Below are positions 1 to 64,000 of a DNA stretch of 64,000 bases, piece by piece. The notes under the pieces are model-generated. The model searched no databases, had not been told where the DNA came from, and saw only the letters and a list, made by a program, of their open reading frames with translations. This DNA comes from Cenarchaeum symbiont of Oopsacas minuta (GTDB lineage: Archaea > Thermoproteota > Nitrososphaeria > Nitrososphaerales > Nitrosopumilaceae): assembly GCA_029948415.1 (NCBI GenBank), contig JAJIZT010000002.1:82335-146334 (forward strand), read 5' to 3'. Position 1 is the stretch's first letter; every line of letters starts with the position of its first letter. Made by a program: the position numbers and the translations under genes.

Positions 1-2033
1 CATTCAAATTTTCTAAGTTCTTGTTTTATGATATTTGGTAATGTGTCAATGTGTATGTACGGAGGATTTCCAATAATTGCATCAAATCCTGGATTTTTTT
101 TACGTTTTCCATTTTGATCATAAAATATATCTGAAAATACTAATTCCCAATGGAAAAAAGAATATTTTGTTGCTGTATTATCAACTTCTTTAAATTGATT
201 ATTTTCCATATAGTAATCAATACCATTCTTGCCAACTTTTTGTATAAAATCTTTTATTGGAGGTACATTAACTCCAAATTGTTTTGCTAATTTAACATTT
301 AAAAAAGATTTTAGATCATAATACCCTGTGCCTCTCGAACGCATATTATCATATTTTGTGATCTTTGTTTTGACAGCTGATGCGGTATCATCCTCTAAAT
401 TTTCAAGTAAGATCGAGTCTCGTATTATTTTTTTAAAACGTGTTCGACCTTCACTAGACTCTGTTAATGTCAATTGCGCTTCAAGCATATCTTCTATGTT
501 GGAACCAATTAATGAATTACCAGATTTTAAATGTGCACTTAAAAAAGATAAAGGTTTTTCAGAGGATAGAGTTTCAAGCCATAAAGAAACACTAGCAAGA
601 TCAACTGCGAGTGGATTTAGATCTACACCATAAATACATTTTCTTGCAACGTCTCTCTTTCGTTCTGTCAACATCTGTTCATCAATATATTCATCATAAC
701 ATTCTATTTTACAAATTCTTTTAGCAATATAATTTACAACGCCCACTAGAAAATGGCCGGATCCCATTGCAGGATCTAATATATTTAAAGTGAGTATGTT
801 ATCGATCTGTTCACTAGGATCATTTGTCTGGTCGATTATATCATCAATTAATGGCCCTATTGTATTTTCAACAATGTAATCTACAATATATTTTGGAGTG
901 TAATAACTACCAGTTGATCTCCTATCTCTTGTATTTGTCAGATCCACTATCTTATTCTTTTTCACATGTAGATGAAATTCCAAAAGACGTTCATAAATAG
1001 CACCAAGATGTCGAGTTTCTAGTGCAGCATAATCCAAAAAAAAGTAATTCCCTTTTCCGTCTTTTGTTCTTGTCAATAAGCTTATTGCATTAAGGAGGTT
1101 TTTGTTTGGAATATTCCATTTTTCAAGAGTAGCATGTATTTTTCTATCAAATAATTTACCATAGTATGAACGCATGATAAATTCATTTGGATCATAATCG
1201 AGATCTTCACTACCCATCTCGATTAATCTAAACAACTTTCGTAGTCGTTTGTTAACATCATATTCTGCAATAGTATGAGGTGGATTTAATACCCAGTTAA
1301 TTTTTATCCATTTTATACTAAAATTATCATGATAAAAATCATTATCGGGAAAAACTCCACGGTCTTCTGCATAAAGAATAAACATTATTCTATAAAGTAG
1401 AATAAATATTGGCTCTCTAATTTTTTCTATGGTCTGAGCGTTTAAAGTTAGATTATTTGTCGTATCTGAAATAATTCCCTCAGATAATGTTTTTAACGCT
1501 TCAAACATATTTCCAGTTAGTTCTCCTCCAATTTGAATTGCAAAACAATCAAAAGCTTCAGAAATTTTATCCATGATTGAAGAAGCAGAAAAATTCTCAG
1601 TTATACGAACATTTTCAAGAAAATCGATGAAAGTTTTCGAAACTCCAGCATTTGGTTTGATGTCTATTGGAACATGTCGCGTTTCTGAGAATTTTTTTGA
1701 AAATTCTTTTGCGAGACTTGAAAATATCCATTTAAATCCACTTGGATTATGAGAGCATACCATACAGAATCCATTATTATTTTTTATTATCTTGGTAGCA
1801 ATACCTTTCCACTGTTTTAAAGAATCAGTATTTGTTTGTATATAGTAGATCTGATAATCCCCTTTATTTGCGATAATTCTCGATTCATATACTAGATCTT
1901 TTTCCTCTTCACTCCAACTATCTTTATTTACTGGTTTATCGGAGAAATCGTAATTAAGTTCTGAAAATAAATTTCTTAATGAATCTAGATCTTTTAACCG
2001 ATATGCTAAATTTTCTATTTTTATATTATTCAT
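1..2033 (-). CDS. Eco57I-type adenine-specific DNA methyltransferase (N-terminal part, cut by window edge)
   Basis: The first ~677 residues of a large DNA N6-adenine methyltransferase of the Eco57I/type IIG-like class, open to the window edge. Read from the minus strand, SAM-binding motif I appears as ILDPAMGSGHF near residue 418 and catalytic motif IV as GNPPY near residue 656. The helical region before motif I contains TGSYYTPKYIVDYIV, typical of these enzymes. ATG 2033-2031 overlaps the last 8 bases of the upstream helicase gene, so the two are co-transcribed and probably translationally coupled. Established: such enzymes methylate adenine, and in type IIG forms also cut; whether this protein has a nuclease or specificity domain cannot be seen. 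Inference: together with the PLD-helicase it forms a DISARM-like or restriction-like anti-phage system. Confidence 0.88.
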   Translation of the reverse strand, partial: MNNIKIENLAYRLKDLDSLRNLFSELNYDFSDKPVNKDSWSEEEKDLVYESRIIANKGDYQIYYIQTNTDSLKQWKGIATKIIKNNNGFCMVCSHNPSGFKWIFSSLAKEFSKKFSETRHVPIDIKPNAGVSKTFIDFLENVRITENFSASSIMDKISEAFDCFAIQIGGELTGNMFEALKTLSEGIISDTTNNLTLNAQTIEKIREPIFILLYRIMFILYAEDRGVFPDNDFYHDNFSIKWIKINWVLNPPHTIAEYDVNKRLRKLFRLIEMGSEDLDYDPNEFIMRSYYGKLFDRKIHATLEKWNIPNKNLLNAISLLTRTKDGKGNYFFLDYAALETRHLGAIYERLLEFHLHVKKNKIVDLTNTRDRRSTGSYYTPKYIVDYIVENTIGPLIDDIIDQTNDPSEQIDNILTLNILDPAMGSGHFLVGVVNYIAKRICKIECYDEYIDEQMLTERKRDVARKCIYGVDLNPLAVDLASVSLWLETLSSEKPLSFLSAHLKSGNSLIGSNIEDMLEAQLTLTESSEGRTRFKKIIRDSILLENLEDDTASAVKTKITKYDNMRSRGTGYYDLKSFLNVKLAKQFGVNVPPIKDFIQKVGKNGIDYYMENNQFKEVDNTATKYSFFHWELVFSDIFYDQNGKRKKNPGFDAIIGNPPYIHIDTLPNIIKQELRKFE

Positions 2034-5000
2034 TTTGATTTTCTACATATTTGCTATATAAAATTCTAGGTGATTTACTTTCTTCTTCATCTCGTGTTAC
2101 ACGATTTTGTAGATTATAGTGTATGTATAATTGACTTAGACGTTCTAACAGCTCGGAATCCGTCATTTCACTTTTTTTGATCTTGTTCAATTCTTTATTT
2201 AATTTTCCTTTTAAAATTGAGATAGAATATGCCTTTCGTAATGTATCTATCATTATTTTTCTATCTGAAAATTTTTCCGTTTTATTCATTTTTACCAATC
2301 TTTCTATTATCCATTTTTGTGATGAATTTAATCTAATACTAAATGTCCTAGCCTTTATCTGTTCTACATCTTCAATAAATTTACTCCAACCAATGGATAA
2401 CAATTTATCATAATTTGAAGGCAATGAATGAATTATTTTATCATTTGATTCTAAAATTTCTAATGCACTTTGTATTCTGATCTCTTTAATCTCTTTACAT
2501 GCGTTGATTAAATAATATTTTTTTATTTTATTACTTTGATTAGTTCCACTTTCACACGCCAAAAGCAATTGCCCATCCGATTTTATATTGTTCGAGCTAC
2601 GAATTCCATTAGGAATCGTCTTAAATTCTTTCCAAAACTTAGGATCATTTACTTGAATATCTCTTAGAATTTTCTCAAATTTGGAGGGCTCCAAAGGGTT
2701 TTTTCCTTCTCTATCTAGTATTGAATCATCACCTTTGTAAATTGCATAAAGATCTTTTGTGTTGATCTGTTCATTTGGCTTGAGTATCTTATAATCTTCA
2801 CCAATTATCTGTTGTATATTATTGATTTTGCTATCGACATAATCCTCAAGTTTAAAATCTGCTTTCATTTCTTGAGCTAATAAAAAATTATGTACCATGA
2901 TATTTTCATTTTCACTTCCAATTCTGTCAATTCTTCCTGCTCTTTGAATCAATCGGGTTGGATTCCAATGAAAGTCATAATTGATTATAATTTCTCCTGC
3001 TTGAAGATTTACACCTTCTGACAAGACATCTGTAGTGATCAATAAAGAAATTTGCTCGGATTTTTTAGTTTTTGTCTTACTGCCTGGATTATTGTCCGGA
3101 TCAAATCTTCTCGCATACTCTATAGAATTCTTAGAAGAATCAATTTGTTCTTTAATCCCATTCCAATGTAGATAATCATTCAAGTATTTAGTCGTAGTGG
3201 CAAATTCTGAAAATACGATGATTTTCTTTCCAGAATATTCATTTTCAAGTAAATTTTGCAATTTGTGTAACTTGTCATCTGTTTTCCATGTTAGTCGATG
3301 AATTAATCCATCAATCGTTTCAAATATTTCAATATCATTTTGTATATCTAATGTTAATTTTTTAATGTCAAATGCCTCAAATTTATATTTTGTTTCTCCT
3401 GCTGCATGAATTTTTTCTTTAAATTTTTCAATTGTTTCAGGATCATTTATAGAGTCAGAGTCAGATTGTGCAATGTTATACATTTCCTTATAAGATACAT
3501 CGCCGATAGGAATAATTCCTTTATCTAATAATGTTTGAAAAATTTTGTGTGTGTTAATATAGTGTTTAATACTTTGTTTGAATGCTTCAATACTACTCTC
3601 CATTCTTTTTAACAACAAAGTTCTGATCAATCCCATAAGTTTTGTGCCGGCAGCTCCTAGTTCTTTATATAATTCCATATCCTTATATTCATCTTTCACA
3701 TACGAACCTAAACTATATCTTGCAAGTGTGAGATTTTTAGTGTTGTTATTAGATGAAGGTTTGGCAAGATAATCTACAATAGTTTGGTATTTTCTTTGAT
3801 ATACCTTATTAATATCATATTTTTCTGTTTTCATTTCACGTGTAGGAAAATATTTATTTTCATTACCAACTCGTAAATATTTTCTACCGTTTTTATCATT
3901 TATTCCATATTGTTTCAGAACATATCGTCTAGTACGTCTGACCATGATATTTCTTAACAAGTCAACTAAACTAACATTACCATTTTCAACTTGTCTAAAA
4001 TATTTATCAAGATCAGTTTCGTTTGCAGGTGGAATAAATGTTTTTGGAGTTTGATGAAATAACATTATTTGATTTTTAATATCTAAAGCGCTATTAGAAT
4101 ATGGTGTTGCAGTTAGTAATATAGCTTTTGCATCTTGTGCCTGCATAAATTGATGTATATTTTCGTATCGTCTAGAATCATTGTTTCTAAAATGATGACT
4201 CTCATCAATTAATACCAAATCCCTACTTTTATATCTGTAATCTTGATACAATTCAAAATTATCTTGAGATAACACACCTTGTGATAAAATTTTTACATCA
4301 ACTTCATATTCTTCACATATTTCTTCCCACATGGGAATTAGCAATGGTGGGCAAATGATCAAAGGTCGATATCCATGCAGTTGTAAATATTTTAACAATG
4401 TTGTGCCAACATATGTTTTACCTAACCCAACAACATCTCCAATTATCACGCCGCCATATGATTCAAACATTGTAAGTCCTTTATCAAATGCGTCTCTTTG
4501 AAATTTAAATAATTTTGGAAATTTTAATTCCCAGACCGGATCAATTTTGTGTTGCTCTTCTAATTTTCCTTTATATTCTAAATATATTGCTTTTAAAAAC
4601 AAATCTCTAGGAGAATATACTTTTCCAGCCCATGATTTTGTTAGTATTAAATTAAAATCTTCAGTAAACAACAACCCTTCTTCCCATAATTCATTAAACC
4701 AGGTCAATAATTGATTTACGTCAGGAGAATTATACGTTTTGAGATTTAATTCACTATTGTGAGAAATTCCTGCAATAGACAAATTACTAGAACCTACAAT
4801 TCCCATACCTTGCGTGAAATCTGTATTTTTTGGTTGAAAAATATAAGCTTTAGCATGAAGTTTTTCTTTTGGGTACACTCTGACTTCTAGTTGTTTAGTT
4901 TTCATCATTTCAATAAGCAACTCTACAACAGTTTTATCTTCAATAGATTGATTCATGTATTCTAAAGATTCTGTTATATTAGTTTTAGAATCTGAAATCA

Positions 5001-5292
5001 CTTTGATTTTTCTATCCCTGTTTACAAAATTGGTTTCATTAATCTTACTGTGTACTTCTTTGATGTTATGAAATCCTTCAATTAGAGCTTCGGTGGTAGC
5101 TTTGTCAGTAGTATTAGAAATTAATAAACGAATTTTATCTACGTCTTTTAATGATGAAATTATCACTGAAAGTCCAGAAATAAAGAAATAGCCTACGGCA
5201 ATACTAGCATTTCCAGTTTTCGGTAAAATTTTTAATAATTCATCTCTCAAAATTACATTTCTGTTATCAATCACATTATCTGCTTGAATCAT
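2026..5292 (-). CDS. PLD-domain SNF2-type helicase (putative defence helicase)
   Basis: A 1088-residue protein with an N-terminal phospholipase D-like domain (about residues 15-200) fused to an SNF2-type superfamily 2 helicase. In the PLD domain KLHAKAYIF gives the HxK pair near residue 144, and GSSNLS follows near 168; the usual Asp of HxKx4D is Gln here. The helicase shows GDVVGLGKTYVG (Walker A, ~285), a DESH box (~360), LLTATP (~393), TTDVLSEGVNLQ and QRAGRIDR (motif VI, ~780), and a long C-terminal tail. SNF2 helicases paired with adenine methylases are known from DISARM class 1 (DrmD/DrmMI); this pair resembles that, but further subunits are not in the window. The start codon lies 10 bp inside the end of an IS66 relic, and an in-frame stop just upstream rules out a longer protein. 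Confidence 0.88.
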   Translation of the reverse strand: MIQADNVIDNRNVILRDELLKILPKTGNASIAVGYFFISGLSVIISSLKDVDKIRLLISNTTDKATTEALIEGFHNIKEVHSKINETNFVNRDRKIKVISDSKTNITESLEYMNQSIEDKTVVELLIEMMKTKQLEVRVYPKEKLHAKAYIFQPKNTDFTQGMGIVGSSNLSIAGISHNSELNLKTYNSPDVNQLLTWFNELWEEGLLFTEDFNLILTKSWAGKVYSPRDLFLKAIYLEYKGKLEEQHKIDPVWELKFPKLFKFQRDAFDKGLTMFESYGGVIIGDVVGLGKTYVGTTLLKYLQLHGYRPLIICPPLLIPMWEEICEEYEVDVKILSQGVLSQDNFELYQDYRYKSRDLVLIDESHHFRNNDSRRYENIHQFMQAQDAKAILLTATPYSNSALDIKNQIMLFHQTPKTFIPPANETDLDKYFRQVENGNVSLVDLLRNIMVRRTRRYVLKQYGINDKNGRKYLRVGNENKYFPTREMKTEKYDINKVYQRKYQTIVDYLAKPSSNNNTKNLTLARYSLGSYVKDEYKDMELYKELGAAGTKLMGLIRTLLLKRMESSIEAFKQSIKHYINTHKIFQTLLDKGIIPIGDVSYKEMYNIAQSDSDSINDPETIEKFKEKIHAAGETKYKFEAFDIKKLTLDIQNDIEIFETIDGLIHRLTWKTDDKLHKLQNLLENEYSGKKIIVFSEFATTTKYLNDYLHWNGIKEQIDSSKNSIEYARRFDPDNNPGSKTKTKKSEQISLLITTDVLSEGVNLQAGEIIINYDFHWNPTRLIQRAGRIDRIGSENENIMVHNFLLAQEMKADFKLEDYVDSKINNIQQIIGEDYKILKPNEQINTKDLYAIYKGDDSILDREGKNPLEPSKFEKILRDIQVNDPKFWKEFKTIPNGIRSSNNIKSDGQLLLACESGTNQSNKIKKYYLINACKEIKEIRIQSALEILESNDKIIHSLPSNYDKLLSIGWSKFIEDVEQIKARTFSIRLNSSQKWIIERLVKMNKTEKFSDRKIMIDTLRKAYSISILKGKLNKELNKIKKSEMTDSELLERLSQLYIHYNLQNRVTRDEEESKSPRILYSKYVENQNE

Positions 5293-5315
5293 GATATAAT
5301 TGGTATGAGGTCAGC

Positions 5316-5322
5316 TATTAAA
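5316..5322 (-). promoter_or_regulatory. IS-borne TATA-like box for the defence helicase operon
   Basis: Read on the minus strand, TTTAATA lies 24-30 nt upstream of the helicase ATG at 5292, the usual spacing of an archaeal TATA box for a leaderless transcript. It falls at the inner edge of the IS66 terminal repeat, so the element end may drive the operon. This is a positional inference; only a transcription start map would prove it. Confidence 0.4.
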
Positions 5323-5351
5323 CAATACGGAGCACCTCTTCAAAGATGTTC

Positions 5352-6604
5352 TTACCGTGCGCTTTCCATGTCAAAATGCACGTTAGAAAGTTTGACATTC
5401 TTTTCATAGATCCTGATCTGACCACTTATCTTACGGCGAACCACGACATCCCTCAATGCATGCTCGGCAGCATTGTTTGTAGGCGGAATGTTTTCATGTT
5501 CAATAAATGCAAACAGAGCTTCAGTTGAATTCTCAAACCGTTTTACAAGACTCTGATATTTCAAAACTACGATATCCATCCAACATGCGATCAAATGCGT
5601 ATTCAAATTCATGCCTGGCTCTTGCATCACAATTGGCATTGTTTTTGGCATTCTCAAACAGCATGCACATCTTTTCGTAGAGTTTCCTGTATGCACCGCC
5701 GTGTCTTATCTCCATGTGTTTAACTGTACGCAGCTCGTGAGCCCAGCATCGTTGGCGCATTCCTCCAGGATCAAATCTCTTGTAAACTGGATATCCATCA
5801 GTTACTGCAACACCATTAAATTTATCCATATATGCGTCCATGACATATGCACCGCGACTCTTGTTTGCGATTATTGCAATGTTTTTCTCGTATGTGATGA
5901 CCCATGTCCAAATTAACAATCCGTTTGATGTCTCATCAATATTAACAAACGGCGACTGTACAACCGTGTTTGTTATTGTTTTTGCATCTTTTTCCATTAG
6001 ATCTGAGACATTTGAAATTATAGTGGATGTTGCAACAACCAAACCGCATACTGTTTTGACCAGATTGGTTATTTCATTATATGGAATTCTTGCCGCCCTG
6101 TATTGGACAACCAGAGCAAGTACATTCTTGCCATATGATCCTGATTTTGGTAGATCATTTTCTGCTTCACAGGTACGTTTGCAGTCTGCATACGCTGATT
6201 TGATGTCTAATCTCTTCTGCAACTGCTGGTTATAATATCACGCGTCTTTGTGTACGAATATTTCATGATGCCGCCACAACTGCATTTGGTATTTTTCATT
6301 GTATGATTAACGGTACTGGAAGGATTGTGTTTGCATGATGTTCCTTTGTGGCCTAGACTGCCGCCTGATTTTTTTGATGAAGGTAATTCACCGTTTTCTC
6401 TTGCCTTGCGTTTTTCACGTTTTTCTTTCAGATATTCAAGGGATCGTGTAGAGAGTTGGGGTTTTTGTAATACGCAAATTTATTCTGGAGAAATATGATT
6501 TCCTTATTCTGTGCATCCGCCTGATGTGTCAATTTTGCTGTCTTTTCTGTAAAAACTCTCACGCATTCTTCCAATTCACTGTATGTCGGACGTCTATCCC
6601 TCAT
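5352..6604 (-). pseudogene. IS66-family transposase, frameshifted
   Basis: Transposase remnant spread over several frames. It begins at ATG 6604 (RRPTYSELEECVRVFTEK), hits a stop after ~58 codons, continues in another frame with LEYLKEKREKRKARENGELP, shifts again near 6230, then runs as a 229-codon frame (5533-6222) carrying the DDE core: FVNIDETSNG, VTDGYPVYKRF and QRCWAHELR. A further shift near 5600 leads into the IS66 C-terminal signature IPPTNNAAEHALRD (ORF ending 5352). At least three frameshifts make it non-functional as it stands. The family call rests on the DDE core and the C-terminal signature. Confidence 0.85.
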
Positions 6605-6838
6605 GAAATGGATTGGTTATTGATATACTTGGATCGATATGATCGTGTATTATTGACTAATTTGTTAGTCATGAGCTGACCTCATACCATTTTTTTATTG
6701 GTATTTTAAATTTTAAGATAAAAGTCAAACACAAACAACAAGATCCAAATATGTTATAACACATATCTTTGTATGGATTATAAATTACAATTATTTTTGT
6801 GTACTAGTATGCATCAAAAAAATCATAATTATAACAAC

Positions 6839-7099
6839 TTACTCCATTGCGTCTTGTGAGCGATGTTCTTCAAGATATGCCTTACGCATTTCATTATCTT
6901 GTTTTTTATCGAATACAATATCATCGTCTACTATTATAATCCCGCCATCCGATGGTAGATCATCTTTAGATTTCTTTGGTTTTTTCTTTGATCTCTTTAC
7001 ACTAGATTTTTTTACTTGGGTTTTTATCGGTTTTTTTACCCGCTTTTTCGTTATGGGGGATTTTTTCTTTGCTGGTTTCTTTTTTGCTTTGACAGCCAT
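6839..7099 (-). CDS. Small lysine-rich protein with acidic C-terminal segment
   Basis: An 86-residue protein not assigned to a family. Residues 1-47 are extremely basic (runs of K, S, P, R such as KAKKKPAKKKSP), resembling eukaryote-like histone tails or archaeal DNA-binding tails. They are followed by IIIVDDDIVFDKK and a mixed-charge helix ending in RSQDAME. The basic half suggests nucleic-acid or ribosome binding; this is inference from composition. It sits alone between the IS66 relic and the threonine dehydratase gene, read away from the latter. Low-complexity composition makes homology calls unreliable, but the clean start and archaeal-type initiator Met support a real gene. Confidence 0.6.
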   Translation of the reverse strand: MAVKAKKKPAKKKSPITKKRVKKPIKTQVKKSSVKRSKKKPKKSKDDLPSDGGIIIVDDDIVFDKKQDNEMRKAYLEEHRSQDAME

Positions 7100-7538
7100 G
7101 AATTGCTAAATCACACAAAACCATGTAAATAAAGATTTTGTACGCGCACCTATTGTCCACGAATAAGAAAAATCATCAATAATTATAGCATATTTCTCTA
7201 CAATTACGTCCAAATTGACAATATCAGGTTTAGGCATTTAGGCCATCAAAATGTTTAGATCTAGATTTTTGAGGATAGTTCGTGGTTAAGCGATGAATTG
7301 GTATCTGATATATCATAGTTATCGTTCTCAAAATGTGCAGATTATCGCATAAAGCCTAGTTCAATTCTTTGTATGGTAAACTTTGTCAATGGTCTTCTCT
7401 TTATATAATAAAGAGAGAAAGTCGCTCCTGATAGTTTGGCACATTTTACTAGAAAAGCCGATATGACTCAAAAAAGCCCATTATTTCACACTATCGAATT
7501 TAGCACAAGTCAAATATGACATGATCTGCGTCTAGTAT
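7100..7538. other. Intergenic region with palindromic TATA hairpin
   Basis: No ORF is credible in these 439 bp between divergent genes. At 7396-7416 there is a perfect 9-bp inverted repeat (TCTCTTTAT, loop ATA, ATAAAGAGA) whose centre is a strong TATA sequence usable in either direction. It lies ~130 bp upstream of the threonine dehydratase start, too far for a leaderless promoter of that gene. A weaker AAATATGA box at about 7510 has the right spacing for the ATG at 7539. Confidence 0.4.
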
Positions 7539-8753
7539 ATGGATCTGACTTTTGAGGATATAGTAAAAGCACAAAAGATCTTGTTGAATAGTGCAGATAT
7601 CAGAAAAACCCCACTTGTGTTTTCTCCCACGTTTAGTAAACTTACTGGCTCTGATGTTTATCTAAAACAAGAGTTTCAACAGAAAACTGGTTCGTTTAAA
7701 ATTAGAGGTGCATATTACAAAATAAGATCATTATCTGATGATGAGAAGAGAAAAGGAGTTGTTGCTGCATCTGCGGGAAACCATGCACAAGGTGTAGCAT
7801 TTGCTGCATCCATTGAAGACATATCATGTACTATCATAATGCCCAAATCTGCATCTCCTGCAAAAGTTCTAGCTACAAAAGGATATGGTGCAACTGTGAT
7901 ATTAGATGGAGATAATTATGATGAAGCATCAAACATTGCAAAAAAAATGGCAATAGATACTGGAGCCACCATAATACATGCATTTGATGATCCACAAATT
8001 ATGGCGGCGCAAGGAGTAGTAGGGTTGGAAATTTTACACGACTTGCCTGACGTGCAAGAAATTTATGTTCCAATCGGTGGTGGCGGATTGGCAGCTGGCA
8101 TATTGGTTGCTGTAAAAGAAAAAAATCCCAACGTTCGTATAATTGGCGTACAATCAGAATCATACCATGCAATGAAGACATCTGTTGAGTCATCTATGTT
8201 GCAGGTGCAGAGTGGAAAAAGAACTATAGCAGACGGTGTAGCAGTAAGCAGACCTGGTGAAAAAACATTCTCTATTATTATGCAATTGATCGATGAAATA
8301 GTTACAGTAAGTGACGAACAAATCGTAAAGACAATGTTTATTCTTATGGAAAGAGCAAAGTCCGTTGTAGAACCTGCAGGGGCAATAAGTCTAGCATATC
8401 CACTTGCTGTTAAACCATCACCAGGAAAAAAAATTGCTTGTGTACTTGCAGGCGGTAACGTGGATATGTATCTGCTTGGACAGATAGTTGACAAGGGACT
8501 AGTTCACATGGGACGCTTGTTGAGAATAACTGTGCTGCTACCAGATAGGCCTGGTGCGTTCAAAGATGTCGTAGATGCCATTACCGCATCGGATGCAAAT
8601 ATAGTTGAAGTAGTTCACGATCGGTTTAGCTCAAAGATAAACGCAGGCTCTGCTGGAGTGACATTAAGTCTTGAAATGCAAGGAAGACACGATGCAAAAA
8701 AACTACTTGAACGGCTTCAAGTTAAAGGAATACAGTTTGAGCTTTTAACATAG
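7539..8753 (+). CDS. ilvA: Threonine dehydratase (threonine ammonia-lyase) with C-terminal ACT-like domain
   Basis: Deaminates L-threonine to 2-oxobutanoate, the first committed step of isoleucine synthesis, using pyridoxal phosphate. In 404 residues it shows the fold type II PLP core: KTGSFKIRGA with the Schiff-base Lys (~50), AASAGNHAQGVA (~85) and the phosphate-binding GGGGLAAG (~180). A C-terminal domain from ~330 (RITVLLPDRPGAFKDVVDAI) is ACT-like and likely senses an amino acid. Length matches the ~400-residue TdcB/IlvA type. purK follows after 8 bp, so the two are probably co-transcribed. The separate ilvD at 46 kb serves the same pathway. Serine dehydratase activity is possible as a side reaction. 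Confidence 0.92.
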   Translation: MDLTFEDIVKAQKILLNSADIRKTPLVFSPTFSKLTGSDVYLKQEFQQKTGSFKIRGAYYKIRSLSDDEKRKGVVAASAGNHAQGVAFAASIEDISCTIIMPKSASPAKVLATKGYGATVILDGDNYDEASNIAKKMAIDTGATIIHAFDDPQIMAAQGVVGLEILHDLPDVQEIYVPIGGGGLAAGILVAVKEKNPNVRIIGVQSESYHAMKTSVESSMLQVQSGKRTIADGVAVSRPGEKTFSIIMQLIDEIVTVSDEQIVKTMFILMERAKSVVEPAGAISLAYPLAVKPSPGKKIACVLAGGNVDMYLLGQIVDKGLVHMGRLLRITVLLPDRPGAFKDVVDAITASDANIVEVVHDRFSSKINAGSAGVTLSLEMQGRHDAKKLLERLQVKGIQFELLT

Positions 8754-8761
8754 GGATAAAG

Positions 8762-9892
8762 TTGGCAATAGTTCTTGGTATTATAGGTGGGGGGCAGCTT
8801 GGGATGATGCTTGCAGAGGCAGCAAAAAAAATGCCCGATAACATATCAGAGGTTGTAGTACTTGACCCAACTTTAGGATGCCCTGCAGCACAGATTGGCG
8901 TATCACAGATAGTGGCAAATTTTGATAATTATAAAGCAATAAAAGAACTAGCTAAAAGATCAGATATCATAACATATGAGATAGAGTCAGGGAATGCAGA
9001 CGCACTTGAATCAGTCTCCAATATAGTACAAGTAAGCCCATCTCCAGATACGTTGCGTACCTTACAAGACAAGTATATTCAAAAACAATTTCTACATAAA
9101 CATGATATACCTGTTGGGAAATTTTCTGTAATAAATTCCATCGATGATGTGTACACAAAAGCAAGAGAGTTTGGCTTTCCAGTATTGTTAAAGGCTAGAT
9201 ATGGAGCATATGATGGACGTGGAAACTATCTTGTTGATTCTGAGTCGTGCATAGAAAAAGCATATGAATATTTTTCAGGTAAACCTGTCTATATGGAGCG
9301 TCATATTGATTTTGATTTAGAAGTGTCAGTTATTGCAGCAAGAAATACAAAAGGAGAGATAAAAACATACCCTTTGGTTGAAAATATCCACAAAGATGGA
9401 ATACTATGCACCACAGTTGCCCCAGCTAGAACAGATTCGCAAGTAGCACAAAATGCTGAACAGATATCACATATGGTGATGGAAAATCTCAAAGGAGCAG
9501 GAGTGTTTGGAATTGAGATGTTTGTGACCTCTGATAGAAAGGTCTTAATCAATGAAATTGCTCCACGTGTACACAATTCAGGACATCATACGCTACAATC
9601 AAGTGCAACTACACAGTTTGAACAGCATCTTCGGGCAATATTGGGGCTAAAACTTGGCAGTACTATACTTTTACATCGTACTGTGATGCAGAATATACTA
9701 GGTCCAAAATCATTTTCTGGTGCATACACTTGTGACGATATTATAGGTGATGGGGTATATTTGAAAATGTACAATAAATCAGAATCACGGCCGTTGAGAA
9801 AATTGGGCCATCTCAACGTAGTAGAGACTAGTACAAACGAGGATCTAATTTCACGTGTAATGTCCATAAATATATCCATAAAACCCACATAA
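8762..9892 (+). CDS. purK: N5-carboxyaminoimidazole ribonucleotide synthase
   Basis: ATP-grasp enzyme of de novo purine synthesis that carboxylates AIR to N5-CAIR. The 376-residue protein starts with the PurK signature GIIGGGQLGMMLAEAA (residues 6-21). The ATP-grasp centre is visible in FPVLLKARYGAYDGRGNYLV (~140-160), and FGIEMFVTSD with INEIAPRVHNSGHHT (~250-280) gives the metal and substrate loop. The start is TTG 8762, 8 bp after the ilvA stop; no other start precedes the GGGQLG motif. The next gene is the convergent tRNA-Phe. purP, a later pathway step, lies at 38.7 kb. Confidence 0.93.
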   Translation: MAIVLGIIGGGQLGMMLAEAAKKMPDNISEVVVLDPTLGCPAAQIGVSQIVANFDNYKAIKELAKRSDIITYEIESGNADALESVSNIVQVSPSPDTLRTLQDKYIQKQFLHKHDIPVGKFSVINSIDDVYTKAREFGFPVLLKARYGAYDGRGNYLVDSESCIEKAYEYFSGKPVYMERHIDFDLEVSVIAARNTKGEIKTYPLVENIHKDGILCTTVAPARTDSQVAQNAEQISHMVMENLKGAGVFGIEMFVTSDRKVLINEIAPRVHNSGHHTLQSSATTQFEQHLRAILGLKLGSTILLHRTVMQNILGPKSFSGAYTCDDIIGDGVYLKMYNKSESRPLRKLGHLNVVETSTNEDLISRVMSINISIKPT

Positions 9893-9916
9893 TTTTTCAA
9901 ATGTAAAATTATGTGG

Positions 9917-9990
9917 TGCCAGGGGCGAGATTCGAACGCGCGACAGCTCGGTCTTCAGCCGAGTGCTCTCCCGGGCTGAGCTACCCTGGC
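9917..9990 (-). tRNA. tRNA-Phe (GAA)
   Basis: Minus-strand cloverleaf: acceptor GCCAGGG (9990-9984) pairs with CCCTGGC (9924-9918), discriminator A at 9917, and CCA is encoded at 9916-9914. The anticodon arm CTCGG-CTGAAGA-CCGAG gives anticodon GAA, and the T-arm loop reads GTTCGAATC. No intron is seen at the usual 37/38 position. It lies in the 229-bp gap between purK and the HD gene, convergent with purK. Confidence 0.96.
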
Positions 9991-10121
9991 ACTATAACAA
10001 ATCTATGACAAGTGGTTAAAGTATGTTTTGTGTATTTTTAAAAATACATAATCAGACTTTTGATAGAATATTTCACGCAAAATACATTTCATTAATAATA
10101 TCGAATATGTTACATTGAATT

Positions 10122-10652
10122 ATGATGGAAGAATTTTTCAGTGCGATTACAAGTCTCAAAAAAATACAGCGTCAAGGTTGGATAGATAAAGCTGGAATTG
10201 ATAATCCTGAATCGGTGGCAGATCATTCATACTCGGTGGCAGTTATGGCAATGGTATTTGGTGACGATGCAAAGATGGATTCATGTAAAATGATTCAAAT
10301 GGCACTGTTACATGATATGGCCGAATCAATAATTGGTGATCTAACACCAGAGATGATCACAAAGGTAGATAAAACCATCATAGAGTCAGCAGCAATTGAA
10401 AATATTACAAAGACACTTCCAAAACCATTGCGTGAAAAATATCGTGCAATTTGGGAAGAGTATGCTGCCCATCAAAGTAAAGAATCAAAGATGGTACACG
10501 AGATTGATAAATTCGATATGGGGTTACAAGCAAACATATACGCTAAAGATGGTGCATCATCTAGAAAAGATCTTCAGGTATTCATAGAATCTGCAGAAAA
10601 AAAGATAACAAATCCAAAAATAAAATCAATGCTAGAATTGTTTTCAAAATGA
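10122..10652 (+). CDS. HD-domain hydrolase (YfbR/HDDC2-like nucleotidase)
   Basis: A 176-residue HD-superfamily metal-dependent phosphohydrolase. The metal-binding signature is visible as ESVADHSYSVAVMAM (first His, ~35) and LLHDMAESIIGDLTP (HD pair, ~66), with a distal Asp in HEIDKFDMGLQA (~130). Members related to YfbR and HDDC2 hydrolyse 5'-deoxynucleoside monophosphates; the exact substrate here is inferred from that similarity. Two adjacent ATG codons (10122, 10125) are possible starts. An AT-rich TAATAATATC stretch about 25 nt upstream fits a leaderless promoter. It converges with the next gene, their stops 2 bp apart. Confidence 0.8.
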   Translation: MMEEFFSAITSLKKIQRQGWIDKAGIDNPESVADHSYSVAVMAMVFGDDAKMDSCKMIQMALLHDMAESIIGDLTPEMITKVDKTIIESAAIENITKTLPKPLREKYRAIWEEYAAHQSKESKMVHEIDKFDMGLQANIYAKDGASSRKDLQVFIESAEKKITNPKIKSMLELFSK

Positions 10653-10654
10653 GG

Positions 10655-11002
10655 TTAACACGAATCGCCACATCCACATGATACATCTTTTATCATGCGA
10701 AACTTGTCTGATTGTTCGTGACAGGATTGTACATAGTGTGCAAGATTTACAATCCTATTTCGAATCGCAGGATTTTTCCAACTACCTTCTCCTTTTAGCC
10801 AAGAATCAATCTCTAGTGTATCATAACAGCTATCATTGTTCATAATGTTACTAAATACGGTTTTCACATATTTGATATTGGATTCATCAAGTTTAGATTT
10901 GTCTTGAATCATTGTGGTCATCTCATTTAATTTTTCTATTGTATAGTTATCTAATGGCATAAGATTTATCTCAATATCTGTGCATATAACAGCTTTGAAC
11001 AT
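10655..11002 (-). CDS. Uncharacterised protein with Cys-rich C-terminus
   Basis: A 115-residue protein I do not recognise. It is mostly helical, has no membrane segment, and ends in VSCGCGDSC, a cluster of Cys that could bind a metal or form disulfides. Further Cys and His occur at NNDSCYD and HYVQSCHEQ. The gene is divergent from the one at 11039 (36 bp between starts, so promoters overlap) and converges with the HD hydrolase. Nothing here shows a function. Confidence 0.65.
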   Translation of the reverse strand: MFKAVICTDIEINLMPLDNYTIEKLNEMTTMIQDKSKLDESNIKYVKTVFSNIMNNDSCYDTLEIDSWLKGEGSWKNPAIRNRIVNLAHYVQSCHEQSDKFRMIKDVSCGCGDSC

Positions 11003-11038
11003 AAAATGATTTTTATAATTATTTATGATTTTAACAAT

Positions 11039-11386
11039 ATGCAGTATTTTAGTGCTTTAAGAGCAGGGCAAAAAAGAGTCGCAATTGCTAGAGAATATCT
11101 AAATGGGGTATGCGGAGGTAATGCCATGCCCGCATTAGCACTTGCCAACGACACCAAAGATGGATGGACGCCTGTCGGTGAAGAAATGTTGTACGCTGCA
11201 ATAGATGAATCATCGGGTTTTGTTTTAACTGATACGAGTGGATATATTATAAGCATAGTTGATTCAGCTGGAATTTCAAAGGCATTGATTCAGGGTGTTA
11301 CACAAAAACAGAAAGAAAACATGGTAAACACATTTGAATCAGATGGGATATGTAAATACGATGGCAAGGTAACGTTGCCAGTATAA
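11039..11386 (+). CDS. Uncharacterised conserved-looking small protein
   Basis: A 115-residue soluble protein of unknown function, from MQYFSALRAGQKR to KYDGKVTLPV. The ATG at 11039 is preferred over the frame opening at 11006, because the extra residues (MIFIIIYDFNN) would sit in the divergent promoter region and look non-coding. It contains VCGGNAMPALALAND and SSGFVLTDTSGYIISIVD, a mixed alpha/beta pattern. The next gene follows after 29 bp on the same strand, so the two may form an operon. No catalytic motif is evident. Confidence 0.6.
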   Translation: MQYFSALRAGQKRVAIAREYLNGVCGGNAMPALALANDTKDGWTPVGEEMLYAAIDESSGFVLTDTSGYIISIVDSAGISKALIQGVTQKQKENMVNTFESDGICKYDGKVTLPV

Positions 11387-11415
11387 TTAACCATAAAATG
11401 TAAAGCTTTAGGTAT

Positions 11416-12666
11416 GTGAAAGTGTATGTAATACACATGGTAGGAAAATTCTCGCAAGAGATAGAAGTTTCAGGACATTTGGTAGATTCTTCAATTCTTT
11501 CACGCATATTCAACGTCATAGTTGATGTAAATGGCGAATTCGAAGTTTTAGAAATTAATATTGGAAAAAAGAAACATGATGAAAGCTATGCACGACTTTC
11601 AGTTTGGGGTAAAAATTTTACCCATTTGAATAAAATATTAGAGCTTACATACAGAGAAGGTGCATCATCAAAACTACAAAAAGAAGTAAAACTCAAAGCT
11701 GCACAAAAAGATATGGTTATGCCAATAAATTTTTACAGTACAACAAACAATCGTACAAAAATCTACCTACATAAAAAATGGATAAATGTTACCAATACGA
11801 TGATGGATAAATGCATCATTGTGAAAAAATCCACCGCTATGTGCATTCCTATACGTGAAGTTCGACGCGGAGATCTTATTGTCGTTGGAGAAGATGGGGT
11901 TCAAGTAACGCCACCTGTAAGACCACGTGATGGAACTAATGTCTTTGAATTCATGGGTAGTGGTGGTTCTAGCGAGAGACCTACTCAACATATTGCAAAA
12001 AACCTTGCAAAAGACATCATAGATATTAAAAAATCCAAAGGTAAGGTAGTGTTGGTTGGAGGTCCTGCAATAGTGCATACTGGTGCAGCTGATGCTATAG
12101 CAGAGATGATAAAACAGGGATACATTGGAGCCGTTTTGGCAGGAAATGCACTTGCAGTACATGATATCGAGTATGCTACTTTGGGAACATCACTTGGCAT
12201 GAACGTAAAAGATGGAACACTTGCAGTCAAAGGTCATCGTAACCATATGGATACAGTAAATGCAGTGTTTGAATCAGGTTCTATTAAAAACATGATAAAA
12301 AAAGGTAAACTCAAAAAAGGAATAATGTATGAATGTGTAAAGCAACATATTCCATTTGTTCTAGCTGGATCCATTAGAGATGACGGACCATTACCTGACG
12401 TGATAACTGACGTGGTGGAGGCTCAAAAACTATACAAAAACGTGTTAAAAGATGCCAAAATGGTTATGATGGTATCGACAATGTTACATTCAATTGCAAC
12501 TGGAAATATGCTACCTGCAGATGTCAAAGTAATCATAGTGGACATAAACCAACCTACGGTGACAAAGTTAATGGATAGAGGAACATGGCAGGCTCTTGGA
12601 ATAGTGACAGATGTTGGTGCATTTATGCCAATGCTAGCAACACATATTAAAAAAATTACCAAATAA
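11416..12666 (+). CDS. LOR/SDH-domain protein, probable archaeal ornithine cyclodeaminase
   Basis: A 416-residue member of the archaeal LOR/SDH family (TIGR00300 type). The N-terminal domain contains the hallmark SGHLVDSSILSRIFNVIVD (~20-38) and EVLEINIGKKKHDESYARLSV; the C-terminal half carries a nucleotide-binding core (VVLVGGPAIVHTGAADAIAEMI, ~210-235) and MVMMVSTMLHSIATGNMLPA. Archaeal members have been described as ornithine cyclodeaminases making proline from ornithine, so the gene may supply proline; the substrate here is inferred. GTG 11416 is the outermost start and the Met of MVGKFSQEIEV a possible alternative. A ureohydrolase elsewhere in the window could feed ornithine or putrescine metabolism. 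Confidence 0.75.
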   Translation: MKVYVIHMVGKFSQEIEVSGHLVDSSILSRIFNVIVDVNGEFEVLEINIGKKKHDESYARLSVWGKNFTHLNKILELTYREGASSKLQKEVKLKAAQKDMVMPINFYSTTNNRTKIYLHKKWINVTNTMMDKCIIVKKSTAMCIPIREVRRGDLIVVGEDGVQVTPPVRPRDGTNVFEFMGSGGSSERPTQHIAKNLAKDIIDIKKSKGKVVLVGGPAIVHTGAADAIAEMIKQGYIGAVLAGNALAVHDIEYATLGTSLGMNVKDGTLAVKGHRNHMDTVNAVFESGSIKNMIKKGKLKKGIMYECVKQHIPFVLAGSIRDDGPLPDVITDVVEAQKLYKNVLKDAKMVMMVSTMLHSIATGNMLPADVKVIIVDINQPTVTKLMDRGTWQALGIVTDVGAFMPMLATHIKKITK

Positions 12667-12805
12667 ACATGTCCAGCATATGGATAAAAACTAGGTATTA
12701 AAAATATCTCCGAGAGTGGAATTTATGCCTGCAAATATTGAACAGATGGTCACGTATAAAACTAACCAATGAAGATTTATTAACACAAATTCTGATCACT
12801 ATCAT

Positions 12806-13195
12806 ATGGCACTAAAAATTGCAATAGTATTGGTCTCAATATCAATTGCGTTACTTGCAACATATGGTGCTGATGTAGCTCTTTCATATACAAATGATGC
12901 CAAGGTTGGATTTTTACCATTTGATCATATGACTCGCGGTTTAGGACTTGGCATCCCTGCACTCGTGCTTCCATTCATCTCATTTTTTATCGCAAGAAAT
13001 GATGAATCAAAAGTACATGGAGGACTTTTGATTCTATCTGCAATTTTAATTATAATGGGAGGAGTTACAGTTTTACTCGCAAAACCAGAATCTGCATCTA
13101 GTATGGAAAGAAATCCCATTATGGAATCAGGTCCACTCATAATAGCGGGTATAATCATAGCTATACTAGGCGCAATAAAGTTAAAACGATCATAG
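12806..13195 (+). CDS. Small four-helix membrane protein
   Basis: A 129-residue protein with four predicted membrane segments: residues ~4-24, 47-66, 72-93 and 108-124 (PLIIAGIIIAILGAI). Short loops and a terminal KLKRS suggest a cytoplasmic C-terminus. I recognise no family. It is followed after 15 bp by a 42-residue zinc-ribbon microprotein and then by DedA, all on the same strand, which suggests a small membrane-related operon. ATG 12806 is preceded by a TATA-like ATTTATTAAC about 30 nt upstream. Confidence 0.7.
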   Translation: MALKIAIVLVSISIALLATYGADVALSYTNDAKVGFLPFDHMTRGLGLGIPALVLPFISFFIARNDESKVHGGLLILSAILIIMGGVTVLLAKPESASSMERNPIMESGPLIIAGIIIAILGAIKLKRS

Positions 13196-13210
13196 ATTAC
13201 ACGTATTTTC

Positions 13211-13339
13211 ATGACAACAATGTGTGTAAAATGTGGTACTAGTACGAAAAAACCACACGAGTGCGAACATACAGATGATCAACCTTTTTGTACAGAATGT
13301 TATACAGAGCTTCACTACTATATGACAGAGTCGGATTAA
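13211..13339 (+). CDS. 42-residue zinc-binding microprotein
   Basis: A short ORF, MTTMCVKCGTSTKKPHECEH at the start and ending YYMTESD, with paired CxxC knuckles (CVKC and CTEC) plus CEH, the pattern of a single zinc ribbon. Its stop TAA (13337-13339) directly abuts the ATG of the DedA gene at 13340, which argues for translation in the same transcript. Function unknown; such microproteins often regulate or bind nucleic acid, but that is inference. Confidence 0.6.
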   Translation: MTTMCVKCGTSTKKPHECEHTDDQPFCTECYTELHYYMTESD

Positions 13340-13870
13340 ATGAATCAGATAGAGCAGGTAATACAATGGGTAACTGGACTCATAAATGAAGAAACATTAT
13401 ACTTTGGCATATTTGTTGCATCACTAATCGAGACTGTCTTTCCACCTATACCTACACTTGCCATATTTCCGCTAGCAGGATTTGTAGCTTCACAAAGTGG
13501 AATTGACGTGTTTGGAACAGTGTTACTTGGTATTATAGGTGGAATTGGTGCATCCATTGGCTCTACTGTCATCTATGTTGTATCATGGAAGCTTGGTCGC
13601 AAAATCGTATTGCAATATCTGCGCCGAATTCGAATCCAAGAATCATCGATCATCAGGGCTGAAAGATGGTTTAGAAAATATGGTGACAAGATTGTTCTCT
13701 TTGGTAGAATGTTGCCAATTATGCGCGAGATGGTCTCAATTCCAGCTGGAATTTTAAAAATGCATCCGTTAAAATTTCTAATTTATACATTTACTGGCTC
13801 TTGTGTCTGGAGTATTGGCACCATATTTGCAGGATATTATTTTGGTGCCGCAGTCTTTAGTAACCCATAG
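13340..13870 (+). CDS. DedA/SNARE-associated family membrane protein
   Basis: A 176-residue integral membrane protein of the DedA superfamily, whose members act as lipid scramblases or flippases in the cytoplasmic membrane. Recognisable features are the re-entrant region ASLIETVFPPIPTLAIFPLAGF (~28-49), the glycine-rich segment LGIIGGIGASIGSTVIYVV (~63-82), and the RWFRKYGDKIVLFGRMLPIMRE motif (~108-130) with the conserved FxRxxP-like arginine. It starts immediately after the stop of the microprotein. The lipid substrate cannot be told; undecaprenyl-type carriers in bacteria suggest a polyprenyl-phosphate role, and the nearby sugar nucleotidyltransferase would fit. Confidence 0.9.
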   Translation: MNQIEQVIQWVTGLINEETLYFGIFVASLIETVFPPIPTLAIFPLAGFVASQSGIDVFGTVLLGIIGGIGASIGSTVIYVVSWKLGRKIVLQYLRRIRIQESSIIRAERWFRKYGDKIVLFGRMLPIMREMVSIPAGILKMHPLKFLIYTFTGSCVWSIGTIFAGYYFGAAVFSNP

Positions 13871-13915
13871 CATACTGACGCAAAGTTGAATTGTGGGAAT
13901 GTATCGGTTTGATAT

Positions 13916-14590
13916 ATGCATGCCATAATTTTAGCAGGAGGTAGAGGAACACGACTCTTACCAATAACTGATTGTATACCAAAATCACTCATTTCGATAA
14001 ATGGTAAACCTATACTAGAGTGGCAGATATTGATGCTTGCAAAATTTGGCATACGCGATATCATAGTCGCTTCTGGATATAAAAGCGAGCAGATTGTAGA
14101 TTATACAAGATCTCGTGATGGGTTTGGCTCAAATGTTACAACATCTATTGAAAAAAATCCACTTGGAACAGGCGGGGCAATAAAAAAAGCTAGTGAATTG
14201 ATTAAAGATGAATCGTTTATTGTCTTAAATGGAGATGTGTTGACAGATATTCCCATATCAGATATTCTCAAAGTACAAAATTCACTAGCTGCAGTACAAC
14301 TACCTACAGCATATGGACTCTTGGACATAAAAAAAGATCACATTATAGGATTTAATGAAAAAGGTATACTTGAAAACACATGGATAAACGGAGGAATTTA
14401 TCATCTTGGTAGAGAAATGCTTGCAGATATTCCTACAAAAGGTAACATCGAGGATACGACATTTCCAAAGTATGCCAAAGCAGGAAAACTGTACGTCATG
14501 CAGTTTAAAGGTAAAAGATGGTTTTCTATTGATTCACACAAAGATCTTGAAAAATGCTCCAATGTGATACACAAGATGATCAAAGGTTAG
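13916..14590 (+). CDS. Sugar-phosphate nucleotidyltransferase
   Basis: A 224-residue NTP_transferase-type enzyme that activates a sugar-1-phosphate to an NDP-sugar. The N-terminus MHAIILAGGRGTRLLPITD has the GxGTR nucleotide loop, CIPKSLISINGKPILEWQ the conserved Lys, and VLNGDVLTD (~100) the metal-binding Asp. It is a single-domain enzyme without the C-terminal beta-helix of GlmU-type proteins. Candidate products are GDP-mannose, UDP-GlcNAc or dTDP-glucose; the sequence alone does not decide. It follows DedA by 45 bp on the same strand and likely serves glycan or lipid-linked sugar synthesis. Confidence 0.87.
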   Translation: MHAIILAGGRGTRLLPITDCIPKSLISINGKPILEWQILMLAKFGIRDIIVASGYKSEQIVDYTRSRDGFGSNVTTSIEKNPLGTGGAIKKASELIKDESFIVLNGDVLTDIPISDILKVQNSLAAVQLPTAYGLLDIKKDHIIGFNEKGILENTWINGGIYHLGREMLADIPTKGNIEDTTFPKYAKAGKLYVMQFKGKRWFSIDSHKDLEKCSNVIHKMIKG

Positions 14591-14745
14591 GCTCCGTGCA
14601 TATGTAGAGTGGTCATCACATATGCAATCTCGGATGCAAATCCATCATCATTATTTAATTTTTGCATATATTCTAGTGCACATCCAAAAAATTCTTTTGC
14701 TGCATATTTAGAATAATCATCTCCCATGCCTATCTTTTCGCACAC
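14587..14745 (-). CDS. Candidate small protein, 46-52 residues
   Basis: A clean short frame with GTG at 14745 or ATG at 14727, reading MGDDYSKYAAKEFFGCALEY and ending TTLHMHGA. It looks like two amphipathic helices with coding-like composition. It overlaps the stop of the nucleotidyltransferase by 3 bases and is divergent from the LLM oxidoreductase 15-33 bp away, leaving little room for both promoters. The alternative is that these 170 bp are plain intergenic DNA. Confidence 0.4.
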   Translation of the reverse strand: MCEKIGMGDDYSKYAAKEFFGCALEYMQKLNNDDGFASEIAYVMTTLHMHGA

Positions 14746-14760
14746 AGCTTATAATGTCTA

Positions 14761-15759
14761 GTGCAAGTAAACATTCGCGTGAGAATCTCATATAGCTTGG
14801 GTTCAATTTTGAACATCGATGAGGTACTTGAATGTGCCACATACATAGACCGTATGAAGAATCAGCCCGATACTATATGGATTCCAGAAACTTGGGGAAT
14901 GGAAAATTTTGCCACGGTGGCAGCCGTGTCGCAGAGGGCACATATACCACGAATTGGATCATCTATAATCAACGTATATTCACGCACTCCAGCTCTTGTT
15001 GCCATGGGTTCTGTAACTATTGATAAAATTACAGATGGAAGATTTGTTCTAGGTCTTGGAGCAAGTAGTAAACCAATAGTTGAAAGATTCCACGGTGTAA
15101 AATATACAATGCAACTTGACCGTATGAGAGAATACATAGATATCATACGATTGGCATTTTCTGGTAAACGAATTGATTATGATGGAAACTTTTTCAAACT
15201 GCGTGGTTTTAAACTTCTTTCAAAATCATCCCGTGCTAGTATACCAATATACATTGCAGCTGTAAATAAAAAAATGGTTGATTTATGCTGGCAGATCGGT
15301 GATGGCGTAATATTTTATCTACGTCCGCTTGAAGAGTTGAAAAATACATTATCACATATGCAAACAACAAAAAAGATAGATGTAGCTTGTCAAATAATCA
15401 CAGCAGTATCAAATGATAGTGAAAAAGCAGCAGAACGGGTAAAAACCACACTAGCTTTTTACGTGGCAGTTGGTGCAGTGTATAGAGATTTTTTAGCAAA
15501 GAATGGATTTAAAGAAGAAGTTTGTGCAATATATGAACAGTATAAAAAAACTGGATTGGACAATCTACATCAAACTGTACCAGAAAAAATGATTCGTTCA
15601 CTTGCCATTTTTGGATCAGCTGATGAATGCTTTGAGAATATGAAAAGATTTTACAATGCAGGAATAGATCTTCCAATTGTACAATTCAACCCAGTTGGTG
15701 ACGTAATGGAATCCTTTAAACTTGCACATTCTGCATTTACTGGCGGAGATCGTAGCTGA
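14761..15759 (+). CDS. LLM-class flavin/F420-dependent oxidoreductase
   Basis: A 332-residue luciferase-like monooxygenase-fold TIM barrel, closest in style to F420-dependent enzymes such as Mer. Visible elements are DTIWIPETWG (~38), the conserved region RIGSSIINVYSRTPALVAM (~60-80), GRFVLGLGASSKP (~95-107) and LRGFKLLSKSSRASIPIYIAAV. Starts at GTG 14761. Established: Thaumarchaeota make F420, and this class reduces or oxidises diverse substrates with F420 or FMN. Its stop overlaps by 4 bases the probable start of a thiolase, so it may act on the same acyl or ketone metabolite as the thiolase-DUF35 pair; that is inference. Confidence 0.85.
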   Translation: MQVNIRVRISYSLGSILNIDEVLECATYIDRMKNQPDTIWIPETWGMENFATVAAVSQRAHIPRIGSSIINVYSRTPALVAMGSVTIDKITDGRFVLGLGASSKPIVERFHGVKYTMQLDRMREYIDIIRLAFSGKRIDYDGNFFKLRGFKLLSKSSRASIPIYIAAVNKKMVDLCWQIGDGVIFYLRPLEELKNTLSHMQTTKKIDVACQIITAVSNDSEKAAERVKTTLAFYVAVGAVYRDFLAKNGFKEEVCAIYEQYKKTGLDNLHQTVPEKMIRSLAIFGSADECFENMKRFYNAGIDLPIVQFNPVGDVMESFKLAHSAFTGGDRS

Positions 15760-16871
15760 ATCCTGTTGCATGTATAGCATACGGAGGGACACGTTTCTCA
15801 CATAGTGGATCTGCAAAATCACATATGTTAAAAGCAGTACAAAGCCTTTTTGCATCAACGCCTACATTGAAATCTAACGAGATTGATGGCGTTCTAGTAT
15901 CAACAAATGAAAATTCAAAGTATCTTGCAGCAGAGATCTCTGAATCTTTAGGAATACGACCAAAACATGCACACACTGTTGAAAATCTCTGCAGTTCTGG
16001 CTCTAATGCAATAGTCTCCGCATATGCATACATCAGAGCAGGACTTGCAGATATGATAATGGTCATCGGTGCAGATGAGAGCAATGGTCCAGGGCAAGTT
16101 TTAGATGCGGATATATCAAGAGGAAGGTTTTCCCATCCGATATACTGGGCATCACTTTTTACTGCATCATACAAACGCAGGTATGGAATAAACGCAGAAC
16201 ATATTGCCACAGTCTCTGCAAAAAATCATATGCATGCAAAAGATAATCCTCTTGCACTATATTCTAAAGAATATTCTGTTACAGATATTCTTGAATCAAA
16301 AGAGATAACATCCGATATACACCTATACGAATGTTCTAGAATATGTACTGGAGCTTCTGCAGTATTGCTTGCTTCTCAAAATATGATAAAACGTTTAGAA
16401 TGTAAAAATCCTGCATGGATAACCGGTGTTGGAGGAGAGACGGATTCAGCTAGTGTATCACATATTTGGGATTTTTCATCATTACATTCTGCATCTGTTG
16501 CCGCACATGATGCTATGAACATGGCAAAAATATCTCCGGATGATATTGACGTTGCAGAGGTACACGATGCGTTTGCCATCTGTGAACCTATGGCATTAGA
16601 AGCAGTTAAAATGGCTGACAGAGGTCGTGGCGTAGAATTATCAAACGAGTTGTATACAACACGCAACAAAATGATAAACCCTCGTGGAGGTCTTATTGGA
16701 TCAGGGCATCCGATAGGTGCAACTGGTGTTGCACAGATGGCAGAGATTACAGCACAGGTTACAGGGTCTGCAGGTTTGAGACAAGTACAAGGAGCAAGAA
16801 TAGGTCTAGTACAAAACATGTCTGCAGCTGCCACATCATCAACGGTTTTGGTGTTAAATTGTGAGCTTTGA
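15756..16871 (+). CDS. Thiolase-superfamily acyl-CoA acetyltransferase (SCP-x/archaeal type)
   Basis: A thiolase of the archaeal type that works with a DUF35 zinc-ribbon/OB partner. Active-site blocks are VENLCSSGSNAI (nucleophilic Cys), VAEVHDAFAICEPMA and GGLIGSGHPIGATG (catalytic His). The first ATG, 15825, would delete the N-terminal strand; the frame is open back to 15756, and CTG 15756 gives NPVACIAYGGTRFSHSG, matching the usual thiolase start, with a CTGA 4-base overlap to the upstream stop. No ATG, GTG or TTG lies in frame between, so CTG is the likely start (371 residues). The C-terminal LVQNMSAAATSSTV lacks the HNxGG-type loop normally found there. Acetoacetyl-CoA formation is one possible reaction; the substrate is not proven. 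Confidence 0.82.
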   Translation: MNPVACIAYGGTRFSHSGSAKSHMLKAVQSLFASTPTLKSNEIDGVLVSTNENSKYLAAEISESLGIRPKHAHTVENLCSSGSNAIVSAYAYIRAGLADMIMVIGADESNGPGQVLDADISRGRFSHPIYWASLFTASYKRRYGINAEHIATVSAKNHMHAKDNPLALYSKEYSVTDILESKEITSDIHLYECSRICTGASAVLLASQNMIKRLECKNPAWITGVGGETDSASVSHIWDFSSLHSASVAAHDAMNMAKISPDDIDVAEVHDAFAICEPMALEAVKMADRGRGVELSNELYTTRNKMINPRGGLIGSGHPIGATGVAQMAEITAQVTGSAGLRQVQGARIGLVQNMSAAATSSTVLVLNCEL

Positions 16872-17178
16872 AGAATCTATATCCAATGGCATATTTGTCA
16901 TACCATGGTGTCCTGTATGCAGACTACCTTCTTGGCCACCTAGAAGTTTATGTCACAGATGTTTTGGGAATGTGGATTTAATATCATCTGCAGGTCAGGG
17001 TCAAATTATAGAATATTCGCGCGATGATGTGGGGTATTTTTGTTTGACAGAATTTGAAGAGGGAGTACGTCTCTTATGCCGCATGCTCGGAACTGGAACT
17101 CCTAAATGCGGGGATATGGTCACTCTTGAAGAATGTGGGCGAGATTCTGATGGTTATTTTTTTAACATTCGACTTTAG
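16861..17178 (+). CDS. DUF35 zinc-ribbon/OB-fold protein, thiolase partner
   Basis: A 105-residue Zn-ribbon plus OB-fold protein (ChsH2/DUF35 type). The ribbon WCPVCRLPSWPPRSLCHRCF (residues 16-35) has two CxxC knuckles; the OB part has QGQIIEYSRDD and VRLLCRMLGTGTPKCGDMVT. Established: such proteins bind archaeal thiolases and hold the CoA moiety, forming complexes with thiolase and HMG-CoA synthase in methanogens. Starts at GTG 16861, overlapping the thiolase end by 11 bp, a clear operon. A hairpin directly after the stop probably ends the transcript. Confidence 0.88.
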   Translation: MSFEESISNGIFVIPWCPVCRLPSWPPRSLCHRCFGNVDLISSAGQGQIIEYSRDDVGYFCLTEFEEGVRLLCRMLGTGTPKCGDMVTLEECGRDSDGYFFNIRL

Positions 17179-17196
17179 GTTATTGTAAAATAACCT
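17177..17196 (+). terminator. Hairpin after the LLM-thiolase-DUF35 operon
   Basis: Perfect 8-bp inverted repeat AGGTTATT / AATAACCT with a GTAA loop, starting inside the DUF35 stop codon. Its position right at the end of a three-gene operon suggests a transcript 3' end or mRNA-stabilising hairpin. No long T-run follows, so the termination role is inferred. Confidence 0.45.
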
Positions 17197-17231
17197 GTGA
17201 GATAAATACAAAGTTTGCAATAAATGACAAT

Positions 17232-17777
17232 ATGGTAAATACAAGAGGGAAAAATGATAAAAAAACCAATGCACATATCTCAAAAACCCGTAGACAACGA
17301 GGATATAACTGGGAGGACACACTTGTAAAACGTATCAATGCATCAGATGGTTGGTCAGCTATGCGACTTGGATCACCAAGTATTGGTTTGCCTGATGTAA
17401 TGGCAATAAGTACAAAATATGATTCAGTGTATACCATCGAGGCAAAATCAGGCACTGTCAACTTGTTACCTGTTCCAGCTGATCAAATAGAAAAATGTAA
17501 AAAAATTATAAATGTTTTTGACAAATATACCAATCGTAAGATTGTCCTAGCATTCAAATTTCTCTCAAAAAAACGTATTGGGAAAAGCAAATATGAATGG
17601 CGACCAATGCGCGAATATTATAAAATATGGAAAAATGATCAAACAGCATACGAATGTGTCTGCACTTATGATGGACGTATCTATCTACGTAAAAACAAAA
17701 AACGTGTAGATATTACACTAGAAGATTGTAATGTTCCATTTGAAACTAGAGATGTTATGACAAATTTGAATATGTAA
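17232..17777 (+). CDS. Hjc-like PD-(D/E)XK endonuclease (Holliday junction resolvase family)
   Basis: A 181-residue protein with the archaeal resolvase fold signature: RQRGYNWEDTLVKRI (first acidic residue, ~27), MRLGSPSIGLPDVMAIST (metal Asp in GLPDV, ~55), YTIEAKSG (ExK, ~70) and a following helix DQIEKCKKIINVFDKY. This ordering matches Hjc, which cleaves four-way junctions in recombination. The C-terminal ~65 residues go beyond the usual ~130-residue Hjc and could confer a different specificity. The basic N-terminal tail MVNTRGKNDKK is likely disordered. A restriction-type PD-(D/E)XK nuclease is the main alternative. Confidence 0.7.
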   Translation: MVNTRGKNDKKTNAHISKTRRQRGYNWEDTLVKRINASDGWSAMRLGSPSIGLPDVMAISTKYDSVYTIEAKSGTVNLLPVPADQIEKCKKIINVFDKYTNRKIVLAFKFLSKKRIGKSKYEWRPMREYYKIWKNDQTAYECVCTYDGRIYLRKNKKRVDITLEDCNVPFETRDVMTNLNM

Positions 17778-17824
17778 AATCAAATTTAGCTAGATCTATT
17801 TACAAATGTTGACAAATATCTTGT

Positions 17825-18292
17825 ATGAAATATAGAATCGTTTTTAAGTATATGATGAATATAATACATATGGAAAAAGACGACGTGATTCATTCATTGC
17901 TAGAGTCAAAAGAATTGGATTCTGAAAACAGATCAATGTCAGATGAATTTGTTGATGAGCATATAATTACAAGTCGAGATTTTGCTGGTAAAAAAGAGAT
18001 GAAGATAAAAATAATAGAGGTTTCAGATGAAACACCTCCTTCTGCATGGAAGCTTGGAAATAGAGTAAAGATTGACAAAATACTTGTCACGATAAAGCAT
18101 ACAGATACACAAAAAATAGAAGAGGCAGAATTTGACATAAAATCTATTGAAAAAGAGATTGCAGAAAAACGTCACTATTCATCTACCAATCGATGGGTTC
18201 CAATGTCAGATATAAAAAATGGCTACATAGTAAATACACGTCATACCACTTTAATCAGTGACGCAGTAGCGTTGGATTACATTACGTTTTAA
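17825..18292 (+). CDS. Uncharacterised soluble protein
   Basis: A 155-residue protein I do not recognise. It is acidic and charged, with no membrane segment; the region from DFAGKKEMKIKIIEVSDE through RVKIDKILVTIKHTD looks like beta strands, ending with YIVNTRHTTLISDAVALDYI. The start is uncertain: ATG 17825, or the later Met codons of KYMMNIIHMEKDDV. It follows the Hjc-like gene after 47 bp on the same strand. Downstream lies the variable stretch with a MITE and an IS66 relic. Confidence 0.6.
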   Translation: MKYRIVFKYMMNIIHMEKDDVIHSLLESKELDSENRSMSDEFVDEHIITSRDFAGKKEMKIKIIEVSDETPPSAWKLGNRVKIDKILVTIKHTDTQKIEEAEFDIKSIEKEIAEKRHYSSTNRWVPMSDIKNGYIVNTRHTTLISDAVALDYITF

Positions 18293-18509
18293 AATAATTA
18301 GATAGTGTTGATTGATCACGTATGGTTAATCCATCTCTCTCACGTCTACTTGATCTAAAAAAGTGCATCATTACTTACTCTAGAGTATCTTTGGTTATAT
18401 CGATCAAAATATTTCAAATTACAAGTGACAAAGTGAATAAATTTTTTTCTCATTGGCATAAGATCTGAATCTGCCACGTCAGCGATAACTTGAGAATAGT
18501 CTCACGATC

Positions 18510-18590
18510 GTATGAGGTCACGTCCCTGCCCATAATTATCAAGAAGGTTCTGTATTTACGTACAAAAATACAGAGTAGCTGACCTCGTAC
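18510..18590. mobile_element. MITE copy A (81 bp, IS66-type ends)
   Basis: An 81-bp repeat with ends GTATGAGGTCA and TGACCTCGTAC, flanked by a perfect 8-bp direct repeat TCACGATC (18502-18509 and 18591-18598). Copies B and C match it along their whole length; my count against copy B (inverted) is about 10 differences in 81. Inside is a further 9-bp inverted repeat TCTGTATTT/AAATACAGA. No coding capacity of its own, but the gene at 18539-18769 ends within it. Confidence 0.88.
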
Positions 18591-18769
18591 TCACGATCTA
18601 TTATTAGATCTTTATCAAATGTTATGAGCATGAGAGGAGATTGGATATAAAATGTTGTACTTTGTAGATCAGGTGTGGCTCCCGCAAAAAATATGAACCC
18701 CACGATAAAAAGAAAGATTAGCATAAATTTACCAAGGGTTATGTGAGTGGATCGCTTCATGGTATGCAT
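18539..18769 (-). CDS. Small membrane protein whose C-terminus is encoded by a MITE
   Basis: A 76-residue protein with one N-terminal hydrophobic segment, FMLIFLFIVGFIFFAGA (~15-31), then an extracellular-looking tail. The last 16 residues (YEVSYSVFLYVNTEPS) and stop lie inside MITE copy A. Removing the MITE and one copy of its 8-bp target duplication restores a different ending, DRETILKLSLTW..., stopping at TGA about 20 codons later. The insertion thus replaced the original C-terminus without killing the frame. I recognise no family; whether it is expressed is unknown. Confidence 0.5.
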   Translation of the reverse strand: MHTMKRSTHITLGKFMLIFLFIVGFIFFAGATPDLQSTTFYIQSPLMLITFDKDLIIDREYEVSYSVFLYVNTEPS

Positions 18770-18830
18770 ATCAAATTAAAAGTATAATAGGATAAAATTG
18801 AAGGTGTTAATATACTCGGCTGTACAGGCT

Positions 18831-19724
18831 GTATGAAGTCACATCATGACTAACAAATTAGTCAACAACACACGATCATATAGATAAGTATTATCAATAA
18901 CCAATCCATTCCATGAGTCGACGTCCGACAAACAGTGAATGGGAAGAATGCATGAGAGTTTATACAGAAAAGACGAATGAAATAATATCAAAATTGACAC
19001 ATCGGGTTGGTGTACTGAATAAAAAAATAAACTTCTCTAGAATCGACTTGCATATTACGAAAACCCCAACTCTCTACACGCTCACTTGAATATTTGAAAG
19101 AAAACGCAAGGCAAGAGAAAACGGCGAATTACCACACGAGATTGAATATTAGTTTGGGCATGATGTATCACATACAAGAAAAATGTTACAGTAATCATGA
19201 ACAAGAGTCGCGGTGCATATGTTATGAACAAATTTGATGGTGTTGCAGTAACTGGTGGGTATCGAGTGTACAAGAGCGAGGAATGCATTAGTGATGCTAG
19301 GTTCACGAGCTGCGTGCTACTAAACATATGGTGATTAGACATGGTGTGGCATATCAGAAACTCTATGAAGAGATGTTCATACTGTTTGAGAATGCCAAAA
19401 ACTATGCCAATTATAGTGCATGAGTCAGGTGTGCATTTGAATACACATTTGATCGTATGTTGGATGGATATAGTAATTTTGAAATGCAAAGTCTGATCAA
19501 ACGGTTAAAGAATACAACAGAAACTTTGCATTTATTGAGCATAAAGACATTCCACCTACAAACAATGCTGCCGAGTGTAATGTTGTGGTTCGCCGTATGA
19601 TAAGCGGTCAGATCAGGATCTATGAAAAGAATGTCCAACCTTCTAACGTGTATTTGGACATGAAAGGCACACGGTAAAAACGTCTTTGAAGAGGTGCTAC
19701 GTATTGTTTAATAGATGACCTCAC
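18831..19724. mobile_element. Degenerate IS66-family element, copy 2 (internally deleted)
   Basis: A relic of the same element as 5303-6687 but in the other orientation and shortened to ~895 bp. The left end reads GTATGAAGTCACATCATGAC followed by the shared palindrome GACTAACAAATTAGTC (18848-18863). The right end, inverted, reads GTGAGGTCATCTATTAAACAATAC, close to the left end of copy 1 but missing two bases. About 490 bp of the transposase centre are deleted. Flanking 8-mers do not match. It cannot move on its own. Confidence 0.8.
18913..19677 (+). pseudogene. IS66-family transposase remnant
   Basis: Starts as SRRPTNSEWEECMRVYTEKT, clearly homologous to the transposase start at 6604, then loses frame. 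The zone between the basic GELP segment and the DDE core is deleted. Later pieces in various frames correspond to KSRGAYVM, MNKFDGVAVTGGYRVYK, the HELRATKHM helix and the C-terminal PPTNNAAECNVVVRRMISGQ, ending at TAA 19677. Multiple stops and shifts make it non-functional. Confidence 0.8.
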
Positions 19725-19776
19725 GAATATTTGGCAAAAAGGTTTTTTAATGTAAAAATCAAATATATGTTATAAA

Positions 19777-20094
19777 ATGATCTCAAAGGACATCAACATC
19801 AATGATACCACGTATAGACTATCATTGACCGATCAGGTGATATATCACGTAAACAACCTCAAAAGCCTCTACGAAAAGGCATATGATGATCCAGAGATCT
19901 TTGAACAGATCAGCTCAGAGATCTCTTCAACCATAAACGAGATTGCATTGGCAATAGAACCAAAAGCTTCAGACAGCGACCTTGATGGTATTATACAAGA
20001 GATCATAAAGATCACAGACAGCAAGGCAGCAGAGCTACAAAACGAGATCTCCAATCAAGAATCCAAGCGTAAAAGATCTAGATCTAAAAAATAG
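19777..20094 (+). CDS. Uncharacterised helical protein with basic tail
   Basis: A 105-residue protein, almost wholly alpha-helical, of unknown family. Residues 1-95 are acidic and heptad-like (YHVNNLKSLYEKAYDDPEIF, ISSTINEIALAIEPK, DLDGIIQEIIKITDSK), ending with KRKRSRSKK, a strongly basic tail that could contact nucleic acid. It starts 52 bp after the IS66 relic with an AT-rich upstream region (TTTTTTAATGTA near 19748). GC content is slightly higher than in the surrounding spacer. Two Cys-rich microprotein genes follow. Confidence 0.65.
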   Translation: MISKDININDTTYRLSLTDQVIYHVNNLKSLYEKAYDDPEIFEQISSEISSTINEIALAIEPKASDSDLDGIIQEIIKITDSKAAELQNEISNQESKRKRSRSKK

Positions 20095-20150
20095 CTGACG
20101 CAGACAATATATGACGGTGTTTTTCATAATTGCGAGGTCGGATATACAAT

Positions 20151-20264
20151 ATGGCAGGATGCGAATGTGGAATATGTGGACATTTTTCAGATGAAGAGTG
20201 TCGTGAAAAAGAGTGCAAGTGTTGCATAAACTTTCACATTAGATCAGGTCCAAAGACAGACTAG
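20151..20264 (+). CDS. 37-residue Cys-rich microprotein
   Basis: Short ORF starting MAGCECGICGHFSDEECREK and ending FHIRSGPKTD, with seven Cys arranged as C-x-C-x2-C ... C ... C-x-C-C. The pattern suggests a zinc or Fe-S binding microprotein. Its stop TAG is part of the palindrome CTAG (20261-20264), which is also the stop of the convergent microprotein on the other strand. Too short for a family call. Confidence 0.55.
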   Translation: MAGCECGICGHFSDEECREKECKCCINFHIRSGPKTD

Positions 20265-20353
20265 TTGTAGCAACCACATTTTTTAGTAATATGTCTATGA
20301 CATCCAATAACATAATGATGAGTGCAACCACATAAAATACACTTTTTTTTCAT
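20261..20353 (-). CDS. 30-residue Cys/His-rich microprotein
   Basis: MKKKCILCGCTHHYVIGCHR then HITKKCGCYN: six Cys and four His in 30 residues, a zinc-finger-like composition. Its ATG (20353-20351) overlaps the stop of the upstream gene in an ATGA arrangement, which favours real translation by coupling. It converges on the 37-residue microprotein and shares its CTAG stop. Function unknown. Confidence 0.5.
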   Translation of the reverse strand: MKKKCILCGCTHHYVIGCHRHITKKCGCYN

Positions 20354-20730
20354 ATGGTATCCATATCTTCAAGTGTTATGTACATCTGTTTAACTAGTTT
20401 TGATTCTTCAAAAGCTTCAAGTATTTTAATACGAATGTTCTTGAGTCTATTTGGATCATCGCTGTACAGACCATACAACATATCTATCTCTTGTGTAAAA
20501 TCATATTCTGTAAATTTTCTGCATTTTTTTGCCATATTAACGAGTGTCTCATTTGTAATCTTTGAGGTGGTTATTCTATCTGCAAGTGCAACTGACAATC
20601 CAACTGAACGATGCCATTCGCGCCGTATGATATCAAGATCACCAGGTTTGTTGTCAAGTGATTCAAGTGTTTTATGAGAGAGGATCAAGTCACGTGTAAT
20701 ACCTTCCACATATTCAAATATTGTTACCAT
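20350..20730 (-). CDS. Uncharacterised helical protein
   Basis: A 126-residue all-helical soluble protein I do not recognise, from MVTIFEYVEGITRDLILSHK to KLVKQMYITLEDMDTI. The central part IIRREWHRSVGLSVALADRI and MAKKCRKFTEYDFTQEID suggest a helical bundle, possibly nucleic-acid or metal binding. It is divergent from threonine synthase (51 bp between starts) and its stop overlaps the 30-residue microprotein by 4 bases, so the two form an operon. Confidence 0.6.
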   Translation of the reverse strand: MVTIFEYVEGITRDLILSHKTLESLDNKPGDLDIIRREWHRSVGLSVALADRITTSKITNETLVNMAKKCRKFTEYDFTQEIDMLYGLYSDDPNRLKNIRIKILEAFEESKLVKQMYITLEDMDTI

Positions 20731-20751
20731 GTGGTGTCATCGTCTGCACCA

Positions 20752-20759
20752 TTATAAGT
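20752..20759 (+). promoter_or_regulatory. TATA box of threonine synthase
   Basis: TTATAAGT lies 23-30 nt upstream of the TTG at 20782, the expected spacing for a leaderless archaeal transcript, and supports that TTG as the start of thrC over the later TTG codons at 20818-20821. Confidence 0.45.
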
Positions 20760-20781
20760 ATAATTTGTACACAATAACGTT

Positions 20782-22149
20782 TTGTTATGCTTTAATACAG
20801 TATCAAAGATTGAACTATTGTTGCAAAATGCATATCTGAAATGTATAGGTGATGGTTGTGGATTAGAATATCCAATAACTGAAAAACGTGTAGAATGCAA
20901 AAAAGGACATCTACTTGATGTAAAATATTCAGATATGCCACACAAGGACTTGAAAGAGACGTTTCTGAATAGAAGAAACTCTAGTGGTAATATCTTTGAT
21001 GAAAGTGGAGTGTGGAGGTTTCGAGAATTATTTAATTTTTGTCAAATAGATACCAATGATTATGATAAATGTGCCAAATATTTGGTTTCATTAGATGGTT
21101 CCGAAGGCAGACAATCAAAACCATACAAGATGGTCAAAGTCGCCGAATATACTAATGCATCCTCTAATGGGTTATGGTTACAGCCTGAAGGATACAATCC
21201 TAGTGGATCTTTCAAAGATAATGGTATGGCTACGGCAGTTACACATGCAAAGCTAGTTGGAGTGAAAAAAATAATATGTGCATCCACAGGAAATACATCT
21301 GCATCTGCAGGCATGTTTGCCGCGAATGAAGGGATGGGTTGTGATGTATACATACCTTCAGGTCAAGTTGCACCTGGAAAGCTAAGTCAAGCATATCAAT
21401 TTGGAGCACAGATAATAAATGTAGATGGGAACTTTGATGATGCATTACAACAGTCTTTGGTGAATGCTTCAAAAGGCTCAGGATATACAGTAAATTCAGT
21501 AAATCCGTTCCGTATTGAAGGACAAAAAACTATCATCTATAGAGCTCTCGAATATTTACATTGGGATGTACCAGATTGGATTGTATATCCAGGCGGAGCT
21601 CTTGGTAATACATCGAGCTGCGGTAAAGCAATAATGGAACTTTATGAATGGGGATGGATTAAAAAGATTCCACGTATTGCTGTAATTAATGCAAAAGGTG
21701 CAAATACATTAGATGCTTTATACAATAATGACAACAATCCATTACGCTGGAACAAAGGGAGACCAAATGAAGATATGATTAAAAAATATTATCAAGATTT
21801 AGACAAGACTGGTTCACGACCCGATACAAAGGCCACTGCAATACAGATTGGTCGACCTGCAAACATCCTAAAGGCATTACGTGCTTTGGAATATACAAAT
21901 GGTATAGTTACCACGGTAAACGATTCAGAGATGCTTGATGGTATGTCCATTGTTGGTCTCAACGGATTCGACTGTGAGATGGCGTCTGGAGCTTCACCGG
22001 CAGGAATAAAAAAACTGATTAAAGACGAAGTGATGAAAAAAGATGATCGCATTATTGGGATATTAACAGGACGTCAAAAAGATCCTTCAATGCCGGTAAA
22101 TTATCACAATGATGCATCAAATGAATTTGCACGACCACCGCTCACATAG
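20782..22149 (+). CDS. thrC: Threonine synthase
   Basis: PLP enzyme converting O-phosphohomoserine to threonine. The N-terminus has a zinc-ribbon-like segment YLKCIGDGCGLEYPITEKR with further Cys at VECKKGH, common in archaeal ThrC. The fold type II core follows: GYNPSGSFKDNGMATAV with the PLP lysine (~135-150), CASTGNTSASAGMFAANEG (~175), and the GGALGNTSSCGKAI phosphate loop (~275). Length 455 is usual. The only outer starts are TTG codons; 20782 is chosen because of a well-placed TATA box, and TTG 20821 is an alternative. With the threonine dehydratase it links threonine to isoleucine synthesis. Confidence 0.93.
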   Translation: MLCFNTVSKIELLLQNAYLKCIGDGCGLEYPITEKRVECKKGHLLDVKYSDMPHKDLKETFLNRRNSSGNIFDESGVWRFRELFNFCQIDTNDYDKCAKYLVSLDGSEGRQSKPYKMVKVAEYTNASSNGLWLQPEGYNPSGSFKDNGMATAVTHAKLVGVKKIICASTGNTSASAGMFAANEGMGCDVYIPSGQVAPGKLSQAYQFGAQIINVDGNFDDALQQSLVNASKGSGYTVNSVNPFRIEGQKTIIYRALEYLHWDVPDWIVYPGGALGNTSSCGKAIMELYEWGWIKKIPRIAVINAKGANTLDALYNNDNNPLRWNKGRPNEDMIKKYYQDLDKTGSRPDTKATAIQIGRPANILKALRALEYTNGIVTTVNDSEMLDGMSIVGLNGFDCEMASGASPAGIKKLIKDEVMKKDDRIIGILTGRQKDPSMPVNYHNDASNEFARPPLT

Positions 22150-22494
22150 TCTAAAAAGATTAAACGTGTTTTTATCTAGGCATTCTAGAAAATTGTCAGG
22201 TGTAAACATTCTTGGTAAAAGATCATAGATTGTAGAATCTCCATGATGCTAGCTCAATATATCCACAGATTAATGTCAAGATTTATTGAAAATATCATAA
22301 TGATCGAGTTTTTCAGAGTATGAACTACAGACGTCTAGACAAGTCAGAGTAGAAATGTTATCAAAAGTGAGATGATATGCATGAATAAATCTAGTATAAT
22401 ACACGTACTGCTAGCTAGCAAAAAACCTTAAAAGACGCATATATCCATGTATATACGAGCGAATAACGGTGGATGATAATCCAGAAAACGATAA
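22150..22494. other. Intergenic region, no gene seen
   Basis: These 345 bp between threonine synthase and the CNNM protein hold no credible ORF or RNA gene. It is AT-rich with a GCTAGCTAGC tract at about 22413 and a TATA-like CATATATCCATGTATATACG near 22440-22460, probably part of the promoter for the downstream gene. Confidence 0.4.
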
Positions 22495-23778
22495 TTGGAC
22501 ACATATACAAATTTTGCGGTGGATTATTTGGTAGACATTTGGGTTGAAATTCTATTGCTTGCAGTATTAATTGCGCTCTCGGGTTTTTTTAGTGGGTTAG
22601 AAGTAGCACTAGTCGGCACTTCAAAGTCAAAGGTTATGCAGATGTTGATTAAAAATGTAAAAGGCTCAAAGGCCTTGCACAAGCTAAAATCAAATCCAGG
22701 ATGGATGATGTCTAGTGTAAATCTTGGCAACAACATGGTAAATGTGGCAGCTTCGGCAATTGCAACAAGTATCTCGATTAGATTTTTTGATAGCAACGGC
22801 TTGGCAATAGCCATAGGTCTTATGACATTTCTTATACTAGTCTTTGGAGAGATTACACCAAAAACATACTGTAATGCAAATGCCACAAAAATAGCTTTAA
22901 GATTTTCGCCAGTATTACTTGTGTTCGGATATGCACTGTATCCCATAGTAAAGATATTCGAATGGATAACACGTGCAATGGTACGTCTCACAGGTAGTAG
23001 ATATGCGCCGCCACCAATTACTGAAGATGAGATAAAAGATGTGGTGGATTTGGGATTAGCAGAAAAAGCTATTGAAGAAGATGAGCGAAGAATGGTTCAC
23101 GGTGCACTTGAATTCGATGATACTCCAGTACGAACTGTAATGATTCCTAGACTTAAAATGTTCATGCTGAACTCAAAGGTATTACTCTTTGAAGCATTAC
23201 ATGACATAAATCAAAGTGGTCACTCGCGCATACCCATATTTGATGAAAATCAAGACAACATTGTTGGATTTGTGCATGTTCGAGATATGTTAAAGCAGAT
23301 GGAAGATGGAGAAAAGATGGTTACACTTGCTCAAATAGCAAGAGAGCCTGTATTTGTATCTCAAGAAAAGACAGTAGCTGCATTACTAAAAGAGATGCGC
23401 GGTCGCAAGGTACACATGGCAATAGTAATTGATGAACATGGTGGTGTCGAAGGTCTTGTAACTTTGGAGGATCTTTTAGAAGAGATTGTTGGCGAGATAG
23501 AAGATGAGAGTGACAAGACTCCACAAGTACAGTATACAAAGATAGATGATGATACAATTATAGCAAACGGTAGCATGGAGATAGATGCCATAAACGAGAT
23601 ATTTAACACGTCCATTGCAAAAGGTGTAGATTATGCAACCTTGAATGGTCTATTACATGAAAAACTAAAAGACATACCACAAGAAGGTGATAAAATACAT
23701 GAAGGATCTCTTCGAATTGTGGTCGAAAAGGTTAGCGGCAACATCCCCGAACGCGTAAAAATTGAGCGAAGATCCTAG
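22495..23778 (+). CDS. CNNM/DUF21 membrane protein with CBS pair and CorC_HlyC domain
   Basis: A 427-residue integral membrane protein of the CNNM/CorC-type family, linked to magnesium or sodium-coupled divalent ion export. An N-terminal DUF21 domain (~1-190) has about four hydrophobic segments, e.g. ILLLAVLIALSGFFSGLEVAL and LMTFLILVFGEITPKTYCNA. A CBS pair spans ~205-330 (VRTVMIPRLKMFML, VDEHGGVEGLVTLEDLLEEIVGEIEDE), followed by a CorC_HlyC domain (~345-425; ANGSMEIDAINEIF, TLNGLLHEKLKDIP). Starts at TTG 22495 or GTG 22519. It converges with GAPDH, overlapping by 4 bases. Confidence 0.9.
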   Translation: MDTYTNFAVDYLVDIWVEILLLAVLIALSGFFSGLEVALVGTSKSKVMQMLIKNVKGSKALHKLKSNPGWMMSSVNLGNNMVNVAASAIATSISIRFFDSNGLAIAIGLMTFLILVFGEITPKTYCNANATKIALRFSPVLLVFGYALYPIVKIFEWITRAMVRLTGSRYAPPPITEDEIKDVVDLGLAEKAIEEDERRMVHGALEFDDTPVRTVMIPRLKMFMLNSKVLLFEALHDINQSGHSRIPIFDENQDNIVGFVHVRDMLKQMEDGEKMVTLAQIAREPVFVSQEKTVAALLKEMRGRKVHMAIVIDEHGGVEGLVTLEDLLEEIVGEIEDESDKTPQVQYTKIDDDTIIANGSMEIDAINEIFNTSIAKGVDYATLNGLLHEKLKDIPQEGDKIHEGSLRIVVEKVSGNIPERVKIERRS

Positions 23779-24821
23779 ATAAAGTGATTTTGCAATTGGG
23801 ATTTTTTTTCTGCCATATGAAAGAGTGATTCAGTATGTGCTGCAGCATCATCATAGTTGCGGTCATAAAGCATGGCTTGCATGAGCATATGGTTTTCAGG
23901 TATAACAATTCCCGTTTGATCATCAGAGTACATAATTTGTACAGTATCTCCAATTGTATCTGTCATGTTTGCATGTATGTGCACCATATTTGTATCAGTA
24001 AAAGAATATCCCAGCGAGTCTGCATATTCTCTTACTTTACGTGTTCCAGTAGCATTTTGTAATATTGCCACACCAGGTTCCAAATCAAAGATCGCATGTA
24101 TTTCAGCAGGATCTGGTGCTGTGTCAGTAAAACGGACATCTAAGATATGTAGATGCATCTGTCTAGTTGGCACCTTTATGGCACGCAAAAAAAGCGGAGT
24201 CTCTTTTCCCATGTATGCTTTAACATCATCTGCATGATGAGGTTTTTGCGTCATCTCTATGGTGTCGGGTACATTTTTTTCAGTCTGTTCAATATCTGCC
24301 CATCTACGCACAAGCGTCACATCAAATCGCACAAGTCTCGAGCCGTATTTATCACGTAGAGGCTGCAGTATTCTCCCCATACCAGTTACGTTACAGCTAC
24401 CCTGCATCACATGTTTTTTTCCAATTACCTGCATATGATTTGAGCGTGAGTTGTACAGGAAATTTGATACAGCTCTCTCTCCAAATATACTCTCACCTCC
24501 CTGATATATTGCAGATATGTTTCTAGGCTCGTAAAAGTTTTTTTTGTTAATATATCCAGTACCACTAGGTGATGCATCTATTACCAAATCACATCGATCT
24601 AGTGCAGATTCTATGCTTCCAGATATGTTGGTACCATCAAAGTTGGCAAGTTTTACCTCTGGAACATAAACATTATAGCCACGGGATTTTGCAAGTTTTA
24701 CTCCAGATCCTGGCGAGTGTTTTCCTATACCAATTAGATCAATTTCTGGATCATCTGAAATAAAAGATGCAATACGTTTTCCAATAGAACCGTATCCGTT
24801 TATGAATACTCTTTTTACCAT
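23775..24821 (-). CDS. gap: Glyceraldehyde-3-phosphate dehydrogenase, archaeal type II
   Basis: NAD(P)-dependent GAPDH of the archaeal class, used in Thaumarchaeota mainly in the gluconeogenic direction. The Rossmann motif INGYGSIGKRIA (~7-18) binds the nucleotide, and the catalytic Cys lies in QGSCNVTGMGRILQPL (~140). Archaeal-type features include FDVTLVRRWADIEQ and QMHLHILDVRF. Length 348 is typical (~340). The ATG at 24821 is well placed 91 bp from the divergent DsbA-like gene. Nothing unusual apart from the 4-bp overlap with the CNNM stop. Confidence 0.95.
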   Translation of the reverse strand: MVKRVFINGYGSIGKRIASFISDDPEIDLIGIGKHSPGSGVKLAKSRGYNVYVPEVKLANFDGTNISGSIESALDRCDLVIDASPSGTGYINKKNFYEPRNISAIYQGGESIFGERAVSNFLYNSRSNHMQVIGKKHVMQGSCNVTGMGRILQPLRDKYGSRLVRFDVTLVRRWADIEQTEKNVPDTIEMTQKPHHADDVKAYMGKETPLFLRAIKVPTRQMHLHILDVRFTDTAPDPAEIHAIFDLEPGVAILQNATGTRKVREYADSLGYSFTDTNMVHIHANMTDTIGDTVQIMYSDDQTGIVIPENHMLMQAMLYDRNYDDAAAHTESLFHMAEKKSQLQNHFI

Positions 24822-24912
24822 GATCTATTTTTACTAATCCGCTTAATTAGATTAACGTGTCATATCGCATGCACACAAAACGGCTAAATTACATACACTG
24901 CACTCATACTAT

Positions 24913-25590
24913 ATGATTATTCATGGTCCTTCGCTTACAATTGGAGCTACAGTGGCAGTAGCAATCATGTTGATCGCATTTATTGCATTAAATGACGCTG
25001 AAATGCCACTAAATTCTATAGATGTCCCACCTGCCAAAATTGATGTTGCCACGCTTGTGGAGAATGGCTCGCCACGTCTTGGAGATGAAAAAGCACCTGT
25101 AACGATAATTGAATTTGGAGACTATCAATGCTTTTTTTGTAACAAGTTTTATCACGATACTGAAAAAAGACTAATTTCAGAGTTTGTTGATACAGGCAAG
25201 GTATCCATAATATTCAAAGACTTTATAATAATTGGTCAAGATTCTGTCAACGCAGCCATAGGAGCAAGGTGTGCTACCGAGCAAGAGATGTTTTGGGAGT
25301 ATCATGATATATTATATGAAAATTGGGACGGAGAGAACACTGGGTGGGCATCTATGACGCATCTAAAAGAATTTGCGATAGATATAGGCCTAAATGAACA
25401 AGAATGGCTTGATTGTGTACAGTCTAATAGACATGTTAAATCATTAGATGCAAGTAATAATGATGCTATAGCAGTTGGACTTTCTGGAACTCCAGCGTTT
25501 TTTATAATTGGATCCGATAATAGTGTAGTTGCGTTAAGTGGAGCACAACCCTACGAGGTCTTTGAACGTATAATAAACGAGCAATTGTGA
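24913..25590 (+). CDS. Membrane-anchored DsbA-like thiol-disulfide oxidoreductase
   Basis: A 225-residue extracytoplasmic protein with an N-terminal membrane anchor (residues ~9-29, IGATVAVAIMLIAFIALND) and a thioredoxin-fold DSBA domain. The active site is FGDYQCFFCNKFYHD (CxxC, ~75), with the cis-Pro loop GLSGTPAFFIIG (~198). The DsbA helical insertion carries MFWEYHDILYENWDGENTGW. It probably forms or isomerises disulfides in secreted proteins. A paralogue at 41.2 kb has CEYC instead of CFFC; both share the YENWxGExTGW segment. Monocistronic, upstream of HMG-CoA synthase. Confidence 0.88.
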   Translation: MIIHGPSLTIGATVAVAIMLIAFIALNDAEMPLNSIDVPPAKIDVATLVENGSPRLGDEKAPVTIIEFGDYQCFFCNKFYHDTEKRLISEFVDTGKVSIIFKDFIIIGQDSVNAAIGARCATEQEMFWEYHDILYENWDGENTGWASMTHLKEFAIDIGLNEQEWLDCVQSNRHVKSLDASNNDAIAVGLSGTPAFFIIGSDNSVVALSGAQPYEVFERIINEQL

Positions 25591-25705
25591 AATATTGATC
25601 AATCCATATATTCAAAATTGATTTGGCATAAATTTTATGTGTTAATATAGCTGTACACGAATATGTGCAAATTTGATCGCATTGTAGTTAAATACACTAG
25701 TGATC

Positions 25706-25713
25706 TTTATAAA
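25706..25713 (+). promoter_or_regulatory. TATA box of HMG-CoA synthase
   Basis: TTTATAAA lies 24-31 nt upstream of ATG 25737, a textbook archaeal TATA box for a leaderless transcript. It decides in favour of ATG 25737 over the in-frame TTG at 25722, which is only 9 nt from the box. Confidence 0.6.
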
Positions 25714-25736
25714 CAAATTTTTTGACCCATGTATAC

Positions 25737-27131
25737 ATGATCGCAGGAATAGATGATATTTCAGTATACATACCAAGATTGTATTTTGACGCAAATGATT
25801 ATGCAGAGTTACGTGGTGTCGATGCCACAAAATTGCAAAAAGGACTTGGCGTATACAAGATGGCTATTGTGGACAGTAATCAAGATCCAGCATGTCTTGC
25901 TGCAAACGCATGTCTAAAAATAATGCAACAAAATCGTCTCTCTCCAGAAGACATAGGACGGTTGTACGTATCTACAGAATCTTCATTTGATGAATCAAAA
26001 GCCATGAACTCATATGTTGTTGGAATGTTGGAGCAGATATACGGACAGGGAACATTCGAGCACTGTGGTGGCATCGAGACAAAATTTGCATGTGTAAGTG
26101 GCTCTTATGCATTATATGATAATACAAACTGGATCAGAGCAGGTGAAGCAGAAGGAAAATATGCTCTAGTTGTGGTCTCAGATATTGCCAAATATGATCT
26201 AGGCTCTTCTGGTGAGATGACACAGGGAGCAGGCGCTGTGGCAATGTTGTTAAATGACAAACCACGTCTTCTTGCATTTGATCCAAAGGTTACTGCAACT
26301 TCGATAAAAGATGAGTATGATTTTTACCGTCCATTTGGAAAAGAGACTCCAATAGTTCACGGTCAGTATTCAAACATGTTGTACCTCATCCAAGTAAGAA
26401 AAGCATTAGAGACGTACAAGAAAAAGGTAAAATCTTATGGAATAATAGAAGTTGGAGATGATGAATCAATACTCGACTATATTGATTATTTGAATATGCA
26501 TCTGCCGTATTCAAACATGGGCAAAAAAGCACTTGCATATCTGATACGCCATGAATGGCGCACGCTTCCAAGGTGGAAGTCAATGCTAGATAAAATAGGC
26601 ATGACAGAGCCTATCCCAAAGGATCCACGCGGTACAATCGAATCTGTATTAGGGGATCAAGAATTTATGGAAAAAGACCACGAATTTCAAAAACGGTTTA
26701 CAAAGATACCAGAGTACGTGCAAGTATATGAATCAAAGATGGCAAGCTCGTTGCTTGCATCCTCGATGATTGGTAATCTGTACACGGCATCACTATACCT
26801 TAGTTTTAGAAGTACGTTAGAATTTGAATATCAAAAAGGAGTTGATCTTGAATCAAAGAGATTTGGATTTGGCTCGTACGGTTCTGGCAGCTCTGCAATG
26901 ATATTCTCTGGAGTAGTTCAGCCCGAATATAACAAAATTGTTTCACGTATGAACCTTGAAACCGATATGGGATCTCGTATGAGGCTTACTTTAGAACAGT
27001 ATGAACAAGTACACGGAAATAAACTCAGTATCAGCGAATCCATACTAGAACCAAAGAAAGAGTTTGTGCTAGCTCATGTAAAAACAAATCCCGAATCTCG
27101 TGGAGAACGCAGATACGTCTATAGAGAATAA
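25737..27131 (+). CDS. Hydroxymethylglutaryl-CoA synthase
   Basis: Condenses acetyl-CoA with acetoacetyl-CoA to HMG-CoA, the entry to mevalonate and archaeal isoprenoid lipids. In ~464 residues it shows GIDDISVYIPRLYFD at the start, the general base Glu in VSTESSFDESKAMNSY (~80), the nucleophilic Cys in IETKFACVSGSYALYD (~115), and a late FGSYGSGSSAMIFSGVV block. This longer form resembles eukaryotic and bacterial HMGS rather than the ~350-residue euryarchaeal form. Start ATG 25737 is chosen on the TATA spacing. No thiolase or DUF35 gene is adjacent; the nearest such pair is at 15.8-17.2 kb. Confidence 0.93.
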   Translation: MIAGIDDISVYIPRLYFDANDYAELRGVDATKLQKGLGVYKMAIVDSNQDPACLAANACLKIMQQNRLSPEDIGRLYVSTESSFDESKAMNSYVVGMLEQIYGQGTFEHCGGIETKFACVSGSYALYDNTNWIRAGEAEGKYALVVVSDIAKYDLGSSGEMTQGAGAVAMLLNDKPRLLAFDPKVTATSIKDEYDFYRPFGKETPIVHGQYSNMLYLIQVRKALETYKKKVKSYGIIEVGDDESILDYIDYLNMHLPYSNMGKKALAYLIRHEWRTLPRWKSMLDKIGMTEPIPKDPRGTIESVLGDQEFMEKDHEFQKRFTKIPEYVQVYESKMASSLLASSMIGNLYTASLYLSFRSTLEFEYQKGVDLESKRFGFGSYGSGSSAMIFSGVVQPEYNKIVSRMNLETDMGSRMRLTLEQYEQVHGNKLSISESILEPKKEFVLAHVKTNPESRGERRYVYRE

Positions 27132-27175
27132 AATTATGTTACAGATGCAATATTTATGAATAATTTTCACATAAA

Positions 27176-27871
27176 TTATGCTTTAATACCAATGGAATCA
27201 AGATTCAACGCATTTGAGATCATATCTAATGCAGTATTTTCATCAGTCAAATCTGTTTTTGGCACAATGCCCAATACTGGTGTATCTGTAATAGATACAA
27301 TATCTTTGGCCAAAAGATTTGGATCATAGCCAGCATCATCTATGCAATTTACAACAAATCCCATAATCGATATTTCTGCATTTTTGCACGCCATATGAGT
27401 AAGTATTGTATGATTTATTGCACCAATTTTGTTGTGCACTATGATCAAGACAGGTAAATTCATCTGTTTTATAAGATCAGTAACAAAATAATTCACGTGT
27501 ATTGGAGTCATCACACCACCGATGCCTTCTACGACCATCATCTCATGGGATTTGTCAAGTGCATCATATGCATCTAAAACCGTTCTGATATCAAACTGCA
27601 AATCGGATTTATGTGATGCAGTATACGGTGAAGCAGGAATTTTTGAAAAAACAGGATTTAATTTAAAATCAGATTCCACACATCCTGCAGCACGTGCAAG
27701 AATTTCCGTATCTGGTGAATTGTATTTCTCTGATGCATTGCCATCAAATGCAGCAAATGGTTTCATTATTCCTACATCTATGCCGGATTTTCTTGCAGCC
27801 TGAGCAATACATGCAGCAATTACGGTTTTGCCAACATTAGTATCAATTCCAGTAACAAATATTGATTGCAA
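27176..27871 (-). CDS. bioD: Dethiobiotin synthetase
   Basis: ATP-dependent enzyme that closes the ureido ring of dethiobiotin from 7,8-diaminopelargonate and CO2. The P-loop is FVTGIDTNVGKTVIAACIA (~5-23), the substrate Lys is in GIMKPFAAF (~37), and VVEGIGGVMTPI (~112) is the second conserved loop. 231 residues is normal. The start is a TTG (27871-27869). The biotin genes here are scattered: bioA lies 2 kb away on the other strand, and bioB and bioF are not in the window. Biotin is needed by the acetyl/propionyl-CoA carboxylase of the 3HP/4HB cycle. Confidence 0.93.
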   Translation of the reverse strand: MQSIFVTGIDTNVGKTVIAACIAQAARKSGIDVGIMKPFAAFDGNASEKYNSPDTEILARAAGCVESDFKLNPVFSKIPASPYTASHKSDLQFDIRTVLDAYDALDKSHEMMVVEGIGGVMTPIHVNYFVTDLIKQMNLPVLIIVHNKIGAINHTILTHMACKNAEISIMGFVVNCIDDAGYDPNLLAKDIVSITDTPVLGIVPKTDLTDENTALDMISNALNLDSIGIKA

Positions 27872-27925
27872 TATAATATGTTTTTAGCAGGTTGTTATTA
27901 ATCGTGTTGTAATTTAATTCAAATA

Positions 27926-28339
27926 TTATTTTATCACAAGTCGATAAGATGTGTTTATTGCGTTTTCAAGCTCTTCATTTGTTGCTAGATTTCCTAATAA
28001 TTTCACATAATATTCGGATTTAGAATCTAATGCTTTACGTATTCCAGAACAATACGAATCTAGTGCTTTTTTTATTAATGGTATATCATCTATTATTTTA
28101 TTTATGTGCAATGAAGGATCGTGTAAAAAAAGAGGAATAGTTTTTAGCAAAACGTCAATAGATGGAATAGTTTTCATAGATTCTTGTTGAAGAATTTGTA
28201 CAAACATTGCAGCGCTTTCTAATTCTGGTGACTTTGATATGGTACGCAATCTCAATCGATAGTGCTGCAAAGCTCTCAATATTAGTTCATATCCACCTTC
28301 ATCACGTATATACAATGCCACATCCATAGAACTGTTCAT
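27926..28339 (-). CDS. Uncharacterised helical protein upstream of bioD
   Basis: A 137-residue all-helical soluble protein of unknown family, beginning MNSSMDVALYIRDEGGYELI and containing QHYRLRLRTI, MKTIPSIDVLLKTIPLFLHD and NLATNEELENAINTSYRLV. No catalytic motif is evident. It is on the same strand as bioD with a 54-bp gap and might be co-transcribed with it; a link to biotin is only positional. Confidence 0.6.
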   Translation of the reverse strand: MNSSMDVALYIRDEGGYELILRALQHYRLRLRTISKSPELESAAMFVQILQQESMKTIPSIDVLLKTIPLFLHDPSLHINKIIDDIPLIKKALDSYCSGIRKALDSKSEYYVKLLGNLATNEELENAINTSYRLVIK

Positions 28340-29163
28340 GATCTTTGATCTTTTCTTTTCTTAATATATTTAATCAAACATGTAATGTTTACATGATAAT
28401 TACAAATTTTATCACGATAGACTTGTCACATCATACTCTACAATGAGATAAAAGCACATAGAGAATTAATGCTATCTGCTTGTGCATTTTTATATAAAAT
28501 ATTTTTCTGCAACTGCATTATATTTAGCTCAAATGGTATTTAAAATACACAGATCTAGATTTGGATGAATGGTCATGATAACGAATTTACCATTAGACCT
28601 TATGCACAATCAAATTTCAAATTGAAAATGTTAAATTTTTAGGCATGAATTACACCATCAATTTTGAAAATTAATTCATTATGCATCCGATCTATTGGTT
28701 ATATCGTTGCTAAAACATAAAGTTGTGATACAAAACAAGAATCCAGTCCAAATTTATGTATGACAAACTTTATGTGCAATTTATATCACATCATAACCAA
28801 ATAACAGATATAAAAATAAATAAAATATGGAATTATCTAGAATTTTATAGTGTCAGATCTAAAATGTATTATATTAATTGACATACATGTATGAAAATTA
28901 AAAACTCTAGACAATTTTGATTACTCTTGTTGTTTCTTTTTTTTATTTTTTTCTGCTTGTAATTTTGCTAGTTCTAATTCCAAATTAGTGTGTTTGAATT
29001 TCTTCATTTTACCTATTTTACATATTACGCTAGAAGTATAAAAACTACACTTGAGATCAGTCGATCATGTCAGAAATTGTCAAGTTTTGAAATCTTTTGC
29101 TCAAAATATACCATTTTAGCAATGACTATGTATGAACGTGATTTTAGAGAATTAACATTTATT
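28340..29163. other. Long AT-rich intergenic region with imperfect inverted repeat
   Basis: This 824-bp stretch is very AT-rich and mostly lacks coding signal. At 28695-28800 there is an imperfect long inverted repeat: outer arms TTGGTTAT / ATAACCAA and inner arms ACATAAAGTT (28715-28724) / AACTTTATGT (28766-28775), with TTGC/GCAA between. It could fold as an RNA hairpin or be a decayed small mobile element. A short lysine-rich ORF lies at 28921-29007 (separate entry). Confidence 0.4.
28921..29007 (-). CDS. Possible 28-residue lysine-rich peptide
   Basis: A short frame MKKFKHTNLELELAKLQAEK followed by NKKKKQQE and a stop. It looks like one charged helix with heptad leucines. In such AT-rich DNA, lysine-rich frames arise by chance, so it is listed only as a candidate. 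Confidence 0.25.
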   Translation of the reverse strand: MKKFKHTNLELELAKLQAEKNKKKKQQE

Positions 29164-29805
29164 CTACATCTTGGTGCCAGATATGAATAATGTTCCCATA
29201 GTTCGACGCCACATTAGATCATCGTTTGGACTACAGATACGTCTAGTTTTTACCTTAAACCCTGCATCTTTGAATATTTTTTTCCACTGATATCTAGACA
29301 ATAAGTGTAAATGAATTTTCATTGAATCTTGCCATCTAATTGTGTCATGATTCTCAGCATAATAGTCGGTACCACATAAAAACATCCCTCCAGGTTTCAA
29401 AATATGCCAAACTGCTTTTACGGCATCAGCTACAGATTTAGCATAGTACATAGATTCCATTGAAAACACATAATCAAATAGATCACCTTTGTATGATTCT
29501 ATATCAGTATGCATGTATGTCTCCTTTTTAGATGTGGACGTTGATCTTGCAAGTTTGATCATCTGTGGACTTTTATCTATGCCCACTGCAATGGCGCATT
29601 TTGGATTGTTTGCCATAGCACGTACGGTCCATCCATTACCACATCCAACATCAAGAAACGAGAATGAATCTAAAAAATTAACTGTATTCAAAAACCTAAT
29701 TGCTGTTTTAGAATGTTCATTTTCCATAGATTGATGTCGTCCATTAAGTGCCCATATATCAAAAAAATCATCGACGCGAGTATCTCGCTGTAAAGAATCC
29801 ATCAT
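29164..29805 (-). CDS. Class I SAM-dependent methyltransferase
   Basis: A 213-residue Rossmann-fold methyltransferase: motif I FLDVGCGNGWTVRAM (~49-63), motif II VGIDKSPQMIKLA (~75-87), motif IV region FDYVFSMESMYYAKS (~113) and HILKPGGMFLCGTDYY (post motif, ~137). The substrate is not evident. It is divergent from bioA with a 90-bp shared promoter region, and bioD lies nearby, so a BioC-like role (malonyl carrier methylation) is conceivable; but the C-terminal part does not let me confirm that, and ubiquinone/sterol-type methyltransferases look similar. Confidence 0.8.
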   Translation of the reverse strand: MMDSLQRDTRVDDFFDIWALNGRHQSMENEHSKTAIRFLNTVNFLDSFSFLDVGCGNGWTVRAMANNPKCAIAVGIDKSPQMIKLARSTSTSKKETYMHTDIESYKGDLFDYVFSMESMYYAKSVADAVKAVWHILKPGGMFLCGTDYYAENHDTIRWQDSMKIHLHLLSRYQWKKIFKDAGFKVKTRRICSPNDDLMWRRTMGTLFISGTKM

Positions 29806-29895
29806 GTTATATTTCCCATATTCTACCCATATGTGAACTAATAAACAATACGATCACATTTTAAATTTATTATGTGTATGTTGTAATAATTTCTT

Positions 29896-31224
29896 ATGGT
29901 AAAAAATAGCCATGTATGGCATCCAAATACACAAATGTCCGAATGGGGAAAATTTGATAAAATTACAAGCGCTAAAGGCATGTACCTCATTGATTCAAAT
30001 GGTAGAAGATATATCGATGGTGTGGCATCTATGTGGTGCAATGTATGGGGACATTCAAAAATAGAACTTGTATCCGCCATAAAATCACAGGCAGCAAAGC
30101 TACAACACTCGTCAATGTTTAATCTGACAAACGAACCTGTAGAACTATTAGCAAAAAATCTAATAGATCAATCACCAAATATGAAATATGTATTTTTTTC
30201 AGATAATGGATCTACATCTATGGAGATTGCAGCAAAGATGGCGATACAATATTGGTCAAACGTTGGAGAATCCAAAACAAAAATTGTATCATTAAAAAAT
30301 GGATATCATGGCGATACTTTTGGTTCAATGTCTTTAGGATATGTGCCAGATTTTTTCTCACCGTACAAAACAAAACTCTTTGATGTTACACGTGTACCAT
30401 CTCCAGATACTTATCGGACTGCAGGTTATGACGTTGAAGGAAATTTACAGATGTGTCTTGAGAAGACAGAACAAACAATCTCCAAAAATTCAGATTCCAT
30501 AGCCGCATTGGTAATGGAGAGTGGGGCACAGATGGCAGCTGGTGCTAGAATATATCCTTCAAAATTCCAGCATGAGATTTCCAAAATATGCACTCGTCAC
30601 AACATATTATTGGTATTAGATGAGGTTGCCACTGGTTTTGGTAGGCTTGGGCATATGGCAGAGTATACACATCAACAAAGCAGACCAGACATCGTATCAT
30701 ATGGCAAAATGATGACAGGGGGTTATTTAACGATGGGTGCCACATTATCATCCAAAAAAATCTATGAGAGTTTTCTTGGTAAATTTACAGAGCACAAACA
30801 TCTCTTTCATGGTCATACTTTTACAGGAAATCCTCTAGCTGCTGCCGTTGCATGTAAAAACATACAATTATACAAAAAAGAACATCTACTTGAAAAAGTA
30901 TCACGTATGTCTAAAATATTAAAGTCGTATACTGATGAGTTTTATAAAATCGATGCTGTGGGCGATGTAAGATCTTCTGGACTTTTAATGGGAATAGAAC
31001 TAGTCTCAGATAAAAGTAAAAAAACTCCAATATGTGCAAAAAATACGTCAATTAACAAAATTGTCTTTGAAGAAGGTAAAAAACATGGAATATATCTACG
31101 GACTCTAGGTAATGTAGTCATGCTTGTACCACCACTTGCAATTCCAAAAGAAGTGTTGGATGATCTTGTAATGAAGACTAGAGAGACGATACAGGCAGTT
31201 GTGCAAAAAATATCTACTGCATAA
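29896..31224 (+). CDS. bioA: Adenosylmethionine-8-amino-7-oxononanoate aminotransferase
   Basis: PLP-dependent class III aminotransferase making 7,8-diaminopelargonate for biotin. In 442 residues it starts VWHPNTQMSEWGKFDKI, with the BioA-typical HPxTQ/Mx-like start and YIDGVASMWCNVWGHSKIEL. The cofactor region is FFSDNGSTSMEIAAKMAIQYW (~95-115), the PLP Asp lies in LLVLDEVATGFGRLGHM (~235-250), and the Schiff-base Lys in IVSYGKMMTGGYLTMGAT (~275). HGHTFTGNPLAAAVA follows. A TTTTAAATTTA box ~27-37 nt upstream fits a leaderless start. Confidence 0.93.
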   Translation: MVKNSHVWHPNTQMSEWGKFDKITSAKGMYLIDSNGRRYIDGVASMWCNVWGHSKIELVSAIKSQAAKLQHSSMFNLTNEPVELLAKNLIDQSPNMKYVFFSDNGSTSMEIAAKMAIQYWSNVGESKTKIVSLKNGYHGDTFGSMSLGYVPDFFSPYKTKLFDVTRVPSPDTYRTAGYDVEGNLQMCLEKTEQTISKNSDSIAALVMESGAQMAAGARIYPSKFQHEISKICTRHNILLVLDEVATGFGRLGHMAEYTHQQSRPDIVSYGKMMTGGYLTMGATLSSKKIYESFLGKFTEHKHLFHGHTFTGNPLAAAVACKNIQLYKKEHLLEKVSRMSKILKSYTDEFYKIDAVGDVRSSGLLMGIELVSDKSKKTPICAKNTSINKIVFEEGKKHGIYLRTLGNVVMLVPPLAIPKEVLDDLVMKTRETIQAVVQKISTA

Positions 31225-31455
31225 ACATAAAACATTCTCAAGAGTATACTAGATTGTAGATAGGCACATTTTCCAACCTGCGTTTATTTCACAGTTGTGA
31301 TTAAATTACAAAAGAGCAAATTTTTCACGAGTATTATCTTTATGATATATCATAAAAGTTCAAAACCTGTTACCTATTGTTTTATATAATTATTGTTTTC
31401 AAATGAGATATTTATAAAGTCAAAAAGCACACATAGAATATCAATTGAGATTTAT

Positions 31456-31866
31456 TCAAGAAGATGTATGTTTTGGATTATTTTTTTGTATTGTATCTAG
31501 TTGTTTTTTTAGTTCGATGTTTTCTTTCTCTAGCATTTGGTTTTGAGAGTGTAATGATGCTAGTTTGTCCCCCCTAGCATATGCATGCTGATTTGGCAGA
31601 GATGGGCCACAACCTTTAGCATTCATCAAATCAGATGCTTTTTTGATAAACTCCTCTTTAAAACCACCAATTTTTGATGTTGCAATATCAAATGTGTGAT
31701 CAGTTGGATTGCGATAACTTGGGTTTAATGGGTTTATGATACTTGGTGGCAAACGTAAAAACTGTGGCATTATCTGGTTTATGCCCCACATTGTGCGCAT
31801 ATGCTCTAGATGATCAGTTTCCATGTGTTTTAGGTCTATTTGGGGGTATTTTTGCCTTATGCTCAT
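31456..31866 (-). CDS. Uncharacterised protein with C-terminal coiled coil
   Basis: A 136-residue protein I do not recognise. The N-terminal half has HMETDHLEHMRTMWGINQIM and a Pro-rich FLRLPPSIINPLNPSYRNP; residues ~100-130 form a coiled coil (ASLHSQNQMLEKENIELKKQ). The frame extends to ATG 31887, but a TATA box at 31887-31896 would then overlap the coding start; ATG 31866 lies at the correct leaderless spacing and is chosen. MITE copy B lies just upstream of that promoter. Confidence 0.6.
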   Translation of the reverse strand: MSIRQKYPQIDLKHMETDHLEHMRTMWGINQIMPQFLRLPPSIINPLNPSYRNPTDHTFDIATSKIGGFKEEFIKKASDLMNAKGCGPSLPNQHAYARGDKLASLHSQNQMLEKENIELKKQLDTIQKNNPKHTSS

Positions 31867-31886
31867 CAATAGGTACTTTTCACACA

Positions 31887-31896
31887 TATAAATAAA
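31887..31896 (-). promoter_or_regulatory. TATA box bordering MITE copy B
   Basis: Read on the minus strand, TTTATTTATA lies 21-30 nt upstream of ATG 31866. MITE copy B begins at 31911, only 15 bp further upstream, so the BRE and upstream control region of this gene are now element-derived or element-adjacent. Confidence 0.45.
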
Positions 31897-31910
31897 TGGT
31901 AAATGATCGA

Positions 31911-31991
31911 GTATGAGGTCAGCTACCCCGTATTTTTGTGCGTAAACGCAAAACTTTCTTGATAATTATAGGCATGGACGTGACCTCATAC
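31911..31991. mobile_element. MITE copy B (81 bp, IS66-type ends)
   Basis: Same element as copy A, in inverted orientation, with ends GTATGAGGTCAGCT and TGACCTCATAC and a perfect 8-bp target duplication ATGATCGA (31903-31910 and 31992-31999). Its 14-bp left end is identical to the terminal repeat of the IS66 element at 5303. It is about 88 percent identical to copy A by eye, with mostly transition differences. Confidence 0.9.
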
Positions 31992-32066
31992 ATGATCGAT
32001 CAGTAATGCTCAATTAGAGTTGATCGTCGATCCTTATAGGAAGGTGTTTTTTTGATCGCAAGTGGT

Positions 32067-32225
32067 ATGATTGAACAAAGTGGTATTGTGTTAAAACGTT
32101 GCATCCGATGTGGTCAACAGATACAGGATACAGACTTGCACAAGATTATCATGTATGTGGTAAAACAAGAGCTTACAGAACACCACTATGAACATGTAGA
32201 ATGCCCAGAAAAATTTACAGTCTAG
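32067..32225 (+). CDS. 52-residue zinc-ribbon-like microprotein
   Basis: Short frame MIEQSGIVLKRCIRCGQQIQ ... HHYEHVECPEKFTV with one CxxC and a later HVEC, possibly a zinc knuckle. ATG 32067 is used; TTG 32052 is an in-frame alternative. It ends 3 bp before the convergent stop of the cyclase gene. Similar in style to the other Cys-rich microproteins of this window. Confidence 0.5.
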   Translation: MIEQSGIVLKRCIRCGQQIQDTDLHKIIMYVVKQELTEHHYEHVECPEKFTV

Positions 32226-32228
32226 TCA

Positions 32229-32966
32229 TCAAGTTGGCTGATATTCATATACGCCATACATATCTCCTGTTACACGTGAATGATACCGCCAAACACTGCT
32301 AGAGAGTTCAATTGCTTTAAATTGAGATTGTTTTTCTAATTGCAATTTTTTATAGACATCATATCCTACAAGTATTTGGTTTGGTTTTGCTAGTGATTGT
32401 ATTTTTGCAGCAATGTTCATTGGAGGGCCGATAAGATCTATTGGGAAATTTCCGTCTTCAGATCCATACGATATTGTCACAACTTGTCCTGCATCTATGC
32501 CAATTTTTATTTTAAGATCTGGGTAATCGTATTGGTTCAATATTGGATTCATTCCTTGTGTTATGGTTTCAATCATGGTGATGGCACAGTTTAATGCATT
32601 ATTTGCACCATCTGCAGAATCAGTGTTGTTTGGAAAATAAGCCAAAACGGCATCTCCTACAAATTTGAGCACATATCCATTACGCATTTGTACCACATGT
32701 GCCATTTCATGAGCAAACGAACTGATTATGGTAACAAATTTTTCTTGTGATATTTCAAGAGACATCAATGTAGAGCCAACTAGATCCACATACATTATAT
32801 TCAGATCCAATCTTTGACTAACTCTAGATCCTAGATATTCTTCAGAATGATCTGCAGTGCCGTTATACTTGTATCCACTTTTAAGTGAAGACCATACACG
32901 TGTTTGTACATCTTGTAGCATATTCTTGTGTGCAGTGTTTTTTTCATCTTGTGTTGATTCAGTCAA
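32229..32966 (-). CDS. Class III adenylate/guanylate cyclase catalytic-domain protein
   Basis: A 245-residue soluble protein with a single class III nucleotidyl cyclase domain (~55-230). The metal-binding Asp residues are in IMYVDLVGST (~60) and LKFVGDAVLAYFP (~105); DLKIKIGIDAGQVV (~150) and LIGPPMNIAAKIQSLAKPNQIL (~185) complete the fold. No receptor, HAMP or membrane segment is present; the first ~50 residues (VQTRVWSSLKSGYKY) form a short helical leader. Whether it makes cAMP or cGMP cannot be read with confidence, and no cyclic-nucleotide effector is seen nearby. It may signal stress or nutrient state; that is inference. Confidence 0.88.
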   Translation of the reverse strand: MTESTQDEKNTAHKNMLQDVQTRVWSSLKSGYKYNGTADHSEEYLGSRVSQRLDLNIMYVDLVGSTLMSLEISQEKFVTIISSFAHEMAHVVQMRNGYVLKFVGDAVLAYFPNNTDSADGANNALNCAITMIETITQGMNPILNQYDYPDLKIKIGIDAGQVVTISYGSEDGNFPIDLIGPPMNIAAKIQSLAKPNQILVGYDVYKKLQLEKQSQFKAIELSSSVWRYHSRVTGDMYGVYEYQPT

Positions 32967-33130
32967 TGTATCAACTCCAATCTAAAATCTAATCCATATA
33001 CGAATTTCATTATGACAGATATACATAATGACATATTTAATAACGTACACGTGTCTATATCAACAAAATTTCCATATTTGATAAATTTCCAAGTCAAGGT
33101 TTAAAATAACGTAAAATATTTGTGTGCCAA

Positions 33131-33982
33131 ATGAGACTTGGTTCCAAAAGCCCAGACGAGTTCATATGCACGTTAAACGATGTATACGATGCCATAAAGA
33201 CAGAATATTCCAATGTAATGAAGGCAATTACCGTTACCAAAAATGTCAAAGTGATGCTTGGAGATACTAGCATAACTGAAGAGTCAACATTTGAACCTGG
33301 AGGCGTGGTTAGTTTTTATCGCAATACAACGGAGAATCTAAAACAATGGATCTCACGTGATGTTATGATTACCAACAATGAAGATTGTCGGAGAATTTTT
33401 GTAAAATTTAGCAAACAGATTGACAGATATCTTATCTCAGGTCATCTATCATTACAATTTCATGTACTACTCTATTATCGTCCAGAGTACCGTGTAGTAG
33501 AATGTCAAAAAGAGATCTCTAGCATAATGGATAAAACAAAAAATGCAGAGATGGAGATGGCAGAGATTGGTGAAGATCTTATAATTAAAAAAATTGGAAA
33601 GGGTGAAAAAAACAATATAGATTTACAAAAATTATTTGAGAAATTTTACAACGATGACAGACTAACTGACGACATTAATAAAATGGTTGAAGAGAGTGGA
33701 GATAAACAAGTAAATGAAATGATCTCAAAGAAACAACATCTTTTCAAAGAGCTTGACGGATATCTTACAGAGGTATATAGAACATCAGATGTTCTCATAG
33801 ATGATTCTCGACTAGTAACTGGTGAAGAGGGATTTTTATGTACATTTGATATCGAACGCGTAAATGATGATAAATCTCGAGATGGGTTGTTTGATTTTTC
33901 AGAGATTGCACCAGATAACAAAGATTCTATTTTACAGACCATTAAAGAATTTAAAACATTGATGCACAATACAACACGCTAG
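33131..33982 (+). CDS. Uncharacterised soluble protein
   Basis: A 283-residue protein of unknown family. It is charged and mostly helical, with a beta-rich central part (FEPGGVVSFYRNTTENLKQW, SGHLSLQFHVLLYYRPEYRV) and a helical stretch around KEISSIMDKTKNAEMEMAEI. No membrane segment or catalytic signature is seen. ATG 33131 (MRLGSKSPDEF) is preferred; GTG 33122 is an in-frame alternative. Divergent from the cyclase and overlapping the gatB stop by 4 bases. Function unknown. Confidence 0.65.
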   Translation: MRLGSKSPDEFICTLNDVYDAIKTEYSNVMKAITVTKNVKVMLGDTSITEESTFEPGGVVSFYRNTTENLKQWISRDVMITNNEDCRRIFVKFSKQIDRYLISGHLSLQFHVLLYYRPEYRVVECQKEISSIMDKTKNAEMEMAEIGEDLIIKKIGKGEKNNIDLQKLFEKFYNDDRLTDDINKMVEESGDKQVNEMISKKQHLFKELDGYLTEVYRTSDVLIDDSRLVTGEEGFLCTFDIERVNDDKSRDGLFDFSEIAPDNKDSILQTIKEFKTLMHNTTR

Positions 33983-35373
33983 GAAGTTTTTTCACGTAGC
34001 AATTTGAGCGTAGTTTCAGGATCCGCTGTGGATTTTGTTTTTTTCATGACTTTACCTACCAAGTAATTTATTGCATGTGGATTTTTTTTCAATGTTTCAA
34101 CCACATCTACCTCTTCAGCAAGAACAGCATCGATTATCAATCCAAGGTCTGCGACATTAGAGATGCTAGTAAGATTTTCCTGTGACACAATCTCCGATAA
34201 TGACTTTCCAGTCTCATGCATTATAGATAACGCTTCTTTTGCCAACATTCTATTTATTTTACCATCAAGTATGGCATCGGCTAGATCTGCAAGATGGTGC
34301 GAGTTTATTTTAGAGAGAATACGTTTTTCATGAGTATTTGCCAACCCCATAAAATCAGTAGTGATTAGATTTGCCACTTCTTTGGAATTTTTTTCAGTAT
34401 GTGCACCTTCAAACAATTCAAGACAATGCTGGTCAGAGGAGAGTACTTTGGCTACCTGACGTGAGATTCCCATAGATGAATATCGATCTTGTTTTGCAGT
34501 AATGCTTTCTGGAATCTCCGAGTAAAGGAGTTTACAAAATTCTTCTCCGATATGGACATACGGAATGTCAGCTTCGGGAATATATCGATAATCATCATCA
34601 TCCTCCTTTTTTCTAGCAGAGATGGTAGCTTTTCTTACCGAACTCCACTGTCGAGTCTCTTGTTTTACTTTTACACCACGGTCAACATGGCTACTCTGTC
34701 GGACGATCTCAAAGTGAATTGCTTTTTCCAAGTCATGAAAGGATCCCACATTCTTTATTTCGACCTTTGGTCCATCGCCAACTGAGACATTACCATCAGC
34801 TCGCATTGCTCCATCCATGTCCGTATTTGAGACTTTGAGGTTTTCAAGTAGATCTGATAGCATGTTTAAAAATTCTCGAACATGTCCGGGACTCTCAAAG
34901 TCAGGTTCTGTTACAATCTCGACTAGTGGCATTCCCGCTCGATTATAATCAACTAGTACGGTTTTTGTTTTTTCAGAGGCACCTTCATATGTTATGCGTC
35001 CAGGATCCTCTTCTAGTTGTACTCTTGTAATACGTACACGTTTACCACCCACTTCCACATATCCATCAGAACCGATACTGTGTTTGCCGTACACATCAAG
35101 TTGTGTGATTTGATAGTTTTTTGGCAAGTCTGGATAAAAATAATTTTTTCTAAAAAATCCAACACTGTTTGGGATCTTGCAGTTTAACGCCAATGCCACT
35201 AGTGTTGCTTTTTCAACGGCTCTTCGGTTCAAGCGTGGGAGTGAACCAGGTAATCCTATACAAATCGGACAGATGTTTTCATTTGGTTCAAGTCTTTTGT
35301 AATCTACCTTGCATTGACAAAAGAGTTTAGTTTGTAGACTGTTTAGATGGCAATGCACCTCTACTCCAATCAT
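33979..35373 (-). CDS. gatB: Asp-tRNA(Asn)/Glu-tRNA(Gln) amidotransferase subunit B
   Basis: The tRNA-binding and kinase subunit of GatCAB, phosphorylating the misacylated Asp or Glu before amidation. It starts MIGVEVHCHLNSLQTKLFCQ, with a zinc site from CQC and CPICIGLPGSLP, then LEEDPGRITYE, DYNRAGMPLVEIVTEPDF and the DGAMRADGNVSV block (~180). A helical YqeY-type tail domain begins near residue 330. The ATG at 35373 overlaps the gatA stop as ATGA; the ORF could be read 10 codons further, but the family begins MIGxEVH. With a non-discriminating AspRS in the same operon, its main job is probably Asn-tRNA formation. Confidence 0.96.
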   Translation of the reverse strand: MIGVEVHCHLNSLQTKLFCQCKVDYKRLEPNENICPICIGLPGSLPRLNRRAVEKATLVALALNCKIPNSVGFFRKNYFYPDLPKNYQITQLDVYGKHSIGSDGYVEVGGKRVRITRVQLEEDPGRITYEGASEKTKTVLVDYNRAGMPLVEIVTEPDFESPGHVREFLNMLSDLLENLKVSNTDMDGAMRADGNVSVGDGPKVEIKNVGSFHDLEKAIHFEIVRQSSHVDRGVKVKQETRQWSSVRKATISARKKEDDDDYRYIPEADIPYVHIGEEFCKLLYSEIPESITAKQDRYSSMGISRQVAKVLSSDQHCLELFEGAHTEKNSKEVANLITTDFMGLANTHEKRILSKINSHHLADLADAILDGKINRMLAKEALSIMHETGKSLSEIVSQENLTSISNVADLGLIIDAVLAEEVDVVETLKKNPHAINYLVGKVMKKTKSTADPETTLKLLREKTS

Positions 35374-36815
35374 AATATAGGCACCTTTGGTATATCTGCA
35401 CATGATTCAAGTGAATATGCTGTCTGAAGTAATCTTGCATCCTGCATCGAATCTGCCATCATCTGTACACCTATCGGTAATCCATCAGAGTGTCCAAATG
35501 GGACAGATATTGCAGGTCTGCCAGTAAGATTTGCTAGTACCGTATTTGAATCAATCAAAAATTGTGCCATAGGATCATCTATCTTTTCACCAATCTCAAA
35601 CGGCAATATTGGAACTGTTGGTGCTAACAAGATATCAAATTTTTTAAACGCGTTTGCTATCTCTCTTGAAAGACGGCTCTTTACCTTTAATGCTTTTAGA
35701 TAATATTTTCCAGTATATCCTGCTGAAGGTACAAATCCACCAAGGATCATGCGTCTTTTTACCTCTGGGCCAAACTTACGTCTTGCCTCCGAGATGTATG
35801 AATCAAAAGTAAAACCAGATGAAGACATTTCATAACCGTATCTTATATTATCATATCTAGCAAGATTGCTTGCAGCTTCTGCTGACGTAATCGTATAATA
35901 TGCAGCCACTGCGTATTGTATTGTATCTAGTTCAACATCATCGCATACTGCTCCAAGATCCTGAAGTTTTTTGGCAGCATTATCTGTAACATTAACAACT
36001 TTGGAGGATGCACCATCTCCCATCATTTGTCTCAATATGCCTATTTTTTTACCCGATACACCAGCATCAATATCCGAGAGGTAATCAGATTTACCATCTA
36101 TAGTAGTCACATCATGTTCATCTTTACCTGATATAATGTTCATCATAAATGCGGCATCTTTTACGGTACGAGTTAACGGACCAATCTGCTCAATACTGTT
36201 TGAATATGCAACTAGTCCGTATCTGCTTACTAGTCCATATGTTGGTTTGAATCCCACCACAGAGCAAAAGCTTGCAGGATTACGTATCGAGCCTCCAGTA
36301 TCAGAACCTAGAGATGCCAAACATTGTAATGATGCTACAGATGCAGCACTTCCGCCAGATGAGCCACCAGGCACATATTTTGTATTCCATGGATTACATG
36401 TATTCCCATATGTACTAAATTCTGTTGTAGTCCCCATACCAAATTCATCCATGTTTGTTTTTCCTGTAATTATCGCATCAAAGTCATGTAATTTTTGTAC
36501 AACGGTTGCATCATATGGAGGAATGAAACATTCGAGCATCTTTGATGCGCATGTTGTTTTTTTTCCAAACATGCAAATGTTATCTTTTATGGATACAGGC
36601 ATTCCATAACAGCCACCGACTTTATCTCCAGATTGTATTTTTACATCAATCTTTTTTGCTTTAGATATAGCATCCTCAAATATGGAGATATGTGCATTTA
36701 TTGGTGCATTTAGTTTTTTTATGCGCTCCATTGTAGCTGCCATAAATTCTTCGCAGCTTGTACTATTGTTTTTTATATTTTGTACGTATTCTAGAATAGT
36801 TGTTTGCAGGTTCAT
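35370..36815 (-). CDS. gatA: Asp-tRNA(Asn)/Glu-tRNA(Gln) amidotransferase subunit A
   Basis: Amidase-signature subunit that releases ammonia from glutamine or asparagine for transamidation. Catalytic triad residues are visible: Lys in YGMPVSIKDNI (~75), cis-Ser in the PGGSSGGSAASVAS loop (~150), and Ser in SLGSDTGGSIRNPAS (~175). 481 residues is normal. It abuts gatC (stop and start adjacent at 36815/36816) and overlaps gatB by 4 bases, so the three subunits come from one transcript. Confidence 0.97.
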   Translation of the reverse strand: MNLQTTILEYVQNIKNNSTSCEEFMAATMERIKKLNAPINAHISIFEDAISKAKKIDVKIQSGDKVGGCYGMPVSIKDNICMFGKKTTCASKMLECFIPPYDATVVQKLHDFDAIITGKTNMDEFGMGTTTEFSTYGNTCNPWNTKYVPGGSSGGSAASVASLQCLASLGSDTGGSIRNPASFCSVVGFKPTYGLVSRYGLVAYSNSIEQIGPLTRTVKDAAFMMNIISGKDEHDVTTIDGKSDYLSDIDAGVSGKKIGILRQMMGDGASSKVVNVTDNAAKKLQDLGAVCDDVELDTIQYAVAAYYTITSAEAASNLARYDNIRYGYEMSSSGFTFDSYISEARRKFGPEVKRRMILGGFVPSAGYTGKYYLKALKVKSRLSREIANAFKKFDILLAPTVPILPFEIGEKIDDPMAQFLIDSNTVLANLTGRPAISVPFGHSDGLPIGVQMMADSMQDARLLQTAYSLESCADIPKVPIL

Positions 36816-37082
36816 TTAGATCATCTTTGGAGTTCTCACATGTACACCTTTGTAATTTTTAAGATCGTCGATAATAGATCTATCAAATTTCGAGTATACA
36901 TCATCACGTAGATTTTTGATGTCCACGCTAACCGAATCTAGATCTTCAGATTCAACATCAGCAGTATCCAATGTATTAAAATATTCCAATATTTTTTTTA
37001 CTTGTTTAATATATTTGCCATGATCATCTATGCGTATACGCATTAACTCTGCAACACGTAAGATCTCCTTTTCTTCAATCAT
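36816..37082 (-). CDS. gatC: Aspartyl/glutamyl-tRNA amidotransferase subunit C
   Basis: An 88-residue subunit that wraps around GatA and GatB and stabilises them. Recognised by EEKEILRVAELMRIRIDD, the VKKILEYFNTLDTADV helix and the C-terminal LRDDVYSKF (family: LRxDxV). It lies between aspS (13 bp upstream) and gatA, directly abutting the latter. Confidence 0.92.
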   Translation of the reverse strand: MIEEKEILRVAELMRIRIDDHGKYIKQVKKILEYFNTLDTADVESEDLDSVSVDIKNLRDDVYSKFDRSIIDDLKNYKGVHVRTPKMI

Positions 37083-37095
37083 ATTTGTTCATCAC

Positions 37096-38400
37096 CTACG
37101 GCGTCAGCCTATCTACATCTCGCGGGTAAAATGCAACATCCCGTATATTCTCTGTTCCAGTTAACGCCATCATAAGTCGTTCAAGGCCTATTCCACATCC
37201 AGCGTGTGGCGGAACTCCGTATTTATACGTGGACAGATGATAGTCAAAAGAATCTACCTTTAGACCTTTGTCCATTATGCGCCTACGAAGATCATCTGAT
37301 TTTTCAATACGCGTGCTGCCTGAGGAGAGCTCTAAATCACCATACATTAGATCAAATGATTCAGATGTTTTACCATCACTTCCTGCTTTTACGTAAAACG
37401 GTTTTGGGCCTAGTGGCCAATCTTTTATGAAATAAAATCCTTCTAGATGTATTTTCTCAAGATTTGATGGATAAAGGTCGTCACCCCACTCTGATGTCAC
37501 CCCTTTATTTTTCATCATCTCCAAAATTTTTGCATATGTGTATTGTGGAATGGTTTTTGGTACGTTTGGTACATTAAATTCAGCTCTAAGCGATTCTTTG
37601 GATTTTAATGCTGCATCTCTTGCAATGTGTATCATCTCTCCAACCCTATCCATAATATCATTATAATCAACAAACGCTTCCTCTATGTCTATCGATATTG
37701 CTTCGGAGAGATGTTTGTTTGTTCTAGATGATTCAGCTCTAAATATTGGAGATATTTCAAAAACTTTTTCAAAGCTCATTGTCAATTGTTCTTTGTACAT
37801 TTGTGGACTCTGTGCAAGATATGCTTCTTTATCATAATAGAATATTGAAAAAAGCGATGATCCCCCTTCCGTTGCACTAGCTATGATTTTAGGGGTATGG
37901 ACTTCTACAAAATCTTGTTTTGAAAAATATGATCTTAATGCCTTTAGTACCTCGTTTCTAGTATTAAAAACATCTTGCAGAGTTTTACGCCTTAGATCTA
38001 TGGCACGTATAGCAAGTCTAGTGTCAATATTTTTTACAGTTTTTGCTTGGGGTTCAAATGGAGGTATACCCACGACCTCTGAGAAAACACATAGTTGTTT
38101 TGGCACAATCTCTACCCCATTTGGTGCCTTTGTTGATTTAACAACGGTTCCAGTTATCGCTACTGTTGAATGTGGTTTCAACGAAGAGAGTTTTTCCATT
38201 ACATCGTCTGGACATGAACCAGCTTTTGCCACCACTTGTATGTCACCTTTTTTGTCGTGTATTGTCACAAAAGAGATGTTGCCATGTCCACGTATCGCAA
38301 ATACCCACCCCATCACGGTAACTTGACTTTCGATTACATTGTGCAATTCCGTAGAATAATGTGTACGGCGCAGTGAACCAAGTTCAGTCTTTACACTCAT
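37096..38400 (-). CDS. aspS: Aspartyl-tRNA synthetase, archaeal type (probably non-discriminating)
   Basis: Class II synthetase of 434 residues. An N-terminal OB anticodon-binding domain (VTVMGWVFAIRGHGNISFVT, ~28-47) is followed by the catalytic core: EVHTPKIIASATEGGS, motif 2 IFRAESSRTNKHLSEAISID (~215-234) and motif 3 GCGIGLERLMMALTG near the C-terminus. The length and lack of a bacterial GAD insertion show the archaeal/eukaryal type. The operon with gatC-gatA-gatB strongly suggests that it also charges tRNA-Asn with Asp, which GatCAB then amidates; no AsnRS gene is seen in the window. That discrimination state is inference. Confidence 0.95.
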   Translation of the reverse strand: MSVKTELGSLRRTHYSTELHNVIESQVTVMGWVFAIRGHGNISFVTIHDKKGDIQVVAKAGSCPDDVMEKLSSLKPHSTVAITGTVVKSTKAPNGVEIVPKQLCVFSEVVGIPPFEPQAKTVKNIDTRLAIRAIDLRRKTLQDVFNTRNEVLKALRSYFSKQDFVEVHTPKIIASATEGGSSLFSIFYYDKEAYLAQSPQMYKEQLTMSFEKVFEISPIFRAESSRTNKHLSEAISIDIEEAFVDYNDIMDRVGEMIHIARDAALKSKESLRAEFNVPNVPKTIPQYTYAKILEMMKNKGVTSEWGDDLYPSNLEKIHLEGFYFIKDWPLGPKPFYVKAGSDGKTSESFDLMYGDLELSSGSTRIEKSDDLRRRIMDKGLKVDSFDYHLSTYKYGVPPHAGCGIGLERLMMALTGTENIRDVAFYPRDVDRLTP

Positions 38401-38450
38401 GCTATACTGTTACAAACACACTCCTTTATTATTTTCCAATTGGCCAAATT

Positions 38451-38699
38451 ATGCTAAAGAAAAAATACCCTTTATGTATTGCATTAATTATGACGCTAGA
38501 GGGTAGAGAGTTGGCAATAGCTTTGATCGCCAATGGTATAGCAGCTCATACCATATACAGAGAGAACAAAAGTATCCCAGATGAAACAACAGTGTATGAT
38601 TTCATACTAAAATCGGTTCCAGAGAATCTCAGAGTCCACATTACAGCAGAACTCATAGATGAGGTATATGTTGGAGTCACCAAAGCCCATAGTTCATAA
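38451..38699 (+). CDS. Uncharacterised small protein upstream of purP
   Basis: About 82 residues from ATG 38451 (MLKKKYPLCIALIMTLEGRE) or 69 from ATG 38490. The frame is open further upstream to 38361, but that part overlaps the aspS start and looks non-coding. It contains ALIANGIAAHTIYRENKSI and VPENLRVHITAELIDEVYVG, a mixed alpha/beta pattern. purP follows after 20 bp on the same strand, so the two are probably co-transcribed. Function unknown. Confidence 0.55.
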   Translation: MLKKKYPLCIALIMTLEGRELAIALIANGIAAHTIYRENKSIPDETTVYDFILKSVPENLRVHITAELIDEVYVGVTKAHSS

Positions 38700-38719
38700 G
38701 TCATTATCTTTAAGATATA

Positions 38720-39742
38720 ATGTTGACATCCGTTGCAACGCTTGGATCCCATTGTGCCATGCAGGTGCTAAAAGGTGCAAAAGATGAGGGCTTTAAGACC
38801 GTGCTCATATGTGAGAGAAAACGTGAGAGTCTGTATAGTAGATTTAGTTTTATCGATAAAATGATTCTAGTAGATGCATTCACAGAGGTAGCCGATAAAA
38901 AATGCCAAGATGAATTATCAGATCTAGATTCAATTCTGATACCTCACGGTACGCTAGTATCTCAATTAGACTCTGAAAAGATCGAAGCGATGCGCACTCC
39001 AATATTTGGCAACAAAATGATGCTCCGATGGGAATCAGATAGAAATCTAAAAGAAAAGATCATGCGTGATGCAAATCTAAAATTACCACGTACGATAAAT
39101 TCGCCATCCGATATTGACACTTTGGTAATTGTCAAACGCCAAGGAGCAGCTGGTGGAAAAGGGTATTTTATAGCATCCAATAAAATAGAATATGAACGAC
39201 AGAGAGATCTTCTTGTAAAAAATAATGTCATTAGTAAAGATGAAGAACTCTATATACAAGAATACATTCCAGGTGTTTTGGCATATTTACAATTTTTTTA
39301 CTCTCCACTTGATGACCAACTTGAATTCTTTGGGGCAGACCAACGCCATGAATCAGATATAGAAGGACTTGGTAGGATACCTGCCAATATGCAAAATGAT
39401 AAAGTAATGTCATTTAATGTCATAGGAAATACACCAATTGTTCTACGCGAATCGCTTTTAGAAGATGCCTTCAATATGGGCGAGAGATTTGTCAAAACAT
39501 CTGCAGATTCTGTAAAACCCGGAATGAATGGACCTTTTTGTATAGAAGGTACATATGATGAAGATGCAAAATTTACAGCCTTTGAGTTTTCAGCTAGAAT
39601 CGTAGCAGGAACCAACATCTACATGGATGGCTCGCCTTATTACGGTCTATTGTATGGCGAGTCGATAAGTATGGGAAGAAGAATCGCAAGAGAGATAAAA
39701 CGTGCCAAATCTGATAACCGCCTAGACAAGATAACAACCTAG
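38720..39742 (+). CDS. purP: Formate-dependent FAICAR synthetase (archaeal PurP)
   Basis: Archaeal ATP-grasp ligase that formylates AICAR with formate to FAICAR in IMP synthesis, replacing the bacterial PurH transformylase. The 340-residue protein starts SVATLGSHCAMQVLKGAKDE, close to the PurP consensus start, followed by DSILIPHGTLVSQL and the ATP-grasp region VIVKRQGAAGGKGYFIAS (~137-154). GPFCIEGTYDEDAKFTAFEF and FEFSARIVAGTNIYMDGSPY close the active site. It converges with the winged-helix gene, overlapping by 4 bases. Confidence 0.92.
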   Translation: MLTSVATLGSHCAMQVLKGAKDEGFKTVLICERKRESLYSRFSFIDKMILVDAFTEVADKKCQDELSDLDSILIPHGTLVSQLDSEKIEAMRTPIFGNKMMLRWESDRNLKEKIMRDANLKLPRTINSPSDIDTLVIVKRQGAAGGKGYFIASNKIEYERQRDLLVKNNVISKDEELYIQEYIPGVLAYLQFFYSPLDDQLEFFGADQRHESDIEGLGRIPANMQNDKVMSFNVIGNTPIVLRESLLEDAFNMGERFVKTSADSVKPGMNGPFCIEGTYDEDAKFTAFEFSARIVAGTNIYMDGSPYYGLLYGESISMGRRIAREIKRAKSDNRLDKITT

Positions 39743-40083
39743 TTACGGTGTTTTGTATTTGGATGTATAGTCAATATTGGTTCGAATTTTTTTATTACAA
39801 TCTCTGCGTCTTTTATACGTGAACGATAAAATTTATGCTTTTTACCCTCTTTTGTCAAGACATTTTTCTCTACATCAATAAGGCCAAGATCTTTAAGGTC
39901 GGATAATTTTTTGTATACTGAACTTAGTGGTATCTTTAGAGTTTGTGAGAGATCAGATGCGGTCATAGATTCTCTCACCATGGAAAAAATGATTGCTCTA
40001 GCTTCTACATCTGCTAGTATTACCACAATTTTTTGCGTAACATCAAATTTTTTCAATTGTGGTAATGTCGCCTTGTGTTTCAA
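39739..40083 (-). CDS. Winged-helix transcriptional regulator
   Basis: A 114-residue ArsR/MarR-like winged-helix protein. The recognition unit is ARAIIFSMVRESMTASDLSQ followed by IPLSSVYKKLSDLKDLGLID (~28-73), with the wing around EKNVLTKEGKKHKFYRSRI. No sensor domain. The start is a TTG (40083-40081) with a GTTTAAATA box ~24-32 nt upstream, giving it its own promoter although it follows cbtA by 35 bp on the same strand. It may control the adjacent cobalt transporter genes; that is only positional. Confidence 0.78.
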   Translation of the reverse strand: MKHKATLPQLKKFDVTQKIVVILADVEARAIIFSMVRESMTASDLSQTLKIPLSSVYKKLSDLKDLGLIDVEKNVLTKEGKKHKFYRSRIKDAEIVIKKFEPILTIHPNTKHRN

Positions 40084-40105
40084 TAACAGATATGCAAGTA
40101 AGAGA

Positions 40106-40114
40106 TATTTAAAC
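40106..40114 (-). promoter_or_regulatory. TATA box of the winged-helix regulator gene
   Basis: Minus-strand GTTTAAATA, 24-32 nt upstream of the TTG start at 40083; supports TTG initiation on a leaderless transcript. Confidence 0.5.
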
Positions 40115-40118
40115 GAAA

Positions 40119-40847
40119 TTACTCTATAAAATCATCTCTTACATCAGGTATGAATTTACGCCACAGTCCTCCTAGTACAAATGGAATTGTAATCCAAAAA
40201 CTTGTCACAGATATGGCAGATGCTAATCTAAAATCATATAATAGATCCTTTGGGACGTTTGTAGTGTCTGCTGGTTCAGGAAACAATATCAAAGTCACAC
40301 CCATGATACATGCACATCCTGCAAGTGCTAGAAATTTTTTATTTCCATGTAAAAATTTCAAAATATAGCAAGTCCCCAACATTAACAATCCAGAGACTGT
40401 AATTAATCCAAGATAAAACATGGTTCTCTCTCCCACGGTTGCCGGATCCCCCACAGTGGGTGGGTTTGATGGATATTTTACAAATGGGATGGCAAATAAT
40501 ACAAGCCACATTATTGCTGCAAGTATCAATGATTTTTTTATAGTATCAGAGCTTGGAAGTGATTTTTTCACATATGCGTATATGAGTCCAAATAATGAAC
40601 CAAACGACATTCCAAGTATGGCGCTTGCGATAATTTGTCCACCTTTTTGCCATGTACGATATGCTTCGTGCTCTAGACGGAATTCAACAGTATTTTGCAC
40701 ATCTCCAGAGTCAAAGAGTGCCATATTTTCAAGTGAGATTGCTCTATCTAAGACGGGTTCAACAAGTACAAAGTTGGCTATTCCTTGAATTGTACCAGCA
40801 ACTATGCCAGATACGAGTATAACGCAAATAAACGCCAAAAATTTCAA
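40119..40847 (-). CDS. cbtA: Cobalt transporter subunit CbtA
   Basis: A 242-residue membrane protein with about five to six hydrophobic segments (FLAFICVILVSGIVAGTIQG, IIASAILGMSFGSLFGLIYA, SLILAAIMWLVLFAIPFV, a segment at ~140-165, and one near 205-225). The N-terminal FVLVEPVLDRAISLE and the WQKGGQII region match the CbtA family. Established: cbtA and cbtB occur together and are associated with cobalamin genes as a predicted cobalt uptake system. cbtB lies 10 bp upstream. Thaumarchaeota make cobalamin, so cobalt import fits. Confidence 0.85.
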   Translation of the reverse strand: MKFLAFICVILVSGIVAGTIQGIANFVLVEPVLDRAISLENMALFDSGDVQNTVEFRLEHEAYRTWQKGGQIIASAILGMSFGSLFGLIYAYVKKSLPSSDTIKKSLILAAIMWLVLFAIPFVKYPSNPPTVGDPATVGERTMFYLGLITVSGLLMLGTCYILKFLHGNKKFLALAGCACIMGVTLILFPEPADTTNVPKDLLYDFRLASAISVTSFWITIPFVLGGLWRKFIPDVRDDFIE

Positions 40848-40857
40848 TGGTTACATC

Positions 40858-41073
40858 TCAATGGCATGGAAATCCTGCAGCATGGCGCAGGTCATGTGAG
40901 AGCTCGTGCAAATACATACTATCAAATGCCTCTGCACCCTGTACAATACTAAACAAATGTCCTTGATCAAAGCCTATTGTAAATAATCCAAATACAAAGA
41001 CTAGAGCAAGAATGATCGTTGCATTTTTTGGAACACTAGTGCTATGTCGTGCAACTTTCATGTATCTTGACAT
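40858..41073 (-). CDS. cbtB: Cobalt transporter subunit CbtB
   Basis: A 71-residue protein with one membrane segment (ATIILALVFVFGLFTIGFD, ~19-37) and the typical histidine-rich C-terminus MYLHELSHDLRHAAGFPCH, likely a cobalt-binding tail outside the membrane. It is the first gene of the cbtBA operon. Minus-strand ATTTAAATA at 41096-41104 lies 23-31 nt upstream of the ATG, a good TATA box for a leaderless transcript. Confidence 0.87.
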   Translation of the reverse strand: MSRYMKVARHSTSVPKNATIILALVFVFGLFTIGFDQGHLFSIVQGAEAFDSMYLHELSHDLRHAAGFPCH

Positions 41074-41095
41074 ATTTGCGTATGTAGATTTGAGT

Positions 41096-41104
41096 TATTT
41101 AAAT
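41096..41104 (-). promoter_or_regulatory. TATA box of the cbtBA operon
   Basis: Minus-strand ATTTAAATA (palindromic core TTTAAA) 23-31 nt upstream of the cbtB ATG at 41073, at the spacing expected of leaderless archaeal transcripts. Confidence 0.5.
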
Positions 41105-41228
41105 ACGCCGTTTTTAGATCGCAGAAATGATCTAGTCTTTTTGTACAACATGGGATACATTTGTGAATAGATACACCAAAAATGGTTCCTTTGACAAGAT
41201 TTTTACCATAGTGTTAAAACCATACTAT

Positions 41229-41870
41229 ATGAAAAATAGATATCTTGCGCTAGTGGCAATTCCAGTCATTATTGGCATACTTTCAGTTGTATACATAACA
41301 CAAGATTCACCAAAGACAGATGAATTAACTATTGCAGGATTAATAGATGGAGCATCCCCAATCTTGGGCAATACAGATGCAGAAATTATCATTATAGAGT
41401 GGGGAGATTATCAATGTGAATATTGTCACAAATTTCACCAAAATACACTAGATGCGATAAAAGTAAAGTATGTAGATACTGGAGTTGCAAATATCGTGTT
41501 TCGAGATTTCATCTTGAATGGTCCAGATTCAGAGCTTGCCGCACTAGCATCACATTGTGCAGAGGATCAAGGTAAATTTTGGGAGTATCATAATGCATTG
41601 TATGAAAACTGGGGCGGAGAACGTACTGGTTGGATAACAGATGAGTCATTGCTTGCACTTGCCGTTTCACTAGATCTCGATGTATCAAAATTTGATCTGT
41701 GTGTAGATTCAAAGACACATACAGATCGTGTCATAGAATCCACAATATATGGAAAAAGTATTGGTATTGGCGCAACACCAACATTTTTGATATCAAATGG
41801 CCAAGATGTAATAAAGATTAGTGGTGCCCAACCAATGTCCGTCTTTGAACGAGCCATTGAAAGTCTATAA
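41229..41870 (+). CDS. Membrane-anchored DsbA-like thiol-disulfide oxidoreductase, second copy
   Basis: A DSBA-domain protein with active site WGDYQCEYCHKFHQN (CxxC), helical insert WEYHNALYENWGGERTGW and cis-Pro loop GIGATPTFLIS. ATG 41229 gives MKNRYLALVAIPVIIGILSV, a normal signal-anchor, and about 213 residues; the GTG at 41163 would add 22 polar residues before it and is less likely. It is a paralogue of the gene at 24.9 kb. It probably acts outside the membrane on secreted proteins. The aRF1 gene follows after 32 bp on the same strand. Confidence 0.87.
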   Translation: MKNRYLALVAIPVIIGILSVVYITQDSPKTDELTIAGLIDGASPILGNTDAEIIIIEWGDYQCEYCHKFHQNTLDAIKVKYVDTGVANIVFRDFILNGPDSELAALASHCAEDQGKFWEYHNALYENWGGERTGWITDESLLALAVSLDLDVSKFDLCVDSKTHTDRVIESTIYGKSIGIGATPTFLISNGQDVIKISGAQPMSVFERAIESL

Positions 41871-41902
41871 CGAGAGATATTTTAGGAGTAGATGTATAGA
41901 AT

Positions 41903-43201
41903 ATGGTCAAAATAAAGATCGAAAAACAAGACTCTGTTAAATTATATCGCATACGTAAAACATTGGATGAGCTCTCAGATAAGACAGGGCACGGAACAGA
42001 ACTCATCACAGTTTACATACCAAAAGGAAAACAGTTACACGAAGTTGTAAGTATTCTCAAAGAAGAGCAAGGAACAGCAGATAATATAAAATCTGATCTT
42101 ACTCGCACACATGTAGTTGACTCTCTCAACAAGGTCATACAGAGGCTAAAGATGTACAAAAAGACACCAGAGCGTGGCATGGTGATCTTTTGTGGAGCTC
42201 TGCCTCCTGAAGGTGGCGGACCCATAGGCAACGAGGTCATACGGGCATACGAGATAGATCCCCCAAAGGATCTAAAGACGTTTCTGTACAGATGTGATGA
42301 TCATTTTCACGTAGAGATCTTGAAAAATATGCTAAAAGATGACAATTTGATTGGATTTTTGGCTATCGATGCAAAAGATGCCGGATGGGGTCTATTACAC
42401 GGAGACAGAATAGACGTTTTATCTGAGACAGGTTCTGGTGTTGCAGGTAAACATAGACAGGGAGGTCAGTCTGCAAAAAGATTTCAAAAGCTTCGTGAGA
42501 TGGAGATGACATATTACTTTAATCGCGTAGCAAATGTAACCCGAGAATATTTCATAGATATTTATCAAATAAAAGGACTTGTGGTATCAGGTCCAGGACC
42601 TACAAAAGAAGAGTTTGTCAACGGAGGATATCTAGAATACAGACTGCAGAATATGATAATTGATACAATTGATGCATCATATGCAGGCTCTGAAGGTGTT
42701 AGAGAAGCCTTTGACAAGGCAGGCGATATACTCTCAAATTTTAGACTTGTGGAAGAAAAGCGCATAATCGAATCTTTGTTTATGAAGATAAATTCACATT
42801 CTGGTCTTGGAAGCTATGGAATGGATGAGGTTATCAACTTGCTCAAAAACAACGTCGTAAAGACGCTGCTAGTTACAGATGATACTGATATGCACAAGTT
42901 GGATATAAAATGCAACAAGTGCTCACATGTACAAGAAAAAATATTAAAACGTCCCAATCTTATCGAGTATCGAACTGGAGTGTTAAATAATCCATGCCCA
43001 AAGTGTAAAAGTACAGATTTAGAAGCAAGTGAACGAGATTTGATCGACTATTTGGCACTTTTGGCATCAAAGACTGGAACTGCCATTGAAGTCATATCTG
43101 GCAAGACCGAACATGGATCCATGCTTGCAAGTCTTGGAAAAATTGGCGCCATACTTCGATACAATCCTGGACATATGAAATCAAAACTAGGGTCACAATA
43201 A
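41903..43201 (+). CDS. prf1: Archaeal peptide chain release factor 1 (aRF1)
   Basis: Class I release factor that reads all three stop codons and triggers peptide release. The stop-codon loop TADNIKSDLTR (NIKS, ~60), the peptidyl-transferase GGQ loop in KHRQGGQSAKRF (~185) and a C-terminal zinc-type domain with CNKCSH and CPKCKS are all present. 432 residues is slightly longer than the ~415 average. KSKLGSQ ends the protein. Confidence 0.97.
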   Translation: MVKIKIEKQDSVKLYRIRKTLDELSDKTGHGTELITVYIPKGKQLHEVVSILKEEQGTADNIKSDLTRTHVVDSLNKVIQRLKMYKKTPERGMVIFCGALPPEGGGPIGNEVIRAYEIDPPKDLKTFLYRCDDHFHVEILKNMLKDDNLIGFLAIDAKDAGWGLLHGDRIDVLSETGSGVAGKHRQGGQSAKRFQKLREMEMTYYFNRVANVTREYFIDIYQIKGLVVSGPGPTKEEFVNGGYLEYRLQNMIIDTIDASYAGSEGVREAFDKAGDILSNFRLVEEKRIIESLFMKINSHSGLGSYGMDEVINLLKNNVVKTLLVTDDTDMHKLDIKCNKCSHVQEKILKRPNLIEYRTGVLNNPCPKCKSTDLEASERDLIDYLALLASKTGTAIEVISGKTEHGSMLASLGKIGAILRYNPGHMKSKLGSQ

Positions 43202-43231
43202 ACATCTAGTTTTAAAAATGCAAGCGGAGTT

Positions 43232-43636
43232 TTAAAGTCGGTCTCGTATATTTTTTGCTAGTGTGTCAAGATCTGCAATATTTGGAATGCTCCTTTTTGT
43301 CCAGACAGACCCTCGGTTGTCATAGCGTGGGATTATGTGTACATGTACATGAGGTATGATCTGTTTTGCAGATTTGCCGTTATTTTGTCCTAGACTAAAT
43401 GCGTTGGCACGAGTTGCTTGCAATATTGCACAAGCAAGCTTTGGTACTTTTGAAAAGAGTGAGCCAACATCTTTGGAGTTCATATCAGTTATCTTTTCAT
43501 AATGTTTTTTTGGAACAAGTAAGCAATGACCAACATCTATTGGATATCTATCTAAAAAAACCATAGATTCTGTATCCTCATATACTATACTCGATTTTGA
43601 GGTACCCGAGATGATATCACAGAATATACATGTCAA
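43232..43636 (-). CDS. HIT-family nucleotide hydrolase or transferase
   Basis: A 134-residue histidine-triad protein with the active site IIPHVHVHIIPRYDN (HxHxH, ~95-109) and the N-terminal CIFCDIISGTSKSSIVYED with two Cys of a possible zinc site. The family hydrolyses AMP-lysine, ADP-ribose or dinucleoside polyphosphates; the substrate here is not decided. The start is TTG (43636-43634). It converges with the aRF1 gene, 30 bp between stops. Confidence 0.88.
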   Translation of the reverse strand: MTCIFCDIISGTSKSSIVYEDTESMVFLDRYPIDVGHCLLVPKKHYEKITDMNSKDVGSLFSKVPKLACAILQATRANAFSLGQNNGKSAKQIIPHVHVHIIPRYDNRGSVWTKRSIPNIADLDTLAKNIRDRL

Positions 43637-43734
43637 TATTTTTACAATAATGTTATTTTATTTATTGTTTGAGTTTTTATCAATATGATGTATACTCATC
43701 TATGCCTTTAACTACTATCTCGTAAAGATATATC

Positions 43735-45339
43735 ATGCAACAGCGTAACATAAAGGGTCTAGCCATCATAATATTGTTGCTTGCAACATGGGGAAATGGG
43801 GCACAGATGATCGCAGCAGAGATATTTTATGCATCAATAAATTATAAAGTTCTCGGACCGCCAACATATTGTACAGTTGTTACCAATATTGATCTACCAC
43901 AATCAAAGGTGGATGAATTTGTCGGTATTTCAAGAGATGCAGTATCAAGCTGGACAGAGAATCTAAAGAGTGTCGAAGAGAATGTCAAAGATGTATGGGC
44001 AATGAATCACAAAAGTACAAGTCATTCCAGAGCCGGTTGTGACATTATTATCGAGTACAAGCCATACGACTTGGCCATGCAACCAGCTAGTCACGATGTT
44101 GTTGCCGGCACATTCTACACTAATGGTTCCATCACCATATACTATCTACAACCATTCAAGTGTACAGAAGATACATTGTGTTATTATGACGATGTATATA
44201 GAGACAAGACGTCGATATACAGCACAATGTTGCATGAAATTGGCCATTCTCTAGGTGCTGGACATTATGTATCAGATGATCCAATAGAGAATGAGAAATG
44301 GTTTAGTGGTGAAGAGCCACCACCATCCATAATGATTCCAACCATACCAGCAAACATCGATGAATTTACGATTAAACACTCTGACGTGCAAAAAATACGA
44401 GACATATACGGTCATAGAGGATTTTATGCATATAGTGATAAAGAGATACCATTATCGCGCCCATTTGTAATAATCGATGTTTCAAGGGATAGTATTGTAT
44501 TGAGCAAGTCCGGTTCCAACACACTTACGATATCTGGCCAGATATCAAAAGATGTGTTACTTATTGGTCACCCGGTCATAGTATCTATACTAAAACCAGA
44601 TCAAACAGTAGAGGTTCTTAAAATATCTCATACACGAAGTGGATATTTTGAAATACCCACAGTATACAATTCAGAATCTCCACTTGGATTGTATACTGTC
44701 TCGGTAAGTTATTTAGGAGTTACAGATACAAATATGGATGCATATTTTGAAGTTATAAACACAGAAAAAAATAACGAATTATCTTTTTCAGAGTCAGATA
44801 TAAAAAATAATATAGATATGCAAGAGACTATAATTGATTCTCTAAAACGACAGGCAGAATATCTCAATAAAGCTATAATCAAAAGTTCAAAATCAAATAA
44901 TGGAAAAGATAAAATTTTCCTGACAGCTTTGGATGATTCTGTTGGATATAAAATAGAATCAGCCCAACTACAGTTAGAGACTGCCAAAGAGAAATTTACT
45001 AGTGATGATTACGAGTCAGCAGCTGTTGCACTAAAAACTCTAAATGCAGATATAGAATCTATTTCAAATACATTAGAAAGAATAAATGAGGTCATATTAT
45101 CACAACATATGGAAAGATTGGATCAGGCAAGAGATGCCATAAAATTCCAAATTGCTGGACTAGCAGATAGATCTGAATTCACATCTACAATATCGACAGT
45201 GATCGATGCAGATGTAGATTTTAAAATTATTCCAAATTGGGTACGAACTACTTCAGAGTGGTGGGCATTAGGGGATATATCGGATAAAGAATTTATTGAT
45301 TTTTTAGAATACATACATCAAAATAACATAATATCCTAG
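43735..45339 (+). CDS. Secreted matrixin-like zinc metalloprotease
   Basis: A 534-residue exported protein. A signal peptide spans ~1-28 (GLAIIILLLATWGNGAQMIA). The catalytic domain (~30-225) has the zinc motif MLHEIGHSLGAGHYVSDD (HExxHxxGxxH, ~163-176) and a following IMIPTIP that may be the Met-turn region. A beta-sandwich-like domain (~245-345; TISGQISKDVLLIGHPVIVS) and a long helical/coiled part (~355-490) follow. The end, IIPNWVRTTSEWWALGDISD then KEFIDFLEYIHQNNIIS, matches a C-terminal tryptophan-rich segment that I associate with thaumarchaeal surface proteins. It may process cell-surface or extracellular proteins. Confidence 0.85.
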   Translation: MQQRNIKGLAIIILLLATWGNGAQMIAAEIFYASINYKVLGPPTYCTVVTNIDLPQSKVDEFVGISRDAVSSWTENLKSVEENVKDVWAMNHKSTSHSRAGCDIIIEYKPYDLAMQPASHDVVAGTFYTNGSITIYYLQPFKCTEDTLCYYDDVYRDKTSIYSTMLHEIGHSLGAGHYVSDDPIENEKWFSGEEPPPSIMIPTIPANIDEFTIKHSDVQKIRDIYGHRGFYAYSDKEIPLSRPFVIIDVSRDSIVLSKSGSNTLTISGQISKDVLLIGHPVIVSILKPDQTVEVLKISHTRSGYFEIPTVYNSESPLGLYTVSVSYLGVTDTNMDAYFEVINTEKNNELSFSESDIKNNIDMQETIIDSLKRQAEYLNKAIIKSSKSNNGKDKIFLTALDDSVGYKIESAQLQLETAKEKFTSDDYESAAVALKTLNADIESISNTLERINEVILSQHMERLDQARDAIKFQIAGLADRSEFTSTISTVIDADVDFKIIPNWVRTTSEWWALGDISDKEFIDFLEYIHQNNIIS

Positions 45340-45390
45340 TAAATCCCACATACGGTTTGTTTATTATATAGCTTCTAGAATCACGCATAC

Positions 45391-45987
45391 ATGGGTAAGA
45401 AATCACGCAGAGAGCGAGAAGAACGTCGCGAGAGCTTTGCTGCAAAACGCATAAAACAGAAACGAAAAAACTCTATAATCATATTTGCTGTTTTTGCAGT
45501 AATTATAACAATAATTGGTATATCATCATACAATTTTATCACCAGTGGAGGTATTGGGCAAGGATCACCAGAGAATGCAGGAACACTTGGCGATGAGCAT
45601 GTACATGCATCCATACTAACAAAGATACATGGAGATTCCTTTGATTATTCTCTTCCTGCATATCAAATAAAGAGCGGTTGGATACACTTTGAGGCTCAAG
45701 ATGGAACCACCATTCATAGACATGCATCAGGGGTCACACTCGAATACCTATTCAACAGTGTTGGAATACGACTAGATGAGAAATGTTTTGTGTTTCCAGA
45801 TTATAGAGAATTTTGTACAAATGAAGAATTTTCGCTCCAATATTATGTAAATGGAGATATAGTAAACTCTATAAACGATCTAGTCATTGAGGACGAATCA
45901 CGCATACTCATTTCATACGGCAAAGACGATTCAAATCGCATAGCAGAAGAACTTGCAGAGCTAGAAGGACAAGAGATTCTAGGCTAG
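45391..45987 (+). CDS. Single-pass membrane protein with His-containing extracytoplasmic domain
   Basis: A 198-residue protein: a highly charged cytoplasmic tail (KKSRREREERRESFAAKRIK), one membrane segment (SIIIFAVFAVIITIIGISSY, ~27-47) and an external domain. That domain has GDEHVHASILTKIHGD and GTTIHRHASGVTL, two His-containing patches that might bind a metal, and two Cys (EKCFVF, REFCTN) that could form a disulfide, a possible DsbA substrate. I do not recognise the family. It lies 51 bp after the metalloprotease gene on the same strand. Confidence 0.68.
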   Translation: MGKKSRREREERRESFAAKRIKQKRKNSIIIFAVFAVIITIIGISSYNFITSGGIGQGSPENAGTLGDEHVHASILTKIHGDSFDYSLPAYQIKSGWIHFEAQDGTTIHRHASGVTLEYLFNSVGIRLDEKCFVFPDYREFCTNEEFSLQYYVNGDIVNSINDLVIEDESRILISYGKDDSNRIAEELAELEGQEILG

Positions 45988-46021
45988 CTGTAAACACTAA
46001 ATTACATAATATCACATCTAA

Positions 46022-47701
46022 ATGCATATGGAGATATCAAGTCGCAATGTGGTGAGTGGAACAGCACGTTCCCCACATCGAGCCATGTATAGAGCCATGG
46101 GACTTGGAGACGAGGAGATCGAGAGACCGTTTGTAGGCGTCTGTCATACTGGAAACGAGGCAACGCCATGTAACATACATCTACCAGATTTGGCCGAATA
46201 TGCAAAAAAAGGTGTAAATGATGGTGGTGCAACTCCAAGAATTTTTTCAACAATAGCCGTAAGCGACGGCATAGCCATGGGTCATGAAGGTATGAAGTCA
46301 TCACTTGTCTCACGTGAAGTTATTGCAGACTCTATAGAATTGATGGTACGTGCACATCAATATGATGCACTAGTGGGCATTGCAGGATGTGACAAATCAC
46401 TTCCTGGTACGATGATGGCCATGGCTAGATTGAACGTACCTTCGATCTTTGTGTATGGTGGAACAATAATGCCAGGAATACTTGACGGAAGAGAGCTTAC
46501 CATAGTAGATGTGTATGAAGCAGTTGGAGCATATGATTCTGGCAAAATAACTCAAAAAGATCTTGAGGATATTGAAAAAAATGCATGTCCAAACGCTGGC
46601 TCGTGTGGAGGCATGTTTACTGCAAATACAATGGCATCAATATCAGAAGCCATAGGACTTGGACTTCCTGGAAGTGCATCACCTCCAGCAGAAGATGAGA
46701 GACGAAAAAAGATGGTATATGATACTGGAGTTGCATGCGCAAAACTTGTCGAATCCAAAATACGCCCAAAGGATATACTCACATTTGAGGCATTTGAAAA
46801 TTCAATCACAATTTTAAATGCAGTTGGAGGATCCACCAATGGAATCTTACACCTACTTGCACTAGCACACGAGGCTGGAATTAAACTAGATTATAATGAC
46901 TTTGAGAGGGTACGTAAAAAAACACCACATATTGCAGATATGAAACCTGGTGGAAGTTTTGTTATGAACTCTTTGGATAAAATCGGCGGTATTCCAATCG
47001 TCTTGAAAATATTGCATAAAAAAGGATTATTGCACGGCAAGTGTATTACAGTTACAGGTAAGACACTTGAAGAAAACCTTGAATCAGTTGTTACAATTCC
47101 TGATGGACAGTCAATTATCAGACCTGTGGAACGACCCTTACATGAAACTGGAACTTCGGTCATATTGCATGGGTCGCTAGCTCCAGAAGGTGCTGTAATA
47201 AAGACGGCAGGAATGGAGATGAATAAATTTCAAGGTAAAGCCCGTGTCTTTGATCGTGAAGATCATGCGTTTGAAAAAGTATCTGCTGGAGATATAAACA
47301 AAGGAGATATTGTTGTAATCCGCTATGAGGGTCCAAAAGGAGGTCCTGGAATGCGCGAGATGCTTGCAACTACTGCTGCACTTGTGGGTCAAGGTCTTGG
47401 AAAAAGTGTGGCCATGGTTACAGATGGTCGATTTTCTGGTGGTACACGAGGTTTCATGGTTGGACATGTAGCTCCTGAAGCATACGTTGGTGGTCCTATT
47501 GCACTAGTACAGGATGGCGACAAGATCTCCATAGACATAGAGTCTAATTCTATTATTTTGGATGTTTCATCTGAAGAGCTTGAAGAGAGAAGATCACGAT
47601 GGATACCTCCAAGTCCGAATTATTCAACTGGTGCGCTTGCAAAATATGCATCTCTAGTAGGTTCTGCAGCTCATGGTGCGATAACTAGTCCGATCCTATA
47701 G
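46022..47701 (+). CDS. ilvD: Dihydroxy-acid dehydratase
   Basis: Fe-S dehydratase of valine, leucine and isoleucine synthesis, converting dihydroxy acids to 2-oxo acids. Cluster ligands are visible in [13 protein letters not shown] (~50), [16 protein letters not shown] (~120) and [14 protein letters not shown] (~193), three Cys consistent with a [2Fe-2S] form. [23 protein letters not shown] is the conserved C-terminal block. 559 residues fits the family. Start is ATG 46022 or ATG 46028 two codons later. With the threonine dehydratase at 7.5 kb it serves the isoleucine pathway. Confidence 0.96.
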
Positions 47702-47884
47702 ATGACTAGTGCAGTAAAATACAGAATTGGTGCTTTTTTTCACAGCGATCATTGCAACTCCGTCACTTGGGCAACGACCACATTTGTAACATTTTACCGC
47801 TCTAGCAGTAGATTTGACATATTCTGTGTCTTGCTTTGCTAATTGTAGCATCTGACTCATACTAGTATCTAGACAGGCAGGCAT
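47696..47884 (-). CDS. Small zinc-ribbon protein
   Basis: About 54-62 residues, with [20 protein letters not shown] and a later FYCTSHL, giving a C-x2-C-x2-C ... C-x2-H pattern that fits a zinc ribbon. The first Met (47884) or the Met at 47860 may be the start. The gene overlaps the ilvD stop by 6 bases, tail to tail. Directly upstream (47891-47909) lies a perfect 19-bp palindrome, possibly its operator. Confidence 0.6.
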
Positions 47885-47890
47885 AAAAAG

Positions 47891-47909
47891 GTACCGTAAT
47901 TTACGGTAC
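47891..47909. promoter_or_regulatory. Perfect 19-bp palindrome, operator-like
   Basis: GTACCGTAA-T-TTACGGTAC: two perfect 9-bp arms with a one-base centre, 7-25 nt upstream of the zinc-ribbon protein's ATG at 47884, where a bound dimeric regulator would block the promoter. It lies 45 bp from MITE copy C but is not part of it. Confidence 0.5.
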
Positions 47910-47953
47910 TAGTACATATAATGGCGTGTTAGTTGTTCATCTATTCACATATC

Positions 47954-48031
47954 GTACGAGGTCACATCCCTGCCTATAATTATCAAAAAAGTTCTGCATT
48001 TACACACAAAAATACATAGTTGACCTCATAC
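47954..48031. mobile_element. MITE copy C (78 bp, IS66-type ends)
   Basis: Same family and orientation as copy A, with ends GTACGAGGTCA and TGACCTCATAC and three bases missing near the right end. The flanking 8-mers (CACATATC, ATAAATAC) do not match, so this is an older copy or its target duplication has decayed. It ends 33 bp before the probable trpE start. Confidence 0.82.
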
Positions 48032-48039
48032 ATAAATAC
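48032..48039 (+). promoter_or_regulatory. TATA-like box of the trp operon beside MITE copy C
   Basis: ATAAATAC lies 26-33 nt upstream of GTG 48065 and directly touches the right end of MITE copy C, so the BRE position (CCTCAT) is element DNA. Spacing supports GTG 48065 as the trpE start; inference only. Confidence 0.4.
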
Positions 48040-48064
48040 CTCACTCTTTCATGTTAGTTTATGG

Positions 48065-49414
48065 GTGAATACTTTTGGGCAAAAGAGTGCAAAGTATATT
48101 CCATTAAATAATTCTGCAACGCCTTTTGAGATATACAAAAGTATATCAGAAAATTATGACCACTCTTTTCTCTTTGAATCACTTGCAGGACCAAATGAGA
48201 TGGTAGAGACCACCATAATGGGTTTTGATCCAGATTCTATAATTTACGTGTATTCAGATAGTATTGTCACAATCAACAGAGATGGAAAGGAAGAAAGAAA
48301 GGTTGTAGAGGATCCATTTTCATACATTCGAGAGATTCTCGGTAGAACAGATGATGATAGATACAGATATGCTGGTGGTGCAGTTGGAGTCGTAAATTAT
48401 GATGCGATAGGGTTGTGGGAGAAAGTGGCTCATTGTGATTTAGACGACAAACCCATCATGGAGTTTGGAGTATACACTGACGGAATAGTGTATGATCATG
48501 CAAAGAGAAAGCCATTTTATTTTTACCACAAGGTAGACAGATATGAAGAGTTGGAGACGGGGGGCAAGATTGGAAAATTTTTTGCCACAAAACCCAAATC
48601 TTTAACTGATCTCAAAATGTTTTCAAAGATGGTAGAGCGTGCAAAAAAATATGTCATAGCAGGAGACATATTTCAGGTTGTGCTTTCACGTAGATATACA
48701 TTTGAGACAAAAGGTGATCCATTACAAGTATATCAAAAATTGCGTACGTTAAATCCATCACCTTATCTATACCACATAAAGACTGCTAAACGCACCATCA
48801 TAGGGGCAAGTCCAGAGATGTTACTACGAGTCGATAACGATACAGTGGAGACATTTCCAATAGCTGGTACATGCAAAGTCACAAACTCTGTAATAGAGAA
48901 CAAACGTCTCAAAGAGGAGATGGTGCACAGTGAAAAAGAGATTGCAGAACATACCATGCTAGTAGATCTTGGTCGCAATGATGTTGGTCGTGTCTGTATT
49001 CCAGGCTCCATCAATGTAAAAGAATTGATGAAAGTAAAACAATTTAGTCATGTGCAACACATGGTTTCACACGTAAGTGGCAAACTTGCAGAGAATAAAG
49101 ACATGTTTAACGCATTTAGTGGCATATTTCCTGCAGGAACTGTGTCAGGGGCGCCAAAGGTGAGAGCGATGGAGATTATAGATGAGTTAGAGTCAGTTGC
49201 ACGAGGCCCATATGCAGGAACCGTGGGTTATTTCTCTTTTAACGGCTGTTGTGATTTTGCAATTACAATAAGAAGTATATTCTTTGAGGGTCAAAAAGGA
49301 TTTATCCAAGCTGGAGCAGGAATCGTATACGACTCTGATGCAAAATCAGAGTTTGAGGAGACAGAGCACAAGGTAGGCGCAATGTTGGATGCATTAACGG
49401 AGGCATCAGAATGA
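48065..49414 (+). CDS. trpE: Anthranilate synthase component I
   Basis: Chorismate-using subunit that makes anthranilate from chorismate and ammonia. Conserved blocks are AGDIFQVVLSRRY (~210), LRTLNPSPYLYHIK, IIGASPEMLLRV, FPIAGTCKV, LVDLGRNDVGRVC and GTVSGAPKVRAMEIIDELE (~360-378). GTG 48065 gives about 449 residues. The frame continues to TTG 48020, but the extra 15 codons are MITE copy C and spacer sequence, so that start is rejected. It is the first gene of trpEGDCBA and overlaps trpG by 4 bases. Confidence 0.95.
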   Translation: MNTFGQKSAKYIPLNNSATPFEIYKSISENYDHSFLFESLAGPNEMVETTIMGFDPDSIIYVYSDSIVTINRDGKEERKVVEDPFSYIREILGRTDDDRYRYAGGAVGVVNYDAIGLWEKVAHCDLDDKPIMEFGVYTDGIVYDHAKRKPFYFYHKVDRYEELETGGKIGKFFATKPKSLTDLKMFSKMVERAKKYVIAGDIFQVVLSRRYTFETKGDPLQVYQKLRTLNPSPYLYHIKTAKRTIIGASPEMLLRVDNDTVETFPIAGTCKVTNSVIENKRLKEEMVHSEKEIAEHTMLVDLGRNDVGRVCIPGSINVKELMKVKQFSHVQHMVSHVSGKLAENKDMFNAFSGIFPAGTVSGAPKVRAMEIIDELESVARGPYAGTVGYFSFNGCCDFAITIRSIFFEGQKGFIQAGAGIVYDSDAKSEFEETEHKVGAMLDALTEASE

Positions 49415-50007
49415 AGTTTCTCATCATAGACAACTATGACTCATTTGTATACAATATCTCTCAATATCTTGGCGAACTTGGAGTATGTTGTGATATCGTA
49501 CGTAATGATGCACTAAGTAAAGAACAGATAGAGGGTATAGGATATGATGCAATAATCATATCTCCAGGTCCTGGAACACCAAATAAAGTACGCTATTTTG
49601 GAGTATGTTCTAAAATAATAAAAGAATGTGGGCCAAGTATACCGATACTTGGGATCTGTCTTGGTCATCAAGGAATAATATCAGCGTTTGGAGGTATCGT
49701 GACAAACGCTAGTCGTATTAGACATGGAAAGACTAGTCCAATAGATCACCATAAAGATGATATATTTGATGGTGTTTCAAATCCATTCCAAGCTACAAGA
49801 TATCATTCACTTGCAGGTTTTGCAGAATCCATACCAGATTCGCTCAAAGTTATCGCTACAGCCAAAGATGATGGAGAGATAATGGCCATTAGGCATAGAT
49901 CGTATCCAATAATTGGGGTACAATTTCATCCAGAATCAATAATGACTCTAGAGGGTAAAAAAATATTGGAGAATTTTATAAAATTTGTAAAAAGGAGATG
50001 CCAATGA
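49411..50007 (+). CDS. trpG: Anthranilate synthase component II (glutamine amidotransferase)
   Basis: Class I glutamine amidotransferase giving ammonia to TrpE. MKFLIIDNYDSFVYNISQYL is the typical start, IISPGPGTP precedes the nucleophilic Cys in ILGICLGHQGI (~80), and the His-Glu pair lies in GVQFHPESIMT (~170). 198 residues is normal. The ATGA overlap with trpE and the 10-bp overlap with trpD show tight coupling. Confidence 0.96.
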   Translation: MKFLIIDNYDSFVYNISQYLGELGVCCDIVRNDALSKEQIEGIGYDAIIISPGPGTPNKVRYFGVCSKIIKECGPSIPILGICLGHQGIISAFGGIVTNASRIRHGKTSPIDHHKDDIFDGVSNPFQATRYHSLAGFAESIPDSLKVIATAKDDGEIMAIRHRSYPIIGVQFHPESIMTLEGKKILENFIKFVKRRCQ

Positions 50008-51032
50008 TCATAGATTCAATATGTGCAGGATCCGATATCTCAAAAGAGGATTCATACCACATGATGAGCAGAATTCTCAATGGATCCATCTCTGAAGAAG
50101 AAAAGATACGGTTATTGAGAGGTCTAGCTGCAAAGGGCGAGACTGATGATGAGATATCTGGAATTTTACGTGCTATGCGTGATGCGGCAACGACAGTCCA
50201 TATACCTGATGCCATCGATGTGTGCGGTACCGGCGGGGACGGCTTGCAGACAGTAAACATATCCACGGCAACTGTATTTGTTGCAACTTCACTTGGATGC
50301 AGAGTTGCAAAACATGGTAATCGATCAAGCTCTGGCGGTGTTGGAAGTGCAGATATATTCGAATCAATCGGGTGCAACCTACAAGCAGGTCCAAAAGAGG
50401 TTGCATCATGTATGGAAAAAATGAATATGTGTTTCATGTTTGCGCCAAGATATCACCCATCTATGAAAAATATTGCAAATGCTAGGGCATCCATAGGTAA
50501 AAGAACTGTATTTAATCTGCTAGGACCGCTATGCAACCCCGCGTGTGTTAAAAGACAACTAATAGGCGTATCATCATTAGATATGCTAAAACGTATTCCA
50601 AAAATTCTTTTAAAGAATGGCTCAGAAAAGATAATCACGGTTATATCAGATACGGGTATGGATGAACTCTCAACTGCTGGCAGTTGTCATATGTTGGAGA
50701 CAGATTCTAAAGGACAGAGAGAGCATATAATATCTCCAAAAGATCTCAGATTAGAAGAATGCAACATATCAGATCTACAAGTTGAAAACAAAAAAGCTCT
50801 TGCAAGTTTCATCAAAGCGATAGATGGTTCTGCATCGCGCGCAGTATGCGATACTATAGCTCTAAACGCAGGAGCTGCTATGCTCGTATCTGGAGATTGT
50901 GATAATATCAAAGAAGGATTAGAGGCAGCATTAGAGTCAATAGAGTCAGGCAAGGCGATGAAACAATTGAGATCATATGTAAAATACTGTGGCAGTCTAG
51001 AGATTTTAGAGAGGATCTGTAAAGATGTCTGA
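49998..51032 (+). CDS. trpD: Anthranilate phosphoribosyltransferase
   Basis: Transfers the phosphoribosyl group of PRPP to anthranilate. VCGTGGDGLQTVNISTATVF (~75-95) is the PRPP/metal loop, KHGNRSSSGGVGSADIFESI the glycine-rich loop, and RASIGKRTVFNLLGPLCNPA (~155-175) the anthranilate region. 344 residues. Starts at ATG 49998 (or 50004), inside the trpG end. Confidence 0.95.
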   Translation: MPMIIDSICAGSDISKEDSYHMMSRILNGSISEEEKIRLLRGLAAKGETDDEISGILRAMRDAATTVHIPDAIDVCGTGGDGLQTVNISTATVFVATSLGCRVAKHGNRSSSGGVGSADIFESIGCNLQAGPKEVASCMEKMNMCFMFAPRYHPSMKNIANARASIGKRTVFNLLGPLCNPACVKRQLIGVSSLDMLKRIPKILLKNGSEKIITVISDTGMDELSTAGSCHMLETDSKGQREHIISPKDLRLEECNISDLQVENKKALASFIKAIDGSASRAVCDTIALNAGAAMLVSGDCDNIKEGLEAALESIESGKAMKQLRSYVKYCGSLEILERICKDV

Positions 51033-51798
51033 GAGAATATTAGATAGACTAGTTGAAAATTCTCGTAATGCAATAGATTCTGGTGTGTATAGAATCAAGG
51101 AAGATTTTTCTAGTCTACGATCCAATTTTGATTTAAAGAGTATAATGTTAAAGGATGCACATCCCACACTCATATGTGAGATAAAATATTCATCTCCTTC
51201 TGCAGGACAGATTAGACATCATGAGAGTCCAGTAAAACTTGCTCAAGATATGATTGCAGGTGGTGCATCTGCACTCTCCATTTTGACGCAACCTCATATG
51301 TTTTCAGGCTCACCTGAAAACCTCATACAGGTAAGAAGAGCTATAGATGTTCCAATTTTAATGAAAGACATAATCATAGATACTGTTCAAATTGATGCTG
51401 CCGAAAAGATGGGCGCTGACTATATACTGTTAATACAAGCAGCGTATGCAGATGGAGGAGTTGAAGAGATGATAAAATATGCACATTTACGCAATCTAAA
51501 GGTGCTATTGGAAGTACACACTGAAGAAGAGATGGATTGTGCATTACGTACTAGAGCAGATCTGATTGGAGTAAACAACCGCAGTCTACAAACTATGCAG
51601 ATTGACACTAGAACAGTTGCAAGATTGTTAAAAGATAGAGATGGTAGAGGATCGTTTGTGGCAGAGAGTGGTATTAAAAATATACAAGATATCTCTATGA
51701 TGCATGCTGCAGGAGCTAGTGCATTTCTTGTAGGCTCAAAGATAATGATGTGTGATGACGTACGTAAAGCAGTCAAGACTCTAACTGAGGCATACTGA
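51025..51798 (+). CDS. trpC: Indole-3-glycerol phosphate synthase
   Basis: TIM-barrel enzyme closing the indole ring. [16 protein letters not shown] (~47-62) has the catalytic Lys (family: EIKxxSPS), [17 protein letters not shown] (~108) and [15 protein letters not shown] carry further active-site residues, and [14 protein letters not shown] and [12 protein letters not shown] complete the barrel. 257 residues, so it is a monofunctional TrpC without a fused TrpF. Overlaps trpD by 8 bp and trpB by 1 bp. Confidence 0.95.
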
Positions 51799-52997
51799 TG
51801 AACTCTTATCCAAATGATGGTAAATTTGGTAAATTTGGAGGCAGGTACGTCCCAGAGACTCTTGTTCCAGCAATTGAAGAGTTGGAGAATAATTACAAAA
51901 AGCTGCGCAACGATGCAGGATTTAAGAGAGAGTTAAAGGAGTATCTACGTACCTTTGCTGGAAGACCAACTCCACTGTATTATGCAAAGACGCTCACAGA
52001 GTATGCAGGTGGTGCACGCATATTCTTAAAGCGCGAAGATCTTTTGCACGGTGGAGCTCACAAGATAAACAACGCTTTGGGACAAGCGTTACTTGCAAAA
52101 CGCATGGGTAAAAAACAGATACTTGCAGAGACTGGTGCAGGACAACATGGAGTAGCCACAGCCATGGCATGCGCATGTCTCCGCATGAGATCAACAGTGT
52201 ACATGGGTAGTAAAGATATGAGACGACAACATCTCAATGTTTTTAGGATGAAACTTTTGGGCACTTTGGTGATACCCGTAGATTCTGGAAGCTGCACTCT
52301 AAAAGATGCCATAAATGAGGCTATACGTAACTGGATAACAAACGTAAAAGATACATACTATCTTTTAGGCTCAGCAGTAGGTCCTCACCCATACCCAGTC
52401 ATGGTACGTGACTTTCAAAGAGTCATTGGCGATGAGATACTATTGCAGATGCGTAAAGAGTATGATTCAGAACCAGATATGGCAGTTGCATGTGTTGGAG
52501 GCGGCTCTAATGCAATAGGCACGTTTTACCCACTTTTAGGCACAAAGACAAAACTACTTGGCGTAGAGGCAGCAGGTACAGGACTGAGATCTGGCATGCA
52601 TTCAGCTAGTCTTACAGCAGGTAGGGCAGGCGTGCTTCATGGTATGATGACGTATATTCTCCAAGATTCACAAGGGCAGATAAAAGAAGCACATAGTATA
52701 TCTGCAGGCCTTGACTATCCTGGAGTAGGTCCTGAACATTCTAGTTTAAAGGAGAAAAAGAGAGTCTCATATACGGCAGTCACAGACAAAGATGCAATTG
52801 ATGCATTTTTACTTTTAACAAAAACTGAGGGAATTATTCCTGCCTTGGAATCATCTCACGCAGTTGCAGCGGCTGTAAAAATTGCAAAAAAAATGCCAAA
52901 GAGATCATCTATTGTAATCACGCTGTCTGGAAGAGGTGACAAAGATGTACAGATAGTAGAGTCTTATCTTGCAAAAGGTGCAAATAAACATGTCTAG
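51798..52997 (+). CDS. trpB: Tryptophan synthase beta chain
   Basis: PLP-dependent subunit condensing indole and serine to tryptophan. The canonical TrpB1 start [20 protein letters not shown] is followed by [20 protein letters not shown] with the PLP lysine (~85), [19 protein letters not shown] (~110), [12 protein letters not shown] (~230) and [11 protein letters not shown] near the end. 399 residues. It sits between trpC and trpA, the usual place for the TrpB1 that pairs with TrpA. Confidence 0.97.
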
Positions 52998-53805
52998 AAC
53001 AACAGAGTGTTTTAAAAAATTGCGCCTAGATGGAAGAAAAGCTTTGATCTCTTACGTTATGGCAGGATATCCAAATGTAAGCGGCACTATAGAGATGATC
53101 GATGGAATGATTGCAGGAGGATCTGACATTATAGAGATTGGATTTCCGTTTTCAGATCCGCTAGCAGACGGTAGTGCAATACAAAGAGCATCAAGTGTAT
53201 CTCTAAATAATGGCATGAATTTAAAAACGTATTTTGAGATCGTGCACAAAGTACGTCAAATGCATCCAAATGTGCCACTATTCATGATGACGTATGCAAA
53301 TATCCTCTACTCGTATGGATATAAGAAAATTGTCATAGATGCTACATCTGCAGGACTTGATGGATTTATTATCCCAGACATCTCACCTGAAGAGTCTCTA
53401 GAGTACCGCACGATAGCAAAAAAGAACGGTCTAGAGACGGTATTTCTAGTATCTCCGAATACTGATAAAGTGAGACTAGACAAGATAATTTTAATCTCTA
53501 CTGGATTTTTGTACATGGTTGCAGTATACGGTACTACAGGTGCACGCACAAAGATAGACTCGTATACACTAAAGGTCATACGAGAAGCAAAGAAGAGCAT
53601 CGGTACAAAAATTCCCATTGGGGCAGGTTTTGGCATAAGAACTGCAAAAGATGCCAAAATGTATGCAGAGGCAGGAGCTGATGCAGTAATCATAGGTAGT
53701 GCATACATAAAGATGGTAAAAGATGGGGATAATAGATCCTTGAAATATCGTACAGCAAAATTTACGCGTAAAATAAAGTCTCATTTGGATACAATATCAA
53801 CATAA
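52990..53805 (+). CDS. trpA: Tryptophan synthase alpha chain
   Basis: Cleaves indole-3-glycerol phosphate to indole. Catalytic Glu in [20 protein letters not shown] (~45) and Asp in [13 protein letters not shown] are visible, with GTTGART and [14 protein letters not shown] forming the phosphate loops. ATG 52990 ([12 protein letters not shown]) is preferred, giving about 271 residues; the frame opens at 52969 but that adds only a tail inside trpB. Last gene of the trp operon; pyrG begins 31 bp later. Confidence 0.95.
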
Positions 53806-53836
53806 CCCACATAAACTGCCTCTCACATACACAATT

Positions 53837-55432
53837 GTGCAGACTACAAAATACATCTTTGTAACAGGAGGCGTAATGTCTGGCCTCGGTAAAGGAGTTA
53901 TCTCATCATCCATTGCTAAACTCTTACAGTTGGCAAACCAAAGAGTATCGTGTGTAAAAATAGATCCATATCTAAATTACGATGCAGGAACTATGAATCC
54001 AGTAGCCCACGGTGAAGTGTATGTTACAAAAGACGGTGGCGAATGCGATATGGATCTTGGCAACTATGAAAGATTCCTAAATCAAGATATACCAAAATCT
54101 CACAACATAACTACAGCTCAGATATACTCAAAAGTAATAGAACGAGAGAGACGTGGAGAATATCTTGGAGCATGTGTTCAGATAATACCACACATTACTG
54201 ACCAAATAAAAGAGATGTTACGTTCAATATCTGCCGACGAGAGACTTGACATGTTGGTGATCGAATGCGGTGGTACTGTAGGAGACATTGAGAGTTTGCC
54301 GTTTTTAGAAGCTCTAAGACAGATGCGTGTAGAAGAAGGACCATCGAATGTAGCATTTGTTCATGTTACGTTGGCACCGTCACTAGATGTTGTTGGTGAA
54401 CAAAAAACAAAGCCAACTCAACATAGTGTGCAAGAGCTACGCAGAATAGGAATACAACCAGATTATCTTGCCGTAAGATGTACTAGTAAATTAGAGGAGA
54501 AGACTCGTCAAAAACTTGCTCTCTTTACAAACGTCTCCCCTTCCAACGTTCTCTCTTCACATGATGCATTATCGATATACTCTATTCCAGATATTTTACA
54601 TCAACAAGGTGTGGTCGACTCGCTCTTTAAAAAATTCGGTATAACTGGCATAGTCGATGGGTCAACGAGCTGGAACGCATGGAGAAAGACAGTCCAAGAT
54701 CTTTCCGAATACGGACAAACTGTACGTATAGCCATGGTTGGCAAATATGTCACGTTACCAGATAGCTATGTCAGTGTCATAGAGGCACTAAAACATGCTG
54801 GAGCAGTATGTAATCTTGGTGTCGATGTCAAACTGCTTGATTCAGAGACACTGCCTAAAGATCTTGGCAGTTACGATGGCATTCTAGTACCAGGTGGATT
54901 TGGGGACAGAGGATCAGATGGAATCATAAGAGCAGCATCATATGCTGCCAAAAATAACGTACCTTATCTTGGCATATGTTTTGGATTTCAGTTGGCAGCT
55001 GTTGCACTTGCACGTCAGGTTTGTGGAGTACATGATGCAAATTCAATAGAGATAGAACAAAAATGTGCACATCCGGTAGTAGATATTCTCCCAGAGCAAA
55101 AAAATGTCACAGATATGGGAGGCTCTTTGCGTCTTGGTGCAAATGAGATCAGAATAGAACAAGGTACTCTTGCACACAAAATGTACGATGCAGATACAAT
55201 ATCAAAGAGACATAGACACAGATATGAGATAAACCCAAAATATTTGGATGTATTTGCCAAAGGAGGAGTGGTTTTTTCTGCTAGCAGTGATTCTAGACGT
55301 AGGATGGAGATATTAGAATACCCATCAAATGAGTTTTTCATTGGTGTGCAATATCATCCAGAGTTTGATAGTAGACCAGGTTTGCCTGAAAATGTTTTTT
55401 CGGCATTTCTTACAGCTAGTACACAAACCTAG
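53837..55432 (+). CDS. pyrG: CTP synthase
   Basis: Amidates UTP to CTP with glutamine. The synthetase domain starts [20 protein letters not shown] (P-loop, ~6-25) and has [15 protein letters not shown] (~40). The class I amidotransferase domain has [12 protein letters not shown], the Cys in [15 protein letters not shown] (~385), and the His-Glu in [13 protein letters not shown] (~505). 531 residues is usual. The start is GTG 53837. It may share transcription with the trp operon or use the weak CACATAAAC box about 20-28 nt upstream. Confidence 0.97.
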
Positions 55433-55525
55433 ATGTGTTTATGTATATTTTATTATAATAATTGTATCAAAGCATATGATTGTATATTTTAGTTTTTATT
55501 ACAGATATATGAACCGTTATCTATA

Positions 55526-55738
55526 TTGAACAAGAATTTTTCACATATAAAAATCACACTTGTTCGTAGTACAATTTTAGCATGCATTACTGTAACACCA
55601 TCACTTGCCGTGTTTTTCATAATGTTTTATCTCAATTATGATCTACTAGTTGCAGGTATTGCAGGTGGCATTGTACATTTTATCTCACTTGGATTTGCAA
55701 TCAAGATATACAAAAGAATTGCAGGATTTAAAATATAG
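55526..55738 (+). CDS. Small two-helix membrane protein
   Basis: A 70-residue protein with two hydrophobic segments (STILACITVTPSLAVFFIMF and LLVAGIAGGIVHFISLGFAI), starting at TTG 55526 and ending KIYKRIAGFKI. No family recognised. It is followed by the HTH gene after about 22 bp on the same strand and may be co-transcribed with it. Confidence 0.55.
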   Translation: MNKNFSHIKITLVRSTILACITVTPSLAVFFIMFYLNYDLLVAGIAGGIVHFISLGFAIKIYKRIAGFKI

Positions 55739-55760
55739 CATATATGCACATACCAATGAT

Positions 55761-56108
55761 ATGAAAGAATTTGAGGAACTGCTTGTATCAAAAGTAGGTC
55801 TAGACATTATGCAGGCTAGAGTATTTTTGTACGTCACAATATACGGTAAATCAACAGCGGTAAATATTGCTGCAAAACTTGGCATTGCCAAAAATGATAT
55901 AATGCCGATAGTTGAATCGCTAGTTACACTAGGTGCCTTTATAGATATGCCCGATGAGATCTTTGAGGCAATGCATCCTCGATTTACAGTTGTAAATATG
56001 TATAAAAGAAGATGTGAGCATATGGGCGTAGAATTTGGAAGAAATAAAATCGTTGACAGTATCGGTGCTGCATTAGAGAGACCATATGAGCATGCAAGGG
56101 CTAAATAA
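55761..56108 (+). CDS. TrmB-like winged-helix regulator
   Basis: About 115 residues from ATG 55761 (MKEFEELLVSKVGLDIMQAR). The helix-turn-helix is LDIMQARVFLYVTIYGKSTA followed by NIAAKLGIAKNDIMPIVESL, the pattern of the TrmB/DUF HTH domain; VTLGAFIDMP forms the wing. No sugar-binding C-terminal domain is present. The frame is open upstream to 55650, but that part overlaps the membrane-protein gene in another frame and is not counted. Target genes unknown. Confidence 0.7.
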   Translation: MKEFEELLVSKVGLDIMQARVFLYVTIYGKSTAVNIAAKLGIAKNDIMPIVESLVTLGAFIDMPDEIFEAMHPRFTVVNMYKRRCEHMGVEFGRNKIVDSIGAALERPYEHARAK

Positions 56109-56132
56109 TGCCAAAGTGAGAGAGAGATCATA

Positions 56133-56537
56133 TTGAATAAAGACTCGTGTAAACATCAGGTCACGTATTATGGCGTAATCAACATAAACATCTATGAAAA
56201 GACCATCGGTTCAGTTGACGTATGGAGATGTAGTATGTGCAAATGTATTTTTTGCGAGGAGAAACAACTCGGTATAGAAGCAATTACAGACATTGTAGGT
56301 ATGCCCAAAATAGAGCCAGATGAGAGATGGGCAGTTACAGTATGTAGACTGCAAAAAGGCAAAGAAAAATGGAATCTTGTAAAGATCAAAGAAAACACAC
56401 CTCTTCAGCATGAATGTTTAGGGGAGAGTGTCATGAGTTTAAACGTCGCAGACTACAAGATAGATAATGCTGATCACTGGAGTTTTCTTGTTAAAGACAA
56501 TGTAAACAAAGCAGTAGAGATACAAAATGAACCTTGA
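56133..56537 (+). CDS. Uncharacterised Cys-rich protein
   Basis: A 134-residue soluble protein of unknown function starting at TTG 56133. WRCSMCKCIFCEEKQ (~30-45) has a C-x2-C-x-C-x2-C cluster that probably binds zinc, with SCKHQ upstream as a further ligand. The remainder (DERWAVTVCRLQKGKEKWNL and NADHWSFLVKD) looks beta-rich. It overlaps the next gene by 11 bp, so both are translated from one mRNA. Confidence 0.58.
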   Translation: MNKDSCKHQVTYYGVININIYEKTIGSVDVWRCSMCKCIFCEEKQLGIEAITDIVGMPKIEPDERWAVTVCRLQKGKEKWNLVKIKENTPLQHECLGESVMSLNVADYKIDNADHWSFLVKDNVNKAVEIQNEP

Positions 56538-56811
56538 TGTACATGTAAAACAAATTAATGGTACACAAATGGCAGCAAAGATAAAAGGTACATTTACCAT
56601 CTCTAGAACAACTTTGGATTTTACAGCGATAGCATTTGGTAGAATTGGTGGACAGAATGTCGGCGTAAAACTCTCGGATGTGGTTCAAGAAGAGCTGAAA
56701 AAATTAAATCTTGATCCAGAGGATATTGCTATGCAGTTACAGAAAAATCTATTACAAGGCGATCTTACAATACCAGATAACGTTACAAAAGAAGAATTTA
56801 TAGATGATTAA
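56527..56811 (+). CDS. Uncharacterised small protein
   Basis: A 94-residue protein, [20 protein letters not shown] at the start, with beta-rich first half ([20 protein letters not shown]) and a helical acidic end ([29 protein letters not shown]). No family recognised. It overlaps the Cys-rich protein gene at its start and converges with the MTA phosphorylase gene by 4 bases. Confidence 0.6.
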
Positions 56812-57602
56812 AAACGTGCTTCATCAAGAGCCGTACTGCATTTGCATGTACGTGTTTTTGGCACAATACCAATCAGTTCTACAAGCAATTTTTTAATGGA
56901 TTCAGAATTTTTGTGGAGTGTTTCTATTATCTCTTTTGTTGTAACTGGTTTCTGAGCCCACACATCATAGTCGGTAACTGTAGCTATTGATGTGTAACAG
57001 ATTTGTGCCTCACGTGCAAGTTGACATTCTGGAACTAGTGTCATTCCAATAATATCTGCATTTACGCTTGTACGGAAAAAGTTTGATTCTGCTCTAGTTG
57101 AAAATCTGGGTCCTTCTATACAGACGTATGTTTTATCAGTATGCATTTTCATTCCAGTCTTTTTTGAAGCATTCAACACGACATCTTGCATCTGTTGACA
57201 AAATGGATCTGCAGAAGAGATATGGAATACATCACCTTTTTTAGAGAATGAATTAATTCTAGATTTTGTAAAATCTACAAACTGCGATGGCAGTACAAAC
57301 GAGCCAGGGACAAGATCCTCTTTCAAGCTTCCTACAGCAGATGGGGATACTATGCGTTGAACTCCAAGTTCTTTCAACGCCCAAATATTTGCTCGATAAT
57401 TTATCATGTGGGGCAGTATGGCATGTTTTTTTCCGTGTCTTGGGATAAATGCTACTCTTCTTCCACTGTATTCGGCCAAAGTTATTGACTCAGATGGTTT
57501 ACCGTATGGCGTATCCACATTTATCTCCCTACAGTCGTTTAAAAGTCCAGGATCGTATATTCCAGTCCCTCCGATTATGCCAATCTCTGCACTCTCTGTC
57601 AA
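56808..57602 (-). CDS. mtnP: S-methyl-5'-thioadenosine phosphorylase
   Basis: Cleaves MTA, the by-product of polyamine synthesis, to adenine and 5-methylthioribose-1-phosphate. [14 protein letters not shown] (~8-21) and [20 protein letters not shown] (~52-71) are the phosphate and nucleoside sites; [19 protein letters not shown] (~170) and [20 protein letters not shown] complete the family pattern. 264 residues. It overlaps the apt gene by 4 bases, so released adenine is salvaged by the neighbouring enzyme. Confidence 0.93.
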
Positions 57603-58117
57603 TAAATCACCAACGATATTCGCTTGTAAGAAGATAAAAGTTTACAGCCGTTTAGATCTCCAAGCTCTATTACAAACGCCATTGCTGAGACTTTTCCACC
57701 AGCCTCTTTAACTAGAGTGGCAGCTGCTGCAGCAGTTCCTCCAGTTGCCAATAGATCATCACATATGACTATTCTTTGATCTTGTTTTATCTTGCCTTTT
57801 TCAATCTCCATTGTGTCAGAACCGTATTCAATATCATATGAGATCTTTAATGTTTCACCAGGTAGTTTGCCTGCTTTGCGAATCATAATTAATGGTTTTT
57901 TATAATGCAATGCTAGTGCAGTTGCGATTATAAATCCTCTAGACTCTATTCCTACAAATGCGTCAACTTCGGATGGATGTAGCTGTTTTGCAAACTCTTC
58001 AACCATTAAAGCCATCGCATGAGGATCTTCCAATATTGGGCCAAAATGACGAAACATTATGCCTTGTTTTGGAAAGTTAGGGATTGTATCTATCCTATCT
58101 TCTAATTTCATTACCAT
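57599..58117 (-). CDS. apt: Adenine phosphoribosyltransferase
   Basis: Makes AMP from adenine and PRPP. The typical start [35 protein letters not shown], and the PRPP motif [18 protein letters not shown] (~115-132) are present. 172 residues is normal. Two starts (residues 1 and 3) are possible. It lies upstream of mtnP in an overlapping operon, consistent with purine salvage from MTA. Confidence 0.94.
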
Positions 58118-58188
58118 TATATTTTATATCATAAATAAAAATGATTCATTCATACTTGCAAAAGAGAGATATTTACACATAATTTGTT

Positions 58189-59061
58189 TCAAATGTGTTT
58201 AAAATCAACAGTATTGTAAAAATACGATGCGTTTGTGACTGTGGATCTTTTTTTTGGAATTTTATCTAGACCGTAATTTCCAGATTCACATGCAGCTTGC
58301 ACAGCTCCGCAAGCAAAACAAAACGCCCACAAAGAGTCTTTTTCTTTCATCATGGTAGTACAAAATGCTGCAGATAAAATATCTCCAAGTCCCACCATAT
58401 CTGCAGGCGTCCCCTTTGGAATATTCAACGAGTATGCTCTATCTTTAACGTATAGTGTTACATGATATTCATTGGTATACAAGATATGCTGTACGCCTTT
58501 TTTTTGTAATTGTCGTATGGATTCAGATTCTACACAGTTGGTTAAACACCTCATCTCATCTTTGTCTACTTTGATAGCATCAACGCCAGTAAAATCCATC
58601 TTTACAGGCACAATTACAATTTTACCGTTTTTCATCACTCGTATAAATCCCTGCGGATCTATGAATACAAACCCCGCAGTTTTGCGCAACGTCTCGTATA
58701 GTTTAAAATCAATCTCACAAAATATCGGGCTTGCAATTATTCCATCAGAATCATCTCCCACATATTGGAGTGGTTCACATGTATTCTTTAACACTAGTTC
58801 TCTTGGAGATTTTTCAGGCCAAATCTCAAAGCTTGTAGTTGGCGTATTGCAGATACATGATGCATGGTTTATCTTTTCATCATCAAGGCGTACTGTATAT
58901 TCGGCAAAATCTCTACCATATCGTGTTACAAGTCGTACATCAGCACCTAGGTGTCTAGCCATGATGCCACAATAACATGCAGAACCGCCAGCTAGTATCG
59001 AGGTCTTTTCTTTTGTATGTATATGGTCTATAGAGCAGTGAGCGTATACGTCAAGTTTCAT
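58189..59061 (-). CDS. PfkB-family carbohydrate or nucleoside kinase
   Basis: A 290-residue ribokinase-fold kinase. ILAGGSACYCGIMARHLGAD (~23-42) is the substrate-side GG motif, FIDPQGFIR (~135) is central, and the C-terminal ADMVGLGDILSAAFCTTM (~235) is the PfkB signature 2 with the catalytic Asp, changed from DTxGAGD to DMVGLGD. The substrate (ribose, adenosine, or another sugar) is not decided. It lies upstream of apt and mtnP on the same strand (71-bp gap), so a salvage role for the ribose or adenosine moiety is likely. Confidence 0.86.
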   Translation of the reverse strand: MKLDVYAHCSIDHIHTKEKTSILAGGSACYCGIMARHLGADVRLVTRYGRDFAEYTVRLDDEKINHASCICNTPTTSFEIWPEKSPRELVLKNTCEPLQYVGDDSDGIIASPIFCEIDFKLYETLRKTAGFVFIDPQGFIRVMKNGKIVIVPVKMDFTGVDAIKVDKDEMRCLTNCVESESIRQLQKKGVQHILYTNEYHVTLYVKDRAYSLNIPKGTPADMVGLGDILSAAFCTTMMKEKDSLWAFCFACGAVQAACESGNYGLDKIPKKRSTVTNASYFYNTVDFKHI

Positions 59062-59100
59062 ATAGTATGTATGCTATACGTACGAGTATAATTTTTTAAC

Positions 59101-59127
59101 GCTTGTAAAATACTGTAATTTACAAGC
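59101..59127. promoter_or_regulatory. Inverted repeat between the PfkB kinase and rps26e
   Basis: Perfect 9-bp arms GCTTGTAAA / TTTACAAGC separated by 9 bases, in the 145-bp divergent intergenic region. The spacing (arm centres ~18 bp apart, two helical turns) suits a dimeric regulator; a stem-loop is the alternative. Confidence 0.4.
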
Positions 59128-59206
59128 AGGGTACATGTCATCTCTAGAATTGACAAATGTACGTATAAAATAAAATAATATAAGCAAGACGTATTTGATG
59201 TACATT

Positions 59207-59494
59207 ATGCCATTAAAGCGAGCTAGCAGAGGCCGTAAGAAAGGCGGCAAAGGCTCATCTGGAACAGTTCAATGTGTAAACTGTGGACAGACTGTTCCAA
59301 AAGACAAAGCAAAAAAAGTCACAACGCGTCTCAATCTAGTAGAGCATACATTAGCAAAAGAGCTACGCTCACAAGGAGCATATATTGCATCTCCTAGGGT
59401 TTTAAAATGGTACTGTATCTCATGTGCCATACATTATGGCATACTAAAGATACGCTCAGAATCATCACGCAGGCAACGCGGTAAACTCCGTTAG
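59207..59494 (+). CDS. rps26e: 30S ribosomal protein S26e
   Basis: A 95-residue eukaryote/archaeal-type small-subunit protein. It starts MPLKRASRGRKKGGKGSSGT, with zinc ligands VQCVNCGQ and WYCISCAIHYGI, and ends with a basic RQRGKLR tail. The frame opens at 59195, but MPLKRAS is the normal family start and AATATAAG about 25-32 nt upstream fits it. S26e is present in Thaumarchaeota and other TACK archaea but missing from most Euryarchaeota, which supports the taxonomic assignment. It overlaps the next gene tail-to-tail by 4 bases. Confidence 0.95.
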   Translation: MPLKRASRGRKKGGKGSSGTVQCVNCGQTVPKDKAKKVTTRLNLVEHTLAKELRSQGAYIASPRVLKWYCISCAIHYGILKIRSESSRRQRGKLR

Positions 59495-60078
59495 CTCTTT
59501 TTTGTTGCAACGATTACCCTGTGTACAAAGGTCACTCCAGCCATAACACATACTGCAACAAGTGCATATTCTAGAAATCCGACCATACCTATAATTGCCA
59601 CCACCAAGAGTCGTTCTGGTCGCTCACCTATTCCCACTCCACGTAAAGGTACGCCAACAGATTCAGCACGCGAACGAGCATAACTTACCAAGAGTGAAAG
59701 TGTAACAGCAAGAAATATCACAATTGGATTTGCATGATTGCCAACAAGCATTCCAAAGAATATTGCAACTTCAGCTATCCTATCTGAGACAGAATCTAAA
59801 AAACCTCCCGTCTTTGTAATATTTTTGGTTACACGTGCAACCTGTCCATCTATAATATCAAAAAATCCTGATGCTAACAACAATACACTACCTAAAGATA
59901 TTGCATGCCATGCCTGCATTCCTTCGATCCACTCAGATGAAGTGTATGAGATTGCCGCAGCTATTGATAGACATAATCCTACAGCAGTCCATGTGTTGGG
60001 CGATATACCTGTTTTTGCAAATGTCGTGCCAAGTTTTTCAAGAGATGGTGCCAAAACCCCACGCAGTTTATCAAGCAT
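59491..60078 (-). CDS. CDP-alcohol phosphatidyltransferase (archaeal phospholipid head-group synthase)
   Basis: A 195-residue integral membrane enzyme. The catalytic CDP-alcohol motif DGQVARVTKNITKTGGFLDS then VSD (~72-95) has the spacing DGx2ARx8Gx3Dx3D. About five to six membrane segments follow or precede it (LLLASGFFDII, IFLAVTLSLLVSYA, LLVVAIIGMVGFLEYALVAV). The substrate head group is not decided; archaetidylinositol-phosphate or archaetidylglycerol-phosphate synthase are the main options. It is 33 bp from the ureohydrolase gene on the same strand. Confidence 0.9.
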   Translation of the reverse strand: MLDKLRGVLAPSLEKLGTTFAKTGISPNTWTAVGLCLSIAAAISYTSSEWIEGMQAWHAISLGSVLLLASGFFDIIDGQVARVTKNITKTGGFLDSVSDRIAEVAIFFGMLVGNHANPIVIFLAVTLSLLVSYARSRAESVGVPLRGVGIGERPERLLVVAIIGMVGFLEYALVAVCVMAGVTFVHRVIVATKKS

Positions 60079-60111
60079 AAGAATACCCCCTCATGTTATT
60101 ATAAAAGCAGA

Positions 60112-60984
60112 TCATTTTGTACGTGCAACATCGGTTGCAATGATGGTCGAGAGTATCTTGGCTGCAATGATTGCAGTCGAGCCGTTGTCATATGTTGGAT
60201 TTAACTCTACAATATCAGATCCCACTATCTGAGTCTCTCTCAAAGATGCAATCATATCAAATAATTCACGCACAAATATTCCTACAGCTTCAGGATTACC
60301 AACTCCTGGTGCAAATGCAGGATCGAGTACATCCAAATCAAAGCTTGCATACACTGTATCATATTTTGAGACAAAATCAGATATCATTTTAGGTCCAAGA
60401 CCCATGCGCACATCTTTATCGGTGACTGTGTTTAATTTCAATTCTTTCAGATATACAAGCTCATCTTTTGCGTATGCTCTAGCTCCCACATGCAAAACAT
60501 CATCAGATCCTCTCTCATCTATGATTTTGCGAAGGTATGATGCATGACTGAATTCAGAACCGATATAGCCATCGCGGAGATCATAATGTGCATCAAATAC
60601 CACATATCCAGTTCCTTTTGGAAATGCAGTGTATGATCCATACGTTAGAGAATGCTCTCCACCAAGTATTATTATCGGTATTTTTTTTTGTGCTAGCTCT
60701 GAGGTCATCTTTGATACCATATTGAGCATTGATTTTACATCGACGGTATGTTTTATGTTTCCAAGATCATGTATTGGTACATCCTCCAAGTCCACACCAA
60801 GCTCAGGATGAAACACCTCTATATTGTTAAAAGCATCTCGTATAGCATCAGGTCCAAAACGTGTTCCTGGTTTGTAAGAGTGTGTAGAGTCAAATGGAAT
60901 ACCAAATACGATAGCAGCAGGATTCATGTTTGTGGAACCAGATATGAGTGGACCTGCTCCTTTGTAAAGTTCTGTAAAGCTCAT
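60112..60984 (-). CDS. Ureohydrolase (agmatinase/arginase family)
   Basis: A 290-residue binuclear manganese enzyme. Metal-binding blocks are LGGEHSLTYGSY (His, ~107), VVFDAHYDLRD (~127), and YASFDLDVLDPAFAPGVGNP (~210-230). Length and ELNPTYDNGSTAIIAAK suit agmatinase, which makes putrescine and urea from agmatine; arginase remains possible. Putrescine would lead to the spermidine needed by the deoxyhypusine synthase at the window's right end. Confidence 0.87.
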   Translation of the reverse strand: MSFTELYKGAGPLISGSTNMNPAAIVFGIPFDSTHSYKPGTRFGPDAIRDAFNNIEVFHPELGVDLEDVPIHDLGNIKHTVDVKSMLNMVSKMTSELAQKKIPIIILGGEHSLTYGSYTAFPKGTGYVVFDAHYDLRDGYIGSEFSHASYLRKIIDERGSDDVLHVGARAYAKDELVYLKELKLNTVTDKDVRMGLGPKMISDFVSKYDTVYASFDLDVLDPAFAPGVGNPEAVGIFVRELFDMIASLRETQIVGSDIVELNPTYDNGSTAIIAAKILSTIIATDVARTK

Positions 60985-61033
60985 TCTATATTTTCTACAT
61001 ATCTGGTATAAATTAGCAGCGGGACATTTGTAC

Positions 61034-62893
61034 TCATAGCATTATCTGTGGCCTACGTGAGAGTAAAAGTGGAGAGTTTAGTGGAGCATATGGCATGTTG
61101 GCAATTTCATTTTTCATAGATTTTAAAAATTGTTCAAAAGAGATATTTGATGTACTACTAGTACGACGGTCACGTACACTAAGATCTCCAGATTCCACTT
61201 CTTTTTTTCCTAGCACCAATGTATAAGGGATCCAATCCTTTTCGGCTTCACGTATTCGTCTTCCCATACTCTCATTTCTATCATCAACGTCTACGCGTAT
61301 ACCATCATCTGTGAGTCGTTGGGCAAAGCTTTTGGCATTTTCATCAAATTCAGCGTTTACAGGAATAACACGCACCTGCGTTGGACAAAGCCATATTGGA
61401 AGTGTGGGTTTTACACCAAGCTCAGAATTGGCTGCAGCATTCTCAAGTAGTGCGTATATGATACGCTCTACAGCACCACTTGGAGAATTATGTAGTATGA
61501 TTGGATTACGTCTGTTGTTTTGCTCGTCTACAAACTCTATTCCATATCGTGCTCCATTCTCTACGTCTATCTGATCAGTAGAGAGGGCAGATGCCTTTCC
61601 AGATTTATCTACATAATTAAACTCCCACTTTAGTACAAAGTAAAAGAATCTCTCTTTCCACATCTCAACTAGAACTGGTCTATCATGTTTTTTTACCATT
61701 CCGTTTATCAGTGTCTTGTTTTCTTTGTAAAAATCTCTAGTAAATCTTATGGCCATCTCATAATCCTTGTCCCCTATTCCAAGATCATGTATTACGCGTC
61801 TTGAAAGATCAAAACGTATACCTAATTCCATTACTGCTTGATCCATATCTGCACAAAATGCATGACAATCTGGCATTGTGAATGCGCGCAGACGTCGTAA
61901 ACCAACCAACTCTCCGGACTGTTCTCGTCTAAAGCTATATCTTGTAAGCTCGTACAGCCTATACGGGAGATTTTTGTAAGACATTTGCATACCTTCGGCC
62001 ATCAAAAATTGACCAAAACATGCAGCAAATCGTAGAAACATATTTTTGCCTTCAGAGTCTATATTATACTGTCTAGCTGGAAATCTATTAAAATAGCTCA
62101 CCATACTAGGATGTTTTGAGTCATACATCAATGGCGTCTCAACTTCTGAACCACCATATTTGATGACTTGTTCTGTCACGTATCTTTCAATAAGAGATTT
62201 TATCAGTCTACCGTTAGGATAAAATCTCATGTTACCTTTGTCAGATGCTGGTTCATAGTCGGCGATAGCTAGTTTTTTCATCAAAGGTACATGTGGAGGT
62301 ATTTGATCAGCGGTACGTTTTTTTGCAGATTCGTATTTAGCAAGTGCTTCAAGTTTTTTGTGTTTGGTAAAATCAAATTCCCGTATTGAAACAAGATGTC
62401 CATCTGTATCTAGTATACACCAATCAGATTCTAAATTTAATTCAGATTTTAACGCATTAGATACGTTGGATGGTTTTTCAGTCTTGCTTATGTGCTTAAA
62501 GCTCTCAGATAATGGATGACCCTTTACTTTTATGCTATATGATTTAGTCCATCCAAATGGCGAGTGGTGTACATCTAGTCCAATACCATGCAAGTTTTGT
62601 TCCATTTCATGCAACATATCAATTGCAACCTGTGGTGATGAGAGATCAGAACCAAGATGAGAGTATGGATAGAGTAGTAATCTAGTACAACCTATCTTAT
62701 CAATGGATTTTTTTATCTGGTTTGTTGCATCTAGGCTCACATTTGCATCATCACCTTTTTCTACCGTGATAAATGCCACGACTATATCCTCAAATCGACG
62801 GGTACTCTTTTCTTCTAGAGTCTCTGCAGATGCTATCTCTTTTTTTATAGGTGTATACTCTACATAATCGCAGTGAAGTTGTAGTATCCGCAC
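61034..62893 (-). CDS. thrS: Threonyl-tRNA synthetase, archaeal type
   Basis: Class II synthetase of 619 residues. The N-terminal ~140 residues (MRILQLHCDYVEYTPIKKEI) form the archaeal D-aminoacyl-tRNA deacylase-like editing domain in place of the bacterial N-terminal modules. The catalytic core has GGSEVETPLMYDSKHPSM, LPYRLYELTRYSFRREQSGE, LRRLRAFTMPDCHAF and IILHNSPSGAVERIIYALLE. The anticodon-binding domain starts LPIWLCPTQVRVIPVN (~500). Starts at ATG 62893. Confidence 0.95.
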   Translation of the reverse strand: MRILQLHCDYVEYTPIKKEIASAETLEEKSTRRFEDIVVAFITVEKGDDANVSLDATNQIKKSIDKIGCTRLLLYPYSHLGSDLSSPQVAIDMLHEMEQNLHGIGLDVHHSPFGWTKSYSIKVKGHPLSESFKHISKTEKPSNVSNALKSELNLESDWCILDTDGHLVSIREFDFTKHKKLEALAKYESAKKRTADQIPPHVPLMKKLAIADYEPASDKGNMRFYPNGRLIKSLIERYVTEQVIKYGGSEVETPLMYDSKHPSMVSYFNRFPARQYNIDSEGKNMFLRFAACFGQFLMAEGMQMSYKNLPYRLYELTRYSFRREQSGELVGLRRLRAFTMPDCHAFCADMDQAVMELGIRFDLSRRVIHDLGIGDKDYEMAIRFTRDFYKENKTLINGMVKKHDRPVLVEMWKERFFYFVLKWEFNYVDKSGKASALSTDQIDVENGARYGIEFVDEQNNRRNPIILHNSPSGAVERIIYALLENAAANSELGVKPTLPIWLCPTQVRVIPVNAEFDENAKSFAQRLTDDGIRVDVDDRNESMGRRIREAEKDWIPYTLVLGKKEVESGDLSVRDRRTSSTSNISFEQFLKSMKNEIANMPYAPLNSPLLLSRRPQIML

Positions 62894-63015
62894 ACGATAC
62901 AGTCGATGATAAATTGAATTAAATGTTGCTACACAAACAGTTCATCATATCAGGTCATCTAATTATCAGTTTAGGAGTGAGATTTTTGCATATCAAGATA
63001 TATCCAACAAAACTG

Positions 63016-63025
63016 TTAATTAATA
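63016..63025 (+). promoter_or_regulatory. TATA box of deoxyhypusine synthase
   Basis: TTAATTAATA lies 19-28 nt upstream of GTG 63044, near the expected position for a leaderless transcript, and supports that GTG as start. Confidence 0.45.
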
Positions 63026-63043
63026 CACAAATAATCTCGACCC

Positions 63044-64000
63044 GTGGATCACCATCATTTTAAGGGAAAACGCATACCTCACATCAAACTAGAACCTGGA
63101 ATGAGCATTAAAGATCTCGTGTCCATGTACGAGTCCACAGGATACAATGGAAAGCAGCTTGGTATTGCCGCAAAGACATACGAACGTATGATAGAAGATG
63201 ATGCAACCATATGTCTTACAGTATCAGGGGCCATGACACCTGTAGGATTTGGAGGCATATTCAAATCTCTCATAGAGCGGGGATTTGTTGACTGGATGGT
63301 ATGTACTGGTGCAAATGTTTATCATGAAGAACATTTTGCATGGGATCTTCCGGTGCGTCAAGGACATTTTGAAGTTGATGATTCAAAGTTGTATGAAAAT
63401 GAAATTGTTCGAATAAGGGATGTTTTTGTAAAGTTTTACGAGACACTAGAGGCACAAGATCAAATAGTACAGAAAGCATTTATGGACATACTACACGAAA
63501 AACCGTTTACGACAGCAGAGTTTTGCAATGAGCTTGGAAATGTAACATCAAAATATGCGCCACATCCAGAAAAGAGTTTTGTAGTATGTGCACACGAATA
63601 TGATCTACCATTGTACGTATCGACCATAAAAGATTCTTCACTTGCTCTAAATCTTGCAGTACATAGACTACGTGGCAAGATGTATAGTGTCGATATTGCA
63701 CGAGAGATCCTAGAACAAGGAGCAATCGTGCAGGCATCAAAAAAATCAGGTATTATAGAGATTGGTGGAGGAGTGCCAAAGAATACAGCACAACAGACAG
63801 GACCACTTTTGGATCAGATACTCAGGCAAGGTCATGGCGGACAAGAGTACATTGTACAGATTACCGATGCACGTCCTGATACAGGCGGACTCTCTGGAGC
63901 TACTTTACAAGAAGGTAAAAGCTGGGGCAAAGTGCAGAACGCACATTCTGGAATGGTTACAGTGTATGCCGATGCCACAATCGCATTCCCCATACTTGCT
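63044..64000 (+). CDS. dys: Deoxyhypusine synthase (3' end beyond window)
   Basis: Transfers the aminobutyl part of spermidine to a lysine of aIF5A, the first step of hypusine formation. The first 319 residues are present, starting at GTG 63044 (DHHHFKGKRIPHIKLEPG), open to the right edge. NAD-fold blocks are CLTVSGAMTPVGFGGIFK (~65), MVCTGANVYHEEHFAWDLP (~85) and IEIGGGVPKNTAQQTGPLLD (~238) with the catalytic Lys in GGGVPKN. The neighbouring mtnP and ureohydrolase genes belong to the same polyamine economy. Confidence 0.94.
   Translation, partial: MDHHHFKGKRIPHIKLEPGMSIKDLVSMYESTGYNGKQLGIAAKTYERMIEDDATICLTVSGAMTPVGFGGIFKSLIERGFVDWMVCTGANVYHEEHFAWDLPVRQGHFEVDDSKLYENEIVRIRDVFVKFYETLEAQDQIVQKAFMDILHEKPFTTAEFCNELGNVTSKYAPHPEKSFVVCAHEYDLPLYVSTIKDSSLALNLAVHRLRGKMYSVDIAREILEQGAIVQASKKSGIIEIGGGVPKNTAQQTGPLLDQILRQGHGGQEYIVQITDARPDTGGLSGATLQEGKSWGKVQNAHSGMVTVYADATIAFPILA

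Follow-up and report, generated by a model that had tools for sequence, protein, structure and literature searches.

MITEs with IS66-type ends in the genome of the Cenarchaeum symbiont of Oopsacas minuta, some of them split by an IS110/IS1111-type element

The 1.63-Mb genome of the Cenarchaeum symbiont of Oopsacas minuta contains a family of short repeated elements, which we interpret as MITEs with the ends of a co-resident IS66-family element, moved by an IS66-type DDE transposase; we give this reading a probability of about 93%. We have extracted at least 61 near-full copies, 76–85 bp long (typically about 81 bp), none of which contains a gene; MITEs are generally shorter than about 300 bp. 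Three of them are found in the window, the whole stretch of 64 kb which was analysed. An initial annotation of the window had spoken of a three-copy family, which is right for the window, but not for the genome, where the copies expected outside it have indeed been found.

The genome was searched with profile model R1, which gave 86 matches among the best 150 of 1751 candidates; an earlier search had scored the best 40 of 116. The 61 near-full copies are a subset of the 86 matches, from which half matches and fragments have been left out, and their ends have been placed by hand, within a few bases. The exact sequence GTAYGAGGTCA is found at 67+69 sites in the genome, compared with 1+1 for the reversed control pattern. 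Such an excess, together with the 61 copies, indicates a family beyond chance. In an alignment of 31 copies the mean column identity is 91%. The ends of the MITE, GTATGAGGTCA and TAGCTGACCTCATAC, are common to the IS66 element in positions C1:959857-961274, with many copies off by a base or two.

In the window, copy 1 is found on the forward strand in positions 18510–18590 (81 bp, R1 match G000:C2:100844-100924), flanked by the 8-bp target duplication TCACGATC on its left (18502–18509) and right (18591–18598). Copy 2 has the opposite orientation (31911–31991, reverse strand, 81 bp, G000:C2:114245-114325) and is flanked by the 8-bp duplication ATGATCGA in positions 31903–31910 and 31992–31999. 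Copy 3, again on the forward strand (47954–48031, 78 bp, G000:C2:130288-130365), has no target duplication: its flanks, CACATATC and ATAAATAC, do not match. Up to this point we agree with the initial annotation: the three copies are at the positions which it gave, all of them align from end to end, each one starts and ends with GTAYGAGGTCA, and two of the three have perfect 8-bp duplications. It had also given them the 14-bp IS66 end GTATGAGGTCAGCT: in copy 2 one end carries it exactly, whereas copies 1 and 3 each have an end with 13 of the 14 bases. The opposite end of each copy has only the outer GTAYGAGGTCA, followed by CGT or CAT as compared with GCT in IS66. A scan of the window against Rfam at gathering scores gave a single match, a tRNA.

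Target duplications of 8 bp are also found in the family at large. With exact ends, 21 of the 61 copies have a perfect duplication and four have one with a single mismatch; as a control, no perfect match was found in 3660 cross-paired flanks. At exact ends the other 36 copies have no duplication with one mismatch or less; a shift of one end by one or two bases brings three of them to 0–1 mismatch, and shifts which total five do so for a fourth, the control above referring to exact ends. Two pairs share flanking sequence: C4:97767 and C8:11692 have one flank in common, C1:967192 and C1:725112 both, so that these pairs may be duplicates. The sites before insertion are also apparent in two cases. 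The MITE at C1:340299 lies within an IS110-type copy and the one at C1:752973 within an IS66 copy of a second lineage; in both cases sister copies show the uninterrupted site.

The window contains two IS66 relics. The first one (5303–6687, reverse strand, PF03050) is a full-length IS66-family element with a broken transposase frame and 83% nucleotide identity to C1:959857-961274; it has GTATGAGGTCAGCT exact at both ends. The second one (18831–19723, forward strand) is found 240 bp from MITE copy 1; it is decayed and consists of two pieces, of 74% and 81% nucleotide identity. The initial annotation had spoken of two dead full-length copies in the window; the second relic is internally deleted and therefore the first is the sole full-length IS66 element there. 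An active copy elsewhere had been considered possible, and an element with these ends is located in G000:C1:959857-961274: it has 1418 bp, a perfect 8-bp duplication TACTTTTT and a single unbroken transposase frame of 439 aa. Its protein matches positions 2–280 of the 284 in profile PF03050 (E 1.7e-34); the match with zf-IS66 is weak, below the cut-off. A further element, C7:19741-21143, has the 8-bp duplication AATTCTCG, so that the duplication size attributed to IS66 is observed here in two elements. The other IS66 copies in the genome, including the full-length relic of the window, have no target duplication. Many members of the IS66 family have the accessory genes tnpA and tnpB, which are absent from the 1418-bp element: it has only one frame. 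Members with a single gene are known, thus this absence does not exclude it from the family. We have rejected an origin of the MITE by internal deletion of a present IS66 element, since only the ends are common and the interior has no similarity. A 303-bp sequence in C1:962935-963237, which is distinct from the MITE, corresponds to an IS66 copy with an internal deletion.

The target duplications, the empty sites and the presence of an IS66 element which has these ends and whose frame is unbroken indicate that the MITEs have probably been moved by an IS66-type transposase, as non-autonomous elements, which is what the initial annotation had proposed. The MITE has the ends of this IS66 element along 11 bp on one side and 15 bp on the other, the match beyond 11 bp being found at one MITE end only. 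The IS66 transposase, or an earlier sister copy of it, would recognise these ends in trans and insert the MITE at a new site, duplicating 8 bp of the target; the interior of the MITE would require no function. Another transposase with similar ends could conceivably have been the mover.

Among 250 genomes of the family, short elements with the same ends are found only in two, the present one and G022, which belongs to another genus. By a strict pattern G022 has 12 of them, 92–95 bp long, which differ from the 81-bp MITE; nine of the eleven inspected have perfect 8-bp duplications. When the transposase was used as query in 200 genomes of the family, IS66 matches better than 1e-100 were found in the same two genomes only. 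The nearest IS66 transposase found is that of G022: three IS66 elements of this genome have 44–45% protein identity, with GTAYGAGGTCAGC as their ends and a perfect 8-bp duplication around each. These ends are absent from G001, which belongs to the genus of G022. An exact-pattern scan of a genome-contig collection, which may not include the present genome, gave no match, and a scan for the IS66 protein gave ten pattern-matching stretches, none of them confirmed. In a viral scan a pattern in which 16 bases were fixed had three exact matches, plausibly due to chance.

A fraction of the MITEs have a further peculiarity: six of them (composites A–F) are interrupted, always at the same position, by an element of the IS110/IS1111 type. 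Perfect 8-bp duplications flank A and D, and none is found at the other four. The partial frames of A and D contain PF01548 (DEDD) and PF02371 (C-terminal). The copy L062 has a frame of 362 codons from stop to stop, about 326 from the first Met (330–350 aa are expected), with the motif GLAPSVRNSA. It departs from GL-P----S(t)G, so we class the element only as IS110/IS1111-type. It has 7-bp subterminal repeats, TATGTGC/GCACATA, and its predicted circle junction is CACATAGAT-AACCATATG.

The 3' non-coding region of this element contains a candidate guide RNA, with segments which partly match the two strands of the MITE site, though not in every copy; the predicted fold of the candidate RNA brings its two target segments into partial pairing. 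TATTTAC guides are found in TGTATTTAC MITEs (A–C) and CATTTAC guides in TGCATTTAC MITEs (D, E). In 11 copies the match of guide and flank is above that of shuffled sequences (p 0.0007 and 0.0076), in a register picked after the sequences had been seen. Five ends which were truncated, duplicate or had a changed flank were left out, namely those of L053, L060, L073 and L008 and the second of the two right ends of D. The match is poor in two of the 11 pairs (L091 and L054), the guide of L079 has a better fit with the flank of L091 than with that of L079 itself, and in L062 and L091 the left flank is not matched by a corresponding change of the 3' guide segment. Of the 14 GTTCTRYATTTAC sites in the genome, 12 are inside MITEs; GTTCTACATTTAC, which has a better match to the D/E guide, is found at two unoccupied sites outside MITEs.

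We are inclined to think that part of the MITE family has been used as a landing site by the IS110/IS1111-type element. A broader proposal has about even chances: the family would be a renewable landing pad for an RNA-guided element, with a guide which varies with the MITE variant. The IS66 transposase could in turn carry the composites, which have IS66-type ends, and two unrelated transposition systems would then share one element. A less probable alternative is a single entry of the IS110-type element into a MITE, the composite being copied afterwards by the IS66-type transposase: the common junction would then be due to descent and not to targeting. The perfect duplications of A and D agree with such copying, as does an unrooted tree in which a branch with 98% support separates A–E and G from the remaining copies, but the lack of duplication at B, C, E and F does not. 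Furthermore divergence is higher in the arms than in the inserted element for nine of the ten pairs among A–E (arms 4.9–8.5%, interiors 0.55–1.6%; Fisher p 0.0001–0.044, in pairs which are not independent). For this comparison A was cut before its tandem duplication, the interior of D was taken with the first of its two right ends, and G was absent. On the other hand arms and interior are equally diverged in D–E, no excess is found in any of the five pairs with F, and gene conversion of the interiors could mimic the difference. Two observations speak again for repeated landing and against a single entry: a free MITE at C3:135233 is identical to the arms of A, and F, which has the same junction, is placed in the tree among the other copies, with weak support.

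It is very improbable that we are dealing with conserved regulatory or structural DNA, such as transcription or chromosome-organising repeats, spread by recombination instead of transposition. In 56 of the 61 sites no open frame of at least 150 codons runs across the joined flanks, a weak test which misses decayed genes; most MITEs thus need not interrupt an intact gene, as this explanation would have it. The five remaining sites have such frames, mostly at gene starts. However the 21 perfect duplications at exact ends are against it, and the two filled and empty pairs inside mobile elements contradict it. The initial annotation had considered conserved regulatory DNA in relatives, which we do not see: the 81-bp model has no match in 40 relatives, at best of the same family, or among the best 11 candidates scored in each of the 399 other genomes of the order. 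This last search reported 11 matches in the own genome, compared with 82 in the search of 40 relatives, so that a few weak copies elsewhere may have been missed. The fold of 31 copies has its pairing confined to the inverted ends, with no pair changed on both sides. With these results and no Rfam match in the window other than the tRNA, we have rejected a function of the MITE as an RNA structure.

Equally improbable is an origin of the MITE by internal deletion of long MITE-ended elements with the IS110-type gene as parental transposase. Both MITE halves are present in the long elements (model positions 1–59 and 41–81), and in the MITEs C1:595096 and C1:595216 the junction contains four additional bases, which could be the trace of an insert imprecisely removed. 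But the IS110-type element is also found at other sites without MITE halves, where it is bounded by ends of its own, AACCATATG...CACATAGA. Ends with GTAYGAGGTCA are those of IS66 elements, both here and in G022, and IS110-type elements are not known for inverted ends with 8-bp duplications. We have therefore rejected this parent.

An expansion of MITEs with IS66-type ends is thus documented in an archaeal genome, together with a candidate driver with an unbroken frame, and a parallel expansion of short elements with the same ends is found in another genus of the family. We did not find any described MITE of this type in open-access texts. The nested IS110/IS1111-type copies are closely related, so that a comparison of their guides and targets provides a natural test of RNA-guided target choice. 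They also suggest that one transposase, by multiplying a repeat, provides another with target sites, which is of relevance for the build-up of mobile elements in small archaeal genomes.

The local IS66 element, which we take to be of the single-gene ISBst12-like type, resembles single-transposase IS66 elements by its PF03050 domain, a weak zf-IS66 match below the cut-off, inverted ends and 8-bp duplications; the MITE differs from the IS66 family by the absence of both a gene and an IS66 interior. Archaeal MITEs have been named for Sulfolobus, Halobacterium, Haloquadratum, Desulfurococcus and several other archaeal genomes (PMC10969869); a term count of this review gives 0 for IS66, Thaumarch and Nitros. 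Like the MITEs of Sulfolobus, with families of 25 to 44 copies, those described here are short, have no gene, are found in tens of copies and would be moved in trans (PMC10969869). The nested element shares with the IS1111-type seekRNA elements a DEDD transposase (PF01548 and PF02371) and a long downstream non-coding region (PMC11187229; bridge RNA, PMC11208160), as well as 7-bp subterminal repeats and, in its candidate guide, a putative top-strand match placed 5' of the bottom-strand match (PMC11187229). It differs by its target, which is a MITE of another IS family, and by its motif, GL-P----SA, whereas S(t)G, occasionally TA, is given for seekRNA elements (PMC11187229). Finally, short chromosomal REP repeats are landing sites for IS elements in bacteria (PMC1525189); here an archaeon is the host, and MITEs with IS66-type ends take the place of these repeats.

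As noted in the initial annotation, three copies of a gene-less repeat (MITE) of about 81 bp with GTAYGAGGTCA ends are found in the window, at positions 18510–18590, 31911–31991 and 47954–48031. Their alignment spans the whole length; the first two have perfect 8-bp target duplications and the third has none. The window also has two IS66 relics: one at 5303–6687, with GTATGAGGTCAGCT at both ends and a broken PF03050 transposase, and an internally deleted one at 18831–19723. In the whole genome (1.63 Mb, 11 contigs; the window is contig C2, positions 82335–146334) the end motif occurs 136 times, compared with 2 for the reversed control. A sequence-only model built from 31 copies gave 86 matches; the 61 of these that are near full length were taken with their flanks for comparison. 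The 8-bp duplication at the exact ends is perfect in 21 of these 61 and has one mismatch in 4 more; when the left flank of one copy was paired with the right flank of another, none of 3660 pairs was perfect and 0.08% had one mismatch. Among the remaining 36 copies three reach 0–1 mismatch if one end is moved by 1–2 bases and one more does so with shifts totalling five, figures which carry no null for shifts. The MITE family is real.

The PF03050 transposase domain has 50 matches in the genome. The suspected active IS66 copy outside the window has a candidate in C1:959857–961274: it has the MITE-type ends, a single unbroken frame of 439 amino acids and the duplication TACTTTTT. The element at C7:19741–21143 has the duplication AATTCTCG, but shows stops in the transposase region; a third one (C1:921614, 84% protein identity) carries stops and has no duplication. 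Mobilisation of the MITEs by an IS66-type transposase, as originally proposed, is supported by this same-ended element and by the 8-bp duplications. What the MITE has in common with this element is 11 bp at one end and 15 bp at the opposite end, with no shared interior, so that we only infer movement of MITEs by the transposase in trans. A second kind of non-autonomous derivative is found at C1:962935–963237, a 303-bp IS66 element internally deleted with both ends kept. There is also a second IS66 lineage, stop-free across the PF03050 match, at C1:941999–942763 and C1:757535–758299.

The possibility that the repeat is regulatory DNA conserved in relatives is not borne out: the model matches none of 40 relatives and, with reduced sensitivity, none of 399 further genomes of the order. 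The IS66 transposase has matches in 11 of 200 genomes of the family, this one included; the best match among the others is in G022, a genome of another genus, with 44–45% identity. Three IS66 elements of G022, with GTAYGAGGTCAGC as their ends, are flanked by perfect 8-bp duplications. When any element of 72–102 bp with these ends was searched for in 250 genomes of the family, only our genome (25) and G022 (12) had them. Eleven of the twelve G022 elements were inspected (L175–L179, L181–L186): they have 92–95 bp, and their duplications are perfect in nine, with one mismatch in one and three in another. These elements form a distinct MITE family, which shares the end sequences and the duplication size of 8 bp but belongs to another genus. 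In G001, a congener of G022, the sequence GTAYGAGGTCAGC is absent. The interiors of the two families have no visible resemblance. They share an asymmetry, GTATGAGGTCACGT at one end in most copies and GCTGACCTCRTAC at the other, which may be due either to a common ancestor or to a transposase requirement. One G022 MITE (L161, 1501–1754) holds another insert with inverted ends, of about 160 bp.

Half matches to the MITE model 1.3–1.7 kb apart are halves of MITEs which an IS110/IS1111-type element, encoding PF01548 and PF02371 domains, has split. Six composites (A–F) have both MITE halves and an identical junction, between ...TTCT and TGCATTTACG..., TGTATTTACG... or similar: C1:686894–688351, C1:970486–971810, C1:541863–543184, C1:28371–30091, C7:10444–11828 and C3:70482–71772. 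Two of the six, A and D, have a perfect 8-bp duplication. In composite A (C1:686894–688351) about 98 bp of the non-coding region are duplicated in tandem at the right end. A left MITE half is found in L073 and a right half in L053, L054, L060 and L075; the right flank of L060 is that of F. As far as their ends are preserved, five copies (L062, L091, L070, L076, L079) are at unrelated sites. In L062 (C1:181070–182365) the frame is unbroken over 362 codons, counted between stops; this copy adjoins or sits in a gene with repeated stretches which we take to be cupredoxin-like.

Filled and empty sites can be compared within the genome. The MITE at C1:340299 (duplication CAAAAAAG) sits inside a copy of the IS110-type element; its joined flanks are found as uninterrupted DNA with 84–92% identity at 15 other places, all in copies of that element, two each in A and D, and CAAAAAAG is present once in four of the five sister sites displayed. 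The MITE at C1:752973 (duplication CTTCAAGA) sits inside an IS66 element of the second lineage; seven other places match its joined flanks over all 392 bases (94.5–96.9%), with CTTCAAGA present once in all six displayed. A third, older case is C1:179492 compared with its diverged duplicate C1:182366–182673.

The composites may derive from one insertion or from many, and the tree of copies leaves this undecided. In nine of the ten pairs among A–E the MITE arms are more diverged than the inserted interiors (4.9–8.5% against 0.55–1.6%; Fisher p 0.0001 to 0.044, the pairs not being independent), and C3:135233, a free MITE, has the same sequence as the arms of A; for these reasons the sequences favour repeated insertion into existing MITEs. 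Gene conversion could give the same pattern of arms and interiors. In D–E arms and interior are equally diverged, and the excess is absent in all five pairs with F. Insertion might also have been followed by loss: two MITEs 35 bp apart (C1:595096–595180, with a perfect 8-bp duplication, and C1:595216–595300) both show an additional four bases at the junction of the IS110-type element, possibly the remnant of a lost insertion.

The 3' non-coding region of the element has two hairpins, each flanked by segments which match DNA, a candidate guide RNA. At the first hairpin, the 5' segment reads as the complement of the right flank; the 3' segment, GTTCT, is the same sequence as the left MITE flank of composites A, B, C and E and is one base off in D. 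Those of the second hairpin, ATGGTT and ATAGAT, correspond to the two ends of the element itself. In the predicted consensus fold (8 copies) 3 of 47 pairs are changed on both sides, and both target segments would partly pair together. In 11 copies 71 of 88 positions agree between the 5' segment and the right flank of the same copy (59.5 with shuffled flanks, p 0.0007), and in 8 non-redundant copies 50 of 64 do (40.9, p 0.0076); these p values are optimistic, as the sequences had already been seen when the register was set. L062 matches its unrelated site at 7 of 8 positions; L091 and L054 are poor, with 4 of 8 each, the L079 guide has a better fit to the L091 flank than to that of L079, and in L062 and L091 the 3' segment departs from the left flank. 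Of 14 genomic copies of GTTCTRYATTTAC, 12 belong to MITEs; the remaining two sites have no insertion and read GTTCTACATTTAC, which fits the D/E guide better.

We found no archaeal MITE with IS66-type ends in the open-access literature searched, judged by title or start of abstract; the papers covered include work on MITEs and insertion sequences of Thaumarchaeota and on IS66 elements with 8-bp duplications. The search also took in passages of PMC10969869, PMC3189936 and PMC9769881, and gave no hit in PMC3852290. As MITEs, this family is a further example of an already known kind of element; the more unusual part, which we partly infer, is the use of MITEs as a landing site by an IS110/IS1111-type element. 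As reported in PMC11187229, IS1111 elements have the top-strand match followed by the bottom-strand match, and the candidate guide of the nested element has this same order.
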